From contig JAURUC010000001.1 of NCBI GenBank assembly GCA_030803735.1, positions 4,154,001 through 4,218,000 of the forward strand: DNA of 64,000 nt, read 5' to 3'. The translations under genes were made by a program, and so were the position numbers. The DNA comes from Actinopolyspora lacussalsi. GTDB taxonomy: Bacteria > Actinomycetota > Actinomycetes > Mycobacteriales > Pseudonocardiaceae. Positions 1 through 64,000 of this stretch are shown here, in pieces. The notes beneath the pieces are model-generated. The model did not search any database. It was given only the letters and a program-made list of their open reading frames with translations, and was not told the origin of the DNA. Numbering within the stretch: the stretch's first letter is position 1; each line of letters opens with the position of its first letter.

Positions 1-194
1 GTGACGAGGCCGCCTTCGCGATGGGCGGCGGGCGCTTCAGCGCCGACCGCTGCCGCGAACTCGCGGAGGAACTCGCCGAGACGGCGATCGCACTGCGGCA
101 CTACGCCGACTCGCACGACAGCCCGGCGAAACCCGCGCTTCCCGAGGGGTACGGAACCGAAAACCGCATTGTCGAGGGCGATCCCGATGTCTGA
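1..194 (+). CDS. 3' end of an unrecognised protein (partial)
   Basis: The frame with codons starting at position 3 is open from the window edge to a TGA at 192-194. It reads as a helical, Glu/Ala-rich segment (ELAEELAETAIALRHYADSH) followed by a short acidic tail. The next gene starts with an ATG inside the last codons (8-base overlap), so the two are probably translationally coupled. I do not recognise the family from 63 residues. Its position just upstream of a WXG-like pair suggests, by inference only, that it belongs to the same type VII-associated cluster. Confidence 0.6.
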   Translation, partial: DEAAFAMGGGRFSADRCRELAEELAETAIALRHYADSHDSPAKPALPEGYGTENRIVEGDPDV

Positions 195-813
195 CCCGCT
201 GCTCGTGCCGACCCTGCTGGTAGCGCTGGCGATGCTCCTGGCGCTCTGGCCGCAGCACCCCGAGCCCGCGCCGCGTCCGCACACCAGGCACGGCGGCGCA
301 GGACCGGGCACGCTGACGGTCCGACAACTGCAAGCCCAACTCGCCGGTGCCGCCGGTGATTCCAGTGGTTCCACTGGCACCGAGCCCCGGGCCGCAGCTA
401 CCGCGAGCGCGACTACTGGTTCCAGCGGTCTCCCCGAATCCGGTGCTGCCGTACCGACACAGTCGCGATCCGAACCAGAACCGATCCGCTGGCCCGAAAC
501 CGACCCCGACGAACAGCTCGAATCCCGCGTGAGCGTTCACCACGCGCTCCGGGATCGCGACGACGAATCCCACGGCGCGGTCCCGGCGACATCGAATTCC
601 CCGGCGACTCCGAACACCGAAGCCCTGGCCGCATGGCAAACGGCCTCTCACCACACCACGCCGCGCGGCACCGCCGTTCGGCGAGCTCCCGGGCCGCACC
701 ACCGCCACACTTCCCGGTGCCAACCGGCGCCGAGGACCGTGGGTTCCTTACCCGATTCCGATCCGAACCTGGCGCTGCTGGGACGCGTCCTCGAAGGACT
801 GCGCCGCCTCTGA
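187..813 (+). CDS. Small membrane-anchored protein with a low-complexity tail
   Basis: A protein of 208 residues starts at ATG 187, overlapping the stop of the upstream gene. Residues about 4-22 (LLVPTLLVALAMLLALWP) form one hydrophobic segment, a signal anchor or uncleaved signal. The rest is rich in Pro, Ser, Thr and Glu and looks disordered. It ends in a short helical motif (NLALLGRVLEGLRRL). No domain is recognised. The anchor plus Pro/Ser/Thr tail suggests an envelope protein; a job linked to the WXG-like genes downstream is inference from position. The low-complexity composition makes the frame less secure than its neighbours, although no competing frame is as convincing. Confidence 0.5.
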   Translation: MSDPLLVPTLLVALAMLLALWPQHPEPAPRPHTRHGGAGPGTLTVRQLQAQLAGAAGDSSGSTGTEPRAAATASATTGSSGLPESGAAVPTQSRSEPEPIRWPETDPDEQLESRVSVHHALRDRDDESHGAVPATSNSPATPNTEALAAWQTASHHTTPRGTAVRRAPGPHHRHTSRCQPAPRTVGSLPDSDPNLALLGRVLEGLRRL

Positions 814-1130
814 AGCTTCGCCCGTCTCCGCGGCGCCGCGCCGCCACTTCCGCACTCGGAACGGCCGCCGACCTCGGGACGGCAACCGAATCGCCCCGTT
901 GACCACGGGCCACGGCGACGATCCCCGACACTCCGCCGTGGACCCGTCCGCCGTCTCACCTCGCGCGGCTCCCTCCCCACTCGCCGTGCGGGGCGGGGCG
1001 GCTCCCCGTCAATTTCTCGCGAAATCGCCGCGCGACCAGCCCCGGTTGAGTCGACCGAACAGCCCCGAACGAGATCATCGGCTTGGTAGCGTTCCGCTTC
1101 GGACAGCGAAGCGATCGAGGGGGAACGCCA
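814..1130. other. Intergenic region with one palindromic repeat copy
   Basis: I see no convincing gene here. The only recognisable element is the dispersed palindrome at 1011-1026 (AATTTCTCGCGAAATC). A ribosome-binding stretch (GAGGGGG, about 1117-1123) at the far end belongs to the next gene. Confidence 0.5.
1011..1026. repeat. Dispersed 16-bp palindrome, copy 1
   Basis: AATTTCTCGCGAAATC followed by GCCGCGCG. It matches the core found between genes across the window (GATTTC-N4-GAAATC). This copy has no recognisable long left arm. It is intergenic, 197 bases after one gene and 105 bases before the next start. Confidence 0.8.
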
Positions 1131-1496
1131 GTGTCCGACTTCACGGTCGACATCGGCTCGTTGGACGCCATGGAGAAGAACCTCAACCGGGCCGAGGAGA
1201 ACCTGCGGAGCGCACTCAAGGCGATGGACGACATCGGCCCGGACTCCATCGGGCCGGATGAACTGGACGAAGCCTGCGCCGAGTTCCGCGACGACTGGCA
1301 GCACGGCATCGACGAGATCGGCGAGTGCGTCAAGAAGATCACCGAAGCTCTCGGCTCCGCCAAGAAGCAGTACCAGGAGCTGGAGACCGCCATCACCGAG
1401 GGATTCACGGAGATGCGGGAAGCGATCGACTCCGGCGAGGCCGGGCAGAGCGAGCCACCGGTGGCGAGGCCCGCCCAGAGCGGGGGTGCCGGGTGA
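1131..1496 (+). CDS. WXG100-like small helical protein
   Basis: From GTG 1131 the product is 121 residues, almost entirely helical, with a central turn around DDWQHGIDEI that resembles the Trp-x-Gly hairpin of WXG100 proteins (here W-Q-H-G). The C-terminal 20 residues are a Pro/Gly/Ser tail. An in-frame TTG 48 bases upstream exists, but GAGGGGG sits 7-14 bases before the GTG, so the GTG is preferred. The family is secreted by type VII (ESX) systems as dimers. The next gene overlaps by 4 bases and also starts with a WXG-like region, so the two products may pair (inference). No secretion ATPase is in the window. Confidence 0.72.
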   Translation: MSDFTVDIGSLDAMEKNLNRAEENLRSALKAMDDIGPDSIGPDELDEACAEFRDDWQHGIDEIGECVKKITEALGSAKKQYQELETAITEGFTEMREAIDSGEAGQSEPPVARPAQSGGAG

Positions 1497-2797
1497 GCGG
1501 CAACGGGGACTGGCACGCGCTCGGATTCAACCCGGCCAGGGGAAACCCTTCGTCGGTGGGCACGTTGGCGAAACAGCTGACCGACACCGGCAACTGGCTG
1601 TTCGAGACCTACGAAGTGCTGCGCGACATCAGGCAGCAGAAGGACACCTGGACGGGGGAGGCGTCCAAGGCGTTCGCCGAGAAGTTCGGCGAATTACCCG
1701 GAAAGCTCGACGACGCCCACGAGTCCATGAAAGCCGCGGGCAAGGCGCTTTCCGGGTGGCAGGACACCCTGAAAGGACACCAGACTGAAGCCGCCCGACT
1801 TGAGCGAAAGGCCCGGGACGCGATCGCGGCCGCCGAGAAGGCCGACCAAGTGGTCAGCCAGACCGTCGCGGAGGCCAACAAGCCGATCGCGTACGACTCC
1901 GGCGACCCCGAGGCGCGCGCGGCGGCGAACCGCCGTGCCGAGCAGCAGGCACAAGCGGTAACCAGCGCCAAGAGTGACGCCCGCAGCGCCTGGGACGAAG
2001 TCGAAAGCATCCGGAAACAAGCCGTCGAGCTGCAGGAGACCTGGCGCGAGAACGCACGGGCCGTGGCGCGGAAACTCCGGGACGCCACCGACATCGCCCC
2101 CGGTTTCTGGAGCGCGCTCGGCGACGCGTTCTCGGACATGGGCGACTTCGTCGTCGACAACCTGGGCACGATCGGTGACGTGGCGGGGATGGTCGCCGCT
2201 GTCGCCGGAACACTGTCGCTCATTCCCGGTGCGAATTTGGCCTTCGGTCCCATCGCGCTCATCGCGGGAGGTGTCGCGTTGGCCGCGCACGCCGGGGACA
2301 TCGCCGCGAACGACAAATGGACCGATGTGAACGCCTGGGTGGGTGTCGGTACCGACGCGCTCGGCATGCTGCCCATGGTCGGCCCGCTGGCCAAGGGAGG
2401 CGCGGCGGCCACGGACGCACTGCAGGTCAGCGACGGCCTGGTCGATGCCGGGCGAGTTGGCGTGAAGGCGTTCGGTAGCAAGACTTCCGAAGTCGTAACC
2501 GATATGGCTGATCCCGCCGATATAGCAACGTTGTTTGGTGACAGGCTGGCAAACAGGTTCGTCGGTGGCGAGGGCATGGCCAAGACGATTCAGGGAACTT
2601 TCAACGTGGGAATGCAGGCTCCCGTCGCGAACGATTGGGTTCACAGCGATGAGGCGAGCGCCGATGTCAAGAACAAGGCGGGTTACGTGGCTTTCGGGGG
2701 TGGGGCGGCGCAGAGTTACGGCGAGTGGGGAAAAGTAGGACATGAACTGCAAGGGCTAGGTGAATCGCTGTCGAGCTTCGCCAAGGCGCTCGGGTAG
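1493..2797 (+). CDS. Putative type VII-secreted protein with helical N-terminus and hydrophobic centre
   Basis: GTG 1493 overlaps the stop of the WXG-like gene (GTGA), giving 434 residues. The first 110 residues are helical and contain a DTWTGEAS turn, like WXG/T7SS signal domains. A long Ala/Glu/Arg coiled coil (about 100-200) follows. Then comes a hydrophobic stretch (DVAGMVAAVAGTLSLIPG ... IALIAGGVALAAHAG, about 235-275) that could insert in a membrane or pack as helices. The C-terminal 140 residues (AFGSKTSEV ... SLSSFAKALG) show no toxin motif I recognise. The layout is that of large T7SS substrates. Without a recognised toxic domain or immunity gene I do not call it a toxin. Confidence 0.7.
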   Translation: MSGNGDWHALGFNPARGNPSSVGTLAKQLTDTGNWLFETYEVLRDIRQQKDTWTGEASKAFAEKFGELPGKLDDAHESMKAAGKALSGWQDTLKGHQTEAARLERKARDAIAAAEKADQVVSQTVAEANKPIAYDSGDPEARAAANRRAEQQAQAVTSAKSDARSAWDEVESIRKQAVELQETWRENARAVARKLRDATDIAPGFWSALGDAFSDMGDFVVDNLGTIGDVAGMVAAVAGTLSLIPGANLAFGPIALIAGGVALAAHAGDIAANDKWTDVNAWVGVGTDALGMLPMVGPLAKGGAAATDALQVSDGLVDAGRVGVKAFGSKTSEVVTDMADPADIATLFGDRLANRFVGGEGMAKTIQGTFNVGMQAPVANDWVHSDEASADVKNKAGYVAFGGGAAQSYGEWGKVGHELQGLGESLSSFAKALG

Positions 2798-2809
2798 TGG
2801 AGGCTGAGC

Positions 2810-3481
2810 ATGACACAGTCGGTTTCCGATGATTCCTCCGACACCTTCCCGTTGAGTTTCGGGCTGCATTCCGGATTTCAGCCCGTGGACTTCAACGAGT
2901 CCTCGGAGGACCGCGCCGAGCGGTTGTTCGAGTCGGCGCGATCGGCCCTTCCGGGGTTGGCGGAGGAGCAGTACCTTCGGCTGCTCGTCGCCAACGAGTA
3001 CCTGCTGCGGCGGATGGCCGAAGAAGGGGTCATTTACGCGGCCTACTTCGTGGGGCGCTCGGCACGGGACACCACCGCCGCCACCACCGCGCAGTTCACG
3101 CTCACACTGCGCGAGGCTGATCTGAAGGCCACTCGACCGCTGGAAGCGCTGGCCGCCGGACTTCGCGAGGAGGACGCTCGGCGGGAGGTCGATTTCGTGG
3201 ATCTCACCGTGGGGCGCTGCCTGGCCGTGGTGCAGCAGGACACTCCGAAGCCGGAGGCCAACCTGACCGGGGCAGCACACTACGAGCCGCGGGTTTCCCG
3301 GCAGTTCCAGGTGATCGTTCCGCTGGCCGAGCGGAGTCAGCTGGCGATCTTCGGGCTTGCCACCGAGTGTCTGCGTGACTGGGACGACTACGTGGCGATG
3401 ATGGCCGACATCTGTAACAGCATCCAGTGGCGCGGCTCGGCTCGGAGTTCCATCGAGGACAAGTTGGCGGGACTGCTGTGA
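2810..3481 (+). CDS. Unrecognised soluble protein of the type VII-like cluster
   Basis: A 223-residue protein starting at ATG 2810, only 12 bases after the previous stop, so almost certainly co-transcribed. No signal peptide or membrane segment. The N-terminal half is helical and acidic (EDRAERLFESARSALPGLAE). The middle reads AAYFVGRSARDTTAATTAQFTL and the C-terminal half alternates strand and helix (QFQVIVPLAERSQLAIFGLA). I do not recognise a family. The tight spacing after a putative secreted protein would suit a partner such as a chaperone or accessory factor, but this is only inferred from position. Confidence 0.75.
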   Translation: MTQSVSDDSSDTFPLSFGLHSGFQPVDFNESSEDRAERLFESARSALPGLAEEQYLRLLVANEYLLRRMAEEGVIYAAYFVGRSARDTTAATTAQFTLTLREADLKATRPLEALAAGLREEDARREVDFVDLTVGRCLAVVQQDTPKPEANLTGAAHYEPRVSRQFQVIVPLAERSQLAIFGLATECLRDWDDYVAMMADICNSIQWRGSARSSIEDKLAGLL

Positions 3482-3503
3482 ATCAGGACAAGGGGAGCTG
3501 GCG

Positions 3504-4100
3504 TTGACATTTCAGGATTTGATGTGGGCGTTCCCGGTATTAGGTGGGGCATATGTGCTACTCGGAGTGATTCTCCTGATCAGGAATCATTTCAAATCGT
3601 TGGGGACGCATGTGGCCAAGATTCGTAGAGACCTCGCCTCGCGAGAGAAGAACGGCGCATCGAGGTTGATATCGGGTTCCTATCCGAAGATCTCGAACGA
3701 GATGATGCGTGACCTTGCCGGGCACGAGGGATTCGTCTTTTTGGGCAGTACGGGACGGAGTATGAATTTCCAGCGCCCGGTTCCTTCCGATGGCGAGTCA
3801 GTGGAAGTGCCTGGTGCCTGGAAGGGACGGATCGAACCACACGGTGGCATGGGGTCGGGCAAGCACCGGCGGTTGTTGCGGGAGTGGTTGGACGGGGTTT
3901 CCGCTGACGACTCCTCGCTGACGTTGCGTCGTGATCAGCTGGGTGCGTTGCCGAAGGCGGAGATCCTGGAATTGGCGGCCGAGTACGGCTGGTCGTTCGA
4001 GTCGGAGGAGATCACCGACACCGAGTGGCGGCTGACCTTCCGCCCTGGCGCGACTGAGCATGAGCGGGACGAGAGGCGGTTGTTCGCCGATGACGGATGA
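3504..4100 (+). CDS. Single-pass membrane protein, paralogue of the protein at 4961
   Basis: A 198-residue protein from TTG 3504, with GGGGAG about 8 bases upstream. One hydrophobic segment at about 8-27 (FPVLGGAYVLLGVILLI) is followed by a basic stretch. The rest is soluble: a HEGF motif, a basic linker and a C-terminal unit LGALPKAEILELAAEYGWSF ... EWRLTFRPG. The protein encoded at 4961-5557 has the same organisation (TM, HEGF, LRR/L basic linker, LGPLSSGEILDTASRHDWEL ... EWRLVFR), so the two are paralogues. Function unknown. The last 11 bases overlap the next gene. Confidence 0.75.
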   Translation: MTFQDLMWAFPVLGGAYVLLGVILLIRNHFKSLGTHVAKIRRDLASREKNGASRLISGSYPKISNEMMRDLAGHEGFVFLGSTGRSMNFQRPVPSDGESVEVPGAWKGRIEPHGGMGSGKHRRLLREWLDGVSADDSSLTLRRDQLGALPKAEILELAAEYGWSFESEEITDTEWRLTFRPGATEHERDERRLFADDG

Positions 4101-4836
4101 CGTGGGAAACCCCACCGAAGCGGAGTTCCTGCGCCGCCTCGAAAACGCGCGCACCAACCTCGCCGGCGTGGCCTATGTGGACATCCCCTACAGCGAGAAG
4201 AAGATCTCGCTGCGGCACTATCGCGGTCTGGTGCGGGAGCGGGGGTGGCGGATCACCGGTATGGAGCGTGGCGACGAAGGGATGTTCCGGCTCGTGCTCG
4301 AACGGTCCGGCTCCACTTCCGCCCCACACATCCTCGGCCCCACCTTCATCGAAGGGCCGAGCCTGGACGAACTGCGCGGCAACGAGTCCGCCCTGCTGGA
4401 GGCCGAACGCGTGCGGCGGGAGACGGGAGTGGACGTGCTGTCCGACCCGGTGCTCGACGGCGTGCGCCGCGAGCACGTGCGGCTGCGTCGTCGCTACGTC
4501 TGGCTGGGACGGCTCGCCGCGCTGCCCGCGCTGGTCGCGTTCGTCACGCTCATGTTCTCGCTGGTGGCGCTGGGCGACGGCAATCCCGAGGCGGTCCGGA
4601 CGCTGCTGATCGTCTCGACGGTCTCGGCGGTGGTCTTCGTGCTGCTGCTCTGGCCGACGATCCGTGCCGCCAGGGCCCGCAGAGCGGCCGTGGCCGACTA
4701 CAAGGCCGGCTACGAACGCGTCGTCGCGGCGGCGCTGGGCACCAGCAGCACACTGGGCAGTAGCACCACGAAGGGCACCAACGCCACGATGGGCACCAAC
4801 GCCACGCTGGACAGCAACACCACCGAGCGAAGCTGA
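4090..4836 (+). CDS. Two-pass membrane protein with a Thr/Asn-rich repeat tail
   Basis: From ATG 4090 (248 residues; GAGAGGCGG lies upstream; an ATG at 4060 is possible but lies deeper in the previous gene). The N-terminal 75 residues include a unit LRHYRGLVRERGWRI ... MFRLVLERS that resembles the C-terminal unit of the flanking paralogues. Two hydrophobic helices lie at about 138-160 and 172-190, followed by a basic stretch. The last 30 residues are Thr/Ser/Asn-rich with a short repeat (GTNATM, GTNATL) that is also visible as direct repeats in the DNA around 4770-4815. Function unknown. It is coupled to the gene upstream by an 11-base overlap. Confidence 0.75.
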   Translation: MTDDVGNPTEAEFLRRLENARTNLAGVAYVDIPYSEKKISLRHYRGLVRERGWRITGMERGDEGMFRLVLERSGSTSAPHILGPTFIEGPSLDELRGNESALLEAERVRRETGVDVLSDPVLDGVRREHVRLRRRYVWLGRLAALPALVAFVTLMFSLVALGDGNPEAVRTLLIVSTVSAVVFVLLLWPTIRAARARRAAVADYKAGYERVVAAALGTSSTLGSSTTKGTNATMGTNATLDSNTTERS

Positions 4837-4880
4837 ACCGCTTCCCAGTTTCAGCACCTCGCGGCCAAGAGGCGGCCGTC

Positions 4881-4896
4881 GATTTCTCGCGAAATC
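4881..4896. repeat. Dispersed 16-bp palindrome, copy 2
   Basis: GATTTCTCGCGAAATC, a perfect consensus copy with GTC to its left and GCCGCGCGG to its right. It lies 45 bases after the stop of the two-pass membrane protein gene. Confidence 0.85.
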
Positions 4897-4960
4897 GCCG
4901 CGCGGCTGGAAGGAGAGCGGATGACCTCCTCCGCGACGGAGACAGCCGGAGGTGGATTAC

Positions 4961-5557
4961 TTGGATCCCCTTGAAGCCCTCATCCTCGTTATGTCCCCGC
5001 TGCCGGGCGTCATGCTGCTCGGTGCGGTCACCGTGCACCTGGTGCGCCATGCGAACAAGCCGTGGCGCCCCGAGCTCGAACGCGCCCGGAAGGATCTGCA
5101 CGGACGGCGTGATTCGGCGGGTCTGGTGTGGCTGGACGCCGACGACTACGAGAAGGTATCCACCGAGATGCTGCGCGAGCTGGGGCGGCACGAGGGATTC
5201 ACCCTGTTCGAGCGAACGAAGTACCACGATCTCGGATTCCGGTCCACCGATAGCCGCGAAGCGCTGCGGGAACGGCGGCACGGAGCCGCGGAAGCCCCGG
5301 TCGGCGGTGACAGCGGTCGTCCGCTCGCCCGCTGGCGGCTGCGTCGGATGCTGCGCGGCGCTCGCGCGGCCGATACCGAGCTGGTGCTGCCCCGGCAGCG
5401 GTTGGGCCCACTGTCCAGCGGGGAGATTCTCGACACCGCTTCCCGGCACGACTGGGAGTTGCACGCGGAGGAACTCGTGGCGGACGAATGGCGGTTGGTC
5501 TTCCGACGCGCCGGTACGGCATCACGAGCGGACAAGAGCCGATCCAACGACGGGTGA
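4961..5557 (+). CDS. Single-pass membrane protein, paralogue of the protein at 3504
   Basis: The preferred start is TTG 4961, because GGAGG at 4948-4952 is 8 bases away. An in-frame GTG at 4952 overlaps that same Shine-Dalgarno and is unlikely. The product is 198 residues: a hydrophobic segment at about 3-25 (ALILVMSPLPGVMLLGAVTV), a basic stretch, then DADDYEKVSTEMLRELGRHEGF, a basic linker and LGPLSSGEILDTASRHDWEL ... EWRLVFR. The order of motifs matches the protein at 3504-4100, so this is a duplicated family. Function unknown. A palindromic repeat copy separates it from the upstream gene, so it may have its own promoter. Confidence 0.75.
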   Translation: MDPLEALILVMSPLPGVMLLGAVTVHLVRHANKPWRPELERARKDLHGRRDSAGLVWLDADDYEKVSTEMLRELGRHEGFTLFERTKYHDLGFRSTDSREALRERRHGAAEAPVGGDSGRPLARWRLRRMLRGARAADTELVLPRQRLGPLSSGEILDTASRHDWELHAEELVADEWRLVFRRAGTASRADKSRSNDG

Positions 5558-5735
5558 GAACCCGACCGTGCCGTGGTGTGCCGCCGATCGGCGACACGCC
5601 AGGACCCGTGCTCCTGAACCGCGACCCGAACTGTGATGATCGGTGATGCCATCGAGCCTGCTCCGTTTGGGTGATTACCAACCGGGGTAGTGATCGAACA
5701 GGCGGAGAGACCCCACCCTCGACAAGGAGTTCGCC

Positions 5736-5999
5736 GTGAGCATCCTCAGTTGGATCCTGTTCGGTCTGATCGCGGGAGCAGTGGCCAAGCTGATCCTTCC
5801 TGGCAAGGATCCCGGCGGCATCATCGTGACCATCGGCATCGGCATAGTCGGAGGTCTGCTCGGCGGCTGGCTGGGCAGTTCCTTCTTCGGCGGCGGCGGG
5901 ATATCCGGCTTCAACCTCGCCAGCTTCGGCTGGGCGGTGCTCGGCTCGCTGATCCTGCTGCTGCTCTACCGCCTCGTCTTCCACAAATCCCGAGGCTGA
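5736..5999 (+). CDS. GlsB/YeaQ/YmgE family small stress-response membrane protein
   Basis: Start GTG 5736 with CAAGGAG about 9 bases upstream; 87 residues. Three hydrophobic segments with Gly-rich turns: LSWILFGLIAGAVAKLI, then PGKDPGGIIVTIGIGIVGGLLGGWLG, then WAVLGSLILLLLYRLVF. The first loop P-G-K-D-P-G-G is characteristic of this family (also called transglycosylase-associated proteins). The molecular function is not established; members are often induced by acid, osmotic or general stress. That would suit a bacterium that also makes ectoine, but no regulatory site is visible to support it. Confidence 0.88.
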   Translation: MSILSWILFGLIAGAVAKLILPGKDPGGIIVTIGIGIVGGLLGGWLGSSFFGGGGISGFNLASFGWAVLGSLILLLLYRLVFHKSRG

Positions 6000-6331
6000 T
6001 CCCACGGTTGGCCACCTCGCGTGGGTGGCCTGGCAATCGGGTAGCCGGGTAGTTCGCGCCGAGTCGGTGCGTCGCGGCGTCGGGCCGCTCCTGGAGCAGC
6101 GGCGGCCCACGTCGCGACACACCTCCCGTGCTCTTCTCGCACGCCGTGCGCCCCACATGCCGCCCTTCCGGTGAATCCGGGAAACGGGGCAACCGGAGCG
6201 CCCGTTTCGGGGCACTTCGGCCTCGACTGTTGCTACTCGTCAGTAGAACGGTGTTTACTGACCGGCCTGTGTGATGGATCACCACAAGGCCGGGGCGGCT
6301 CCTCCGTCGCGGCCGGAAGGGCCAGGCAACG
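6000..6331. other. Intergenic region with a degenerate repeat segment
   Basis: I see no gene here. Positions 6044-6105 (CGGGTAGTT ... GGGCCGCTCCTGGAGCAGCG) resemble 9115-9175 over about 60 bases, allowing small gaps. This may be a second, weaker repeat family. The last 20 bases carry the ribosome-binding region of the next gene. Confidence 0.35.
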
Positions 6332-7930
6332 GTGCGCCGAATACTCTCGACAGCCGCCGCGACCCTCATCGCCGCACTGTGCGGTTCCCTGCTCGCCCCG
6401 GCCGCCACGGCCGAGACGAACGGGGTGACCGTGCACCGGGCGAGCATCCCCGGGTCGGGCGGCGTCACGCTGCGAGCCAAAGTCATCGAACCCACCGGCG
6501 AGTCGGCCGAGCCACGACCGCTGCTGGTCATGCCCGCCAGCTGGGCCACCCCCAATATCGAGTACGTCGGGGCCGCCGCCCGGCTGGCCTACGAGTCGGG
6601 CTACGTGGTCGTCAGCTACACCGCCCGTGGGTTCTACGCCTCCGGCGGTGAGGTCGAGGTCGCGGGCGAGGAGGACGTCGCCGACGCCAGCGAGGTCATC
6701 GACTGGGCCGTGGCCAACACCTCCGCCGGCGACGAGAACGTCGGCATGGCAGGTATCTCCTACGGCGCCGGTATCAGCGCACTGACCGCCGCGTCCGACC
6801 CCAGGGTGGACGCGATAGCGGCCATGAGCGGCTGGGCCGACCTCGTGGCTTCGCTGTATCCCAACCGTACGGTCAACGCCTCCGGCGCGGAACTGCTGCT
6901 GGGAGTCGGCGAACTCACCGGAAGGTTCGGCGACGACCTCACCGAGCTGGAGAACGCCTACCGCGAGCACCGCACCGAGGAGGCGCTGCATCTGGCAGGG
7001 GAGCGTTCCCCGATCAACGAGATCGACGAGCTCAACGCCAACGGCACCGCCGTGATGCTCGCCAACTCCTGGCAGGACTCGCTGTTCCCGCCGAAGCAGA
7101 TCGCCGACCTGTTCAGCGGCCTGAACGGCCCCAAGCGGCTCATGCTCGCTCCCGGTGACCACGCCACGGCCGAGCTCTTTGGGGCGGCGGGCCTGCCCAA
7201 TCACATCTGGGACACCGCGGCCCGCTGGTTCGACCAGCAGCTGCGCGGTGTGGACGAGGGAATGGCCGACAGCGCCGTGGAGATCCAGCCGTCGAACGGC
7301 TCCGATTGGAAGCGGTATCCGGACTGGCGGTCGGTCACCGACCACACCTCCACCCGCGAACTCACCGAACCCACCCGGCGGCACCTGTTCGCCCCCGAGA
7401 CCGGCGGGCTGAGCACCGAGAGCGACACCGGGTGGCGGCACTCGATCGACAGCGGCGACCCGACCCTGGCCAACAGCGGCCTCGTCCTGGTCAGTGGCGC
7501 GCTGCAGGGCTACGCGCGGATCCCGGTCGGAGTCTCGGTGCCGTTCGTGGACCGGGACGACGCCGCGGTGTGGGCGACCGAGCCCTACGCGGACGGCGTC
7601 AACGTCACCGGAACCCCGCGACTGCGGGTGAACGTCACCCCTGAGGACGAGAGCGTGTCGCTGTTCGCCTACCTCTACGACGTCGGACCCGCGGGTAACG
7701 GAAGCCTGATCAGCCACAAGCCTGTGACACTGCGTAATAATTCTCCCGGGGTGCGGAGTCGGGTGGACATCTCGCTGCAACCCACTTCCTGGCAGGTGGA
7801 CGAGGGGCACCGGCTGGTGCTGGTGGTCGACACCGTGGACGCTCGTTACCGCGACGAGAGCTCCGGTGGCGAGGTGACGTTCGGTTCCTCGGCCGAACGG
7901 CCGGCCAAATTGCGAATTCCGGTGGGTTGA
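6332..7930 (+). CDS. Secreted CocE/NonD-type alpha/beta hydrolase (X-Pro dipeptidyl-peptidase-like)
   Basis: A 532-residue protein from GTG 6332. Signal peptide with AxA site near residue 28 (LLAPAATAE). Alpha/beta-hydrolase domain: nucleophile elbow G-I-S-Y-G-A (Ser143), Asp249 in NSWQDSLFP and His277 in PGDHAT, the full triad of the S15/CocE family. A large cap follows the nucleophile. The C-terminal third (about 345-532) is the beta-rich jelly-roll domain of this family (SVPFVDRDDAAVW, LRVNVTPEDESVSLFAYLYDV, GHRLVLVVDTVD). Members cleave X-Pro peptides or small esters; substrate cannot be read from sequence. It stands alone on the strand. Confidence 0.88.
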   Translation: MRRILSTAAATLIAALCGSLLAPAATAETNGVTVHRASIPGSGGVTLRAKVIEPTGESAEPRPLLVMPASWATPNIEYVGAAARLAYESGYVVVSYTARGFYASGGEVEVAGEEDVADASEVIDWAVANTSAGDENVGMAGISYGAGISALTAASDPRVDAIAAMSGWADLVASLYPNRTVNASGAELLLGVGELTGRFGDDLTELENAYREHRTEEALHLAGERSPINEIDELNANGTAVMLANSWQDSLFPPKQIADLFSGLNGPKRLMLAPGDHATAELFGAAGLPNHIWDTAARWFDQQLRGVDEGMADSAVEIQPSNGSDWKRYPDWRSVTDHTSTRELTEPTRRHLFAPETGGLSTESDTGWRHSIDSGDPTLANSGLVLVSGALQGYARIPVGVSVPFVDRDDAAVWATEPYADGVNVTGTPRLRVNVTPEDESVSLFAYLYDVGPAGNGSLISHKPVTLRNNSPGVRSRVDISLQPTSWQVDEGHRLVLVVDTVDARYRDESSGGEVTFGSSAERPAKLRIPVG

Positions 7931-8201
7931 CACCGTTTCCGCTCCGACTAGCGCCTGCTGTTCGGTTCTCCGGTGGTGCCCGTACCGGATGGCGCGGGCA
8001 CCACTGTGACCGGCCGAAAACCGATCCGAAAAACCGGCCGAACTGTTCGGATCCGTTCGGTTGTGCTATCAGGATTCGCTCGAATACGAATAGTGTCCAA
8101 AAAGTAGCGCAACGAAGTTTTTCTCGCTGTTCGCGGTATGTTTTCGCCACGGGCGGGAACACTGCTCCACAATCGCCGCCTTCGGCTGTACCGTGGCGTA
8201 T

Positions 8202-9089
8202 ATGACGGATGTTCGTCCACCGGACGCGTTACAGCGCGAAGGTGCCGATGATGAGCCACCGAGAAGACCCTTAAGGCGCATATCGGGAGATCTGCAGGTC
8301 AGGGGCGTGGACATGCAGCGCCCCAACGCCGCACGCATGTTCGATTATTACCTCGGGGGTACAGCCAATTTCGCGGCGGACAGGCAGGCCGTCGACCGGC
8401 TGGTTGCCGAGGTTCCCGAGGCTCGGGTTTACGCACGTGCGACGCGGGCTTTTCTCGGACGATTGATCCGTTTTCTGAGCCACCGCGGAATCGACCAGTT
8501 TCTGGATCTGGGATCGGGAATGCCGACCGTCGGGAATGTGCACGAAATAGCCCGTCGGTGCCGTTCCGACGCACGAGTCGCCTATGTGGATGTCGAGCCC
8601 GAGGTCGTGGCGCACGCCAGACAACTGCTGCGCGGAGTCGACAATGTGACCGTCACCCAGGCCGATATCCGGGAGCCGGAGACGGTGCTCTCGGCACCGG
8701 AGGTCACCGAGCTGCTCGACTTCACCCGTCCCGTCGCGGTGCTGGCCGTGTCGATCCTGCCCTACGTTCCGGACGCCGACGGCCCCGCCTCGCTCGTGGC
8801 CGCCTACCGGGACAACTGCGTGCCGGGCAGCTACCTGGCCGTCTCGCACAGCACGCCGCTGACGATGACCGAGGAGCAGGTGCGCCACAGCGAATCGGCC
8901 TACCAGGGAACCCGCACGCCGCTGGCCGTGCGTGAGATCGAGCGGATCCGCGAGCTGCTTCCCGGCTACTCGCTCGTGGCGCCCGGGTTGGTCCCGCTGC
9001 CGCAGTGGCGGCCGGAGCCGGACATCAACGGGCAGCAGGACGCCACCGCCTCCGCCAACGCGGTAGGAGCGCTCGGCTACCTTCCTTGA
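8202..9089 (+). CDS. SAM-dependent methyltransferase, DUF574 family (Methyltransf_19)
   Basis: ATG 8202 is used (295 residues); an in-frame GTG 8193 is equally possible, and neither has a clear Shine-Dalgarno. The family hallmark is near the N-terminus: R-P-N-A-A-R-M-F-D-Y-Y-L-G-G, then FLDLGSGMPT (SAM-binding motif I), VAYVDVEPEVVAHA (motif II acidic end) and TQADIRE. The C-terminus has the PGSYLAVSHST segment typical of these proteins. DUF574 methyltransferases are abundant in actinomycetes, mostly with unknown substrates. It is monocistronic, flanked on both sides by repeat-bearing gaps. Confidence 0.88.
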   Translation: MTDVRPPDALQREGADDEPPRRPLRRISGDLQVRGVDMQRPNAARMFDYYLGGTANFAADRQAVDRLVAEVPEARVYARATRAFLGRLIRFLSHRGIDQFLDLGSGMPTVGNVHEIARRCRSDARVAYVDVEPEVVAHARQLLRGVDNVTVTQADIREPETVLSAPEVTELLDFTRPVAVLAVSILPYVPDADGPASLVAAYRDNCVPGSYLAVSHSTPLTMTEEQVRHSESAYQGTRTPLAVREIERIRELLPGYSLVAPGLVPLPQWRPEPDINGQQDATASANAVGALGYLP

Positions 9090-9518
9090 ACTTGTACTCC
9101 TGTTGTGTAGCTGGTCGGGTAGTCGTCACGTGAGTCGGCGCCTCGGGAGCGTTGGGCCGGCTCTTGAGTAGCGACCTACGCGGCGAGCGGCCCGGCCTCG
9201 CGATGCATCCGACTCACGCACCGGGGACGAGCCCGCTGCCGCGCTCATGGTCGCGTCTCGACGGGCTGCCCGGCGATTACGTGGGAGATCGACGCCGCGC
9301 CGAGCGGGTATCCGAGGTACGCGCCGGCGTGTACCGCCCACCAGCGATCTCATATGTCTCCAGTGGGCAAGTATCCGGTGCACATTACGAAGAGCTACGC
9401 TCCGCCCCGACCGAATTCCTTGGCAAAAGCGCCCCGACCACGTGCGTGAAATCGAGAACATTTATTCTTTGGGAAGCCGCTCGGTTACCGAGAGTATTTT
9501 TCTTGAAGTGGAGCGATC
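9090..9518. other. Intergenic region with degenerate repeat segments
   Basis: I see no gene here. Positions 9115-9175 resemble 6044-6105. A degenerate form of the palindrome (GATTACGTGGGAGATC, 9275-9290) is followed by GACGCCGCGCCGAGCGG and a further 15 bases that reappear at 10275-10314, on the other side of the DUF3800 gene. The end of the region holds the ribosome-binding site of that gene (GTGGAG, about 9508-9513). Confidence 0.4.
9285..9322 (+). repeat. Direct repeat flanking the DUF3800 gene, left copy
   Basis: It starts GAGATCGACGCCGCGCCGAG and continues with CGG(G/A)(T/C)ATCCGA. It matches 10275-10312 at about four of five positions, in the same orientation. The left copy abuts the degenerate palindrome at 9275. 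Confidence 0.6.
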
Positions 9519-10119
9519 ATGACGGCGGGCTGGGTGGCCTATGTCGACGAGTCCGAGCCGCACTGTCCCGAAGAGCCGATGTATGTGTTGGCGGCGGCTC
9601 TGGTCGATCGTGCTCAGCACGAGCAGGTCACTACGGCTGTGCAGGAACTACGGCTTCCCGGGCAGCGCAAGGTGCACTGGCACGACGAGTCAGCCGCGCG
9701 GCGCTGTCGCTTGGCATCGGCGGTGGCCGACCCGGAGGTCCTGCATCTGGTCGTGGTCCGCCTCGGTGGTCCTCCGAGGGAGCGCTCCGAGGGAGCGCTC
9801 CGAGCGCCGTCGACGCCTTTGCCTGCGGCGGTTGCTCTACGAGCTGGAGCAGGCCGACGTCGACCGCGTCATTATGGAAGCCCGTCAGGAGCAGCAAAAC
9901 CGTGCTGACCGGAGGATGCTGGATACCCTGCGTGCGCAGAAGGTGCTGACCAGCGCGGTACGGATGGAGCACGTTCGGGGACGGGATTCGCCGATGCTGG
10001 CCATCCCCGACATCGTTTGCGGGGCGGTGACCGCTGAGCAGGGCGGCGTGCCGGATTATCTACAAGCTCTCAAGCCGCTGGTCACATTGCATACTCTTCA
10101 TACGGTTGAGGGGGAGTAG
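9519..10119 (+). pseudogene. DUF3800 protein gene broken by a 13-bp tandem duplication
   Basis: Codons from ATG 9519 read MTAGWVAYVDES, then EEPMYVLAAALVD and KVHWHDES, typical of the DUF3800 family (RNase H-like fold, conserved acidic residues). After about residue 86 this frame turns to nonsense, and the family pattern continues one frame over: LLYELEQADVDRVIMEARQEQ ... AIPDIVCGAVTAEQGG, ending at TAG 10117-10119. At the junction a 13-base unit (GAGGGAGCGCTCC) is present twice in tandem, 9776-9788 and 9789-9801. Removing one copy joins the two frames exactly, to about 195 residues. The damage looks recent because both halves are otherwise intact. A sequencing error or a reversible slip is possible. 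Confidence 0.8.
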
Positions 10120-10128
10120 AAACTACGC

Positions 10129-10168
10129 GAGCCCGGGACCCCGTCGTCCGGCGGGAGTACCCGGGCTC
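10129..10168 (+). terminator. Hairpin after the DUF3800 pseudogene
   Basis: GAGCCCGGG (10129-10137) pairs with CCCGGGCTC (10160-10168), loop 22 bases, starting 10 bases after the stop codon. There is no U-tract, as is usual in high-GC actinomycetes. Confidence 0.55.
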
Positions 10169-10264
10169 ACTTCCATCGGCTCCGCGAAGCCGTGGCTTCT
10201 GGGGCTACTCTAGCACTTCTCCAGCGGGCCGGGCCACCAGTTCAGCACTGCGCCGCAGGGGCGT

Positions 10265-10280
10265 CGATTTCGCGAGAGAT
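10265..10280. repeat. Dispersed 16-bp palindrome, copy 3
   Basis: GATTTCGCGAGAGATC with GACGCCGCG to its right; one mismatch to the consensus. Its right side runs into the 40-base direct repeat that also occurs at 9285. Confidence 0.75.
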
Positions 10281-10312
10281 CGACGCCGCGCCGAGCGGAC
10301 ATCCGATGCACG
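10275..10312 (+). repeat. Direct repeat flanking the DUF3800 gene, right copy
   Basis: Same orientation as the copy at 9285-9322, 990 bases away, with the DUF3800 pseudogene between them. It starts GAGATCGACGCCGCGCCGAG and continues CGGACATCCGATG. Confidence 0.6.
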
Positions 10313-10523
10313 TGCGGGGGACACGCGCGCGGTTCGTGGGGGCAGTCCGGCTCCGGGGCCGGTTCGGAACGGTCGAGGGCAGCCCGGCTTCGAGTGGTTA
10401 CCAAGCCACGTACTGCGTTGGCGATTAGTGACCAATTTATTGATTTTGCTACTCGATCGGGTGACTTTGGGATGCGTCCTGATCACGCAGCGACACAGCT
10501 GCTGTCCCAAAAGGAGCCCCAGC

Positions 10524-11276
10524 TTGTCACTAGCAAGAATCTTCACCCGGACTGCCGCCGCCGCGCTGATCGCGGTCGGCATGGCCGCTCCGGCCCAGGC
10601 CGCCGTCTCCGCTCCGGTCGCCAATGACGACTCCGGCCCGGAGACGATGATCATCGACGGTGACTACGCCGACGACGCCCCGTGGGCGGCGCGAATGTTC
10701 GCCGACGGCAGGGAGGCGTGCAGCGCCTCGGTGGTCGCTCCGAAGTGGATACTCACCGCGCAGCACTGTGTCCAGGGCGCCAATCAGGTCAGCTTCCGAG
10801 TGGGCAGCCTCGACCAGACCCAGGGGCGTGAGGTGTTCGCCGTCCCGGGCGGGGTGAACGTCCATCCCAGCGCCGATCTGGCACTGGTCAATGTGGGCAG
10901 TTCGGTCGACGTCGAGTACGCCCCGATCGGAGCCCCGGGCGCCGCCGAGGTCGGCGAGACCGTGCAGACCTACGGCTGGGGTGCCACCTGCACCGACCGT
11001 CCCGAGGTCGAATGCCAGTCCCAGCGGTTGAAGGTCGCCGACGTGACCGTGACCGACACCTCCTGCTCCGACTACCGCGGCGGTACCGCGATCTGCGCCT
11101 ACCGCGGTGACGGCATCCCGGCGGGCGGTGACTCCGGCGGCCCGATGTTCGCCACCGCCGCCGACGGTGACTACGTGCAGGTGGGAGTGGCTTCCACCAG
11201 CGACCGCTCCTCGCGTACCGCCTACACCAACGTGACTCGCTACAGCAGCTGGATCGGTTCCCTCGCGGGCGTGTGA
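10524..11276 (+). CDS. Secreted trypsin-like (S1 family) serine protease
   Basis: Start TTG 10524, with AAGGAG at 10511-10516; upstream in-frame starts lack a ribosome-binding site. 250 residues. Signal peptide to APAQA (about residue 26), a short propeptide, then IIDGDYADDAPWAARM, where II(D/G)G marks the activated N-terminus of S1 proteases. Catalytic His81 in TAQHC, Asp118 in SADLALV and Ser204 in GDSGGP are all present, and Cys pairs (66/82, 156/164, 181/191) could form disulphides. It ends soon after the catalytic domain, so it is a simple secreted protease. A strong terminator follows. Confidence 0.92.
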   Translation: MSLARIFTRTAAAALIAVGMAAPAQAAVSAPVANDDSGPETMIIDGDYADDAPWAARMFADGREACSASVVAPKWILTAQHCVQGANQVSFRVGSLDQTQGREVFAVPGGVNVHPSADLALVNVGSSVDVEYAPIGAPGAAEVGETVQTYGWGATCTDRPEVECQSQRLKVADVTVTDTSCSDYRGGTAICAYRGDGIPAGGDSGGPMFATAADGDYVQVGVASTSDRSSRTAYTNVTRYSSWIGSLAGV

Positions 11277-11306
11277 CGCGGCTTCCTCCCGTCGTGGCTA
11301 CACCCG

Positions 11307-11340
11307 ATTTCCCCGTCGCCGCTCACGGCGGCGGGGAAAT
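11307..11340. terminator. Strong hairpin after the protease gene
   Basis: Arms of 15 bases with a single mismatch: ATTTCCCCGTCGCCG (11307-11321) and CGGCGGCGGGGAAAT (11326-11340), loop CTCA, starting 30 bases after the stop codon. Confidence 0.8.
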
Positions 11341-11437
11341 GTGTTGGGAAGCACACGTGGGTCGACTCCTTTCCGTGTCGCTTCGGATTCGGGCATTGAC
11401 CGCTGCCGAAGTCTCGGTGCATCGTGACCGACGAAAT

Positions 11438-11462
11438 CGATCACGGAGTGAGATCGTGATCG
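11438..11462. promoter_or_regulatory. Operator-like palindrome upstream of ectA
   Basis: CGATCACG (11438-11445), nine-base spacer, CGTGATCG (11455-11462): perfect 8-bp arms, about 220 bases before ectA. Size and symmetry fit a dimeric repressor site. A second shorter palindrome, AATCGCT-GCT-AGCGATT (11541-11557), lies closer to the gene. No known ectoine operator was matched, so the role is inferred. Confidence 0.4.
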
Positions 11463-11682
11463 TATTCGGTGCTAAGAATAGATCGTTTAATTGTTTTCGC
11501 AGCTCATAGCGCCGATATTGACCTCTTTGAGGGTAGGGTAAATCGCTGCTAGCGATTCGTTCTCGGCGTCGCAAGAAATTTGTTGTGCTTGTCACGGGGT
11601 ATTTTGCTTCGCGCCTGGTGGTGGAAATGTCGATCTTTTCTCGCCTGGCGATTTCACCGGTGCGTGGTTAGTTTCGTGAGAC

Positions 11683-12267
11683 ATGACCGGCGAAAAACCT
11701 GGCCATCGTGGCGCACGGCCCGATGGCGTGAGTGGGTCAGCCGGGCGGGTGGAGATCGACACTCCGGCCGTCGCGGACGGCCCGGAGCTGTACCGGATCA
11801 CGCGTGATTCGGGGGTGCTGGACGTCAACTCCCCCTACGCCTACCTGCTGTGGTGTCGCGATTTCGCGACCACCTCGTTGGTGGCGCGTTCGCACGACGG
11901 AGTGGTGGGCTTCGTGACCGGATACGTCCGCCCCGACGCCGGGGACACCCTCGTGGTGTGGCAGATCGGCGTCGACGCCGCGCTGCGCGGCCACGGCGTG
12001 GCGAGTCGCCTGCTGGAACGGCTGCTCGACACGGCGTCGCGGGACGGTATCCGCCACCTGGAAACCACCATCACCGCCGACAACGCGGCCTCGATCAACC
12101 TCTTCTCCGCGCTGGCGCGCGACCGCGGCGCTCCGCTCGAGGTGAGCCCGCTGTTCCCGGCCGAGCTGTTCCCGGACTCACACATCGGCGAGGACCTCTA
12201 CCGCATCGGACCGTTCGCCGCTGACGGTGCCACGGCACACGGCACTCTCGCGGCGTCCGTCTCGTGA
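11683..12267 (+). CDS. ectA: L-2,4-diaminobutyrate acetyltransferase EctA
   Basis: 194 residues from ATG 11683. It transfers an acetyl group from acetyl-CoA to the N4 of L-2,4-diaminobutyrate, the second step of ectoine synthesis, in the cytosol. It is a GNAT-fold enzyme. Family blocks are visible: DVNSPYAYLLWCRDFATTS, VVGFVTGY, the acetyl-CoA loop QIGVDAALRGHGVASRLLERLL, ETTITADNAASINLFSALAR, and the terminal LFPDSHIGEDLYRI. The first about 30 residues are a non-conserved extension, so an internal start is possible. ectB follows 144 bases later and ectC after that. Making ectoine implies exposure to salt stress. Confidence 0.95.
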   Translation: MTGEKPGHRGARPDGVSGSAGRVEIDTPAVADGPELYRITRDSGVLDVNSPYAYLLWCRDFATTSLVARSHDGVVGFVTGYVRPDAGDTLVVWQIGVDAALRGHGVASRLLERLLDTASRDGIRHLETTITADNAASINLFSALARDRGAPLEVSPLFPAELFPDSHIGEDLYRIGPFAADGATAHGTLAASVS

Positions 12268-12411
12268 GGCCCCACGCCCCACACACCCGACCCGGTTCGT
12301 GGTGAAACCCGAACCACGAACCATCCAGCCGTGTCACCGCACGGCACGACACGTAACCGGCCCGGCGGGCGAGGCGTCACGAGCGCTTCGAACCGGACCG
12401 AACGGAGGATC

Positions 12412-13659
12412 GTGAAAGACGTCTTCGCAACCCAGGAATCAGAGGTCCGCAGCTACAGCCGAACTTGGCCCGCGACCTTCGACCGCGCGCTGGGCAGCTG
12501 GCTCTACGACGAGAGCGGGAACGCCTACCTCGACTTCTTCGCCGGGGCGGGCGCGCTCAACTACGGGCACAACAACCCGCTGCTCAAGCGCAAACTGATC
12601 GAGTACATCGAGCGCGACGGGATACACCACGGCCTCGACCAGGCCACGGTCGCCAGGGGTGAGTTCCTGCGCACCATCGACGAGAAGCTGTTCCGACCGC
12701 GTGGGCTCAACTACAAGGTGCAGTTCCCCGGGCCGACGGGCACCAACTCGGTCGAGGCCGCGCTGAAGCTGGCACGCAAGATCACCGGACGCGAGTCGAT
12801 CATCAGCTTCACCAACGCCTTCCACGGCATGACGCTGGGCTCGCTCTCGGTCACCGGCAACTCGATGAAACGAGGCGGGGCGGGCATCCCGCTGGTGCAC
12901 GCCACGCCGATGCCCTACGACAACTACTTCGACGGCCAGGTCGACGACTTCCTCTACTTCGAGTCGCTGCTGCGGGACAGCGGCAGTGGCCTGAACGCGC
13001 CCGCCGCGGTGATCGTGGAGACCCTGCAGGGCGAGGGCGGTATCAACGACACCCGCGCCGAGTGGCTGCGCGGACTGTCCGAGCTGTGCCGGCGGCACGG
13101 CATCCTGCTCATCGTCGACGACGTGCAGATGGGCTGCGGCAGGACCGGCCCGTTCTTCAGCTTCGAGCACGCGGGCATCGAGCCGGACATCGTCTGCCTG
13201 TCCAAGTCCATCGGTGGTTACGGGAGTCCGCTGGCGCTGACCCTGATCAAGCCGGAGCACGACGTCTGGGAACCCGGCGAGCACAACGGCACCTTCCGTG
13301 GCAACAACCCCGCCCTGGTCACGGCGACCGAGGCACTGCGGCAGTACTGGAGCGACGACGAACTGGAACGCGCCACCCTCGCCAAGGGCGAGCGCGTCGG
13401 CGAGGCGCTGCTGGAGCTCTGCGCCGACCACCCCGGGCTGCTGTCCAAGGGACGCGGCCTCGCACGGGGCCTCGGTTTCGCCGAGCCCGAGATGGCGGGC
13501 AAGGTTTCCAAGGCCGCCTTCGACCGGGGGATGATCCTGGAGACCTCCGGCCCCAGCGACGAGGTGGTCAAGGTGATGCCCCCGCTGACGATCACCGAGG
13601 ACGAGCTGGAGCGGGGGATCCGGATCATTCGGGACTCCGTGCGCTCGGTACTGGCCTGA
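12412..13659 (+). CDS. ectB: Diaminobutyrate-2-oxoglutarate transaminase EctB
   Basis: 415 residues from GTG 12412, chosen because GGAGG lies at 12404-12408; upstream in-frame codons lack a ribosome-binding site. This PLP-dependent class III aminotransferase converts L-aspartate semialdehyde to L-2,4-diaminobutyrate using glutamate, the first committed step to ectoine. Visible motifs: [51 protein letters not shown], the aspartate motif [15 protein letters not shown], and the PLP lysine in CLSKSIGG. Length is typical. It lies between ectA and ectC on the same strand. The 137-base gap to ectC contains two imperfect copies of CACAGGCGCCGAAG. Confidence 0.97.
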
Positions 13660-13796
13660 AGCACCCACAGGCGCCGAAGTACTCACAGGCGCCGAAGCGC
13701 CCGTCGCGAGCCGGGGCGTGCGAACACGCTCCCGCGCACGGCGCCCGCCGCGTCCGGCCCCTGAAACGTCCACCCCCGAAACACCGAGGAGACGAG

Positions 13797-14189
13797 TTGA
13801 TCGTTCGTACCGTCCGGGACGTCGAGAACACCGAATCCGACATCAGGACCGAGAACTGGCGCAGCAAACGGATCATCCTCGCCAAGGAGAAGGCCGGGTT
13901 CTCGGTGCACGAGACGACGCTGTACGCGGGCACGGTCAACGAGTTCTGGTACGCCAACCACATCGAGGCCGTGTTCGTGTTCGAGGGCGAGGGCGAGATC
14001 ACCGATCACGCCACCGGTGAGACGCATTCTCTCGGGCCGGGCTCGGTGTACCTGCTCGACGACCACGACAAGCACCAGGTGCGCCCCAGGACCGACATGC
14101 GCACGGTCTGCGTGTTCAACCCGCCGGTGACCGGCAGGGAGGTGCACGACGAGAACGGGGTCTACCCCCTGGTGACCGAGGAGGAGTGA
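13797..14189 (+). CDS. ectC: L-ectoine synthase EctC
   Basis: 130 residues from TTG 13797, with GAGGAGA 6-12 bases upstream; the reading frame extends much further 5' but only as a shadow of ectB. EctC cyclises N4-acetyl-diaminobutyrate to ectoine. It is a metal-dependent cupin: [14 protein letters not shown] at the N-terminus, [33 protein letters not shown] in the barrel, and [13 protein letters not shown] and CVFNPPVTG near the end, all family blocks. No ectoine hydroxylase (ectD) follows; the next gene is on the opposite strand, so hydroxyectoine would need a gene elsewhere. Confidence 0.97.
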
Positions 14190-14213
14190 ACCGCGAGGGC
14201 ACCTGACGACCTT

Positions 14214-14237
14214 CCTGGGGGTTGACCTCAACCCAGG
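14214..14237. terminator. Bidirectional hairpin between ectC and the convergent gene
   Basis: CCTGGGGGTTGA (14214-14225) pairs with TCAACCCAGG (14228-14237), with a small bulge and almost no loop. It sits between two convergent stop codons and overlaps the stop of the minus-strand gene. Confidence 0.5.
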
Positions 14238-15262
14238 GTCAGGTACCGCCGGTCGTTGAACTTCTCGCCCACGCAGGACGCGCCGAGGTCGTGTCCGATG
14301 CGCTCTATCACGTCGGCCAGCTCCAGCCGGTTGAGCCAGTCCCGCGGCAGTGCGGCGGTGCCGTGCCTGGCGCCCAGGATGGCCCCGGTGATGGCCGCCG
14401 TGGTGTCGCTGTGTCCCGAGTGGTTGGCGGCCAGCCACAGCGCGTCGCGGAACTGTTCGCGCTTGGGCAGGGCCAGCGCGCAGTAGGCCCCGATGGCCAA
14501 CGCCTCCGGGCCGACCCAACCCTGCCCCAGCCGCTGGACGTACGCCGTGCGCACGTCGATGCGGGCGAGGGTCGCCGCGTCGGCCAGTCCCGTGGCCGTT
14601 TCGCCGTCCTCCCGCAGCACTCTGCCCGCCGCCTGGTCCACCGCCTGCGGAATTCGCCTGCCCTGCACCGCGAGCAGGTGGATCAGCGCGGCCATGGCTC
14701 CCGCCGCCGCCCACCCTCCGGGGGCGCCGTGGGTCAGCGCGCCGAACTGGCAGCCCAGCGTGTAGGACATCTCGACGGTGGGAGCGAAGCCGGCTCCGGC
14801 CGCGCGGTCCACCGCGCCACACCCCTTGGAACTGTTGATCGGCTCCTCGGGAGTTCCCAGCAGGTCCTCCTGCAGCGCGCGCAGGCTGGTCAGCCCGGGG
14901 GAGCGGTTCACGTAGAGCTCCGGCTCGGCCAACAGGCCCGTCGCTCCGTAGTGCGGTTTGTCCTCCTGCTGCGTCAGCAGCCACCGCCGATAGGCGGCGC
15001 CCGTGGCTTCCACCGGGCGCCACCGGCCGCCGTGATTGCCGGTCGCCCAGGCGTGCAGGTATCCCTCGCCGGTGAACAGCAGCATCTGCGCGGCGTCGCC
15101 GAGTAGCGCCTGCGGCGGTGGTTCGGTTACTCCGTCCGGGCCGTAGCGCGCACGGATGTCACCGTGCTCCTCGAACTCGACCGGAACTCCGAGGGAGTCG
15201 CCCAGCGCCGCACCGAGCAAGCACCCCACGGCACGATCCACCACCGTGGACGACGTCGACAC
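14228..15262 (-). CDS. ADP-ribosylglycohydrolase family protein with altered metal-site motifs
   Basis: Start GTG at 15262 (reading VSTSSTVVDRAVGCLL), with GGAGG 7 bases upstream; 344 residues. The family removes ADP-ribose from proteins or small molecules using two Mg2+ ions. The N-terminal GCLLGAALGDSLGVPVEFE and C-terminal TAAITGAILGARHG blocks match well. The first metal motif, usually TDDTQM, reads GDAAQM here, and the second, usually (G)DTDT, reads HSDT. Two or three aspartate or threonine ligands therefore seem replaced, and activity is uncertain. It is convergent with ectC and divergent from the SARP gene. Confidence 0.82.
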   Translation of the reverse strand: MSTSSTVVDRAVGCLLGAALGDSLGVPVEFEEHGDIRARYGPDGVTEPPPQALLGDAAQMLLFTGEGYLHAWATGNHGGRWRPVEATGAAYRRWLLTQQEDKPHYGATGLLAEPELYVNRSPGLTSLRALQEDLLGTPEEPINSSKGCGAVDRAAGAGFAPTVEMSYTLGCQFGALTHGAPGGWAAAGAMAALIHLLAVQGRRIPQAVDQAAGRVLREDGETATGLADAATLARIDVRTAYVQRLGQGWVGPEALAIGAYCALALPKREQFRDALWLAANHSGHSDTTAAITGAILGARHGTAALPRDWLNRLELADVIERIGHDLGASCVGEKFNDRRYLTLG

Positions 15263-15572
15263 CCGGGATACCTCCACAGTGGTCTTGCTCGCGTTCTGGT
15301 CCTCACCCGACTCTACTGGCCCGCCACAGCCACTTGGCAGCGATCTGTGCAATTGCACGGCGGAGTTTGCTCACAGATTGTGACATTCGTCGAAGAATAA
15401 AAGTTGATCTTAGTCTGTTGGGGTGAAGCCAGGTGAATCCGAACACGTTTGTCGGTTTTAGTGGTTAACGTGGATCGGTTTCGGGACGTTTGTGCGTAGG
15501 GCGGCACCCTGCGGCCGCTGTCACGGAACCGGGAAAGATGTACGCGAACGTGGGATCGAGCTTCGGGGGGAT
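15263..15572. other. Divergent intergenic region before the SARP gene
   Basis: No gene is visible. The stretch 15380-15480 is noticeably AT-richer than its surroundings and should hold the promoter of the regulator. TCTTAGT (15408-15414) and TTTTAGT (15456-15462) resemble the heptads found downstream of the regulator, but their 48-base spacing is not a multiple of 11. Confidence 0.4.
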
Positions 15573-18473
15573 ATGCCACCGCACGACAACCTGGCCGAGC
15601 ACCCGAAGAGCGGCTACGAGTTCGGACTGCTCGGGCCGCTCGAAGTGCGTCACGGCGGGCGACTGCAGCCGTTGGGCAACTCGGCGATGCGCAGTGCGTT
15701 GGCCTGCTTGCTGCTCGAACCGAACCAGGTCGTGTCGATGGACAGATTGATCGACACTCTTTGGGGGGAGCAACCACCGCCCACGGCGCGGACCATCATC
15801 CACGGCTACGTGTCGCGTATCCGCAAGCTGTTCACCCCCGAAGAGGGGACAGCGGATCCGGAGAATCCCGCGCTGGTCACCCGTGCCCCCGGCTACCTGC
15901 TCCAGGTGGACAGCGACCGGATCGACGCGCACCGGGCCCGAGCCCTGGTCAACCAAGCCGGAAACCTCGAACCCCGGGAACGTTCCCGGACGTTGGCCCG
16001 CGCGTTGACGCTGTGGCGTGGTCCGGTGCTCTCCGATATCTCCTCCGAGCGACTGCACCGCATGGTCGCCCCCAACCTGGACGAGCTGCGCATGGTGGCG
16101 CTGGAGGAGCGAATCGAGGCCGACCTCGAACTGGGCGAACACCACGGTGTCGTGGTCGAGCTGTCCGAACTGGTCGAGCAGTACCCGCTCCGCGAGCGGC
16201 TCACCGGCCAGTTGATGCTCGCCTACTACCGATCCGGACAACGGGCGAGGGCCCAGTCCTGCTACCACACGTTGCGGGAACTGCTGGCCGACGAACTCGG
16301 CATCGATCCGGGGCCGGAACTGCGCTCGCTGTACGAACGACTGCTGCGCGACGACGAGACACTGGCCGCCCCGAACCGTGCCGTGGCAGGCTCCATCACC
16401 CGCGCCAGTGACGTGACCCCGATACAACCGGCGGAACTACCTCCGCCCGTGGCCGGTTTCGTCGGAAGGGTCACCGAATCGGCGGCGCTGGACCGGATGC
16501 TGTCCGAACAGGACAGCGACTCCGCCAGCGTGCTCGCCGCCATCACCGGAACCGCCGGAATCGGCAAGAGCGCGTTGGCGGTGACCTGGGCGCACCGCGT
16601 CGCGCACCGATTCCCGGACGGCCAGCTCTACGCCTCGCTGCGTGGGTTCGACTACGAGCGTTCTCCGCTCTCACCTGGCGAAGTGCTCACCGGTTTCCTC
16701 AAGAGCCTGGGGATCGCCGACGACGCCATACCGATCGACCTGAACGAACGGGTGGCCCTGTACCGCTCGCAACTGGCGCGGCGCCGCGTGCTCATCCTGC
16801 TCGACGACGCCAGGGACGCCGACCAGGTGCGTCCGCTGTTACCCAGCAGCGACGGTTCGCTCGTGCTGGTCACCAGCAGGAAACGGCTCGACGGTCTGGT
16901 GGTGCGCAGCGGGGCCAGGGCGCTGCCGCTGGAGACCCTGCCCACCACCGCTGCCGTGGAGCTGCTGGATCGGGCCGGTGTGCCGGGCAGATCCCGCTCC
17001 GAGCCGCAGGCCGCGCGGAAACTCGCCGACCTGTGCGGCGGCCTGCCGCTGGCGTTGCGCATCGCCGCCGCGCGACTGGCCGCCAACCCGGGCCGCGCGG
17101 TGGACGACCTCGTCGGCGAGCTCACCGACGAGCACAACCGGCTCACCGGGTTCGACATCGACGACACCGACATCAGTGTCCGTCGTGCCTTCGACATCTC
17201 CTACCGCAACCTGCACCCCAGTCAGGCGTGGACCTTCCGGCTGTTGGGGTTGGTTCCCGGCCACACCTTCACCGCGCACGCGGTGGCCGCACTGTGCGGC
17301 ACCGACTCCGAGACGGCTCGTCGCAGACTGCGAGCGCTGACGCTGGCCCACCTGGTCAGCGAGCCCAGGCCGGACCGGTTCGCGATGCACGACCTGTTGC
17401 GGGTCTACGCGCGCGAACTCGTGTTCGCCGCCACCGACGAAACCGGGGAGGAGTCGGAGACCGCGCTGCGCGGACTGCTGGAGCACTACCTCACCGCCGC
17501 CGACCACGCCAGGAGGTTCCTGCGCCCACCGCGTGACGAGTTGGACTTCTCGGCGACCGAGCGGGAGCTTCCGGACATCACCGGCAGGTCCGAGGCACTG
17601 GAGTGGTTCGACGCCGAATGGCCCAACCTGGTGACCGCCATCGACACGGCCGCCGACCGGCGATGGCACCGGATGGCCTGGTGGTTGGTGCGCCTGCAGT
17701 TCAACTACCTCATGGTTCGTTGTCCCTGGGAGGACTGGGTCACCATCTACACCAGAGGACTCGAGTCGGCGCGTCACATCGACGACGACACCGGCACCGT
17801 ACTGATGCTCGCCGGGCTCGGAGTGGTGCACTCCCGTTCGGGCAGCCCCGAGGTGGCCCTGAAGTACTACGCGGAGTCGCAGCGGGTCGCCACCAAGCTG
17901 TCCGAGCGCGGCGAGCTGGCCATGACGCAGGTCAACATGGCCAGCGCGCTGTTCCGGTTGGGACGCTACTCGGAAGCGCGACAGCACTGTGAGGACGCGC
18001 TGCGGACCTACCGGTCGTTGGGGGACCGGTACCGGGAGGCGGGAGCGCTGAACAATCTGGCCCAGGTGGAGCAGGTGATCGGCAACCGTGCGGAGGCGCT
18101 GGCATACCTGCACGAGGCCGAAAAGCGCTACCGGGAAGCCGACGATCTCGAAATTCTGGCCATGGTGCTCAACAACTGTGGTGAAGTGAGTGTCGAACTG
18201 GACAGGATCGACAGCGCGCGGCGCTACTACGGGGAGGCGCTCGAAGTGGCCCAGCGCTGTGGCTCGACCATGCGCCAGGCCGCGGCGTACCTGGGGTTGG
18301 GTGATGTCGCCTCGTTGCGCGAGGATCACCAGGTAGCTCGGCGGCGGTGGGAGACGGCACTGTCCATTTTCGAGGCCGGTGGCTCACCGCGTGCCGCGGA
18401 GCCGCGTGAACGGTTGCGCCTGGGTGCCGCCGCCACCGAGGCACCCGAGGTGCGGCGCTGCTCCGGCGTTTAG
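15573..18473 (+). CDS. AfsR-type SARP transcriptional regulator (BTAD, NB-ARC, TPR)
   Basis: ATG 15573 is preferred (966 residues); a longer in-frame start lacks family sequence. Domains in order: winged-helix DNA-binding domain (about 15-100, FGLLGPLEVRHGG ... RTIIHGYVSRIRKLF), bacterial transcriptional activation domain (about 110-255, YRSGQRARAQSCYHTLRELLADELGIDPG), NB-ARC ATPase (about 310-600; P-loop GTAGIGKSALAV near 329, RVLILLDDARDADQ as Walker B, CGGLPLALRIAA), and TPR repeats (about 740-950). Such proteins activate secondary metabolism by binding heptameric direct repeats, with ATPase and TPR parts as sensor. No biosynthetic cluster is in the window. Confidence 0.93.
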   Translation: MPPHDNLAEHPKSGYEFGLLGPLEVRHGGRLQPLGNSAMRSALACLLLEPNQVVSMDRLIDTLWGEQPPPTARTIIHGYVSRIRKLFTPEEGTADPENPALVTRAPGYLLQVDSDRIDAHRARALVNQAGNLEPRERSRTLARALTLWRGPVLSDISSERLHRMVAPNLDELRMVALEERIEADLELGEHHGVVVELSELVEQYPLRERLTGQLMLAYYRSGQRARAQSCYHTLRELLADELGIDPGPELRSLYERLLRDDETLAAPNRAVAGSITRASDVTPIQPAELPPPVAGFVGRVTESAALDRMLSEQDSDSASVLAAITGTAGIGKSALAVTWAHRVAHRFPDGQLYASLRGFDYERSPLSPGEVLTGFLKSLGIADDAIPIDLNERVALYRSQLARRRVLILLDDARDADQVRPLLPSSDGSLVLVTSRKRLDGLVVRSGARALPLETLPTTAAVELLDRAGVPGRSRSEPQAARKLADLCGGLPLALRIAAARLAANPGRAVDDLVGELTDEHNRLTGFDIDDTDISVRRAFDISYRNLHPSQAWTFRLLGLVPGHTFTAHAVAALCGTDSETARRRLRALTLAHLVSEPRPDRFAMHDLLRVYARELVFAATDETGEESETALRGLLEHYLTAADHARRFLRPPRDELDFSATERELPDITGRSEALEWFDAEWPNLVTAIDTAADRRWHRMAWWLVRLQFNYLMVRCPWEDWVTIYTRGLESARHIDDDTGTVLMLAGLGVVHSRSGSPEVALKYYAESQRVATKLSERGELAMTQVNMASALFRLGRYSEARQHCEDALRTYRSLGDRYREAGALNNLAQVEQVIGNRAEALAYLHEAEKRYREADDLEILAMVLNNCGEVSVELDRIDSARRYYGEALEVAQRCGSTMRQAAAYLGLGDVASLREDHQVARRRWETALSIFEAGGSPRAAEPRERLRLGAAATEAPEVRRCSGV

Positions 18474-18496
18474 TCAGCGTTTAGTGTGCTCTTAGT
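18468..18496 (+). promoter_or_regulatory. Three heptads with 11-bp periodicity (possible SARP site)
   Basis: GTTTAGT (18468), GTTTAGT (18479) and TCTTAGT (18490) begin exactly 11 bases apart, separated by 4-base spacers. Heptameric direct repeats with 11-bp pitch are the known architecture of SARP binding sites. The first heptad overlaps the stop codon of the SARP gene. No plus-strand gene that I can support starts nearby, so the role is unclear. Confidence 0.45.
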
Positions 18497-18850
18497 GATG
18501 CCTGCCAACGTGTGAATGTGCGTTCCGGCCGGCCGTTGCGGTGCCGGTCACGATCGCACCGCGGCGACTCTCGGGGGGTCGTGAGTGGCCGAGAAGGGGC
18601 GGTGCGGAGAACTCGACCCGTCGAGTTGTCCACCGCCCGCAACAAAGGGGTCAGGTTATTCCCGGCGTCTTCGGCGCCGGGAAGGACATGGGGGTGGGTG
18701 CGGACTCCGTGTTCTGGGGGATTCCACAACGACACGGGGTCCGCGCTCGTGTTCCCGCCCGGCCCGTCCCGAGGGCCGGGCGGTTCGAGCCACCGCCGCT
18801 GCGCCCCGGCGGCGATCAGTAGTGCTTTCTCGGATCCGGGGACATCCGGG
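18474..18850. other. Gap between the SARP gene and a convergent hydrolase gene
   Basis: Apart from the heptads at its left edge I see no supportable feature. GC-rich inverted segments around 18759-18787 (GCCCGTCCCGAGGGCCGGGC) could fold and act as a terminator between the two convergent genes. Confidence 0.35.
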
Positions 18851-19693
18851 TCAGCCGTGTTCCGAAGCGCCCTGGAGCGGGCGCGGCGAGGGCCGTTTGG
18901 GTTCTCTGCCGTCCCCCGAGGACGTGCCGCGCAGCCGCCGACCGACCCACGGGCCCAGGTGTTCACCGATCCAGCGCAGGTCCGCACCGCGCCGTTCCGA
19001 CCAGGAGCGGTCGGCCCGAGCAGGCAACGGCTGCCGCCAGTCCTCGTCCACGCGCAGCCCCAGGATCTCCGCGGCGTGCAGCGCCACGCGGCGATGTCCC
19101 TCCTGGGACAGGTGCAGTCTGTCCTCGCTCCAGGCACGCTCATCCTGTAGCACCCGCATCGACCAGAGATCCACGACATAGCAGCCGTGTCGCCGCGCGA
19201 TCGCCCAGAGGTGTGAGTTGTAGGTGCCGACCTTGCCGCGAACCAGCCGCATCACCGCCGTCCGCCGAGTGTCGAAACCGGTGCCGATCAGCACGTCCGC
19301 CCCCGTCGCACGCAGCTCGGCCACCGCGGTCTCGAACCGGCTCGCCAACTCGTCAGGGTCGGCGAACGGTCGGATCATGTCGTTGCCCCCGGCGCTGAAC
19401 GCGGCGAGGTCCGGCCGCATCTCCACGGCACGTGGCAACTGATCCCGCAGGATCTGGTCGAGCAGCTTCCCCCGAACCGCTGTGTTGGCGTAGTGCAGCC
19501 CGGGGTTCTCGGTAGCCAACCGTTCCGCCAGCCTGTCGGACCATCCCCGGAAAGTCGCGCCGTCGGGGGCCGGATCGTTCAGCCCCTCCGTGAAGCTGTC
19601 ACCCATCGCCACGAACGTCCGCCACTCCCGATCCCCGCTCCCGGCATCGTCCTCCGGTGCGCGCCTTCCCGAGTTCGGTGACTCCTCACTCAT
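18851..19693 (-). CDS. SGNH/GDSL-family hydrolase
   Basis: Start ATG 19693 (MSEESPNSGRR), 280 residues; a longer in-frame start would add 39 unconserved residues. No signal peptide, so probably cytosolic. Block I FVAMGDSFTEG carries the nucleophile Ser33, block III is AAFSAGGNDM, and block V is SEDRLHLSQEGH with the catalytic Asp-x-x-His. The family hydrolyses esters of lipids, carbohydrates or acylated small molecules; the substrate cannot be told. The C-terminal 60 residues are basic (RRGADLRWIGEHLGPWVGRRLRG) and may be a surface helix. It is convergent with the SARP gene. Confidence 0.9.
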   Translation of the reverse strand: MSEESPNSGRRAPEDDAGSGDREWRTFVAMGDSFTEGLNDPAPDGATFRGWSDRLAERLATENPGLHYANTAVRGKLLDQILRDQLPRAVEMRPDLAAFSAGGNDMIRPFADPDELASRFETAVAELRATGADVLIGTGFDTRRTAVMRLVRGKVGTYNSHLWAIARRHGCYVVDLWSMRVLQDERAWSEDRLHLSQEGHRRVALHAAEILGLRVDEDWRQPLPARADRSWSERRGADLRWIGEHLGPWVGRRLRGTSSGDGREPKRPSPRPLQGASEHG

Positions 19694-20406
19694 CGGGGCC
19701 GCCTTTCGTACTAGCTCGTCTTCGCCCGCGGTCTCGTAACCGGAAAACACACTGGACCTCGGTTGGTCACCTACGCCAGCGTCGGTGACCGCCCCAGTGA
19801 CCAACGGCACTTATGGCACTGTTCGGTCTCGGTTTTCGTGCCTGGTCGCTTGGCGGAACCTCTGGCACGGCTCTCGCTGCGGGGCCGGCGACATCGGGTA
19901 GCGACCTACACAACGTCTCCGGCGTCCTCGCGAGAGCCGCACCGGAGAACCCGCGGCGGCGCCGGCTGCGTAAGTGGTGGGGGCTCGGCCTGCGGGGGTG
20001 GTGGGAGTTCGGCGCCGCGTCGTAGCGGCGCGGCGATTTCGCGAGAAATCGACGCCGACCCCTGGGGAGCCGACTCACACACGGGGCGCGAGCGTGGCCC
20101 CACGGCACACGGCGGCACTCACGCGGGAGTGCGCCGTGTTCCCACTCGCGAGTGATGGTTGTGTTCGGCTGAACAGTTCGTTTCGTACCGTTGAGTCGGT
20201 ATAGTGTTCCGTCGGTTACAGCAAAACTCCACGCGCGCGCGGCGCGGCTGCTAACGTCCGGCGGGAAAACGAGACGATCAAGGGGATATCGACGATCGGA
20301 AGTGGTCGGTGGTGCTGCCTCGATCACTTGAATGGGGAACGCGAAGCATGCCTGCTGACGTCGGAGCGAGTGTGTCTGCCGACAGCATCGAAGCTCTGGG
20401 GGAGTC
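19694..20406. other. Gap with a full-length copy of the dispersed repeat
   Basis: No gene is supported. The long repeat unit occupies 19852-20056. Downstream, 20110-20150 holds a G/C-rich inverted segment (GGCGGCACTCACGCGGGAGTGCCGC-like arms), and an AT-rich stretch near 20160-20230 probably contains the promoter of the proline-rich gene. Confidence 0.4.
19852..20056 (+). repeat. Long dispersed repeat, copy A (with palindrome copy 4)
   Basis: It begins GGCGGAACCTCTGGCACGGC, passes through a CATCGGGTAGCGACCTACAC segment and an AGAGCCGCACCGGAGAACCC segment, then GGTGGGAGTTCGGC, and ends with the palindrome GATTTCGCGAGAAATC (20035-20050) plus GACGCC. The same landmarks occur in the same order at 46597, 52497 (inverted) and 55141. 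Internal inverted segments (CACGGCTCTCG / CGAGAGCCG) suggest the transcript could fold. Confidence 0.85.
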
Positions 20407-22374
20407 GTGACGAGTCCGCGGGAACCGATGCCCGGGTCGATGGAACGGCACGAGGCTCGGCCGGGGTTTCCGCGGTCGGAGCAGCCACCTGCCTCCGCGA
20501 CCTCGGCCACCTCCGTCACCGGGACGCCGCCGCCGGAGGGAGCGCGCGGTACGAACTCGGCCGCTGAACCGGTGCGGCCCGGCTTCGCGCAGCCGAACGA
20601 CCCCGACCGCGCGCACGAGTACCGATCCGCGGTGCCCGGCTCGGCGTCCCGAGCGGCCGGGTCCGCTGCTCGGTTCGACCTGCGCGCGGAATTCGCCACT
20701 GCCGCTGCCCAGTCCGATCCGCTCGCGCTGTACAGCCGCCTCGACGGACTGCTGGAGCGTTTCGAGCACGAACGGTCCCGCTCCCCGTGGCGGCCCAGGG
20801 GCCGGGCCGAGCAGACCGAGAACGCGGGCGCCGCCATCTCCGGGGAGCTCGACGGGGCGGGAGCGGTGGCACCGGCACGCGTCGAACCCGTCTCGGGATC
20901 ACTACCACTGCCGCACGCGGTCAACAACGGTGAACAGCGACGCCACGCCGCTCCCGAGAGGCCACCACATCAGGAGAAATCCGAGTCCGCCAACGGCACG
21001 TTCAGCGGCGCCATACCGCTTCCCACCGAGCAGCGTCGTGATGTCGAGCAGCACGCCGCACCGGAAGCGGGGGACGAACCGGAGCCCGAATCATCCGATG
21101 CCGTGCGGCTCGCGGCGGAACATCCTGCCTCGGCAGCCGCCGCACCCGCTCACCGGGACGAATCCGCGCCACGGGACGGTGATTCCGCCGAGGCGCGGGA
21201 ACAACCGCGGGGAAGGCACGCCGGGATGACCGGCTCGCTGGAAGCCGGGGATCCCACGGCTCCCCCTGTTCCGGAGCAGGGGCCCGCGCGGTTCGAACGC
21301 GAGGACGAAAACCCCACCCTGCCGCTGGGCAGCGCGGCGGACATCCTCGGCGTGCCGTCGGAGCAGTCCGTCCCCGACGAGTCCGCGGTCGAGATCGGCA
21401 CGGACGGCTCCGACGAAATCGCGGAGTCCGGGCGGCACGCTCCCGTCGTGGCACAGGAGCAGCCGGCCGCTCGACCCGGCCCTGTTGTCGAATCCGGCCC
21501 CACCATCGAACCCGGGCCCACGGCGGCGATGCCGCCGTCCCATCCGCCGCGTGAGCACGGGGGCCAGCCCACGCCGCGGACCGGTCCCGCCAGCGGGCCG
21601 TTACCCGCGCCGCCCCCTCCCGGCGCACCCCCTCCCGCTCCACCGCATCCCGGATCGCGGCCACCCGTTGAGCCGCCACCCCGGGGGAATGCTCCGCACG
21701 GTGGACAGGCCCCGGTACGGCCACCGGCGAATCCGGCCAGCGGGCCGTTCCCCGTGCCGCAACCTCCACGGCAGCCGATGCCTCCCACCCCTCCGCCGGG
21801 GCAGCCTGCTCCGGCACAGCCCGCACAGCCCGCGCGGCCACCCCAACCACCCCCTGGCAACGGGAGCACCGGACCTTCGAGCGCTCCGTTCCCCGCTCCC
21901 GCGGCGGCACAGTCCGTTCCGGAGGGCACCCCCGCGACACCCTCGCGCCCATCTCCGCGGCAGCCCCAACCGCGGCAGCCCCAACCGCAACCGCTCGCGG
22001 CCGTTCCGGAGGACCGGGACGTCCGCAATCGGCCGTCGGAGCCCTCGGCCGCTCCGACGCCCCAACCGCCCAGGTACGAACCGCGTCCCGACGGAGGATT
22101 CGGCCCCATGGGCTCCGGTGGTTGGTCCGGATCCGGAAACTCCAACTACACCGCCAAGGGCAAGTTCCAGCAGGATCCTGCCGAGCAGGGTGGCGAGGAG
22201 CGTCCCAGGACGAACGAGCTGCGCAGCGGGCAGGGCTACAACCGTGACGACGACGAGGAACAACCGAGGTTCCTGGTGCAGGCGGACGATCTCCACGGCA
22301 CCGACTTCGGGTCCGACCGGCTGGTGGCACCACCGGTCATCGGAGAGGGGCCGCCCGGCTACCCGGGCTTTTGA
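20407..22374 (+). CDS. Long proline-rich disordered protein, partner of EspG locus
   Basis: Start GTG 20407, with GGGGGAG just upstream; 655 residues. No signal peptide or membrane segment. A short helical region (about 80-125: ARFDLRAEFATAAAQSDPLALYSRLDGLLERFEHER) is the only folded-looking part. Acidic and Pro/Ala-rich sequence follows, then about 200 residues of almost pure Pro-rich repeats (375-560), and a conserved-looking acidic C-terminus (DDDEEQPRFLVQADDLHGTDFGSDRLVAPPVIGE). An EspG-family gene follows after a hairpin. Genes of this kind beside espG are often ESX substrates, so a secreted role with EspG as chaperone is plausible but inferred. Confidence 0.75.
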   Translation: MTSPREPMPGSMERHEARPGFPRSEQPPASATSATSVTGTPPPEGARGTNSAAEPVRPGFAQPNDPDRAHEYRSAVPGSASRAAGSAARFDLRAEFATAAAQSDPLALYSRLDGLLERFEHERSRSPWRPRGRAEQTENAGAAISGELDGAGAVAPARVEPVSGSLPLPHAVNNGEQRRHAAPERPPHQEKSESANGTFSGAIPLPTEQRRDVEQHAAPEAGDEPEPESSDAVRLAAEHPASAAAAPAHRDESAPRDGDSAEAREQPRGRHAGMTGSLEAGDPTAPPVPEQGPARFEREDENPTLPLGSAADILGVPSEQSVPDESAVEIGTDGSDEIAESGRHAPVVAQEQPAARPGPVVESGPTIEPGPTAAMPPSHPPREHGGQPTPRTGPASGPLPAPPPPGAPPPAPPHPGSRPPVEPPPRGNAPHGGQAPVRPPANPASGPFPVPQPPRQPMPPTPPPGQPAPAQPAQPARPPQPPPGNGSTGPSSAPFPAPAAAQSVPEGTPATPSRPSPRQPQPRQPQPQPLAAVPEDRDVRNRPSEPSAAPTPQPPRYEPRPDGGFGPMGSGGWSGSGNSNYTAKGKFQQDPAEQGGEERPRTNELRSGQGYNRDDDEEQPRFLVQADDLHGTDFGSDRLVAPPVIGEGPPGYPGF

Positions 22375-22411
22375 TACCGGAATTCTCCGGTTGTCCTGCC
22401 GTGAGTTCTCC

Positions 22412-22459
22412 CTCGGTGGAACCTCTCGTACGGCTCTCGCCGCGAGAGGTTCCACCGAG
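22412..22459 (+). repeat. Perfect 17-bp hairpin made of the left end of the dispersed repeat
   Basis: CTCGGTGGAACCTCTCG (22412-22428) and CGAGAGGTTCCACCGAG (22443-22459) are perfectly complementary, with a 14-base loop TACGGCTCTCGCCG. The left arm and loop match the left end of the long dispersed repeat (GGAACCTC ... GCACGGCTCTCGC). It stands 38 bases after the proline-rich gene and 48 bases before the EspG gene, so it could act as an attenuating terminator. Confidence 0.8.
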
Positions 22460-22506
22460 CGCGTACCCCGCAAACCGAGACGACAAAGTCATACTAGGAA
22501 CCCCGA

Positions 22507-23259
22507 ATGGTCGACACGATCACTCTTTCGCTGCCCGCGCTGGACGTGCTTGGCGAGCACCTGCGGCTCGATGTGCGGCGCTATCCGTTCGAGATTCCCG
22601 ACCTCGCCGACTCGCGGGCGGAGCGGGAGGACGTGGTCCGGCGGGTCTGGAGTGAATTGGAGACCGCGGGGTTGGCCGTGGACGGTCGGCCCGAGCCGGA
22701 AGTGGCCGACGCCCTCTACCTGATGTCCAGTTCCGAGACCTCGATCGCGGCCGCCGGGTTGCTCGACGTCCGAAACGGCCAACGGATGGCGGCGCGAGCC
22801 GTGGCCACCGGGGAGGTGGGGGTCGCGGGCGTGATCACCGCTCGCGGACTCCAGCTCGACTTCATGGCGCCGGAAACGCTGCCCGAGGTATGCGCGCGGC
22901 TGCTTCCCCCCGCTCGTCCCGGACCGGGACGCGAAACCAGTGTGTCGCTGCGGCTGCTGCGCGACGCGGAACACCGTTCCGCCGAGGGGGTGTCGGGCGC
23001 TGCGGATTCACCTTCCGAGGTGGAGGAGATCACGAGGCTGCACAAGTACCGTCTCGGTCACTTCGTGGTGGCGGGCACCGGCGGGGACGGCAATCGATTC
23101 CGCATGCCCACGTTGACGTGGTTCGACACCGATCGCGGTCGCTACACCATGTGCTACGGGCGTTCGGAGGAGGACGAGACGCTCGTCTGCGCACCCGCCG
23201 ACCAGCGGGGTATCGCCGCACGGCTCGGGGAGCAACTGCGTTCGGTCCGGGGCGGTTGA
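22507..23259 (+). CDS. ESX secretion-associated protein EspG family
   Basis: 250 residues from ATG 22507. EspG proteins are cytosolic chaperones that bind PE/PPE-type or similar ESX substrates before secretion. The N-terminus (ITLSLPALDVLGEHLRL ... PFEIPDLADSRAER) and the C-terminal block (GNRFRMPTLTWFDTDRGRYTMCYG ... APADQRGIAARLGEQL) are family signatures. The middle is Ala/Gly-rich and variable. It lies directly downstream of the proline-rich gene, whose product may be its client. No EccC, EccD or mycosin gene is present, so this is a satellite ESX locus. Confidence 0.85.
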   Translation: MVDTITLSLPALDVLGEHLRLDVRRYPFEIPDLADSRAEREDVVRRVWSELETAGLAVDGRPEPEVADALYLMSSSETSIAAAGLLDVRNGQRMAARAVATGEVGVAGVITARGLQLDFMAPETLPEVCARLLPPARPGPGRETSVSLRLLRDAEHRSAEGVSGAADSPSEVEEITRLHKYRLGHFVVAGTGGDGNRFRMPTLTWFDTDRGRYTMCYGRSEEDETLVCAPADQRGIAARLGEQLRSVRGG

Positions 23260-23337
23260 GGTTTCGAGCACGGGTGTAAGGCACCACACGTCGATCGATG
23301 TGTGCGTGCGGCGGCGCGGGTAAGGCAGGCTTAAGTC

Positions 23338-24036
23338 GTGGACAGTGACAGCACCGGGCGCGGCACGGAGGCGAGCGGGACCGAGCGCGACTCGTTGCTG
23401 CGGCTGCTGGGAGGTCGGGCCAGTGCGCTCGACGCGAGCCTGCCACCGGTGGCCTTCGGGCTGGGGTGGGTGCTCAGCGGTGAGTCCGTAGCCGCCGCCG
23501 GGATCTCCGCCGTCGTGGTGGGAGTCGTGATCGGTGTCTGGCGACTCCTGAGCGGTGCGCGTCCGCTGGCTGTGCTGTTCAGCCTGCTCGCCGTGCTGGT
23601 GGGGTCGATCATCGCGCTGCGCACCGGGCAGGCGGTCGATTTCTACCTCGTTCGGCTGGCTTCCAACGCGGCCAGCGGACTGGCCTGGATGATCAGTATC
23701 GCGGTGCGCTGGCCACTGCTCGGGCTGGTGGTGGGCACGCTGCTGGGGCAGCGCACGCGGTGGCGGCGCGATCCCGATCTGCTGCGTGCCTACAGCAGGG
23801 CCAGCTGGGTCTGGGTCGGACAGTACGTCACGCGGCTGGTGGTGTTCATTCCGCTCTGGATGATCAACGCCGTGGTGCCGTTGAGCATCGCCCAGGTGGT
23901 ACTGACCTGGCCGTTGGTGGTGCTCTGCGTCGTGGCCAGCTGGTGGGTGCTGCGGCGTACGCTTCCGCCGGACCACCCCGGTATCCGGCACGCCCGCGGC
24001 CCGGAGGACGTGGTGCGTCGGAGCCCCGGTCGCTAG
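23338..24036 (+). CDS. DUF3159 family integral membrane protein
   Basis: Start GTG 23338, with AAGGCAGG upstream; 232 residues. Four to six hydrophobic helices: residues 37-52 (PPVAFGLGWVLSGES), 55-72, 78-98 (RPLAVLFSLLAVLVGSIIALRTG), 110-145, 160-185 and 188-207. The pattern LLRLLGGRASALDASLPP ... RPLAVLFSLLAV ... ALRTGQAVDFYLVRLASN is that of DUF3159, an actinobacterial family with no known function. It is close behind espG but has its own spacing of 78 bases. The last residues run into a short tandem repeat just after the stop. Confidence 0.85.
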   Translation: MDSDSTGRGTEASGTERDSLLRLLGGRASALDASLPPVAFGLGWVLSGESVAAAGISAVVVGVVIGVWRLLSGARPLAVLFSLLAVLVGSIIALRTGQAVDFYLVRLASNAASGLAWMISIAVRWPLLGLVVGTLLGQRTRWRRDPDLLRAYSRASWVWVGQYVTRLVVFIPLWMINAVVPLSIAQVVLTWPLVVLCVVASWWVLRRTLPPDHPGIRHARGPEDVVRRSPGR

Positions 24037-24038
24037 AC

Positions 24039-24083
24039 CTCCGCTGGCTGGAACTCCGCCCGCTGGGACTCCGCTCGCTGGAA
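24039..24083 (+). repeat. Three tandem copies of a 15-bp unit
   Basis: Unit CTCCGCTGGCTGGAA with small variations at 24039, 24054 and 24069, starting three bases after the DUF3159 stop codon. It would encode a 5-residue Leu/Arg repeat if translated, but it lies outside the gene. Confidence 0.85.
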
Positions 24084-24178
24084 CTCCGATGGTGCGGGGG
24101 CCGAGCCGAGACCGTTCCGCTCGCGCACGGACGGTGAAACCGCTCGCGGATCGCCACCCGGTCAGCGGTAATCGCCGG

Positions 24179-25189
24179 TCAGCGGGTTTCCGTTCCCAAC
24201 AGCCTGTCGTGCAGCCACCGCGCGTGCTCGTCGTCGACCAGCGATTCGGCCGCCAACCACGCCGCTCCGGCGGCGCCGGAGCCCGCCTTGGCCAGCGGCG
24301 CGGCGCTCCGGGCGCGCAGTTCCCGTCGCACGGCCTCGTCGAGCGTTCCCTCGCCGGAGAGTAGGCTCCCGGCCAGCACGATCGGTGACTCCTCGGGCTC
24401 CTTCCGCACCGACAGCGCGTCGGCGGCTAGCAACCGCGCCCCCTTCGCCAGGATCTCCGCGGCTTTGCCGCCTCCTTCCGAGGCCGAGGCGGTGACCAGC
24501 GGCGCCAGCTCGGCCAACCGTGTCGGCGGGCCGTTGCCGAGCAGCGCGACGAGCCTGCGCACCAGCACCGGATCGGGATCGGCCGCCGTCGCCGTTCCCG
24601 GAAGCAGTTCACCGAGCACCGAAGCCACCAGCGGGTCGTGTCGCTCCTCGCCGTGGTCGAGCGCACGCAGTGTCGTGCTCACGGCCTCGCGCCCGAGCCA
24701 GAACGCCGATCCCTCGTCGCCGAGCAGCCAGCCGTAACCACCCATCGTGCGTTCCAGACGGTGCCGCTCGATCCGAGCCGTGATCGAACCCGTTCCCGCG
24801 ATCAGCACGGTGCCGTCGGGCTCGGCGGTACCCGCCGCGAACGCGACCTCGCTGTCGCTGACGGTCCGCACCGCACAGCTCAGACCCAAGGTGCGCCAGG
24901 CCTGCTCGAACAGCCCGGAGACGACCGGGTCGGTGAGCTTGCTGATCCCGGCCATCCCCAGCACCGCCGCGCTCACGCGTTCCGGAACCGTGTCCGACAG
25001 CGCGGTCCGGGTGGCACGTGCGACCTGTTCGACGGCCCGCTCGGGGGGGTGGGTGTTGGGATTGCCGCCACCCGCGTGCCCGGTTCCGAGCGTTCGTCCG
25101 CTCGTGTCGGTGAGCAACGCACGACTGGAAGTGCCACCCACGTCGAGCCCGAGCAGCAGCGGACCGGCCGCGTCGTCGATATCGGTCAA
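24179..25189 (-). CDS. BadF/BadG-type N-acetylglucosamine kinase
   Basis: Start TTG at 25189 (reading MTDIDDAAGPLLLG), with GAGGGGAAC just upstream; a much longer in-frame extension is not family-like. 336 residues. It phosphorylates an amino sugar, most likely GlcNAc, with ATP. ASKHA-fold landmarks: LGLDVGGTSSRALL (phosphate 1), AVLGMAGIS, DSEVAFAAG, TVLIAGTGSITARI (phosphate 2), GYGWLLGDEGSAFWLGREAV (signature of this kinase family) and IVLAGSLLSG (adenosine). It is 232 bases downstream of the SIS gene on the same strand and probably part of the amino-sugar pathway under the DasR-like regulator. Confidence 0.9.
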   Translation of the reverse strand: MTDIDDAAGPLLLGLDVGGTSSRALLTDTSGRTLGTGHAGGGNPNTHPPERAVEQVARATRTALSDTVPERVSAAVLGMAGISKLTDPVVSGLFEQAWRTLGLSCAVRTVSDSEVAFAAGTAEPDGTVLIAGTGSITARIERHRLERTMGGYGWLLGDEGSAFWLGREAVSTTLRALDHGEERHDPLVASVLGELLPGTATAADPDPVLVRRLVALLGNGPPTRLAELAPLVTASASEGGGKAAEILAKGARLLAADALSVRKEPEESPIVLAGSLLSGEGTLDEAVRRELRARSAAPLAKAGSGAAGAAWLAAESLVDDEHARWLHDRLLGTETR

Positions 25190-25421
25190 GTCTGTTCCCC
25201 TCCGAACCCGGTGCTCCCCGCGCTGCGCTGATCGGAGTAGCCTGACGGTGCCCGTCTCACCCCCGCCCCCTCGGTGAGGCGGGCTTTTCGGTGTTCGGGG
25301 TGGTACCGCCGGGTGATCGACTCCGGTGCGGGTGCGCGAGGTCGTGTTGTGCGGCCACGAATCCGCGATGTGGTGATCCTGGCTCGGCGAGGTGGATTCC
25401 GCCACGTCCCGCTCCGGTGTG

Positions 25422-26492
25422 TCACCGGGTGCGGGTCACCTTGTTCAGCCCGCGTGGGCTGTCCGGGTCGGCTCCCCGCTCCAGTGCCAGCGCCAGGGCC
25501 AGCCGCTGCACCGGCAGCACCTCCAGCAGCGGCGCCAGTTCCTCGGGAGTCTCCGGCAGACCGATGCTGTGGGCGCAGGGCATGCCAGCCGCGGCCGAAC
25601 CGATCGCGCAGATGTCGGCTCCCCGCTCGTGCACCGTGCTCAGCACCTCGTTCATGGCCGCCCCGCCCTTCCCGGCGCTGCACAGCGCCAGCACGGCGGT
25701 TTCGGAGTCCACGGCCGCGACCGGGCCGTGCAGCAGGTCCGCTCCGCTGTAGGCCCGTGCCGAGAGGTAGCTGGTCTCGGCGAGCTTGAGCGCCGCCTCG
25801 GCCGCTGTCGCCGAGGAGTAGCCCCGCCCGGTGGTCAGCATCCGGTCGGCGAAGCGGTAGCGCCTTACCGCCTCGTCCAGCTCGTCCGAGGGCTCCAGGG
25901 CGCGCCGGGCCAGCTCGGGCAGCTCGGCGACTCGTTCCGCCTTCCCGCCGCGTATCGCGTCGATCAGCAGGTACAGCGTGAGCAGCGTAGCGCTGTAGGT
26001 CTTCGTGGCGGCCACGGCCCGCTCGGTACCCGCGCGGATGTCCGCCGAGAGCTCGGCGGCGTGGTTCAGGGCGGAGTCCGGGTTGTTGGTCACCGCCACG
26101 GTGGTGGCGCCGTCGCGGCGCGCGGCCTGGGTGACTTCCAGCATGTCGGGGGAGCCGCCGCTCTGGCTGACCGAGATCAGCAGTACTTCGCTCAGATCGG
26201 GCCGGGCGTCGTAGAGCGTGGTGGTCGACGGGGAGACCAGTCCCGCGGGCAGCTGCAGCAGCACCTCGACCAGGTACTTGGCGTACAGCGCCGCGTGGTC
26301 GCTGGAGCCGCGTGCGGCCAGCAGCGCGAAGCGGGGTTTGCGTTCCGCTATACGCCGGGCGACCTCGGCCAGCTCGGGGCGGTTGCCGAGCAGGCCGTCG
26401 AACACCGCGGGCTGTTCGGCGATCTCGGCGCTCATGTACCTGCCGGGATGCTGAGTCCGCTCGTCGGCCCCGGCTCCGGGGTCCTCACTCAT
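25422..26492 (-). CDS. Double SIS-domain protein (GlmS isomerase-like; possible glucosamine-6-P deaminase)
   Basis: 356 residues from the ATG at 26492. Two SIS domains bind phosphosugars: first PRFALLAARGSSDHAA ... LLISVSQSGGSPDMLEV ... AVTNNPDSAL, second DRMLTTGRGYSSATAAEAALKLAE ... FSGADLLHGP-like block (AYSGADLLHGPVA). The C-terminus PRGLNKVTRTR matches the isomerase half of GlmS (usually PRNLAKSVT). There is no N-terminal glutaminase, so it cannot be GlmS. NagB-II/AgaS-type deamination of glucosamine-6-phosphate is most likely, with the neighbouring GlcNAc kinase. A dre-like site lies 34 bases upstream of the start. Confidence 0.87.
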   Translation of the reverse strand: MSEDPGAGADERTQHPGRYMSAEIAEQPAVFDGLLGNRPELAEVARRIAERKPRFALLAARGSSDHAALYAKYLVEVLLQLPAGLVSPSTTTLYDARPDLSEVLLISVSQSGGSPDMLEVTQAARRDGATTVAVTNNPDSALNHAAELSADIRAGTERAVAATKTYSATLLTLYLLIDAIRGGKAERVAELPELARRALEPSDELDEAVRRYRFADRMLTTGRGYSSATAAEAALKLAETSYLSARAYSGADLLHGPVAAVDSETAVLALCSAGKGGAAMNEVLSTVHERGADICAIGSAAAGMPCAHSIGLPETPEELAPLLEVLPVQRLALALALERGADPDSPRGLNKVTRTR

Positions 26493-26525
26493 GTCGTGAT
26501 CCGTTCGTGGTCGTGCGAGAATTTC

Positions 26526-26535
26526 GGTCTAGACC
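26526..26535. promoter_or_regulatory. dre-like operator for a DasR-type repressor
   Basis: GGTCTAGACC, a perfect 10-bp palindrome in the context TTCGGTCTAGACCAAT. The recalled DasR consensus (dre) is ACTGGTCTAGACCACT, so the core is identical. It lies between the divergent SIS and GntR genes, close to the SIS start (26492), which suggests direct repression of the amino-sugar genes and perhaps autoregulation. Confidence 0.85.
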
Positions 26536-26729
26536 AATGCTACCGATAGCTCCGGCGGGCCGACAGCCCCGCTTGTCCACCGAACTCGCGGGCCGCACGA
26601 CGGGTTGTGACCCCGGGCATATCGACAAGGGGGCGGCGGGATGCGATTCCTACTGTGCCGTGAAACTCCGGCATGCTGGAATCGGTAGTGCTGATCGCCC
26701 CGTTCGCAGGCGCGACGGTAGGAGGAAAC

Positions 26730-27488
26730 ATGCTCGAAGCGTCGGTGCCCGGCGGGGCCGACATGCCGACCAAGAACCAACGCGAGCCCAAGTACTGGGG
26801 GTTGAAGCAGCATCTGCTGGACATGCTTCGCTCCATGCCGGCTGGGTCCTCGATACCGACCGAGCGGGCGCTGGCCGCCGAGTTCGACGTCTCCCGAACC
26901 ACGGTCCGGCAGGCGCTGGCCGAACTGACGGTGGAGGGCAGGCTGCTGCGCGTCCAGGGCAAGGGCACGTTCGCCGCGCAACCCAAGGTGGCCCAGCGAT
27001 TGCAGCTGAGCAGCTATACCGAGGACATGCGTGCCCAGGGCAGGCAGCCCGATTCCCGGCTGTTGGAGATGAACGAGGAGCCCGCCGAGCGGGAGCTGGC
27101 CCATCTGCTCGGCATCGGTTCCGGCAGTCCGGTGCTGCGGATGCGCAGGCTGCGGTTGGCCGACGACGAGGCGATGGCCATCGAGACCACCCATCTGCCG
27201 CTGAGCCGCTTCAAGGGGCTGACCCAGCTCGTGGAAGCGGGGGCTTCGCTGTACCAGGTGCTGCGTGAGCGGTACGGCATCTCCTTCGCCAGCGCCGAGG
27301 AGACCATCGAGACCGCGCTGGCCAGCCCGGAGGAGGCGGAACTGCTCGGTGCCGACGTGGGGCTGCCGATGCTGTTGCTGTCCCGGCACTCCTTCCACCA
27401 GGACGGCACCCCGGTGGAGTGGGTGCGTTCGATCTACCGGGGAGACCGCTACAAGTTCGTCGCCAGCCTCAATCCGCCAAGGAACTGA
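26730..27488 (+). CDS. dasR: GntR/HutC family repressor, DasR-like
   Basis: Start ATG 26730, with AGGAGG 5-6 bases upstream; 252 residues. The N-terminal winged helix-turn-helix is at about 22-85 ([45 protein letters not shown], wing [10 protein letters not shown]). The UTRA ligand domain follows (about 105-245: [20 protein letters not shown] ... [23 protein letters not shown] ... [23 protein letters not shown] ... [15 protein letters not shown]). DasR represses amino-sugar uptake and breakdown and is released by glucosamine-6-phosphate or GlcNAc-6-phosphate. The dre-like site and amino-sugar genes next door support this assignment. Its last 20 bases overlap the convergent dehydratase gene. 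Confidence 0.9.
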
Positions 27489-28446
27489 GCAGCGCGGCGC
27501 GGTCGATGTTTCCGCCGCTGACCACCGCCACCGTGGGGGTCGTCCCCGACTCCCGCGTGCGGTGGCGGTGCGCGGCCGTGGTCACCGCCCCGCTGGGCTC
27601 CGCGACCAGTCGGCAGCTCTCGGCGAGGAATCCCACCGATTCGCGGATCTCGTCCTCGGAGACCGTGCGGATGTCGTCGACCAGCTCACGGATGTGGGCG
27701 AAGGTGAACTCGGAGGGCTGCGCGGTCAGTCCGTCGGCCAAAGTGCTGGTGCGCGCCGCCACCGACCAGTGGCGGCGCTCGCCCGCGTAAAAGCTCTCCC
27801 TGGTGTCCGCGGCCAGCTCCGGTTCCACCCCCACCAGCCGCACGCGGGCGCGGCAACCAGCCAGCCCGGCGGCGACCCCCGAGATCAAACCGCCGCCGCT
27901 GACCGGCACCAGCACCGTCACCTCGGACAGCCCGAGCGCGTCGATGTCCTCGGCGATCTCCAGCCCCACCGTCGCCTGACCCGCGAGCACGGTCGCGTCG
28001 TCGAACGGCGGGATCAGCCGTGCGCCGCGCCGCTCGGCGATCTCACCGGCACGCGACTCCCGTTCCGAGACCTCCACCGGCACGATCTCGGCACCCAGCG
28101 CACGCGCCGCGGCTACCTTCGCCGCCGGGGCAGTGTGCGGCACCACCACGGTCGCCGGTATCCCGAACACCTTCCCGGCGTGGGCCACGGCACGCGCGTG
28201 GTTCCCGCTGGAGTAGGCGACTATCCCCCTGGCGCGGGTGCGTTCGTCCAGCACGGCCGTGGCGTGCAGCGCACCCCTGATCTTGAAGGCGCCGGTCGGT
28301 TGCAGGCTCTCCGGTTTGAGCAGCAGCGGAGCGTTCCGGTCGGCGTCGGGTACCGGAAGCAGCGGTGTACGCACCGGGCCCTGGGGCCCCAGCTGTCCCA
28401 GGATCTCCCGCGCGGCACGCGCGTCCTCGTTCGTGACCAACGACAT
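27469..28446 (-). CDS. Threonine/serine dehydratase-like PLP enzyme
   Basis: Start ATG 28446 ([16 protein letters not shown]), 325 residues. Fold-type II PLP enzyme: PLP lysine in [14 protein letters not shown], asparagine loop in [13 protein letters not shown], phosphate loop [13 protein letters not shown], and VVSGGNID at the end. It lacks the ACT-like regulatory domain of biosynthetic IlvA, so it looks like a catabolic threonine dehydratase or a serine racemase/dehydratase. Both would yield a 2-oxo acid and ammonia. It is convergent with and overlaps the regulator gene by 20 bases, so antisense interference between their 3' ends is possible. Confidence 0.88.
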
Positions 28447-28675
28447 GCGGAAATCCTTGCCGATCCGGTGAGCCGTCCCGCGTCCGGGGTCGACCGCGGG
28501 GTGCCCCGGCCGCGCGGCATCGTGGTGCACCCATGCTTCCGGTTCCGGAGATCCTTCGGTGCTCGCGAGCACCGGTGTTACACCGAGTGGGAGTACTCAC
28601 TAGCGGGGCTCTCCCGGGAGCAGCACGCCGAGATCGTCCGTTGGACGTGCGAGGCGACGACTGCGTGGGAGAGAG

Positions 28676-29767
28676 ATGAGCCAACAGCGGGATCCGGACA
28701 TCCAGGGGGAGGAGGAGTCCGACAAGGCCGAGCCCAAGCGCTCGACGAAACCGTTCGACAAGCTCGGTGTTTCGCCCGCCCAGGTGACCGGCACCGGGCT
28801 CGCCGCAGCCACGGCCGCGGTGCTCGGTGGTCAGCTCGGGATAGCCGGAACGGTTTCCGGTGCGGCGCTGACCAGTGTGGTGATCACGCTCGGCGGGGCG
28901 GTGTACCAGCGTTCGCTGGAATCGACCAGGGAGAAGGCGGCCAATGCCGCTTTGAAGCGAGCCGCCAGGCGCAGGGCGGTGCGAACGGGGAACGCGGCGG
29001 GGTGGGTGGATCCGCACGCGCCCACCGAGCCGATGCGACAACGACCGACCACGGGGACGGCGAACACGGGGAGCGGCAGTTCCGGAACGGGCACCGCGGG
29101 CGGTTCCCCGACGGTCGAGCGGCCCGACGCGGAAGTCACCAGACGGCTGGTGGCGCCGGACGTAACCAGGCGGATACGTCCCGCCGGGTACGGCGACTCG
29201 TCGGACGAACCGACAAGCGTCATCGCCGGCGCCGCTAGTGGCGCCGCCGCGAACGGGAGGAACGCGGCGAACGGGGAGACCAGCCCGAGCGGCGACGAAT
29301 CCTCCGTCCGGCGTGGACGGCGTCGTTTCAACTGGCGCGTGGTGGCCCTGACCAGTGGACTCGCGTTCGTGCTGTGCATGGTGCTGATCACCGGTTACGA
29401 GAGCATCACCGGTGACTCGGTCTCCGGCGATTCCGGTGGGACCACCGTGGGGAACATGTTCCGGCAGGGCGATGCCGGTACGCGGTCCGATCCGTCCGAC
29501 GGGCAGGAGCCGGTGCCCGCCTCCGAGTCGAGTTCGACCCCCGAACCCTCCGAATCCTCCGGCCCCTCCGAGCCCTCCGGTACGAGTACCGCACCGAGTG
29601 AGACCTCCGCTCCGGAGGAGTCCGGTGAGCAGCGGCCCGGCAGCACCACGGATTCGACGTCCCCCACCGAGTCCGAGACCCCGGAGACGTCGGAGACCGG
29701 CTCGGCCGAACCCACACCGAGCGCGCGCCTCCGACAGACTGGTCGTTCCTCGGCACCCGGCGAGTGA
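28676..29767 (+). CDS. Membrane protein with acidic Ser/Pro extracellular tail
   Basis: 363 residues from ATG 28676, with GGGAGAGAG upstream. The N-terminus is charged. Residues about 38-75 form a Gly/Ala-rich hydrophobic region (VTGTGLAAATAAVLGGQLGIAGTVSGAALTSVVITLGG). A basic helix and Thr/Gly-rich linker follow, and one clear transmembrane helix at about 221-240 (WRVVALTSGLAFVLCMVLITGY) preceded by RRGRRRF, so the C-terminus should be outside. The last 115 residues are Ser/Pro/Glu/Thr repeats, suited to crossing the cell wall. No domain is recognised and function is unknown. Confidence 0.8.
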   Translation: MSQQRDPDIQGEEESDKAEPKRSTKPFDKLGVSPAQVTGTGLAAATAAVLGGQLGIAGTVSGAALTSVVITLGGAVYQRSLESTREKAANAALKRAARRRAVRTGNAAGWVDPHAPTEPMRQRPTTGTANTGSGSSGTGTAGGSPTVERPDAEVTRRLVAPDVTRRIRPAGYGDSSDEPTSVIAGAASGAAANGRNAANGETSPSGDESSVRRGRRRFNWRVVALTSGLAFVLCMVLITGYESITGDSVSGDSGGTTVGNMFRQGDAGTRSDPSDGQEPVPASESSSTPEPSESSGPSEPSGTSTAPSETSAPEESGEQRPGSTTDSTSPTESETPETSETGSAEPTPSARLRQTGRSSAPGE

Positions 29768-29963
29768 TTGATCCGGTTGGTTCGTTTCGTCCGTTATTTC
29801 GATCACGCGAAGTGGCGGCGAAAACACACCGTGAGTTATTCCGCTGATACCTCTCCGATATCGCGGCGAGATCTGCTACGTTGCGCAGCAATGCTGGCGC
29901 GGTGATCACCCAACGCCGCTCACGCGATCGTGGAAATTTTCCCGCTTTCGAGGGAGGCCGTCA

Positions 29964-31091
29964 GTGAAGTTAGGGATCGCCTGCCGTCTCGTGGGGACCC
30001 TGTTGTTGGCAACGGCCACCGTCGCGACCGCGGCACCGGCCGCCTCGGCAGCCGACAACACGAACACCGCTGAACCGGACGGGGCCGCTTCGCTGCTCAA
30101 GGCGATGCAGCGCGACCTCGGTCTCAGCGCACGCGAGTCCCGGCTGCGGTTGTACCAGGAGACGATAGCCGAGCAGGTCCGCCACACGCTGCGGCGCACG
30201 CTGGGGAACTCCTACGGCGGCGCGCACTACGACGCCGCGAGCGGGCGGCTGGTGGTCGGCGTGACCGACCGCTCCCGGCTGGCCGACGCCCGCGCTGCCG
30301 GTGCACGGGCCGAGCTGGTCCAGTACAGCTCCCGGTACCTCGAAGGCATCGCCGAGCGGCTGGACGGATCGCTGCGCGGCGCCCCGGCCGCGGTGACCGG
30401 GCACTACGTGGACACCACGGACAACTCGGTGGTGCTCACCGCCGAACGGGGCAGCGCGCCGCGGGTGCGGGAGTTCCTCCGCTCCACCGGAGTGCCCACC
30501 GAGGCGGTACGAATCACCGAGACCCCGGGCGAGCCGCGACTCTACGCCGACGTGATCGGCGGCAACCCCTACTACACGGGCGGTGACACCCGCTGTTCGA
30601 TCGGCTTCGCCGTCCGGGGTGGATTCCTCAGCGCGGGGCACTGCGCCGCCACCGGGGACGGCACCAGCAACCCGGCGGGGACGGTGGCGGGCTCCTCCTT
30701 CCCCGGTAACGACTTCTCCTTCGTCCGCAGCTCGGCACCCGGTAAACCGCTGGTCAACGACTACGGCGGTGGCACCGTCAACATCGCGGGCTCAACGGAG
30801 GCGCCGGTGGGAGCCTCGGTGTGCCGCTCCGGCTCCACGACCGGCTGGCACTGCGGCACCATCGTCGGCAAGCACCAGAGCGTGCGCTACCCCGAGGGGA
30901 TCGTCGAAGGACTCACCCGTACCGACGTCTGCGCCGAGCCCGGCGACTCCGGTGGTTCGTTCGTCTCCGGGCGGCAGGCGCAGGGAATCACCTCCGGTGG
31001 TTGGGGCAACTGCACCTCCGGCGGGACCACCTTCTTCCAGCCGGTCAACGAGGCACTGGGCCACTACGGCGTCTCTCTCCTGACCGGCTGA
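29964..31091 (+). CDS. Secreted S1 protease with alpha-lytic-type prodomain (streptogrisin-like)
   Basis: Start GTG 29964, with AGGGAGG upstream; 375 residues. Signal peptide to about residue 30 (APAASA-A). The prodomain (about 40-190; LQRDLGLS-type start AMQRDLGLSARESRLRL, GRLVVGVTD, YVDTTDNSVVLTA) acts as a folding chaperone and is removed. The mature protease begins near ADVIGGNPYYTGGDTRCSIGFAV. His226 (SAGHC), Asp250 (GNDFSFV) and Ser329 (CAEPGDSGGSF) complete the triad; Cys pairs 211/227, 287/297 and 323/353 fit the family's disulphides. No C-terminal binding domain. The second secreted S1 protease in the window. Confidence 0.95.
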   Translation: MKLGIACRLVGTLLLATATVATAAPAASAADNTNTAEPDGAASLLKAMQRDLGLSARESRLRLYQETIAEQVRHTLRRTLGNSYGGAHYDAASGRLVVGVTDRSRLADARAAGARAELVQYSSRYLEGIAERLDGSLRGAPAAVTGHYVDTTDNSVVLTAERGSAPRVREFLRSTGVPTEAVRITETPGEPRLYADVIGGNPYYTGGDTRCSIGFAVRGGFLSAGHCAATGDGTSNPAGTVAGSSFPGNDFSFVRSSAPGKPLVNDYGGGTVNIAGSTEAPVGASVCRSGSTTGWHCGTIVGKHQSVRYPEGIVEGLTRTDVCAEPGDSGGSFVSGRQAQGITSGGWGNCTSGGTTFFQPVNEALGHYGVSLLTG

Positions 31092-31129
31092 TTCCCGTGT
31101 GACCGCTCGGCTTGCTCGGCGGTGCGGGT

Positions 31130-31189
31130 GGCGGAACCTCCGGCACGGCTCTCGCCCAGCGGCGCGGCGATTTCGCGAGAAATCGACGC
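31130..31189 (+). repeat. Internally deleted copy of the dispersed repeat (palindrome copy 5)
   Basis: The left end GGCGGAACCTCCGGCACGGC-TCTCGC is joined almost directly to the right end CAGCGGCGCGGCGATTTCGCGAGAAATC (palindrome 31169-31184) plus GACG. About 140 bases of the central part seen in the full copies are missing, leaving both ends intact. Confidence 0.8.
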
Positions 31190-31413
31190 TGTTCTAGCCG
31201 CGTGGGTGGCCCGTGATTCGGCATGGGGAGTGCCGGAGAAGGACAACAGCACCACCGAGAAGGCAGGACGGAGCGGAGTTCCGGCGGGCACCGGCTCGGT
31301 GCCCGCCCCACGGACGGTGTTCGGTCCCGCCGACGTGCGAGCGGCGGGAACGACTCCGGGCGGCGGCCCTCGGCCCCCTCCCAGCGGGGGCCGCCGTCAC
31401 CAGAGGGTGCACC

Positions 31414-31505
31414 GTCAATTTCTCGGGTGGGGTCAGGTGGTGAGTGCAAGGGTGAGTTGTTCGGTGGGGTTGTTCCAGTTGAGGGTTTTGCGGGGGCGGG
31501 ATGTC
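31414..31505 (-). mobile_element. Remnant of an IS30-like transposase C-terminus and element end
   Basis: On the minus strand the bases below 31505 read S-R-P-R-K-T-L-N-W-N-N-P-T-E-Q-L and end at TGA 31433-31435. RPRKTL(G/D/N)W followed by P-x-E is the C-terminal signature of IS30-family transposases. Beyond the stop, ACCCCACCCGAGAAATTGAC (31414-31432, minus strand) looks like the element terminus. Part of it recurs at 61623-61651. Only 22-25 codons remain, so the element is dead. The upstream edge runs in the same frame into a palindrome copy (31506-31521). Confidence 0.7.
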
Positions 31506-31521
31506 AATTTCTCGCGAAATC
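31506..31521. repeat. Dispersed palindrome, copy 6, fused to the IS30 remnant
   Basis: AATTTCTCGCGAAATC. Unlike the other copies, it adjoins recognisable insertion-sequence DNA on its left, which is the basis for proposing that the palindrome is built from insertion-sequence ends. Confidence 0.8.
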
Positions 31522-31647
31522 GTCGGGCCGTGCCGTCGATCGCCGGAGCGTACGGCCACACGGGAAGTGGTGTCGTTCCGCTTCGGCTCGCGGTCACCCG
31601 ATCCGGTCGTCCACCGTGCTTCGCGGCCGTACTGGGCTCACCAGCGG

Positions 31648-32322
31648 TCAGCCCACCAGGCGGGAGCGCAGCTGTGCCGCTGCCTCCCTGGGATTCTCCG
31701 CCTCGGTGATCGCGCGGACCACCACCACGCGCTCGGCGCCAGCCGCCATTACCTCGTCCAGGTTCTCCGGCCCGATGCCGCCGATCGCGAACCACGGCCT
31801 GCCGTGTCCGTGGTGCTCGGCGGCGTGGCTCACCAGGTCGATCCCCGCGGCCTCGCGGCCCGGCTTCGTGGGGGTGGTCCACACCGGGCCGGTGCAGAAG
31901 TAGTCCACCCCGCGCTCGGTGGCCGCCGAGTCGGCCTGCACCACGTCGTGCGTGGAACGACCGATGATCATCTGATCGCCGACGATGCCGCGGGCGGTGG
32001 CCACCGGTAGGTCGTCCTGCCCCAGGTGCAGCACGTCCGCGTCGACGGCCAGCGCGATGTCCGCGCGGTCGTTGACCGCCAGCAGCGCGTCGTGCCGGAC
32101 GCAGGAGTCGGCCAGCACCCGCAACGCCGCCAGCTCCTCGCGGGCCTCCAGCGGAGCGCCGGACTCGTCCTTGTCACGCAGCTGGATGATGTCCACCCCG
32201 CCCGCCAGCGCCTCGTCCACGAACTCGGCGAGGTCACCGCGTTCCCGGCGCGCGTCGGTGCACAAGTACAGCCGCGCCTGAGCCAGCCGGGCGCGCATTC
32301 CGTAGCCGTCCATTCCGGGCAT
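31648..32322 (-). CDS. thiE: Thiamine-phosphate synthase ThiE
   Basis: Start ATG 32322 ([13 protein letters not shown]), 224 residues, with GGAAG just upstream; a start 9 bases inside is possible. ThiE joins hydroxymethylpyrimidine diphosphate with thiazole carboxylate phosphate to give thiamine phosphate. TIM-barrel motifs: [12 protein letters not shown] (pyrophosphate binding), [49 protein letters not shown] and [15 protein letters not shown]. It is divergent from thiOSG. It does not have its own riboswitch on this side, although the region between them is shared. Same relative orientation as in M. tuberculosis. Confidence 0.96.
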
Positions 32323-32462
32323 GCTTCCAGGGTAGGCCACGCGCCGGAGGGTGGCGCCAGTCACATCCCGCTGTGGCTCCGGTGGAAACATGTCGTCGAC
32401 GTGACCAGTGGCTCGTCGAGCACCACCTGACGCGGACGGAGTTCATCACCTAAGCTGTGCGG

Positions 32463-32552
32463 TGGGTACCCGCGGGAGTCCGGCCGAACGGACTGAGAGG
32501 GGGCTGAAGCCCCGACCGCCGAACCTGATCCGGATCATGCCGGCGCAGGGAG
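32463..32552 (+). ncRNA. TPP riboswitch (THI element) for thiOSG
   Basis: Conserved THI blocks appear in order: CGCGGGAGTCCG (32471-), GGACTGAGAGGGGGC (32490-), GCCCCGACCGCCGAACCTGA (32509-) and TCCGGATCATGCCGGCGCAGGGA (ending 32551). The 3' AGGGAG of the aptamer is also the likely Shine-Dalgarno of thiO, whose TTG is at 32559, so TPP binding should block translation start directly. No separate expression platform is visible. Confidence 0.95.
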
Positions 32553-32558
32553 CGAGCA

Positions 32559-34638
<2,080 letters not shown>

Positions 34639-34674
34639 GGAAGGGGGGAGTCTCCCGAATCCCACTCGGTTCAC

Positions 34675-35829
34675 TCAGGCTTGGCCCGCGGCAGGCGGGC
34701 GGGGAGCTCGTCGAACGGCGAAACGCCCTCCGAACAACGCTCCGAGCACCAGACCGATGAGCGGCGTCAGTACGACTGCCACGGCCCAGAGCGGATGCGG
34801 CAACATGTCGGTGAGGCTCACCTTCAGTCCCAGCAGCTGTTCAAGAGGCCCACGTAGCAGCAGCGCGCCACTGAACCCGACCACGCTGCCGAGGACACCG
34901 GTGAGCAGTCCGGTTCGTATCACTTCGCCGAACAGGCGGTTGTGGACACTGGAACGGGTGTTGGACAGGCCGACGAGCACAGCGACGGCGAGTACGACGA
35001 GGACGAGGATACCGAGCTGACATCCGGGTTCGGCCGCTCCGAGCACACCCGGCAGGTTGCGCACCCGATCGGCAACCGGTGACGCGGAGAATCCCATCCG
35101 CTGTAGCCTTTCCGCCACAGCGGACACGTACTGTTCCTCAGCCACCGAGACCACCGCCGACGTCGCTCCCGTGGTGGATCGGTATCGCTCAGGGGGCATC
35201 CCCGCCTTGGCCGCTGCCAGCATGGCTGTCGTTTCCGGGGCGGCATAGGCGACATCGGGACCGTCCAACTGCCAGTCGGGGTCGTAGGTGGCCACCACCT
35301 CGAAAGTCGTTTGCTCGGGTGTTCCCGAGCGCTCGCCGGTTGCCCGCGTGTAGGCGGCGAGAAGCTCCTCTCCCACGTATCGGTTGAAATCGACCCCGGA
35401 GCCGCGTGAGGGGAGTACCAGCTGACCCGGTTCGAGTGGTTGCGGTATTTCACCTCGAACGATGGAGGGGCGTGCCGCGGGCCACCAGGAGTGCGTGGTG
35501 AGGTCGAAGGTGGGGGCGTCGGGATCGGAGTTTCCGGTGTAGATGGTCGATATGTGGTCGGGAACTATCTTGGCGACGTGCTCCAGCCCTCGCGCTTCGT
35601 CGAGGTTCTCGGTGTTGAGCTCACGAACGGAGTGACCGGTTTCGATCGAGGAGAGTTCGATCCGAGTCGATCCGCCGGAGCTGAGTACCTCACGCTCGAT
35701 GGTCGAACGAGCTCCCGAGCTCACGCTCGCCGACGCGCCGGCCAGTACGGTCAATATCGCCAGCAGAACCAGCGCGCGCCGTGACGAGGAGTTCGACCGT
35801 TGCCGCTCCGGCCCTGCCCACCGCCACAT
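34675..35829 (-). CDS. FtsX-like ABC transporter permease
   Basis: Start ATG 35829 (MWRWAGPERQ), with GGGGGG about 9 bases upstream; 384 residues. An N-terminal helix at about 20-40 (ALVLLAILTVLAGASASV) is followed by a large extracytoplasmic domain (about 45-265), then three helices at about 275-290, 310-335 and 353-375 (ILVLVVLAVAVLVGL, TGLLTGVLGSVVGFSGALLL, LWAVAVVLTPLIGLVLGALFGGRF). This is the MacB/FtsX permease topology. No ATPase gene is adjacent, so a partner must be encoded elsewhere or the protein works differently. It is convergent with thiG and not part of the conserved thiamine order. Confidence 0.82.
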   Translation of the reverse strand: MWRWAGPERQRSNSSSRRALVLLAILTVLAGASASVSSGARSTIEREVLSSGGSTRIELSSIETGHSVRELNTENLDEARGLEHVAKIVPDHISTIYTGNSDPDAPTFDLTTHSWWPAARPSIVRGEIPQPLEPGQLVLPSRGSGVDFNRYVGEELLAAYTRATGERSGTPEQTTFEVVATYDPDWQLDGPDVAYAAPETTAMLAAAKAGMPPERYRSTTGATSAVVSVAEEQYVSAVAERLQRMGFSASPVADRVRNLPGVLGAAEPGCQLGILVLVVLAVAVLVGLSNTRSSVHNRLFGEVIRTGLLTGVLGSVVGFSGALLLRGPLEQLLGLKVSLTDMLPHPLWAVAVVLTPLIGLVLGALFGGRFAVRRAPRPPAAGQA

Positions 35830-35967
35830 CCGATTTCCCCCCTGTCCGAAGTGGTCATCCCGGAATCGTGAAAGATTTTGCCGCTTTCGATCCCATTTTC
35901 CGCCACGATCGGAGACCACCTCGGTGCATCGGGTGAGAAGCCAGGGGTCTTCTCCGCGACGCCGGAC

Positions 35968-37941
35968 TCAACGGATCCGCAGCCGTTCCGGGCGCACGAA
36001 CGAGATGGTGTAGCTCTTCCACGGGTCGTTGTAGCCGAACGTCTCGTCGATCGCGGCTCTGGCGTGCAGCGCGTTCTCCAGCAGGGAACCGGCAAGCAGC
36101 TCGGTTGCGGGTGCCTGCCCGGACGGGATGTCGGGTATCCGCGCCGTGGTGTTGCCGCCCAGCAGGTCGTCGACCGCGCTCAGCGCCGGTACCGCCAGCG
36201 CCCGTTCGGAGTCGGGTCGGAACGCCAGCGTCGCCAGGTCCTGCCGCAGCGCGTCCAGTGCCACCGCCGCGTCCCTGCTGCTGCGCTCGGCTTCCTCCTC
36301 AACCGTGTCGGAACCGTCCAGTTTGGCCGGCAGGCCGAGCAGGTCCTGGGTGCGGCGCAGCGCGAGCACGTGCGCGGCCCGCAGCGGTGCCTTCAGCTCG
36401 GCACCGCGCCCGACCGCGCGGACACTGCGCAGCAGTTCCGATACCGACCACACGGTGGCGCGCACCGTCCCCCGCACGTCCGGCACCAGGCTGCCCGGCA
36501 GCACCAGGTAGCTCACGAATCCCACGCTGAGCGCGACCGCGGCACCGATCGCGGTGTTGGCTGCGAAGCTGATCGTCGCGTTGACCAGCGAACGCTCGTC
36601 CAACTCCACGATCCGGGCGAGCACGGTGATGGCGATCAGCGCGCCCAGCAGCACGCGGTAGTCGTTGCGCAGCTGTTCCACCCGCAACAGCATCGCCGCT
36701 ATGAACACGGGTATCAGCAGCGTCGCGTAGGGCACCAGCACGATCACCACGGCCAGCACTATCACCCCGAGCACCGCCCCGCCGGTGCGTTCCAGCGCAC
36801 CGTTCATGCTGTCCCGCGCGGCCGGTTGCAGCACCACGTACAGGCTCAGCAGCAGCGTGGAGGCGGAGGGATCCCGCAGCAGCAGCACGATCACCATGCC
36901 CACCGTGACGGCCAGGGTGCAGCGCAGCGCGTGCTGGAACAGCGAGGACCGCAGCGACAGATGGGCCCGCATCGCCCCCACGGCCTGCTGCCGCCTGCCA
37001 CCGCGTTCCGCCGGGGTGGCCGCCGCGTGGTCCCGTTGCAGCACCGCGCGGCGCACCCGGTCGAACCCCTCGTTGATGCCGCGCACCGCGTCCGGCACCT
37101 GCCGGTTGGCCGCACCTTCCAGCACCTCGGGACGTGTGCGGGCCAGACCGTTCAAACCGGTGCACACCCGCGAGCGAACGGCCACCGCCAGTTCGGCCGC
37201 GATCTCGTCGGCCCGCGTCGCGATGCGGTACAGCCATTCCCGCTGCTCGCCGTGCGACTGCTGCGCCTGCGCCAGCAGTACCTCGCGAGCGGCCCGGAAC
37301 CGGGCGGCGCCGGCCAGCACCTGGCCCAGCCAGCCGACCCTGCCGTCGGCGCGCCAGGAGTCGGCCGCGCTCTCGACCACGCCCGGACCGGGGGTGGTCA
37401 GCGTGCGCGCCACGGTCGCCCGGATCGTCCTGCTCGGATCGGTCAGCCCCACCAGCACCCGCAGCAGCAGCGCCAGCAGCGCGCCGAGCACGGCGGCGGT
37501 GGCCAGCATCCAGGCCGGTTCTCCCGCGCCGATCCCGGTCGTGGTGGACAGCAGCGTCGCGGCGGCGAAGGTCTGCCCGAAGGTGCGGTAGCGCTCTCCC
37601 AGCGCGGGCAGCATGCCCGCGCCGAACACCACGGCGGCCACCAGCGCCCCCGCGAGCACCGGCGCGTTCGTCAGCAGCGGACCGACGGCCAGCACCACCG
37701 TGATGGCGGGCGCGAATCTCGCGAACATCCGCAGGTCGGCGCGCAGCGAGTGCCCGCCGGAGGAGATCAGGGTGAGCACCGCCGTCATTCCCGCGATGAT
37801 CAGCGGTTCTCCGATGTCGGACAGTCGGCCGACGAGGGTCGCCGCCACCACGGCGAGCAGCACTGCCGTGGTGTACTGCCGCTGTCGTGGGTCTGGCGCG
37901 CCCGCTTCGGTGGACAGCTCTGCCCGTAGTCGTTTCAGCAC
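35968..37941 (-). CDS. FUSC-family inner membrane protein
   Basis: GTG 37941 (MLKRLRAELSTEAG) is preferred; upstream codons are unlike the family. 657 residues. Two blocks of about six hydrophobic helices: residues 25-170 (TAVLLAVVAATLVGRL, LIIAGMTAVLTLISSG, ITVVLAVGPLLT, VAAVVFGAGMLPAL and more) and 340-470 (CTLAVTVGMVIVLLLRDPSASTLLLSLYVVLQP, GGAVLGVIVLAVVIVLVPYATLLIPVFIAAMLL). Each is followed by a cytosolic helical region. The TLLLSLYVVLQPAARDSMNGALERTGGAVLG block is the FUSC signature (fusaric acid/aromatic acid efflux). Substrate unknown. Confidence 0.87.
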   Translation of the reverse strand: MLKRLRAELSTEAGAPDPRQRQYTTAVLLAVVAATLVGRLSDIGEPLIIAGMTAVLTLISSGGHSLRADLRMFARFAPAITVVLAVGPLLTNAPVLAGALVAAVVFGAGMLPALGERYRTFGQTFAAATLLSTTTGIGAGEPAWMLATAAVLGALLALLLRVLVGLTDPSRTIRATVARTLTTPGPGVVESAADSWRADGRVGWLGQVLAGAARFRAAREVLLAQAQQSHGEQREWLYRIATRADEIAAELAVAVRSRVCTGLNGLARTRPEVLEGAANRQVPDAVRGINEGFDRVRRAVLQRDHAAATPAERGGRRQQAVGAMRAHLSLRSSLFQHALRCTLAVTVGMVIVLLLRDPSASTLLLSLYVVLQPAARDSMNGALERTGGAVLGVIVLAVVIVLVPYATLLIPVFIAAMLLRVEQLRNDYRVLLGALIAITVLARIVELDERSLVNATISFAANTAIGAAVALSVGFVSYLVLPGSLVPDVRGTVRATVWSVSELLRSVRAVGRGAELKAPLRAAHVLALRRTQDLLGLPAKLDGSDTVEEEAERSSRDAAVALDALRQDLATLAFRPDSERALAVPALSAVDDLLGGNTTARIPDIPSGQAPATELLAGSLLENALHARAAIDETFGYNDPWKSYTISFVRPERLRIR

Positions 37942-38140
37942 CGGATTCGCCCCACGCTTCCCCTGGTGTGTGCTCGTACTGACGTATCGACGGCGATGCC
38001 GACGATCGGCTGTTACCAGGGCAGGGGTCCCCGAACCACTCTGCCGTGGTAATTCAGTCCCTCGTCGGATACGTCGACACACCCCACGATCAGGGTTACC
38101 GAGCAGCGAGCGAAATCACTCGTTAGTAGGGCTTTTCGGC

Positions 38141-38156
38141 GATTTCTCGCGAAATC
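38141..38156. repeat. Dispersed 16-bp palindrome, copy 7
   Basis: GATTTCTCGCGAAATC with GGC to the left and GCCGCGCCC to the right, a perfect consensus copy. It lies 34 bases beyond the stop of thiD (minus strand) and upstream of the FUSC gene. Confidence 0.85.
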
Positions 38157-38189
38157 GCCGCGCCCGGGATCGTCGGGGCCGGGTGGCGA

Positions 38190-39068
38190 TCACTGGATCG
38201 AGCGACTGCTGATCCGCCAGAAGGTCGAGACCGGGCCGACGCCGTTGCCCAGCGGGTAGGCGTGCCGCACCGAGCGGCTGACGAACCGCTTGCCCAGCCG
38301 GACCGCGCGCTCCATCGGCGCGCCGCGCGCCAGCGCGGCGGTGATCGCGGACGCGAAGGCGTCACCCGCGCCGTGAGTGTGCACCGTGGAGTACCGGGGG
38401 CCGGGCAGGGTGACCGCCTCGTGCCCGTCGAACAGCAGGTCCACGCACTCCGGGTCCTCGGGCAGGTGCCCGCTCTTGATCAGCACGTACTCGGGGCCGA
38501 AGTCGTGCACCGCCTTGGCCGCGTCCCAGAGCTGGTCCCGGTCTCGCACCTCGATACCGGTCAGCAGCCGCACCTCGTCGAGGTTCGGTGTCACCAGGGT
38601 GGCCCGGGGGAACGCCTCGTCGCGCAGCGCCGCCAGCGCGTCGGCCCGCAGCAGCGGTTCGCCGTTGCGCGAGGCGGCCACCGGATCGAGCACCAGCGGG
38701 GTGCGGCCGTCCCGGCCGATGCCCTGCCGGTCGCAGGCCGCCAGCACCGCCTCGATGCACGCCGCCGAGGGCAGCACCCCGGTCTTGGCGGCGTGCACCC
38801 CGATGTCGGAGGCGACCGACTCGACCTGGGCCGCCACCGTCTCCGGCGGGATCTCGACCATGTCGGAGACTCCGAGCGTGTTCTGCACGGTCACCGCCGT
38901 CACCGCGGTCATGCCGTGCACGCCGCAGGAGAAGAAGGTGCGCAGGTCGGCGTGCATGCCCGCACTGCCTCCCGAGTCCGATCCCGCGATCGTCAGGGCC
39001 GTGGGCGGGGCCGTGTCGTTGGCGGGCCGGATTCCGGTGCCCGTGGGTGTGGAGTCCATCGAACTCAT
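38190..39068 (-). CDS. thiD: Hydroxymethylpyrimidine (phosphate) kinase ThiD
   Basis: 292 residues from ATG 39068. It phosphorylates HMP and HMP phosphate to supply the pyrimidine for ThiE. Ribokinase-fold motifs: ALTIAGSDSGGSAGMHADLRTF near the N-terminus, GMTAVTAVTVQNTLGV, HAAKTGVLPS, LVLDPVAASRNGEPL, and the ATP/anion-hole block VHTHGAGDAFASAI with the catalytic Asp in GAGD. The C-terminal 35 residues (RHAYPLGNGVGPVSTFWRI) are typical of actinobacterial ThiD. Same strand as thiC, with vapB and a toxin relic between them, whereas in mycobacteria the two are adjacent. Confidence 0.96.
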   Translation of the reverse strand: MSSMDSTPTGTGIRPANDTAPPTALTIAGSDSGGSAGMHADLRTFFSCGVHGMTAVTAVTVQNTLGVSDMVEIPPETVAAQVESVASDIGVHAAKTGVLPSAACIEAVLAACDRQGIGRDGRTPLVLDPVAASRNGEPLLRADALAALRDEAFPRATLVTPNLDEVRLLTGIEVRDRDQLWDAAKAVHDFGPEYVLIKSGHLPEDPECVDLLFDGHEAVTLPGPRYSTVHTHGAGDAFASAITAALARGAPMERAVRLGKRFVSRSVRHAYPLGNGVGPVSTFWRISSRSIQ

Positions 39069-39269
39069 CGTAGAAGTTCCCGTGCTGTGAGTGGGCCGGG
39101 TGGATGGGTCGGCTCGGTTAGCGCACGGTGTATCCCAGCGGCACCCGCGTTGTGTAGCTGCGGATGAAGGAATCGGAGCGACTCGTCCGGCAATTTTCGC
39201 GAGTGGGAAAAAGGGGTCCGACAGTCACCTCGTGCGTGTTCGTCGGTTCGATGCGCCAGCATCGGATCC

Positions 39270-39506
39270 ATGCGCACCACACTTCGGTTGGATGACGATG
39301 TTCACGTCGCGCTCAAGGAGCGTGCCCGTCGCGAGGGCCGCTCTACCGGGCAGACCCTGTCCGAACTCGCCCGCCAGGCGTTGTACGCCTCCGGTGACCT
39401 CCGGCCGAGGAGCGTCCTCAACCGAGGATTCAGTCCGTTGCCACGCCGAGGGGCTGTCGTGTCGAACGCCCTCGTGGATCAAGTCCGGGAGGAAGAATCG
39501 CTATGA
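39270..39506 (+). CDS. VapB-type antitoxin (ribbon-helix-helix), apparently orphan
   Basis: 78 residues from ATG 39270. The N-terminal ribbon-helix-helix MRTTLRLDDDVHVALKERARREGRSTGQTLSELARQAL should bind its own operator as a dimer. The C-terminal half (RSVLNRGFSPLPRRGAVVSNALVDQVREEE) is the toxin-neutralising region of VapB proteins. The stop codon overlaps an ATG (ATGA) with GGGAGGA 10 bases upstream, exactly where a VapC gene would start, but only 26 codons follow and no PIN domain is seen. The minus-strand thiC gene begins nearby. It is an intruder between thiD and thiC. Confidence 0.85.
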   Translation: MRTTLRLDDDVHVALKERARREGRSTGQTLSELARQALYASGDLRPRSVLNRGFSPLPRRGAVVSNALVDQVREEESL

Positions 39507-39583
39507 GTACGGCATCATTCCTACACATCCGGCGTGATGCCGTTCCGGAAACGCCCGGAGCGGGCCGGTACTCGCCCGCTTGA
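39503..39583 (+). pseudogene. Relic start of a lost VapC-type toxin gene
   Basis: ATG 39503 overlaps the vapB stop and has a good Shine-Dalgarno (GGGAGGA, 39487-39493), but the frame ends at TGA 39581 after MSTASFLHIRRDAV and 12 more residues. No VapC motif (N-terminal D-x-N/S, later acidic residues) appears in any frame before the thiC stop at 39650. I infer a deleted toxin whose translational start remained; it could also be a chance short frame. Confidence 0.45.
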
Positions 39584-39649
39584 ACCGTCCGGGATGTTCC
39601 CGAGACGTCGGAACAACCCGAACGGTTTCACGCGGGACGGTGCGGGGAT

Positions 39650-41414
<1,765 letters not shown>

Positions 41415-41548
41415 TTTCTGTTGTCGGCGGCAGACACTAGCCATCCTCGGCCCGGCGCGCAATGCGTGTCGTTGCCCCGGCCGGGTGGTTCCCGAGTCGG
41501 TAAGCTGTTGACCAGTCGCGGGTCCGCGGTTCCTGCCGGGAGGATACG

Positions 41549-42160
41549 ATGCGTCACGAATCCGACACAGGAGGTGAGCGCGCTGTGCCCGCCGCGCCGG
41601 CATACTCGCCCCCGACCTCGACGGGACTGTTCGAGGTCTGGCGGGAACTGGATGTGCCCGAGGGGTGGCGCGCGGAGATCATCGAGGAAAGGATAGTGCT
41701 GACACCGCCGCCCGGGCACGAACACAACCTGGTCGCGGACCAACTGCACCGGCTGTTCGTGCGCAACGTGCCGGATCACTGGGCGATCTTTCAGACCGCC
41801 GGTGTCTCGGTGGCGCCGCGCGTCGGTCTCTTTGTGCCGGATTTGCTGGTGATACCGCGCGACCGGGTTCCGAGCGATGCGGAAGCCACTCCTGTGCCCG
41901 CCGCGCTCGCGCTGCTGGCCGTCGAGATCACTTCCCCCAGCAATCCCGAGACCGACCGAACCACCAAGCTTCGGGCGTACGCCGGTGCGGAAGTGCCGCT
42001 CTACCTGCTCGTCGACCGCTACGACTCCAGGGAACCGACTGTGTCGCTGTACTCCGATCCCGCGTCCGGGCACTACCGGCACCTGGTTCAGGTCCCGTTC
42101 GGCGACGGGATCGAGCTGCCCGAGCCGTTCGGTTTCCGCCTGGAAACCACGCGGTTCTGA
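41549..42160 (+). CDS. Uma2 family endonuclease-fold protein (DUF820)
   Basis: 203 residues from ATG 41549, with GGGAGG 6 bases upstream. PD-(D/E)XK-fold pattern: GWRAEIIEERIVLTPPPGHEHNLVADQLHRLF (N-terminal strand-helix), VAPRVGLFVPDLLVIP (Asp of the fold), ALLAVEITSPSNPETDRTTKLRAYAGAEVPLYLLVD (Glu, then the K-containing helix). The family is very common in actinomycetes and cyanobacteria, often in multiple copies; no biological role is established. It is divergent from thiC and interrupts the thiC-def neighbourhood. A fragment of the dispersed repeat follows it. Confidence 0.87.
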   Translation: MRHESDTGGERAVPAAPAYSPPTSTGLFEVWRELDVPEGWRAEIIEERIVLTPPPGHEHNLVADQLHRLFVRNVPDHWAIFQTAGVSVAPRVGLFVPDLLVIPRDRVPSDAEATPVPAALALLAVEITSPSNPETDRTTKLRAYAGAEVPLYLLVDRYDSREPTVSLYSDPASGHYRHLVQVPFGDGIELPEPFGFRLETTRF

Positions 42161-42189
42161 GCCACCTGCTCGCTACCGGGCGTCGCCGG

Positions 42190-42222
42190 AGCGGAGAGCC
42201 CACGAGAGGTTCCGCCAACCGA
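42190..42222 (-). repeat. Fragment of the dispersed repeat (left end, inverted)
   Basis: AGAGCCCACGAGAGGTTCCG, then CCAACCGAGC. On the minus strand this is GGCGGAACCTCTCGTGGGCTCT, matching the left end of the long repeat (compare 46597). The palindromic right end is absent. It lies 30 bases after the Uma2 stop, between two convergent genes. Confidence 0.6.
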
Positions 42223-42254
42223 GCACGGCGGAAATCCGAGCAGACGGAGGCCCG

Positions 42255-42827
42255 TTACTCGGCGAACGGGTCCGCGTCGGTGACCGGGTTCCACGAGTTG
42301 CCCGGTTCGGTCCAGCCGTTGCGCTTGAGCATCTTCTTGGCGGCGCGCGCGTGCCTCCCGGTCAGCCTGCTCAGGTACAGGTAACCGTCGAGGTGGTCGG
42401 TCTCGTGCTGGAAGCACCTGGCCAGGTGACCGTGTCCCTCCAGCTTCACGGCTGAGCCGTCGCCGTCGAAGCCGGTGACCTTCGCGTAGTCCGCCCGGCC
42501 GGTGGGGAACGACTCGCCGGGAACCGACAGGCAGCCCTCCCAGTCGTCGTCCGGATCGGGCATGGTCACCGGTATCTCCGAGGTCTCCAGCCGCGGGTTC
42601 ACCACCACACCCCGATGGTTCACGCCCTCGTCGTCCGGGCAGTCGTAGACGAACAGCCGGAGGTCCACCCCGATCTGGTTGGCCGCCAGCCCCACCCCGT
42701 TGGCCGCGTTCATGGTCTCGAACATGTCGTCGATCAGGGTGCGCAGCTCGTCGTCGAAGGCATCGACCTCGCGTGTCGCGGTGTGCAGTACCGGATCGCC
42801 CGCGATGCGGATGGGGTGGACAGTCAT
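42255..42827 (-). CDS. def: Peptide deformylase
   Basis: Start ATG 42827 ([15 protein letters not shown]), 190 residues; longer in-frame starts add unconserved sequence. It removes the formyl group from new proteins. Three metal-site motifs: [10 protein letters not shown] (residues 44-53; the usual P is N, as in some actinobacterial enzymes), WEGCLS with ligand Cys99, and QHETDHLDG with His141, Glu142 and His145. It matches the mycobacterial gene order beside the DUF3263 gene, which is divergent. Confidence 0.96.
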
Positions 42828-43096
42828 GCGCAAAAGCCTATCCGGCCGGGCGCGTCCCGAGTGAGGCGGCGGAACGCCGAGAGTGATCGTTGCCGAGCCT
42901 TCCGGCTCTGCCGGGGGATGACTCACCGTGTCGGGATGATTCGGCGCGCGGGATTCACAGTCGTTGTGATCCTGATACATCACCCTTACGTGTGATGACC
43001 CCCGGCACTGATCAAGACATGGTGTAATACGAGGGTGGGGATCACGCTTCCGTGATTCACCATGTGCGGAGAGCCGATCGTGAGGCGAGGTGCGAG

Positions 43097-43564
43097 ATGG
43101 ACGCCGCCCAGATGTTGACCGCACACGAGATCGCGCGGCAGTGCGAGCTGCTGGCGCGGGTGGCGGAGCGGTCCGATTCACAACCGGAGGAGTCCCGCGG
43201 ATACGGGCACTTACGTGCGGTGGAGCCGATCACCCAACCCCTCGAGCGAGTACCGGAACAACCCGGTGGGCCGACCGAGGAAACCGAGTCCGAAGAGGAC
43301 TCCTCCGGCACCGAACTGACCGACCGCGAGCGTGAACTGCTGGCCTTCGAACGCCAGTGGTGGAAAGCGGTGGACAGCAAGGAGCGTGCCGTCCGGGAGC
43401 TGTTCGCTCTCGAACCCCACGAGTACTATCGGTTGATCGCGAAACTGCTCGACAAACCGGCGGCGATGCGAGCCGAACCGATGCTGATCAAACGACTGCG
43501 CAGGCAGCGCGCGGATGGCAGGCTCGGCACGAGCACCGCGCGTCCAGCACCCGAACGGGAGTAA
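43097..43564 (+). CDS. DUF3263 family protein
   Basis: Start ATG 43097 ([15 protein letters not shown]), 155 residues; an in-frame start 45 bases upstream is possible. The N-terminal 75 residues are helical and acidic and not conserved. The C-terminal half is DUF3263: [63 protein letters not shown], a helix-turn-helix-like fold found only in actinobacteria. It corresponds to Rv0430 in the conserved neighbourhood. It is 4 bases from the next gene, so the two are one transcription unit; a regulatory role is possible but unproven. Confidence 0.9.
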
Positions 43565-43568
43565 CCGA

Positions 43569-44228
43569 ATGCCCTCCGGAGAGTTCGCAACCGGGCGTTC
43601 CGCCGCCCGAATCGGCGGTTTCGCGTTGCTGGGAGTCGGCGTGCTCGCCCTGTTCTTCGGAGTGGCCACCGCGCTCACCGGTGATCGCGAGCCCTCGGCT
43701 GATCCCACCGGTACGGCGCCTCCGCCACCGGCTTCGACGAGCACCTCCGCGAAAGCCCCGGGAACTTCCGCGCCGAACACCTCGGCGTCCTCGGAGCCGT
43801 CCGAGTCGTCGAACTCCCGTTCCTCGGAGACCGACCGGGGGTCGTCTTCCGCGACCGCTCCCGGGACCACATCGGAGAACCGGAACGGGGGTGATGGCAG
43901 TCAGGGTGACGGCGATTCGAGTGAAGGGGACTCCCGGGAACGGATCTCGCTGCGGGTCTACAACAACAGCAAGATCGAGAACCTCGCGCACCGCGCGGCA
44001 GGCGACCTCAGGGGCGCGGGATTCCGGGTGGTCGAGGTGGACAACTACGCGGGCGGCAGGATCCCGGTCACCACCGTCTACTACCGGCCGGACACCGAGG
44101 AACGCGCGCAGGCGCGCACCGTGGCGCGGCGGCTGGACGCCAGGGTCGAGCCGAGGTTCAACGGCATCACCGACGCCAGTCCCGGCGTGATCGTCATCGT
44201 CACCAAGAACTACGACGGCCTCGGCTGA
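43569..44228 (+). CDS. LytR C-terminal domain membrane protein
   Basis: 219 residues from ATG 43569. A short cytoplasmic N-terminus, one transmembrane helix at about 14-36 (IGGFALLGVGVLALFFGVATAL), a Ser/Thr/Pro linker of about 80 residues, then a LytR_C domain (about 125-219: RISLRVYNNSKIENLAHRAAGDLRGAGFRVVEVDNYAG ... TVYYRPDTEERAQARTVARRLDARVEPRFNG). Such domains also occur at the ends of LytR-CpsA-Psr cell-wall ligases, but here the catalytic part is absent. It corresponds to Rv0431. The sodC gene that follows in mycobacteria is not present here. Confidence 0.9.
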   Translation: MPSGEFATGRSAARIGGFALLGVGVLALFFGVATALTGDREPSADPTGTAPPPPASTSTSAKAPGTSAPNTSASSEPSESSNSRSSETDRGSSSATAPGTTSENRNGGDGSQGDGDSSEGDSRERISLRVYNNSKIENLAHRAAGDLRGAGFRVVEVDNYAGGRIPVTTVYYRPDTEERAQARTVARRLDARVEPRFNGITDASPGVIVIVTKNYDGLG

Positions 44229-44280
44229 GGTACGGCCCCAGCGCCGAGCTCCCACCACCCTCGCGGTCGAGTTGCCCTTT

Positions 44281-46545
44281 CTACCGAAAGGACTCGAAGG
44301 CGGCGAGCTGTGCCTGACTGAGTGAGGGTCGTACCCGTTCACGCGCCGAGGTCAGCTGCGCGGCCGACACCTCGGCCGCGTGCAGCGACTCGCGCAGCGC
44401 GGCCAACGCGGCTTCCCTGATCAGCGAAGCGCAGTCGGCCGCCGAGTAGCCCTCCAACGACTCGGCGAGGCTCGTCAGATCCACATCGGCCGCGAACGGG
44501 GTGTTGGCGCCCGCCGTGCGCAGAATCTCCGCTCGCGCCGCCGCGTCGGGCGGTGGAACCCCCACGGAACGTTCCAGCCTGCCGGGGCGAAGCAGTGCCG
44601 GATCGACCAGCTCGGGCCGGTTCGTGGCGCCGATGACCACGACGTCGCGCATCGGCTCCACCCCGTCCAGCTCGGTGAGCAGCGCTGCCACCACCCGGTC
44701 GGTCACCCCGGAGTCCGAGGACTGTCCCCGCACCGGTGCGAGTGCGTCGATCTCGTCCAGGAAAACCAGGGTCGGCGCGGCGTCCGCCGCGCGCGCGAAG
44801 AGGTCGCGCACCGCGCGTTCCGACTCGCCGACCCACTTGTCCAGCAGTTCCGCTCCCTTGACCGCGACCGTGTTGAGCCTGCCCGTTCCGGCGAGGGCGC
44901 GCACCAGGAAGGTCTTGCCGCAACCGGGTGGTCCGTGGAGCAGCACTCCGCGCGCCGGTCGGATGCCCAGCCTCGCGAGCGAGTCCGGGTACCGCAGCGG
45001 CCAGAGCACGGTCTCGTGCAGCGCCTGTTTCACCTCGGACATGTCGCCCACGTCGTCCAGCCCGATCTCGCCGGTGCGCAACGTGTCCGTGGTGGACATC
45101 GAGAGGGGGCGGACGGACGACAGTGCCTGCTCGAAGTCCTCGGGCCGCACTCCCGGTGCGCCGCCCTCCGGCTCGGCACGGTGCCGCAGCGCGGCCTGCA
45201 CGGCCGCCTCCCTGGTCAGCGCTCCCAGATCGGCCGCGACGAAGCCGGGGGTACGTTCGGCCAGCTCGCCCAGGTCCACCGCGGGATCCAGCGGGGTGTC
45301 CCGCAGCAGCACCCGCAACAGCTCGGTGCGGGTCGCCTCGTCGGCCAACCCGACGGTCAGCTCCCGGTCCAGCAGATCCGCCCCGCGCAGCCGAGGATCG
45401 ACGTGTCGCGAATCGGAACTGGTGGCCACGATCGCCAACCCGTCCACGGCGGCAGCGGCACGCAGCTCGTCGAGCACCACCGTGGAAAGCGGCGGGGGAG
45501 AGGTCGCGGGCAGCAAACCGTCCACGTCGGTGAGCAGCAGTACACAGCCGTCGTCCTCGGCCGCCGCCGCGCGTGCCCGCCCGAGTGCGTCGCGGACCCG
45601 CTGCGCCGCCGTGGCCGCCTCCAGCGCTCCGGTGCCGGGCCCCCCGAGCTCGACCAGGTGTGCTCCCACCGCGGCGGTCACCGAGCGCACCAGGGTGGTC
45701 TTGCCCGCACCGGGAGGACCGTCCAGCAGCACGCCCAGCTTGGCCGGAGCGCCGAGACGTGCCAGCAGCTCGGGCTGTTCGAACGACAGCCGCAGCCATT
45801 CCTCCAGGCGTTTCGCCGCCTGCCGCCCGGCAACCAGGTCCGAGACCGGCAGCGGAGGGGGAGATTCACCTTCCGCCGCCTCGTCCTCACCCGCCCGGCT
45901 GGTTCGGGAGTCCTCCCTCCCGGCGCCGGTCGGGATCGTGCCGGGCACTTCCCGATCGGTACCGGTCGAGGCCGCCGGTGGGGAGTCGTGCTGCCAGGAC
46001 ACCATCGTCGCCGGGTGCACGGTCACGGCACCCGCGGGGTCGGTGGCTGATACGGTCACCAGCTCGTTGGTCCAGGTCACCCCGATCACGGCCGAGAGGG
46101 TGCTGCGCACTCTGCTCGTCGTCACGGACGGGGTTCCGGACAGGTCCTGCGGCAGCAGCGACACGGTGTCCCCGGCGAGCAGCACCTTGCCCGTCAGCGC
46201 CTGACGCAGTGTTTCCGGGGGCACCGAGGCGGTCGCCAGCCGCGAACCCGACACGGTCAGCGAACGCGCGGTACGCACCTCTTCCGGGGTCACCACCAGC
46301 CGGTCGCCCTCCCGCGCCCCCGCGTTGGTGAGGGTGATGTCGTCGACCAGCACCACACCGGTGGACTCCCGTACCGGCGCGGTCGCGGCCAGCGCCACCG
46401 TGTCCCGCGCGCCGGAGACCCGCACCGCGTCCAGTCCCCGTATCCCCAGCGCGTCCAGTACTTCCGGGTGCAGTCGCAGTACACCGCGCCGGTGGTCGGT
46501 GGCCGAGTTGGACAACCGGGCTCGTAGCGAGAGGGATGCGCTCAC
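44281..46545 (-). CDS. Cdc48-like tandem AAA+ ATPase
   Basis: 754 residues from GTG 46545. The N-terminal 180 residues form a double-psi barrel-like domain (GVLRLHPEVLDALGIRGLDAVRVSG ...). First AAA (about 230-445): Walker A GPPGAGKTT near 275, but Walker B reads LLLTDVDGLL instead of a DE pair, so this ring may bind rather than hydrolyse ATP. Second AAA (about 490-735): Walker A GPPGCGKTF, Walker B VFLDEIDALAP, arginine fingers in LLRPGRLERS, all canonical. The orthologue Rv0435c holds the same place before pssA-psd. Likely an unfoldase; substrates unknown. Confidence 0.93.
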   Translation of the reverse strand: MSASLSLRARLSNSATDHRRGVLRLHPEVLDALGIRGLDAVRVSGARDTVALAATAPVRESTGVVLVDDITLTNAGAREGDRLVVTPEEVRTARSLTVSGSRLATASVPPETLRQALTGKVLLAGDTVSLLPQDLSGTPSVTTSRVRSTLSAVIGVTWTNELVTVSATDPAGAVTVHPATMVSWQHDSPPAASTGTDREVPGTIPTGAGREDSRTSRAGEDEAAEGESPPPLPVSDLVAGRQAAKRLEEWLRLSFEQPELLARLGAPAKLGVLLDGPPGAGKTTLVRSVTAAVGAHLVELGGPGTGALEAATAAQRVRDALGRARAAAAEDDGCVLLLTDVDGLLPATSPPPLSTVVLDELRAAAAVDGLAIVATSSDSRHVDPRLRGADLLDRELTVGLADEATRTELLRVLLRDTPLDPAVDLGELAERTPGFVAADLGALTREAAVQAALRHRAEPEGGAPGVRPEDFEQALSSVRPLSMSTTDTLRTGEIGLDDVGDMSEVKQALHETVLWPLRYPDSLARLGIRPARGVLLHGPPGCGKTFLVRALAGTGRLNTVAVKGAELLDKWVGESERAVRDLFARAADAAPTLVFLDEIDALAPVRGQSSDSGVTDRVVAALLTELDGVEPMRDVVVIGATNRPELVDPALLRPGRLERSVGVPPPDAAARAEILRTAGANTPFAADVDLTSLAESLEGYSAADCASLIREAALAALRESLHAAEVSAAQLTSARERVRPSLSQAQLAAFESFR

Positions 46546-46596
46546 CCCACGAGGCTAATGGTGTTGCGTCGGCCCGGTTTCCGTAGCCGGTCGGGT

Positions 46597-46774
46597 GGCG
46601 GAATCTCTCGTGCGGCTCTCGCTGCGGGTGCCCCGACATCGGGTAGTTACTACACAACGTCGGGGCCGTCCTCGCGATAGCCGCACGAGAGAACCCGCGG
46701 CGGTGCCGACTGGATGAGTGGTGGGAGTTCGGCACTGCATCGAGGACGCGGCGATTTCGCGAGAAATTGACGCC
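46597..46774 (+). repeat. Long dispersed repeat, copy B (with palindrome copy 8)
   Basis: GGCGGAATCTCTCGTGCGGC, CATCGGGTAGTTACTACACA, CGCACGAGAGAACCCGCGGC, GGTGGGAGTTCGGC and the palindrome GATTTCGCGAGAAATT (46753-46768). About 28 bases shorter than copy A in the central part. Confidence 0.85.
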
Positions 46775-46782
46775 GCCGTGGC

Positions 46783-46860
46783 GGGGTGAGCCGTAGGAGT
46801 GCCGGGGTGAGCCGTAGGAGTGCCGGGGTGAGCCGTAGGAGTGCCGGGGTGAGCCGTGGG
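46783..46860 (+). repeat. Tandem repeat of a 21-bp unit
   Basis: Three exact 21-base copies (46783, 46804, 46825) of GGGGTGAGCCGTAGGAGTGC+C and a partial fourth (46846-46860). The array begins 8 bases after the dispersed repeat and ends at the stop codon of the CDF gene, so it forms the 3' flank of that minus-strand transcript. Confidence 0.92.
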
Positions 46861-47805
46861 TCAGTGCGCCCAGCGGCGCTCGGCGGTGAACGAGACGGTC
46901 ATCCACTTCTCGTGCGGCATCGTCTCCAGGATGTCCGAGATCTGCTGTCGGATCCGGTCGAACTCGGTGACCTCGCGCGCCGTGGAGTGGGCCCCCACCA
47001 CGAAGTCGATCTCCACGTCCAGCTGGTCGCCGATCTTGGTGACGCGGGTGAAGACCTCGTCGAAGCGGTACTGCTCGACGATCCCGTTCACGGCCGTTTC
47101 GATGTCGCCGCTGAGCGCCGGATCCACCGAGATCGAGAGCACCTCGCGCAGACTGCGGGTGAACAGCCGTACCGGCATTCGGAGGAACAGCACGGAGAAC
47201 AGGATCACCATTCCCGGGTCGACGTATCCGGCGATATCGGGGTGGCCCGCGCTCTCCAACCCGAGCGCCAGCAGGAACCCCAGCAGCACGCCCACGCTGA
47301 GCAGCGTGTCCATCAACCACTGCGCGGCCTCGGCCCGTACCAGCCCGTCCGAGTGGGAGCGCAGGTAGCGGGTCATCAGCCCGGCGCCGACCGTGGCGAC
47401 CAGCGCGTACAGCACGGACGGGATCGTCTCCGGGTGCTTGCCACCCGCCAGGATGTCGCCGATGGCACCGATCAGTGCGTAGCCGCACAGCGTCGCCAGC
47501 GAGACCGCCTTGAGGATCACGGTCAGCGGTTCCCAGGCGTGTCTTCCGAACGGGTACCGCTCGTCGGCGCCGCGTTCGATCGTGCGAACCGCCGCGACAG
47601 AGACCAGCGACAGCAGCACGCTCACGAAGGAGTACAACCCGTCGAACACGATCATCGGGGAGCTGACGGCCAAGCCCCACAACAGCGCCAGCACGGCGAA
47701 GGCGGCCGCGCCGATCACCGAGATCAGCAGGCTGCGGGTGGCCGTCGCGGAACGGGCTCCACCCGTGTCCGGCGTGTCCGACGTATCCGCCATCATGGCA
47801 AGCAT
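46861..47805 (-). CDS. Cation diffusion facilitator (CDF) transporter
   Basis: ATG 47805 (MLAMMADTSDTP) is used; starts at 47796 and 47793 are equally possible. 314 residues. Six transmembrane helices: about 24-46, 52-70 (MIVFDGLYSFVSVLLSLVSV), 92-115, 125-143, 160-180 and 193-210. The helix II pattern here is F-D-G-x-Y-S rather than the His/Asp set of Zn transporters, and helix V has LMDTLLS with one Asp. The C-terminal domain (about 220-310) ends HEKWMTVSFTAERRWAH. Metal specificity is therefore unclear. It interrupts the Cdc48-pssA neighbourhood. Confidence 0.85.
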   Translation of the reverse strand: MLAMMADTSDTPDTGGARSATATRSLLISVIGAAAFAVLALLWGLAVSSPMIVFDGLYSFVSVLLSLVSVAAVRTIERGADERYPFGRHAWEPLTVILKAVSLATLCGYALIGAIGDILAGGKHPETIPSVLYALVATVGAGLMTRYLRSHSDGLVRAEAAQWLMDTLLSVGVLLGFLLALGLESAGHPDIAGYVDPGMVILFSVLFLRMPVRLFTRSLREVLSISVDPALSGDIETAVNGIVEQYRFDEVFTRVTKIGDQLDVEIDFVVGAHSTAREVTEFDRIRQQISDILETMPHEKWMTVSFTAERRWAH

Positions 47806-47936
47806 GACCCCGGCGTTACACCCGCGCATCCGCCGATGATCGAACCGGCGTCGCCGCGGAGTCCTGCCTCAGCCGCGCCGCGGTTGGTGGAGTGGATACC
47901 GGGGAGCCGAGTTGTTCCGGTAGCCACGCGGCGTAC

Positions 47937-48869
47937 TCACTTGGAGCGGTGCCGCAGGCCCAGGTTGCGGTAGCTGCGGCGGTTCTCGCCGTCCCGGTCG
48001 CCGCCGCGACGCGGTAGCCGGACCCGTCGCGCCGCACCCGCGACCCGGCGCCGCAGTGGCGGGTGCAGCCCGAGTCGACGTTGACTGCGCCGCATCGCCC
48101 GCCGCTCGCGGGGCGGAAACTCCCAGACCTCGGGGTGGTTGGCGAGCCAGCGGTGTCGATAGGCGGCGTAGGGGACGTGTACCAGATATCCCACGAGCAC
48201 CACGGTCAACGACAGCAGCGGGTAGGTCACGATCCCCGCCGCCAGTACCGCGACCACGACCAGCAGCGGGGCGATCAGCTTCGCCGGTACCTTGACCGTC
48301 TTCAGCGAGAGCGTCGGAACCCTGCTGACCGCGAGCGCGGCGACCGCGATCATCCAGACCATGACCACCGGCTGGCTCGACCACCAGCCCTGCCCGCCCA
48401 CGGCCGCCGTGAGCACGATCGGCAGCAGCGCCAGCAGTCCCGCCGCCGGAGCCGGCACACCGACGAAGAACTCCTTGCTGAACGGTGGCTGGTCACCGTC
48501 GTCGAGCAGTGTGTTGAACCGAGCCAGTCGTAGGATCATGCACACCGCGAAGATCAGGGCCACCACCCAGCCCACGCGGTTGCCCGCCAGCTGCCAGGCG
48601 TAGAGCGTGAGTGCGGGGGCGACTCCGAAGGACATCGCGTCGGACAGCGAATCCAGCTCCGCGCCCATCCTCGTGGTGGCGTCGAGCAGCCGGGCGATCC
48701 GGCCGTCCAGCGCGTCGAGCAGCGCTGCCACCGCTACCGCGGCGATGGCCCCCTCCAGTTGCTGGTTGAGCGCGAACTGCACAGCGGACAGCCCGGCGCA
48801 CATGGCCAGCACGGTGATCGCGTTCGGCAGGAACCGGACGCCGGGAGGGTTCGCACGTGCCTCGCTCAT
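47937..48869 (-). CDS. pssA: CDP-diacylglycerol-serine O-phosphatidyltransferase PssA
   Basis: 310 residues from ATG 48869, overlapping the psd stop (ATGA). It makes phosphatidylserine from CDP-diacylglycerol and serine in the membrane. The CDP-alcohol phosphotransferase motif D-A-L-D-G-R-I-A-R ... G-A-E-L-D-S-L-S-D is complete near residues 48-73. About eight hydrophobic helices follow, then a long basic C-terminal tail (about 245-310, RRAMRRSQRRLGLHPPLRRRVAG) that is unusually Arg-rich. It is coupled with psd to convert phosphatidylserine to phosphatidylethanolamine. Confidence 0.95.
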   Translation of the reverse strand: MSEARANPPGVRFLPNAITVLAMCAGLSAVQFALNQQLEGAIAAVAVAALLDALDGRIARLLDATTRMGAELDSLSDAMSFGVAPALTLYAWQLAGNRVGWVVALIFAVCMILRLARFNTLLDDGDQPPFSKEFFVGVPAPAAGLLALLPIVLTAAVGGQGWWSSQPVVMVWMIAVAALAVSRVPTLSLKTVKVPAKLIAPLLVVVAVLAAGIVTYPLLSLTVVLVGYLVHVPYAAYRHRWLANHPEVWEFPPRERRAMRRSQRRLGLHPPLRRRVAGAARRVRLPRRGGDRDGENRRSYRNLGLRHRSK

Positions 48870-49597
48870 GCCCGCACACCGTCCCGCTCGGTGGTGAGTT
48901 CGGCGAGTACGGTCTCACCGCCGACCGCCCGTTGGCCCGGTTCGACGAGAACCCGGCTGTTCGGCGGCAGGTACAGATCCACCCGGGAGCCGAACCGGAT
49001 GAGGCCGTACGTGCTGCCCGCGGTGACCATGCTGCCCTCGCTCACCGAGCACACGATCCGCCGGGCCACCAGCCCGGCTATCTGCACCACGGCCAGTTCC
49101 GCCCCGCCGGTGGTGCGCAGCAGCATCGAGTTGCGTTCGTTGTCCTCGCTGGCCTTGTCCATGTCGGCGGAGAGGAACGCACCGGGCCGGTAAGCCAGCC
49201 CGGTGATCTCGCCGTCGGCCGGGGCGCGCTGGACGTGCACGTCGAACACCGTCAGGAAAGTGCTCACCCGCAGCATCTCCCGGTCGGGCAGCTCCAGCTC
49301 CGCCGGGGGAGTCGCCTTCGTGATTTCCGCGATCGTGCCGTCGGCCGGAGCGACCGCGATGTCCGACCTTGTGGGGGTGACCCTGCGGGGTTCCCGGAAG
49401 AACCAGGCACACCAGGCGGTGAGCAGCGCGGCCGGGGCTCCGGCGGGGCGCCAGAGCCGGCGCAGCAGCAGGGTGGCGAGTGCGCCGCCCAGCACGAACG
49501 GTCTTCCCGCCGGGTGCATCGGTGGGATGGTGTCGCGGGCCAGTCGTGCCAGCTTGTGTAACGGGCCGTTGTTCGGCGCGGAATCCGCGTTGTTCAT
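48866..49597 (-). CDS. psd: Phosphatidylserine decarboxylase Psd (proenzyme)
   Basis: 243 residues from ATG 49597. It decarboxylates phosphatidylserine to phosphatidylethanolamine. Membrane-associated N-terminus (FVLGGALATLLLRRL ... LLTAWCAWFFREP), the block VAPADGTIAEI, FLTVFDVHVQRAPADGEI and NERNSMLL. The self-cleavage site is G-S in LIRFGSRVDLYLP, which creates the pyruvoyl group; the small C-terminal alpha chain is about 40 residues. The short bacterial type, the same form as in mycobacteria. First gene of the psd-pssA operon. Confidence 0.95.
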   Translation of the reverse strand: MNNADSAPNNGPLHKLARLARDTIPPMHPAGRPFVLGGALATLLLRRLWRPAGAPAALLTAWCAWFFREPRRVTPTRSDIAVAPADGTIAEITKATPPAELELPDREMLRVSTFLTVFDVHVQRAPADGEITGLAYRPGAFLSADMDKASEDNERNSMLLRTTGGAELAVVQIAGLVARRIVCSVSEGSMVTAGSTYGLIRFGSRVDLYLPPNSRVLVEPGQRAVGGETVLAELTTERDGVRA

Positions 49598-50156
49598 CGA
49601 GGTGGCTCGCCCCTGCGTCGACGGATAGGGCTGCGACGTGTCGGTTGCGTCGCCGCCGCTACAGCATCGCTGATATCCGGTCGCCGGTTGTGCACAGGGG
49701 GTGGGGTAGGTCGCTTACCTGCTGTGTCGTGGTGTGCGCGCGGTCACGTCACTGCCGCGATCCGCCGCGGACCGGTATCTCGGAACACGCCGACCCGATC
49801 GTGACCGACGCGCGGTACGGAAAACGGGCTCGGACGAAAGTACGCTCCGGGGCGACATCAGCGCCCCCGATGCGCCGATGTCGTCCCGGAGTCACGACCG
49901 CTCGGGGTCTCCCCGCTGACTCCGAACGGTCCCCCCGGTGGATCCGTGTGCCCCCCGACGGCACACGCACCCGAAGTCGTCATCTCCAGGAGGTGGAAAC
50001 CGTGCCGGAAAGCCCCGACACGTCTTTGGATGCAATCCATCGACTGGTTGTGATGCTGATACCAGTGTAATAGAACTCATAGGGAACTGCGTAGCCGCGA
50101 ACGGAGGACTTTCGTCACAGATTTAATGACTTTGCGTGTATCGTGCCGCTATTGCC
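49598..50156. other. Long intergenic region without a supported gene
   Basis: A gap of 559 bases upstream of psd. I see no coding pattern, tRNA or repeat copy. Short frames exist, but their composition is unlike neighbouring genes. An AT-rich stretch at 50040-50160 adjoins the 3' end of the M48-like gene. Confidence 0.4.
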
Positions 50157-52142
50157 TCACTCGAATTGATGATTATTTTCGGCCGTCGCCATGCGCGCTC
50201 CCATGAGTTCCCCCAACCCCGAGTAAGGGGCTCCGCGCGCTCCCGAATCCGGGATACTGCGAATTCGGATTCTGGTCATCTCCTCGTCGTCCGGCGACTC
50301 CGCTTCACCGGAGTCCGTGGCGCGCGAGGAAACCTCCGAGACCGCGTACTCGTCCAGGTAGAGGTCCAGCGTCAGTTCCCAGTCCGCACCGTCCTCGTGG
50401 AGCTCGGCCGTGGCCACGTCCCGGCTGTCCAACCACTGCGCGCCCTCTTGTTCGCGCAACCGGTGCGCCGGGGTGGCCGCCAGCCGGTCCAACCGTTCGT
50501 GCTCGGAGCGGCGTACCGGAGTCAGCGCTCCGGCGAGCAACCGGTACATCCAACGGGTCCGATCGGGCAGCAGCAGCAATCCGCGATCGGTGACCAGCAG
50601 GTCGTAGGACTCCTCGGCGTAACGAACCGGGCTCACGATCCCCGAGAGCTTCGGTTCGGGCTCCTCGGCCGCGGGCTGCGCGTGGTCCAGCGGCACCCCG
50701 AGATGCACCAGGTGGCGGTGCAACCCGGGTACGAGCCGTGGATCGAGCACGGCGGGTCGTACCAGCTTGTCGGGATCCAGTGCACGGCCGTCGGTGAGCT
50801 GGACAGTGGAGGGGCCGCCCCAGTCCAGCTGGTGATGAGCACGTTCTGACCTGACCAGCGCGTCCACCACCGCGGCACCGAGCAGCTCGGTCATGGTGTC
50901 CACGACGGCTTCGTCCACCAGTTCCGGGGCGAGCCCGGGGTTGAGCGCGGGGTTGATCAGATCCGCCGTCTCCCCTCGGTGAATGGCGGTGAGCACCCCC
51001 ACCAGGGTCGGCTCCGTCGACACCCCGCTCTGCTCGACGGCCGAGCTCAGCTCACCCGCCTTGACCGCGACGTCGTGCATACCGGCCAGCCTCGCCAGTT
51101 CGGGCCAGGGAGTACGTTCCCCGAGGTCGCCCACCAGCAGTCGGTCCTCGATCGCCGGAACATCGCGGCGGGGTTCACGTATCAGTGCGAGCGCGGGACG
51201 ATCGTCGGTCTCGTCGGGCTCGTGACCGGCCCGTTTCAACACGTCGAGCCGTTGCGCGACCGTGGGACACGCCGCATCCGCGGATTTCTCGGCGGCGATG
51301 CTCTCCTTGGCCCGTTCGGCGAGTCCGTGCTTGCGTTCCGGGTGTTCCAGGAACGCGCGGAAACCGGGCAGTATCTCCGGTGTCCGCCCCACCCGGGTGG
51401 CCATGCTCAGGTACTCGGCGCTGTAGTCCTCCCAACCGAGCTCCAGGCCCACCCGCTTGCGCAGCGCCGCCATCGTGGTGCGTTTGCCCGCCAGACGTAC
51501 GGCCACGGCATCCCCGCGCATCACTCGTCCACGGGCCAGTGGTGCCGTGATCCGCCTGCAGAGCACTACGTATCCGCTGAACAACCACTTGGTGGGTCCA
51601 CCCACCATGTCGCGTTCCGCCTCGATCACGGCGTCGCGTATCCGGACGGACAGGGCGTCCAACCCACCGCCCTCCCTCTTGCCGATCTCGTCGGCCAGCA
51701 CCGCGGACAGTTCGGTCACGGTGAGACCCGCCAACAACGGCAGACCGAGCTCCAGGTGCGACTCGCTGCGCAGCAAGCCCAACAACCGGGTCCGTTCCCG
51801 CATCCGCAGCGTCGGTTCGCACGTCACGCGCAGTTCGTCCGGGCTGTCCGCCTCGGCGGTCTCGGCGACCTTCCGCAGTCTGCGCCACAGCTGTGGCTGT
51901 GCCTCACCGTCCACCACCACACCGAGTGGGGGGCGGTGCCCCGCACGCAGTACGCCCCGGAGAACCATCGCTACCGAGGCCCCGACCAGCAGAGCCGCGA
52001 ATCCGGCCTGCAACCCGTCGCCGAGGTCGTGACGAATCGTGTAGGCCGTGATACTCACCAGGCCGAGGACCAGTGCTGCCGGTACGACCAAGAATCCGAT
52101 GTGCAGCGCCACCGCCAGGGCAGCGCGCCATGGGCCACGCAC
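50157..52142 (-). CDS. M48-like membrane protein with a destroyed zinc motif
   Basis: 661 residues from GTG 52142, with GGGAG about 10 bases upstream. Two hydrophobic helices (about 10-36 and 44-65) are followed by a region laid out like M48 peptidases: GLPLLAGLTVTELSAVLADEIGKREGGGLDAL (135-165). The family's H-E-x-x-H is replaced by D151-E152-I-G-K155, keeping the Glu but losing both zinc histidines. The segment after it (IRDAVIEAERDM) and a third helix (WLFSGYVVLC, about 190) also follow the M48 plan. The C-terminal 300 residues are unrecognised. A pseudoprotease is likely. Confidence 0.7.
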   Translation of the reverse strand: MRGPWRAALAVALHIGFLVVPAALVLGLVSITAYTIRHDLGDGLQAGFAALLVGASVAMVLRGVLRAGHRPPLGVVVDGEAQPQLWRRLRKVAETAEADSPDELRVTCEPTLRMRERTRLLGLLRSESHLELGLPLLAGLTVTELSAVLADEIGKREGGGLDALSVRIRDAVIEAERDMVGGPTKWLFSGYVVLCRRITAPLARGRVMRGDAVAVRLAGKRTTMAALRKRVGLELGWEDYSAEYLSMATRVGRTPEILPGFRAFLEHPERKHGLAERAKESIAAEKSADAACPTVAQRLDVLKRAGHEPDETDDRPALALIREPRRDVPAIEDRLLVGDLGERTPWPELARLAGMHDVAVKAGELSSAVEQSGVSTEPTLVGVLTAIHRGETADLINPALNPGLAPELVDEAVVDTMTELLGAAVVDALVRSERAHHQLDWGGPSTVQLTDGRALDPDKLVRPAVLDPRLVPGLHRHLVHLGVPLDHAQPAAEEPEPKLSGIVSPVRYAEESYDLLVTDRGLLLLPDRTRWMYRLLAGALTPVRRSEHERLDRLAATPAHRLREQEGAQWLDSRDVATAELHEDGADWELTLDLYLDEYAVSEVSSRATDSGEAESPDDEEMTRIRIRSIPDSGARGAPYSGLGELMGARMATAENNHQFE

Positions 52143-52530
52143 AGTGACAACTCCCGACTGATATTGGTCCGCGAATGCCCGGTCAGGCTAGTCACCTGAG
52201 GTGCCTCGGCGGTAGGGAGCCCGATGCACCGCCGGATCGTTCCAGTTCACAGGGGGTTTCCCTTGTTTTCGGTCCGACACCACCGCTACGCGTCGTGCCC
52301 GTGACGTCGCCGGAGCGGCGTCGATTTCCCGCGAAATCACCGCGCCGCTATGACGCAGCGCCGAACTCCGACCACCCTCGTAATCGGCGCCGCCGCGGGT
52401 TCTCCGGTGCGGCTCTCGCGAGGACGCCGGAGACGTTGTGTAGGTCGCTACCCGATGTCGCCGGACCCGCAGCGAGAGCCGTGCCAGAGGTTCCGTCGAA
52501 CGACCATCTATGCCAACCGCGCGGCGGCTC
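52143..52530. other. Gap with an inverted full-length repeat copy
   Basis: No gene is supported. The gap between the divergent part of the M48-like gene and the moeA stop holds the long repeat in inverted orientation (52316-52497), with about 170 bases of promoter region to its left. Confidence 0.45.
52316..52497 (-). repeat. Long dispersed repeat, copy C, inverted (palindrome copy 9)
   Basis: On the minus strand it runs from GGAACCTCTGGCACGGCTCT (52497 downward) through CATCGGGTAGCGACCTACAC and AGAGCCGCACCGGAGAACCC to the palindrome. On the plus strand the palindrome reads GATTTCCCGCGAAATC (52323-52338), one change from the consensus. The sequence is very close to copy A. It ends 33 bases before the moeA stop codon. 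Confidence 0.87.
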
Positions 52531-53784
52531 CTACTCCAATAGCCAGATGTCGACGGTACTTCCGGCCGTTACTTCGGTGCTCTCCTCCGGCAACTCCAAC
52601 AGGCAGTCGGCCGCGGCCATCCCGGACAGCAGGTGGGAGCCCGCCCCGCCACTCGTCGTCACGGTGTCGGCCTCCGGATCGAAGCTGCCCCTGCGGTACT
52701 GCCGTTTCCCGCTCGGTGAGCGCAGCGTCTCGGTGAGCGTCACCCGGCGATGCGGACGCCGCGTCTCGCGGTGCCCGCCGGCGCGGCGCAGCGCGGGACG
52801 GACGAACACCTCGAAGGACACGATCGAACTGACCGGATTCCCCGGCAGCGTGACCACCGGTACGCGGTACCCGGCCGCCTCGTAGTGTCCCGAGCCCTGC
52901 GGCATTCCCGGCTGAATGGCTACCTTGTCGAACCGCACTCCGGAACCCGCCAGCGCGTCCTTGACCACCTCGTACGCTCCGGCGCTCACCCCGCCGGAGG
53001 TCAGGATCAGATCGGTCTCGGCCAAGTGGGGAGCCAGCGCGGCGTGCAGCTCCGAAACCTCGTCGGGAACGAACCGCAGCAGTCTCGCCTCGCAGCCGCA
53101 CTGGCGCACCGCGGCGGCGAGCATGGTGCCGTTCGACTCGTAGATCTGGCCCGACAGCAACTCCGTGCCCGGCTCGACCAGTTCGGAACCGGTGGAAAGC
53201 ACCAGCACCCTCGGGGGGCGGTGAATCGGCAGCTCGGCGTTGCCCACGGCCGCGGCCAGCCCCAGCTGGGCCGCTCCCAGCGTCTGTCCCCGTTCGAGGA
53301 TGACCTGGCCCACGGTTACGTCTTCGCCCGCGCGACGGAGGTTGCTTCCCTCGGGCACCGCGCGGTGCACGGTGACGCGTTCCGTGCCGCCGTCGGTGAG
53401 TTCCACCGGCACAGCGGCTTCCGTACCGGGGGGAAGCCGCGCTCCGGTCATGATCCGGTGTGCGGTGCCCGGTTCCAGCGGCGGAATTTCCACCCGTCCG
53501 GCAGGGATGTCCGCGGTCACCGGCAGCGTTACGGGGTGCCGCGAATCCGCCTCGGCCACGTCCGCGGCGCGCACGGCGTAGCCGTCCATCGCCGAGTTGT
53601 CGAACGGCGGCAGCGGGATCGGTGCCGTCACGTCCTCGGCGAGCGCCAGCCCCAGGCACTCGTCGAGGGGACAGTGTCGCTCCCGGGTGGCGGCGAGCAG
53701 GTTCGAGATCCGCTCGCGGTACTCGTCCACCGGCAGCAGGGTTGAAGTGTCAGTCGTGTGGCCCACGCCCCGATCATCGGACAT
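52531..53784 (-). CDS. moeA: Molybdopterin molybdotransferase MoeA
   Basis: 417 residues from ATG 53784. It inserts molybdate into adenylylated molybdopterin to form the molybdenum cofactor. Blocks: LGLALAEDVTAPIPLPPFDNSAMDGYAVRAADV, HRIMTGARLPPGTEAAVPVE, the MoCF-binding core VLVLSTGSELVEPG, ESNGTMLAAAVRQCG, DLILTSGGVSAGAYEVVKDAL and TLPGNPVSSIVSFEVFVRPAL, and a C-terminal beta domain. It takes the place of Rv0438c (moeA2) in the conserved order after psd. No molybdoenzyme is nearby. Confidence 0.95.
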   Translation of the reverse strand: MSDDRGVGHTTDTSTLLPVDEYRERISNLLAATRERHCPLDECLGLALAEDVTAPIPLPPFDNSAMDGYAVRAADVAEADSRHPVTLPVTADIPAGRVEIPPLEPGTAHRIMTGARLPPGTEAAVPVELTDGGTERVTVHRAVPEGSNLRRAGEDVTVGQVILERGQTLGAAQLGLAAAVGNAELPIHRPPRVLVLSTGSELVEPGTELLSGQIYESNGTMLAAAVRQCGCEARLLRFVPDEVSELHAALAPHLAETDLILTSGGVSAGAYEVVKDALAGSGVRFDKVAIQPGMPQGSGHYEAAGYRVPVVTLPGNPVSSIVSFEVFVRPALRRAGGHRETRRPHRRVTLTETLRSPSGKRQYRRGSFDPEADTVTTSGGAGSHLLSGMAAADCLLELPEESTEVTAGSTVDIWLLE

Positions 53785-53985
53785 CGCACGCCCGATGTCG
53801 CCCCCGGCTCGTCGTCACCGGCACACCGAGGTCGGTTTCGACCGGGGTTTCCGACGGGGTTTCCGGTCGACCGTTCCAGAGGTGTGCTCGTCGTGGCGTC
53901 CGTCCGTGGGGAGTGGTGCGCATGGCAGACTTCGACGGGGTGATCGTGCTCGGCGAAGTGTCGTGCCGCGGCTGGGGAGGTGATC

Positions 53986-54642
53986 GTGCAGGTTCGTTCC
54001 CGTCATCAGTCCTCGTTCGGCGTGGCCCGTCTCGTGCTCGGCGCGGGAGAAGTGGCGCGTGCCGGATGCGAGGCGATGGCCACCAGTTACGGGGTGACGA
54101 GTACCCGTGCCGCGCGCCGAGGGGGTTTCAGGGCGCTGGTGGGTGACTCGATCCCCGAGTCCGCTTACTCGGCCGGGCCGCAGGGTGGGTGGGTCGATGT
54201 GGCACCCAGCTTTCCCGGCGACGTGCACACCATAGAGCTGGACGGCAACAACGACTGGTGCATCGCGCGGGAATCCTGGTTGGCAGCGGCGGGAACGGTG
54301 CGACTGGACACCCGATGGCAGGGTTTCCAACCCCTGTTCGGCGGACGACCCGGGTTTCTCGCGCACGCCACCGGACAGGGACAGCTGGTGCTGGCCTGCT
54401 GCGGTGCGCTGGACGTGCACGATCTGCGGGCCGGTGAGTTCGTGACGATCGACACCGGACATCTGGTGGCCTATGTGGACACCGTGCAGTCCCGCCTGCG
54501 GCAATTCGAACCCGGCCGCGCACAATCCCTGCGTACCGGGGCGGGACTGGTTTTCGATTTCGCCGGTCCGGGGCGGGTGGTGACCCAGACCCGCAATCCG
54601 CGCAGATTGTCCTCCTGGCTGCACTCGGCGAGCGGGCACTGA
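53986..54642 (+). CDS. AIM24 family protein
   Basis: GTG 53986 is preferred (218 residues) because GGGGAGG at 53974-53980 is correctly spaced; an in-frame GTG at 53980 overlaps it. The family (named for a yeast mitochondrial protein) has a beta-barrel/double-psi-like fold seen in bacterial TIGR00266 proteins. Visible pattern: GWVDVAPSFPGDVHTIELDGNNDWCIARESWLAAAG, FLAHATGQGQLVLACCGALDVHDLRAGEFVTIDTGHLVAYVD, and GLVFDFAGPGRVVTQTRNPRRL at the end. No signal peptide. Biochemical function is unknown. It is divergent from moeA. Confidence 0.85.
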   Translation: MQVRSRHQSSFGVARLVLGAGEVARAGCEAMATSYGVTSTRAARRGGFRALVGDSIPESAYSAGPQGGWVDVAPSFPGDVHTIELDGNNDWCIARESWLAAAGTVRLDTRWQGFQPLFGGRPGFLAHATGQGQLVLACCGALDVHDLRAGEFVTIDTGHLVAYVDTVQSRLRQFEPGRAQSLRTGAGLVFDFAGPGRVVTQTRNPRRLSSWLHSASGH

Positions 54643-54898
54643 TTCCGGGAACACGTTCGTGGTCGATCTTTCGGGGGAAGTCACGGTGATGCGTGGTCCC
54701 GCACGCGAACTCCTCGGATTCCCGCCGGGAATTCCCGTGTCGAACGCCGTGATCCGGTGGTTCCCGACGGGACTTTCCTCGGAAAAGATCACCTGAATCG
54801 GTCCGGTCGAGATCGCGACTTCCACCGACTCATGCGGTAGCGTAGCGCTTGCTACATCGGCGCCCAGGCGTCGCGCATCATATTTCAAGGAGGACACC

Positions 54899-55102
54899 GT
54901 GGCGATCGGCACGGTCAAGTGGTTCAACTCCGAAAAAGGCTACGGATTCATCGCCACCGACAACGGGTCGGATGTCTTCGTGCACTACACGGCGATCGAG
55001 ATGGACGGATTCCGCACCCTCGACGAGGGGGACCGCGTCGAGTACGAGGTGAAGCCCGGACGGGACGGGCGGAGTCAGGCGGACGGTGTCCACAAGATTT
55101 AA
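54899..55102 (+). CDS. Cold-shock protein (CspA family)
   Basis: 67 residues from GTG 54899, with AAGGAGG 8 bases upstream. A single-stranded RNA/DNA-binding beta barrel: [19 protein letters not shown] carries RNP1 (KGYGFI), followed by VFVHYTAI (RNP2), [14 protein letters not shown] and QADGVHKI. The 250-base upstream gap could give a long leader, as in many csp genes. A long copy of the dispersed repeat starts 38 bases after the stop. A second csp gene is at 63584. Confidence 0.96.
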
Positions 55103-55496
55103 CCGGACTGTGTGGCCTCTTTTGTCGTAAGTGGTTCTGTGGCGGAACCTCGTGCACGGCTCTCGCTCCGGGAGGCCCGACATCGGGTAGCCACCTACAC
55201 CACGTCGGGCCTTCCTCACGAGAGCCGCACCGGAGAACCCGCGACGGTGCCGAATGCGATGGTGGCCGGAGCTCTGCCTGCGGGCGTGGTGGGAGCTCGG
55301 CCGGCGGGAGTTGGCGGAGGGACGGCCTCACACCACCCTGCTGGCGCGGCGATTTCGCGAGAAATTGACGCCGCGCCGACGGCGAGCCGCCGCACCCGTT
55401 CGAGAGTGGGCGGTGGCCGCGGGAACTGCTCCACTCGGATGGTGTGACGGCCGCACCGGCGGACGTTGATGCGTCCGGAACGTTAGGCTGATCGGC
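55103..55496. other. Gap mostly filled by a dispersed repeat copy
   Basis: Contains the longest repeat copy (55141-55372) and about 120 bases before the kinase start. No gene is supported. Confidence 0.5.
55141..55372 (+). repeat. Long dispersed repeat, copy D, longest (palindrome copy 10)
   Basis: It starts GGCGGAACCTCGTGCACGGC, then CATCGGGTAGCCACCTACAC, AGAGCCGCACCGGAGAACCC, then a longer Gly/Arg-coloured stretch (GGCGTGGTGGGAGCTCGGCC) and ends with GATTTCGCGAGAAATT (55351-55366) and GACGCC. At 232 bases it is longer than copies A-C; the extra bases are in the region just before the palindrome. Confidence 0.85.
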
Positions 55497-56798
55497 GTGT
55501 CGGAAGACCTCACCGGGCGCCGTCTCGGCCACTACAAGATCGATGGAGTTCTCGGTCGCGGTGGCATGAGTGTCATGTACCGCGCCACCGATGTCCGCCT
55601 GGGGCGCAAGGTCGCCCTGAAGGTGATGGGTGAGCACATCACCGGGGACGGTGAGTTCCGTGAACGTTTCGTGGACGAGGCGCGCAACACCTCGGCCATC
55701 GACCACGCCAACATCGTTCCGCTCTACGACTTCGGTGAAGTCGACGGGATGCTCTACATCGCGATGCGGCTGGTCGACGGCTCCGACCTCGCCAGCCTCA
55801 TCTCGGAAGGGCCGATAGCCCCGAACCGCGCGGTCGAACTGCTGGGGCAGGTGGCCGAGGCGCTCGACACCCTGCACGAACAGGGTCTGGTGCACCTCGA
55901 TCTCAAACCGGCCAACGTGCTGGTCACCTCCAGGGAGGCGTCGCACGAGCACGTCTACCTGGCCGACTTCGGGCTCACCAGGCGCGGCGCCACCGGGCAT
56001 CGGACGAGCACCGGTGATTTCCTCGGATCGCCCACCTACGCGGCACCGGAGCATCTGCGCGGCGAGTCCGTCGACGGCAGGACCGACCTCTACGCGCTGG
56101 CGTGCATGCTGTTCGCCTGTCTGACCGGCGGTGCTCCCTACAAGGGCGAGGTGCAGGAGATCATCCAGGGGCATCTCCAGCTGGATCCTCCCCGGGTCAC
56201 TTCCCGCGTGGCGCTGCCTCCCGCGATCGACGACGTGCTGCGCCGGGGGATGGGCAAGACGCCCGAGCAACGCTACGGCAACTGCAAGGAGCTCGTCGCC
56301 GCGACCAGGAACGCGTTGAGCCCGTTGGGGAAGCAGGGCGACCAACCGCCGCGTCCGGCCTTTCCGGAGGCGGCACCCTCGGCCTCGCAACCACCACCTT
56401 CCGGCCCGCACCCCATGTCCTCCGGACCGGTTCCACCTCCGCCCCACTCGCAGCCCCCTCCGCAGTCGCAGCCCCAGCCGACGGCACCGCCCGGTACGCC
56501 TCCCGGCGGAATGCCACCTCCCGGTCCTCCTTCCGGCGCCGCGGGCGGCCCGGGGGCACCCGTCGCTCCGGGGACGACACCTGGTGGACCGCCGCCCGTC
56601 GGTGGCCCCAGGCAGCCGATGCCTCCCGGACCCCCGCAGCAGGGGCCGGGTGAACCGGTGCGGTTGCGCCCGCCGATGCCCGCGCAGTCGGCGTCCTTCG
56701 CCAAGAAGTCGGACAGCACCGCCCGCTGGCTGGTTCCGGTGCTGGCGATATCGGTGTTCACCGTGATCGTGGTGATTTTAATCATCGCGTTCGGCTAG
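55497..56798 (+). CDS. Membrane Ser/Thr protein kinase, non-RD type
   Basis: 433 residues from GTG 55497; no clear Shine-Dalgarno. Kinase domain at about 12-275: GRGGMSVMYRA glycine loop, Lys42 in VALKVMG, Glu61, VHLDLKPANVL (133-143) where the usual H-R-D is H-L-D, DFG at 157-159 and GSPTYAAPE at 177-185. The activation loop is Thr/Ser-rich (TGHRTSTGD). A Pro-rich linker (about 285-395) leads to one transmembrane helix at the very C-terminus (412-432), leaving no extracellular sensor domain. The lost Arg suggests regulation independent of activation-loop phosphorylation. Confidence 0.92.
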   Translation: MSEDLTGRRLGHYKIDGVLGRGGMSVMYRATDVRLGRKVALKVMGEHITGDGEFRERFVDEARNTSAIDHANIVPLYDFGEVDGMLYIAMRLVDGSDLASLISEGPIAPNRAVELLGQVAEALDTLHEQGLVHLDLKPANVLVTSREASHEHVYLADFGLTRRGATGHRTSTGDFLGSPTYAAPEHLRGESVDGRTDLYALACMLFACLTGGAPYKGEVQEIIQGHLQLDPPRVTSRVALPPAIDDVLRRGMGKTPEQRYGNCKELVAATRNALSPLGKQGDQPPRPAFPEAAPSASQPPPSGPHPMSSGPVPPPPHSQPPPQSQPQPTAPPGTPPGGMPPPGPPSGAAGGPGAPVAPGTTPGGPPPVGGPRQPMPPGPPQQGPGEPVRLRPPMPAQSASFAKKSDSTARWLVPVLAISVFTVIVVILIIAFG

Positions 56799-56936
56799 TA
56801 CTCGCCGGTCGTCGCTGTTCGCGGCGGCTGCGCTTCGTCGGGAACCGGCCTCGCGGCCCCGGGAGCACTGGGTGCTTCCCGGCTTCCCGGCGCGGCCCGC
56901 GCCGGACATTTTCCCCGAAAGCGTTCCACCCACTGG

Positions 56937-56963
56937 CTTGCACTCGTTGCTGGTGAGTGCTAA
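56937..56963. promoter_or_regulatory. CIRCE operator 1 upstream of groEL (imperfect)
   Basis: CTTGCACTC, nine-base spacer, GAGTGCTAA. The right arm is identical to the CIRCE consensus (TTAGCACTC-N9-GAGTGCTAA) and the left arm matches at seven of nine positions. HrcA binds such sites to repress chaperone genes. Confidence 0.85.
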
Positions 56964-56971
56964 ACACGATA

Positions 56972-56998
56972 CTGGCACTCAGTAGGGGTGAGTGCCAG
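56972..56998. promoter_or_regulatory. CIRCE operator 2 upstream of groEL (perfect inverted repeat)
   Basis: CTGGCACTC-AGTAGGGGT-GAGTGCCAG: perfect 9-bp arms with the diagnostic nine-base spacer, 8 bases after operator 1. Tandem CIRCE sites suggest strong HrcA control. Confidence 0.92.
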
Positions 56999-57038
56999 GT
57001 CGGGACGGTGAGGCCGTAGCCGCGCATTCGCGTGGTGA

Positions 57039-58790
<1,752 letters not shown>

Positions 58791-59188
58791 CGTCCGGTTA
58801 GGACGTTCTCGCCGCTGTCGCCGTCGTCGGCGGCGACGGCCACCGGCACCATCCGAGCATGTGCCTTACGGAGGGCCGTTCCCGAAGGGGAGCGGCCCTC
58901 CGTTGTGTCCGGCGGGGAATCGCCGCCCCGTTCAGCTGATCCGAGTGCGCTGCTGGTCCGGCCGCTCGGAGAGGGACGAGCCGCGTCAGACGGGCCGACT
59001 TGACGTTGACAGCTCGATCGGGTGAGTAGCTCTCACACTTCCGGGGGATTAACGGTGCGCCGCACGTCCTCCGAAACGGGCCACCGGTTAGAACCCGACC
59101 AGGGCATCATGATTCACTCTGTGCTGCCGCTCCACGGTTTCCGACGAGGGTGGCCGCAGTGTTCCTTCCCCGAATCAGAGGAGGCGCC
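58791..59188. other. Gap between groEL and the GH84 gene
   Basis: It holds the groEL terminator (58868-58903) and a promoter-like stretch containing TTGACGTTGACAG (59001-59013). No gene or repeat copy is seen. Confidence 0.4.
58868..58903 (+). terminator. Strong terminator after groEL
   Basis: ACGGAGGGCCG (58868-58878) pairs with CGGCCCTCCGT (58893-58903), and the loop TTCCCGAAGGGGAG can pair further (CCC/GGG). A short T-rich run (TGTGTCC) follows. Confidence 0.88.
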
Positions 59189-61237
59189 GTGAACCGCTTC
59201 CGGCGAACTTCCCGCCGTTCGGCGGTGCTGGCGTCGTTGGCGTGCGTGCTCGCTCTCCTGCTGGCGGGCTGCACCGGCGATCAGCCTCCCGATTCGGGCG
59301 AGACCGACCGCTCCGGGACGGGCACGGCCGCTCCGTCACCCGGTGGCGGCGAACTTCCCGAAGTGGTGCCGCGGCCGACCAGCATAATTCCCAACGGTGG
59401 GGACGTGCGCGTGTCGGGCAAGGTCGCCCTGGTCACCGATCCCACTGTGGAGCCGTGGACCCGCAGCCTGGCGGTGCGGGTGCTGCGCGCAATCGGTGCC
59501 GAGGAAGTCGTCGTGCGGGAGCCCGGTCGCTCCATCGATGACTCCGACCTGCGGGTTCGACTGGGAAGCCGTTGGTCGCCCACGGTACGCAAGACCTTTC
59601 AGGACACCGAGCTGGACTTCCCGGACGGGGACGAGAAGCTGGCATCCGAGAGTTACGCGATATCGGTGCGCGACGGTCAGAACCCGGCCATCGCGCTCGG
59701 CGGCATAGACCCCGCGGGCGCCTACTACGCCGTGCAGACGCTGCGGCAGCTCGCCACACCCGGGCGGGTCGCGGGGGTCGCTGTTCTCGACGAGCCGGAG
59801 ATGTCCACTCGTGGAGTGATCGAAGGCTTCTACGGCAGTCCGTGGACCCATGCCGAGCGGATGGACCAGCTCGCGTTCTACGGTTCCGTCAAGCTGAACA
59901 GCTACGTCTACGCACCGAAGGACGACCCGTATCACCGCGACCGCTGGCGCGATCCCTACCCGGCCGACCGCTTGCGGCGGTTGCGTGATCTGCAGCAGCA
60001 GGCCACGCAGCACCACGTCAAATTCACGTTCGCGCTCTCGCCCGGCAAGTCGATCTGCTTCTCCGATCCGGACGACTGGCGTGCGCTGACGGACAAACTC
60101 CAGTCGTTGTACGACATCGGTATCCGCAGCTTCTCGGTACCGTTCGACGACATCGACTACGCCGAGTGGAACTGCGAGGCGGACCGCGCCGAGTACGGTG
60201 CGCCCTCCGCACGTGCGGCGGGGATGGCGCAGGCACGGCTGCTCAATAGGTTGCAGCGTGAGTTCCTCGACGCTCACGTCGGGACGATGCCGCTGCAGAC
60301 GGTGCCGACCGAGTACTCCGACACCGACAACTCACCGTACAAAACCGCGATTCGACAGCGGTTGGATCCCGCGGTCGAGGTGATGTGGACCGGTGAGGGA
60401 GTGATCCCGGAAGACATCACCGTCGACGACGCGGCCTCGGCCGAGCAGGTGTGGGGCAGGAAAACGCTGCTCTGGGACAACTATCCGGTCAACGACTATG
60501 ACGCCACCGAGGGACTGATGATGCTCGGCCCCTACGCCGAACGGCAACCGGGGCTGGGGCTGCGACTCTCCGGGCTGGTGATCAACCCGATGAACCAGGC
60601 CGCCGCGAGCAAGGTGGTCGAGATCTCGGCGGCGGACTTCGCGTGGAACAGCACCGACTTCGACGAGCGACGGGCCTGGCACGAGGCCGCCGAGTATCTG
60701 GCCGGTGATCGTTTCCGGGGTGACGAACAGCGCTTTTCCCCGGACAGCGGGACGGTCAACGCCTTGATGGTCTTCTTCGACCTCAACCACACCGCTGTGC
60801 TGCCGGACGGTGAGCCGTGGCTGGAGCCCGCACCGGAGTTGCGGCGTCGACTGGACGAGTTCCGCGAGGCGTGGAACGGCGACGCCTCGAACCGGCAGGG
60901 GGCGGTTTCCGAGCTGCGTGGTTACGCGCGCTCGATCGCCGAGGCCCCCGAGAAGATCCGCAAGGGCACCCCGGAGGATTTCGTCTCCGATGTACGGCCC
61001 TGGTTGCGGGCCACTGATCTCTGGGGCGATGCCCTGCTGGCCACACTGGACGGACTGTCCGCGCGGGCGTCGGGGGATTCGGCGACCGCTTCCGAGGAAT
61101 TCCGCCGGGCCGCGGAGCTGGCCGCCCGCGCGGGTTCGGTGCGTACCGTCGAGGGCGAGACGCTGCCGCAGGGGCCGGTGCGCCTCGCGGACGGTGTGCT
61201 CGACGACTTCGTCCGCCAAGCCCCCGACATGCGGTGA
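59189..61237 (+). CDS. GH84 beta-N-acetylglucosaminidase lipoprotein
   Basis: Start GTG 59189, with AGGAGG 6-11 bases upstream; 682 residues. Lipoprotein signal with lipobox LLAG-Cys28, so anchored outside the membrane. An N-terminal GH20b/84N-like domain (about 65-205) leads into the barrel: STRGVIEGFYGSPWTHAERMDQLAFYG, KLNSYVYAPKDDPYHRDRWR, and the catalytic Asp pair in FSVPFDDIDY. WTGEGVIPEDITVDDA and LLWDNYPVNDYD are further GH84 blocks. It would release GlcNAc from glycans outside the cell, feeding the DasR-controlled GlcNAc kinase and SIS enzyme 30 kb away (inference). Confidence 0.93.
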   Translation: MNRFRRTSRRSAVLASLACVLALLLAGCTGDQPPDSGETDRSGTGTAAPSPGGGELPEVVPRPTSIIPNGGDVRVSGKVALVTDPTVEPWTRSLAVRVLRAIGAEEVVVREPGRSIDDSDLRVRLGSRWSPTVRKTFQDTELDFPDGDEKLASESYAISVRDGQNPAIALGGIDPAGAYYAVQTLRQLATPGRVAGVAVLDEPEMSTRGVIEGFYGSPWTHAERMDQLAFYGSVKLNSYVYAPKDDPYHRDRWRDPYPADRLRRLRDLQQQATQHHVKFTFALSPGKSICFSDPDDWRALTDKLQSLYDIGIRSFSVPFDDIDYAEWNCEADRAEYGAPSARAAGMAQARLLNRLQREFLDAHVGTMPLQTVPTEYSDTDNSPYKTAIRQRLDPAVEVMWTGEGVIPEDITVDDAASAEQVWGRKTLLWDNYPVNDYDATEGLMMLGPYAERQPGLGLRLSGLVINPMNQAAASKVVEISAADFAWNSTDFDERRAWHEAAEYLAGDRFRGDEQRFSPDSGTVNALMVFFDLNHTAVLPDGEPWLEPAPELRRRLDEFREAWNGDASNRQGAVSELRGYARSIAEAPEKIRKGTPEDFVSDVRPWLRATDLWGDALLATLDGLSARASGDSATASEEFRRAAELAARAGSVRTVEGETLPQGPVRLADGVLDDFVRQAPDMR

Positions 61238-61271
61238 GCTTCCGAACGGAACGTGGTTCGGTTCCGGAGTC

Positions 61272-61526
61272 TCACGCCTCCGGGACTATCAGCCAGCAGG
61301 CCAGATAGATCAGCAGTCCGGTGCCGAATCCCACCAGCGTGGCGGCGACCAGCAGGATGCGCACGATCGTGGCGTCGATGCCGAACAGTTCCGCGGCGCC
61401 GCCGCAGACGCCCGCGATCATTCGTTCGTCGCGGCTGCGGCGGAAGCGGTGCTCGCGGTGCTGCCCCGTCGAGTCCCGCTCTCCCGTGCCGGTTGGCGGT
61501 TGTCCGAGCTGTTCCTGGTTAGTCAT
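61272..61526 (-). CDS. PspC-domain membrane protein
   Basis: 84 residues from ATG 61526 (MTNQEQLGQPPTGTG). A short Gln/Gly-rich cytoplasmic N-terminus, then the PspC domain RFRRSRDERMIAGVCGGAAELFGIDATIVRILLVAATLVGFGTGLLIYLACWLIVPEA. PspC-like proteins sense or respond to envelope stress. In actinomycetes these small versions stand alone without the psp operon, as here. Convergent with the GH84 gene; the stop codons are 34 bases apart. Confidence 0.9.
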   Translation of the reverse strand: MTNQEQLGQPPTGTGERDSTGQHREHRFRRSRDERMIAGVCGGAAELFGIDATIVRILLVAATLVGFGTGLLIYLACWLIVPEA

Positions 61527-61622
61527 GACTTCAGTGAACCCGCCCGAGCGGCGCGACGACTCCGGGAAGTGCCCTGACCCGTCCCGTAGTCCCGAGGGAG
61601 CTACCCCGAGAGACACCCCGGC

Positions 61623-61651
61623 GATTTCGCGGGTGGGGTCAGGTGGTGAGT
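61623..61651 (-). mobile_element. Solo insertion-sequence end, same as at 31414
   Basis: GATTTCGCG joined to GGTGGGGTCAGGTGGTGAGT (61632-61651). The last 21 bases are identical to those at the end of the IS30-like remnant (31425-31445), including the transposase stop codon on the minus strand. Only the terminus is left. The half-palindrome GGCGATTTCGCG takes the place of GTCAATTTCTCG seen at 31414. Confidence 0.6.
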
Positions 61652-61693
61652 CGTGTCGACCGCGGGCACACCCGGCCCGGCTCCGCCGCGCCC

Positions 61694-62344
61694 CTAGGCC
61701 ACCGGGGGGCGAAATATGTCCAGCAGATCGGTCTCCCGCTCCTGCCAGCGGTCGTAGAGCACGTCGCTGCCGTAACGCGCCACCAGCTGGCTCTCTCCCC
61801 GGGAGATCGGCAGCAGGGTGATCAGGCGCAGCACGGCCTCGCCCGAACTGTCGCGGACCACGTCGAAGTCCTCGCCCAGGTAGGGGTGCGGGGCCGCCAG
61901 GGCTCCGCTGATCGAGGTGTCCGGCAGCAGTGCGCGATCGTTCATGATGAGCGCCCCCGGACCCACGCGGCTGTTCGACTCCTCGAGCAGCTCCGCGACG
62001 ACACCGGTGAGGTGCCGCGCGTACAGCTCCTGTCCGTTGTGCAGGGTGCAGACCAGCTCGTGCGGCAGCGGGGCGCCGGCGGTACGCGAACGCAGCCCGC
62101 TGGTCAGCACCGAGACGTGCCCGCCGTGCGGCGGATCGCAGTACACTAGGTGGTATCCCCGCTCCCGTGAGCCCGCCTCCGGGCTGTCCGCTCCGCGGAT
62201 CCTGCCGAGGTAGTGCTCGACATGCGCGGGGAATTCACTGAACCGGCTCAAGATCCACCTCGGCTGTAGTTCGTTCCGCCACGTCAAGTATGCCCCCCGC
62301 TGATCCGTGGCGGTTCCTCCTTCGCGATTCCGCTCGCGGATCAC
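61694..62344 (-). CDS. Suppressor-of-fused (SUFU) domain-like protein
   Basis: 216 residues from the most upstream start at 62344; the real start may be slightly inside, before AYLTWRNELQPRW. No signal or membrane segment. The layout fits the bacterial SUFU domain: VEHYLGRIRG ... YHLVYCDPPHGGHVSVLTSGLR, PHELVCTLHNGQELYARHLTGVVAELLEES, SISGALAAPHPYLGEDFDVV and LRLITLLPISRGESQLVARYGSDVLYDRW. In bacteria such proteins often serve as immunity or accessory factors; nothing next to it here is a toxin. Function unknown. Confidence 0.75.
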   Translation of the reverse strand: MIRERNREGGTATDQRGAYLTWRNELQPRWILSRFSEFPAHVEHYLGRIRGADSPEAGSRERGYHLVYCDPPHGGHVSVLTSGLRSRTAGAPLPHELVCTLHNGQELYARHLTGVVAELLEESNSRVGPGALIMNDRALLPDTSISGALAAPHPYLGEDFDVVRDSSGEAVLRLITLLPISRGESQLVARYGSDVLYDRWQERETDLLDIFRPPVA

Positions 62345-62460
62345 GACCTCCGCTCGGCATATCGTGCTCGCCCGGACGGTGTTTCACCGGCGAGTACGTG
62401 TTCCGGGAAGTGGGCACGCACCGGAATCGTATGGACACCGAAAGTCCTAGAATCAGTGGG

Positions 62461-63333
62461 ATGAACTCTCCGGAGGACGTTTCGGCGGCGCTGCGCGGTA
62501 CCGGCTACCTGCCCGACGAGGGCATAGCCACTGCCGCCTTTCTCGCGGGCAGGATGCACCGGCCGCTGTTGTGCGAGGGCGAACCGGGTACCGGTAAGAC
62601 GGCGCTGGCCCACGCGCTCTCGGCCGCTCACGGGGTCGAGCTGATCCGATTGCAGTGTCACGAGGGGATCGACGCTTCCCAGGCACTGTACGAATGGGAC
62701 TTTCCCAGGCAGCTGTTGCACCTGCGCACGCTGGAGGCAGCCGCCGATGGCGGCCTCGACGCGGAGGCGGCCGAGGCGTCGCTTTACACCTCGCGGTTCC
62801 TGCTGGCCCGTCCGCTGTTGCGAGCACTGCGCGAGACCCCCTGCGTGCTGCTGGTGGACGAGATAGATCGTGCCGACGACGAGTTCGAGGCGTTCCTGCT
62901 GGAGATCCTTTCGGACTACACGGTGACCATCCCCGAGTTCGGTGTGGTGGCCGCGGCGGAGCCGCCGCTGGTGGTGTTGACCTCCAACCGAACCCGCGAG
63001 ATCCACGACGCCCTGAAGCGGCGCTGCCTCTACCACTGGTTGGAGCACCCCGATCCGGATCGCGAGGTGAGCATTCTGCGCAGCAGGGTCCCCGAACTGG
63101 ACCGGCGGCTGGCCGAACAGGTGGCCGGTGCGGTGCGCCGGATGCGTTCGCTCGAACTGCTCAAGCCGCCGGGCGTGGCGGAGTCCATCGACTGGGCGAG
63201 TGCGCTGCTCGCGCTCGGCAGGACCGAGCTGGACACCGAGACGGCCGCCCGGACACTCGGCGCGGTGCTGAAGTACCGCGAGGACGCCCAACGCGTGCAC
63301 GCCGCGGGTGGGCTGCTCGACTTCGACTCCTGA
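62461..63333 (+). CDS. MoxR-family AAA+ ATPase
   Basis: 290 residues from ATG 62461; an in-frame ATG 30 bases upstream is possible. Walker A CEGEPGTGKTALAHAL (about 38-53), Walker B VLLVDEIDRADDEFEAFLLEIL, sensor 1 VVLTSNRTREIHDALKRRCLYHWLEHPD with arginine finger, and a C-terminal lid domain. This is the MoxR type that is usually followed by a VWA-domain partner gene, acting with it as a metal-insertion or assembly chaperone. Here a csp gene follows instead, so the partner is absent from this window. Confidence 0.9.
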   Translation: MNSPEDVSAALRGTGYLPDEGIATAAFLAGRMHRPLLCEGEPGTGKTALAHALSAAHGVELIRLQCHEGIDASQALYEWDFPRQLLHLRTLEAAADGGLDAEAAEASLYTSRFLLARPLLRALRETPCVLLVDEIDRADDEFEAFLLEILSDYTVTIPEFGVVAAAEPPLVVLTSNRTREIHDALKRRCLYHWLEHPDPDREVSILRSRVPELDRRLAEQVAGAVRRMRSLELLKPPGVAESIDWASALLALGRTELDTETAARTLGAVLKYREDAQRVHAAGGLLDFDS

Positions 63334-63354
63334 CGCTCTGACCAGCGGTTCGGC

Positions 63355-63376
63355 GATTTCGTGGGAAGTTGATGCC
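63355..63376 (+). repeat. Degenerate copy of the dispersed palindrome
   Basis: GATTTCGTGGGAAGTTGATGCC, 21 bases after the MoxR stop. It matches the right end of the long repeat (GATTTCGCGAGAAATTGACGCC) with four changes that weaken the palindrome. Confidence 0.6.
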
Positions 63377-63583
63377 TGGCCTAGGCAGCACCGGCCGGGT
63401 GTGTGTATACTGTCCCTTGGTCGTCGTATTTCTGGGTCCGTGTTTGTGCACGCTCGCAGGATGTTGATGCGGGCGAGCTGCTGTCTTTGGTTGTAGCTGG
63501 AGTAGTTGCCGTCTGAGATCTTCCGGCCCGGGTGTTCGCGAGGTGCGTTCACCCGTCATACCAGCTCCCGTAAGGAGACAGAC

Positions 63584-63787
63584 ATGGCACAGGGAACCGT
63601 GAAGTGGTTCAACTCGGAAAAGGGCTTCGGCTTCATCGCCCCCGACGAGGGCGGGCCGGACATCTTCGTGCACTACTCGGCGATTGACGCCTCGGGTTTC
63701 CGTACCCTGGAGGAGAACCAGCAGGTGGACTACGAGGCCAGCCAGGGCAGCAAGGGCCCGCAGGCCGACGTGGTTCGCGTGCTCTGA
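63584..63787 (+). CDS. Cold-shock protein (CspA family)
   Basis: 67 residues from ATG 63584, with TAAGGAG 8 bases upstream. [19 protein letters not shown] (RNP1 KGFGFI), [10 protein letters not shown] (RNP2) and [29 protein letters not shown] are typical of the major actinobacterial cold-shock protein. Its 250-base upstream region is T-rich for this genome and suggests a long structured leader. A strong terminator follows. It shares about two thirds of its residues with the copy at 54899. Confidence 0.97.
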
Positions 63788-63807
63788 GTCTTTTCGCAGA
63801 GCTTTTT

Positions 63808-63850
63808 CCGGTGGCTCCTCATCCGCTCGGATGGGGAGCCACCGGCTTTT
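63808..63850 (+). terminator. Strong terminator after the second csp gene
   Basis: CCGGTGGCTCC (63808-63818) and GGAGCCACCGG (63835-63845), perfect 11-bp arms, followed by CTTTTC. It lies 21 bases after the csp stop. Confidence 0.9.
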
Positions 63851-64000
63851 CGGGTGATCGACTGCACCCGCCACCTCTCGCAGGCCACCCGGTCGTTCGG
63901 TACTTCGTCCGAGTGGTTCCAAGGAGCACTATCAGTACTACGAAACCCTCGCGTCACGCTCGGCCCCAGAGCCATGGCAAGACGGGCAACCATCCGGTGC

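Follow-up and report, generated by a model that had tools for sequence, protein, structure and literature searches.

Hairpin units downstream of stop codons in Actinopolyspora and related genera: a candidate family of structured 3′-UTR RNAs spreading by copying

The window, a 64,000-nt stretch of the Actinopolyspora lacussalsi genome, carries four copies of a composite 3′-end module, in which a short leader after the stop codon is followed by a hairpin of about 108 nt (hairpin A), a spacer and a small palindrome (P) (Table 1). The first-pass annotation had placed these copies at 19852-20056, 46597-46774, 52316-52497 (inverted) and 55141-55372; both the places and the order of the landmarks were confirmed, with small departures in the copy at 46597, which reads GGCGGAATCTC and GCGATAGCC, and in the copy at 52316, which reads CGACGGAACC and GTGATTTCGCGGG. 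A deleted form at 31130-31189 was likewise found where it had been reported, after a gene for a trypsin-like protease (gene end at 31091), with the 5′ arm of hairpin A fused straight onto the palindrome. The internal arms proposed to pair, CGGCTCTCG with CGAGAGCCG, were rightly matched but form only part of the long hairpin. A second hairpin family, B, is represented in the window about 30 nt past a stop codon, that of a methyltransferase-like gene (Methyltransf_19). The search of the window against Rfam gave no match to the element, a TPP riboswitch elsewhere being the only match, and copy 1 together with eight loci from other genera gave only matches below the gathering score. Titles and abstract openings yielded no published account of the element, which does not prove its absence from print.

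Table 1. Coordinates of the hairpins, palindromes and adjoining genes in the 64-kb window
Feature	Position	Strand	Evidence
P without hairpin A	1006..1028	-	1 mismatch
P without hairpin A	4876..4898	-	1 mismatch
Hairpin B	9120..9221 (end approximate)	+	B profile 94.3 bits; weak R2 match 9118-9235, 22.7 bits
P without hairpin A	10264..10286	+	2 mismatches
Hairpin A copy 1	19848..19965	+	R1 133 bits, R2 99.7 bits
P of copy 1	20033..20055	+	exact match
Truncated unit: A 5′ arm (to ..CGGCTCTCGC) and P (31167-31189)	31130..31189	+	sequence reading; R1 only 21.4 bits
P, degenerate	31501..31523	-	3 mismatches
P, both strands match	38136..38161	.	2 and 3 mismatches
Hairpin A copy 2	46593..46709	+	R1 131.6 bits
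P of copy 2	46751..46773	+	exact match
P of copy 3, decayed	52318..52340	-	2 mismatches
Hairpin A copy 3	52384..52501	-	R1 131.2 bits; ~31 nt past stop codon of MoeA-like gene
MoeA gene upstream of copy 3	52531..53730	-	MoeA domains
Cold-shock domain gene (67 aa) upstream of copy 4	54899..55102	+	CSD domain
Hairpin A copy 4	55137..55253	+	R1 123.2 bits; 36 nt past stop codon of cold-shock protein gene
P of copy 4	55349..55371	+	exact match

An iterated profile run over the part of the genome that was read (2.46 Mb, 49% of the genome) gave 248 matches in total, with 73 full units among the copies recovered; blastn with the unit gave 57 matches in the genome, and scoring covered 40 of the 393 candidates from a first look. 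P had been described as the end of the unit; it is indeed present, but as a separable module, since 103 of the 248 matches were P alone and 31 copies had hairpin A without a clear P. Where the two occur together they share a direction, P being oriented as A in 73 of the 104 hairpin-A copies and opposite to it only in 2. The 5′ boundary of the unit is sharp and coincides with the hairpin foot, the 3′ boundary is not sharp, and arm lengths differing by one base were seen among copies. Neither the tie to stop codons nor the hairpin B family figured in the first-pass annotation, nor did it recognise that the palindrome is separable.

The position of the units was referred to genes called with simple in-house callers. 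In 55 of the 73 full units the distance from a sense gene's stop codon to the start of hairpin A is 28-43 nt, for which random placement gives 1.6%, and 73 of all 104 hairpin-A copies show the same placement. A sense gene lies upstream of 62 of the 73 full units (expected 48%), and convergent gene pairs flank 39 of them (expected 23%). Of the four copies in the window, two break the stop-codon rule, having no called sense gene immediately upstream; copy 2 has called genes on both sides that sit on the opposite strand, and copy 1 simply lacks such a gene. Hairpin B occupies the same kind of site, 20-43 nt past the stop codon in 20 of 29 copies. The spacing was also seen in other genomes: at all 8 loci of G013 (31-42 nt), at 4 of 7 in G020 (36 nt), at 4 of 7 in G022 (27-47 nt) and at 10 of 21 further other-genus loci (26-43 nt). 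G021, with 124 matches, was found to be without it, 1 of 8 loci lying at 49 nt, 4 at 79-259 nt and 3 having no called gene. G118 and G091 have one match each, in both cases downstream of a gatB gene and 14 nt from its stop codon.

Matches were obtained in 29 of the 110 family genomes sampled (12 of 46 genera), whereas a sample of 147 genomes from elsewhere in the class gave none. The copy number in genomes with matches ranged from 1 to more than 100, and the hairpin versions were genus-specific; as 81 of the 110 family genomes had no match, the element is not essential in the family.

The palindrome gave 11 matches in the window at up to 3 mismatches, against 0 in 100 shuffles, and 237 genome-wide at up to 2 mismatches, against 0 for the reversed control, although a near-palindrome may be counted on both strands. 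Its variable pair was G-C in 113 sites, G.T in 62, A.C in 5 and A-T in 3, and its loop was GCGA in 160 of the 183 sites bearing one of four allowed loops. Because this G-C/G.T pattern fits an RNA of the sense strand, P clearly reads as a sense-strand RNA hairpin. In G001, G002, G005 and G006 hairpin matches were present and the exact 18-mer of the palindrome was absent, and in other genera the small hairpin after A is of the AGCGGC..GCCGCT type. A Noc/parS-like site was considered for P and set aside, as the variable pair follows G.U and not a strand-neutral change. A replication-strand signal was rejected on the full counts: co-orientation with the fork in the stretch read was 36 of 45 for exact P sites, 44 of 64 at 1 mismatch and 40 of 78 at 2 mismatches (50 of 73 for full units), and gene orientation may explain it.

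The fold of hairpin A was examined in an alignment of 37 sequences from five genera, made up of 8 Actinopolyspora copies and 29 of 30 loci retrieved from other genera (out of 188 matches in four genomes), with the rearranged copy L369 omitted. In this alignment 22 of 37 pairs were changed on both sides, giving 188 cells against 58.1 in shuffled and at most 54 in slid controls. The choice of rows leans towards the structure, the loci from other genera having been taken from the top-scoring matches to a model that carries it. Within the genome, the outer arms paired better with their own partners than with re-dealt ones (0 of 2000); the parsed subsets were 23 of 103 copies, 74 of 103 for the outer-column counts and 76 of 103 for the arm re-dealing run, unparsed rows standing outside the counts. 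RNAalifold on the first alignment returned only 8 pairs because gaps were set beside bulges, and the structure was later assigned by hand. Between genera the stems differ and the loops stay: an AAC/AAC internal loop near the base, kept across genera, a UGC/UC loop higher up, and the apical loop. The compensatory base changes across relatives support the fold and uphold the structured-RNA side of the earlier suggestion; with the sharp 5′ boundary, they also run counter to the outcome named there as refuting it, namely neither compensatory changes nor defined ends.

Comparison of sites among close relatives covered 80 of 116 named loci; comparisons with G041, G007 and G004 and those with A. righensis, A. 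alba and A. mzabensis are not independent. Relatives differ at the sites by A/B identity and by absence, and A and B were found at the same place at 6 sites. At the site of copy 2, A. righensis and A. alba have the 5′ arm of A and then hairpin B, and at the site of copy 3 A. righensis has hairpin B on that strand and an A on the opposite strand. Near-identical hairpins carry unrelated leaders (89 of 104 A copies and 21 B copies compared), so it is the hairpin itself that has been copied.

Taken together, the reading we prefer, at about even credence, is that of a new 3′-UTR structured-RNA family that spreads by copying and shapes or protects the mRNA end. Transcription would cross the stop codon and the leader of about 30 nt into hairpin A, or its relative B, and then into a small hairpin, P here and the AGCGGC..GCCGCT form in other genera. 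The long hairpin with its conserved loops would most likely act on the mRNA end, shaping or protecting it, probably via a bound factor. On this reading copies of the hairpin pass between the 3′ ends of genes, which would explain why copies within a genome are uniform and why a given site can hold A in one relative and B in another.

A real possibility, though well short of even, is a mobile hairpin of the REP/ERIC kind, selfish and non-autonomous, moved in trans by an enzyme acting on the folded single strand and having no host job; post-stop placement would then reflect target preference or the purging of other landings. The high copy number, the genus-specific versions, the near-identical hairpins beside unrelated leaders, the A/B differences and absences among relatives, the nested and chimeric copies and the better folding of the antisense strand all agree with it, as do a GT(A/G)G foot resembling the REP head (46 of 97 parsed A copies in G000, 23 of 28 parsed other-genus copies) and palindrome pairs found within about 1 kb, on one side, of a Y1 transposase at 2 of 12 loci. 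Y1 transposase, however, does not track the hairpin. Y1_Tnp matches occur in 8 of 10 genus genomes, but G002 and G008 have none and hold at least 89 hairpin matches each, G006 has 2 with 3 hairpin matches, and a hairpin lay near only 1 of the 12 Y1 loci examined (of 24 listed matches), and at none of these did inverted copies stand on both sides of a RAYT gene. Reverse transcriptase (RVT_1) was matched in just 1 of 10 genus genomes and not in G000, counts that do not support a group II intron or retron element. No parent transposon with the same ends was seen in the loci read, and two species share the site after gatB. The target duplications envisaged earlier were not found either, similarity between a copy's own leader and 3′ flank being 14.00 against 13.99 when shuffled (75 copies); of the non-autonomous transposable element first suggested, the spread by copying stands, and the duplication and a matching transposase pattern do not.

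The strand on which A acts is not fixed by its fold, since the antisense strand gives the better fold in 96 of 103 copies, and on it several of the conserved C.A mismatches would become G.U. It is nevertheless very unlikely that the antisense strand is the acting molecule, for example as a small RNA transcribed from beyond the 3′ end: although the sporadic one-sided changes are also mostly C.A on the sense strand and thus G.U on the antisense, pair 38-81, which hardly varies, is a sense-strand G.U in 36 of 37 sequences, a sense U.G is the most frequent pair at outer column 3 (30 of 74), the tight spacing refers to the sense stop codon, and P points clearly to the sense strand. Likewise very unlikely is that the paired changes arose by quasipalindrome correction, in which template switching makes both arms match, without selection for a folded molecule; junctions within the arms do recur, but outer columns 6 and 7 keep their C.A and A.C mismatches (59 of 74 and 55 of 74 copies), the AAC/AAC loop persists uncorrected across genera, and loops stay while stems differ.

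Beyond the preferred 3′-UTR family, an unlikely but more far-reaching version is a family-specific 3′-end system, in which factor-bound loop hairpins at a near-fixed distance past the stop codon are swapped as A/B cassettes by a process that copies hairpins; if true, such a dedicated system would give the cell swappable 3′ ends. To our knowledge, most high-copy repeats of bacteria are short palindromes whose use is unclear. In the present repeat the fold is large and covaries, its loops are kept from genus to genus, its distance from the stop codon is tight and two families share sites, features that make testable both the role of long bacterial 3′-UTR hairpins and the copying of repeats that have no obvious transposase.

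Among known systems, REP/BIME repeats with RAYT transposases, as described in the parts consulted of PMC2817692 and PMC12306157, are alike in high copy number, extragenic location near gene 3′ ends, mosaic arrangement and the GT(A/G)G foot, which roughly half of the G000 copies that were parsed and most of the parsed ones from other genera carry. REP palindromes are, in the same excerpts, about 20-37 nt long (PMC2817692), a length that P alone fits, whereas hairpin A has about 108 nt and conserved internal loops, lies mostly 28-43 nt from a stop codon, and was not found as inverted copies flanking a RAYT at the 12 Y1 loci. ERIC/RU and MITE-like repeats, as far as the excerpts of PMC2759123 and PMC10969869 go, are likewise non-coding palindromic intergenic repeats of about 100-170 bp. 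Unlike them as so described, hairpin A has stems that covary across genera, a sense orientation and a stop-codon spacing, with neither target duplication (75 copies) nor a parent transposon (loci read). By reading, no T run of an intrinsic terminator follows A or P in five window copies. BOX and RUP repeats of pneumococcus are modular in build. They are also small interspersed repeats whose transcription has been studied, according to the part of PMC3049150 consulted. Compared with that partial account, the units described here differ in lying at a near-fixed distance past the stop codon and in having two hairpins that can replace each other. Integron attC sites share with hairpin A an imperfect hairpin just after the stop codon and a fold conserved more than the sequence. 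Their ends carry the motif RYYYAAC/GTTRRRY, which hairpin A lacks by reading, and, unlike in integrons, the genes here stay put and it is the hairpins that differ.

The four copies of the repeat and its deleted form were all found where the first-pass annotation had placed them, and a further census was carried out over 2.46 Mb (49%) of the 5,028,440-base genome, window included. An iterated profile gave 248 matches in this portion, comprising 73 full units, 31 hairpins without a clear palindrome, 103 palindromes alone and 41 others. Four parts made up the unit: a leader some 30 nt long whose consensus was weak, a hairpin of about 108 nt (hairpin A) spanning GGCGG to CCGCGG, a spacer which by eye held one or two repeats of about 24 nt, and the small palindrome P. 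P lay downstream of A in the same orientation for 73 of 104 A copies and solely in the opposite orientation for 2; it was also present within 220 nt at 110 of 1847 other gene ends. The 80 listed of 116 stretches carrying the exact palindrome all belonged to Actinopolyspora (righensis, alba, mzabensis and xinjiangensis). Other small repeated words occurred in intergenic regions of the genome, e.g. around CCACCTCCACGCACGTGGAG and CCCCGCGCACGCGGGG, in 7-9 regions each.

Coordinates of individual features in the window and on its contig (C1)
Feature	Position	Strand	Remark
Hairpin A, copy 1	window 19848 (start)		
Hairpin A, copy 2	window 46593 (start)		
Hairpin A, copy 3	window 52501 (start)	-	
Hairpin A, copy 4	window 55137 (start)		
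Possibly worn copy	window 22390-22460	-	matched only weakly by either covariance model (23.8-23.9 bits)
TPP riboswitch	window 32462-32568	+	61.5 bits, above gathering score
Short tandem repeat	window about 46778 onward		adjoins copy 2; fewer units in the A. righensis stretch shown
Hairpin A, locus L183	C1 3594859	+	begins 32 nt past stop codon, just downstream of DnaA domain
Chimeric or nested A/B copies	C1 3302277, 3497098, 3743495, 4062100		
Rejected as A/B differences	4577630, 4258236		on reading, B together with A vs A alone

The best fit to these data was a family of structured RNAs of 3′ untranslated regions that spreads by copying, with a putative function, acting strand and copying mechanism. 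With 2009 genes from our own caller, a sense gene lay upstream of 62 of the 73 full units (48% under random placement), and in 55 the hairpin started 28-43 nt past its stop codon (1.6% under random placement). For A copies without a clear P the figures were 23/31 and 18/31, so that 73 of all 104 hairpin-A copies showed this spacing; copies 1 and 2 of the window were among the exceptions, and on reading some A copies were preceded by an apparent terminator with a T run, not by a stop codon. Full units stood in convergent gaps in 39/73 cases (23% expected), and TAG stops were commoner before units (20/76) than in all genes (229/2009). The gene ahead of the L183 copy is probably the end of dnaA, near the presumed origin.

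Compensatory base changes, proposed earlier as a check, were found: when 37 sequences from five genera were aligned, both sides had changed in 22 of the 37 pairs, and 188 cells were counted against 58.1 in shuffles (0/500), while slid partners gave at most 54. For example, GCGG/CCGC became GGGG/CCCC in rows of genome G013, where G-C replaced C-G at columns 7-109 in 4 sequences, and GTAG/CTAC became GAAT/ATTC in G020 and GTAT/ATAC in G022. When arms were re-dealt among the 76 of 103 copies that could be parsed, outer arms paired better with their own partner (-14.88 vs -11.90 kcal/mol; 0/2000 re-deals; 38 distinct pairs), as did inner arms (-10.14 vs -9.15 kcal/mol; 2/2000; 34 pairs). Pair types at the outer columns varied jointly on both arms, as tallied over the 74 of 103 copies parsed for this (column 3: U.G 30, C-G 14, U-A 13, G-C 5, A-U 3, unpaired 9; column 4: C-G 40, G-C 26, unpaired 8). 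However, the antisense strand of A gave the better fold in 96/103 copies, which counts against a simple reading. P fits a sense-strand RNA hairpin, because at its variable pair G-C (113) and G.T (62) dominated over A.C (5) and A-T (3) among the 183 sites whose loop was one of the four allowed, GCGA in 160 of them.

The non-autonomous transposable element, the other proposal of the first-pass annotation, stood as regards copying and gained no link to a Y1 transposase. No target duplications were found around hairpin A, and the occurrence of Y1 transposases and reverse transcriptases did not track the hairpin, which was nearby at 1 of 12 Y1 transposase loci (L304, on one side only); at L303 and L308 a palindrome pair lay about 1 kb from the transposase. 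In the 117 pairs of A copies that had no more than 5 mismatches in 100 nt, leaders were about as dissimilar as in random pairs (nearest four 6-nt bins 0.48, 0.49, 0.54 and 0.55 vs 0.53, 0.50, 0.48 and 0.47), and 137 near-identical pairs of a second hairpin family, B, gave 0.74, 0.69 and 0.46 vs 0.73, 0.69 and 0.46. Near-identical hairpins thus carry unrelated leaders, and the copied thing is therefore the hairpin, not the leader; on the 3′ side similarity faded across some 40-50 nt with no sharp end. The main rival, a purely selfish hairpin, is compatible with the 3′-UTR RNA, and both can be true.

Hairpin B gave 31 matches in the stretch read, 3 of them overlapping A; its stems differed from those of A, but its apical part (GAGTAG..CTACGC) resembled that of A and its leader was of the same kind, and 20/29 lay 20-43 nt past a stop codon. 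In 48 comparisons of sites with named relatives, 32 retained both family and orientation, 11 kept the orientation with the other family in its place and 5 lacked the hairpin; none had it only reversed. The 11 represented 8 distinct sites, of which 6 were A/B differences at loci 94.8-98.0% identical, with B behind a remnant of A at three; an additional case was found at L119. At several sites two species matched by eye as far as the stop codon and diverged beyond, and at the site of copy 4 two genomes (G001 and G005) held a hairpin of opposite orientation in the same gap.

A covariance model of A matched 13 of 41 genomes, namely all nine of the genus (at least 89 matches each in eight, 3 in G006) and one in each of four other genera of the family. 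A second model, with 33 candidates scored per genome, matched 29 of 110 family genomes in 12 of 46 genera. Match numbers per genome ranged from one to 124 (G021), a few places matching on both strands. Of 148 genomes sampled across the class only ours gave a match, with 25 candidates scored per genome, so that weak matches may be lost. G021 was without the stop-codon spacing (of 8 loci one at 49 nt, the rest at 79, 103, 246 or 259 nt or with no called gene). In other genera the distance was often near 36 nt: 8/8 loci of G013 lay at 31-42 nt, 4/7 of G020 at 36 nt, 4/7 of G022 at 27-47 nt and 10/21 further loci at 26-43 nt. G118 and G091, whose genus includes a third genome, G058, had a single match each, both 14 nt past a gene with GatB domains. 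The leader TTGCGTAGCGGTGCGGGT was recurrent among the other-genus loci, and the small hairpin downstream was, by eye, often AGCGGC..GCCGCT in place of P.
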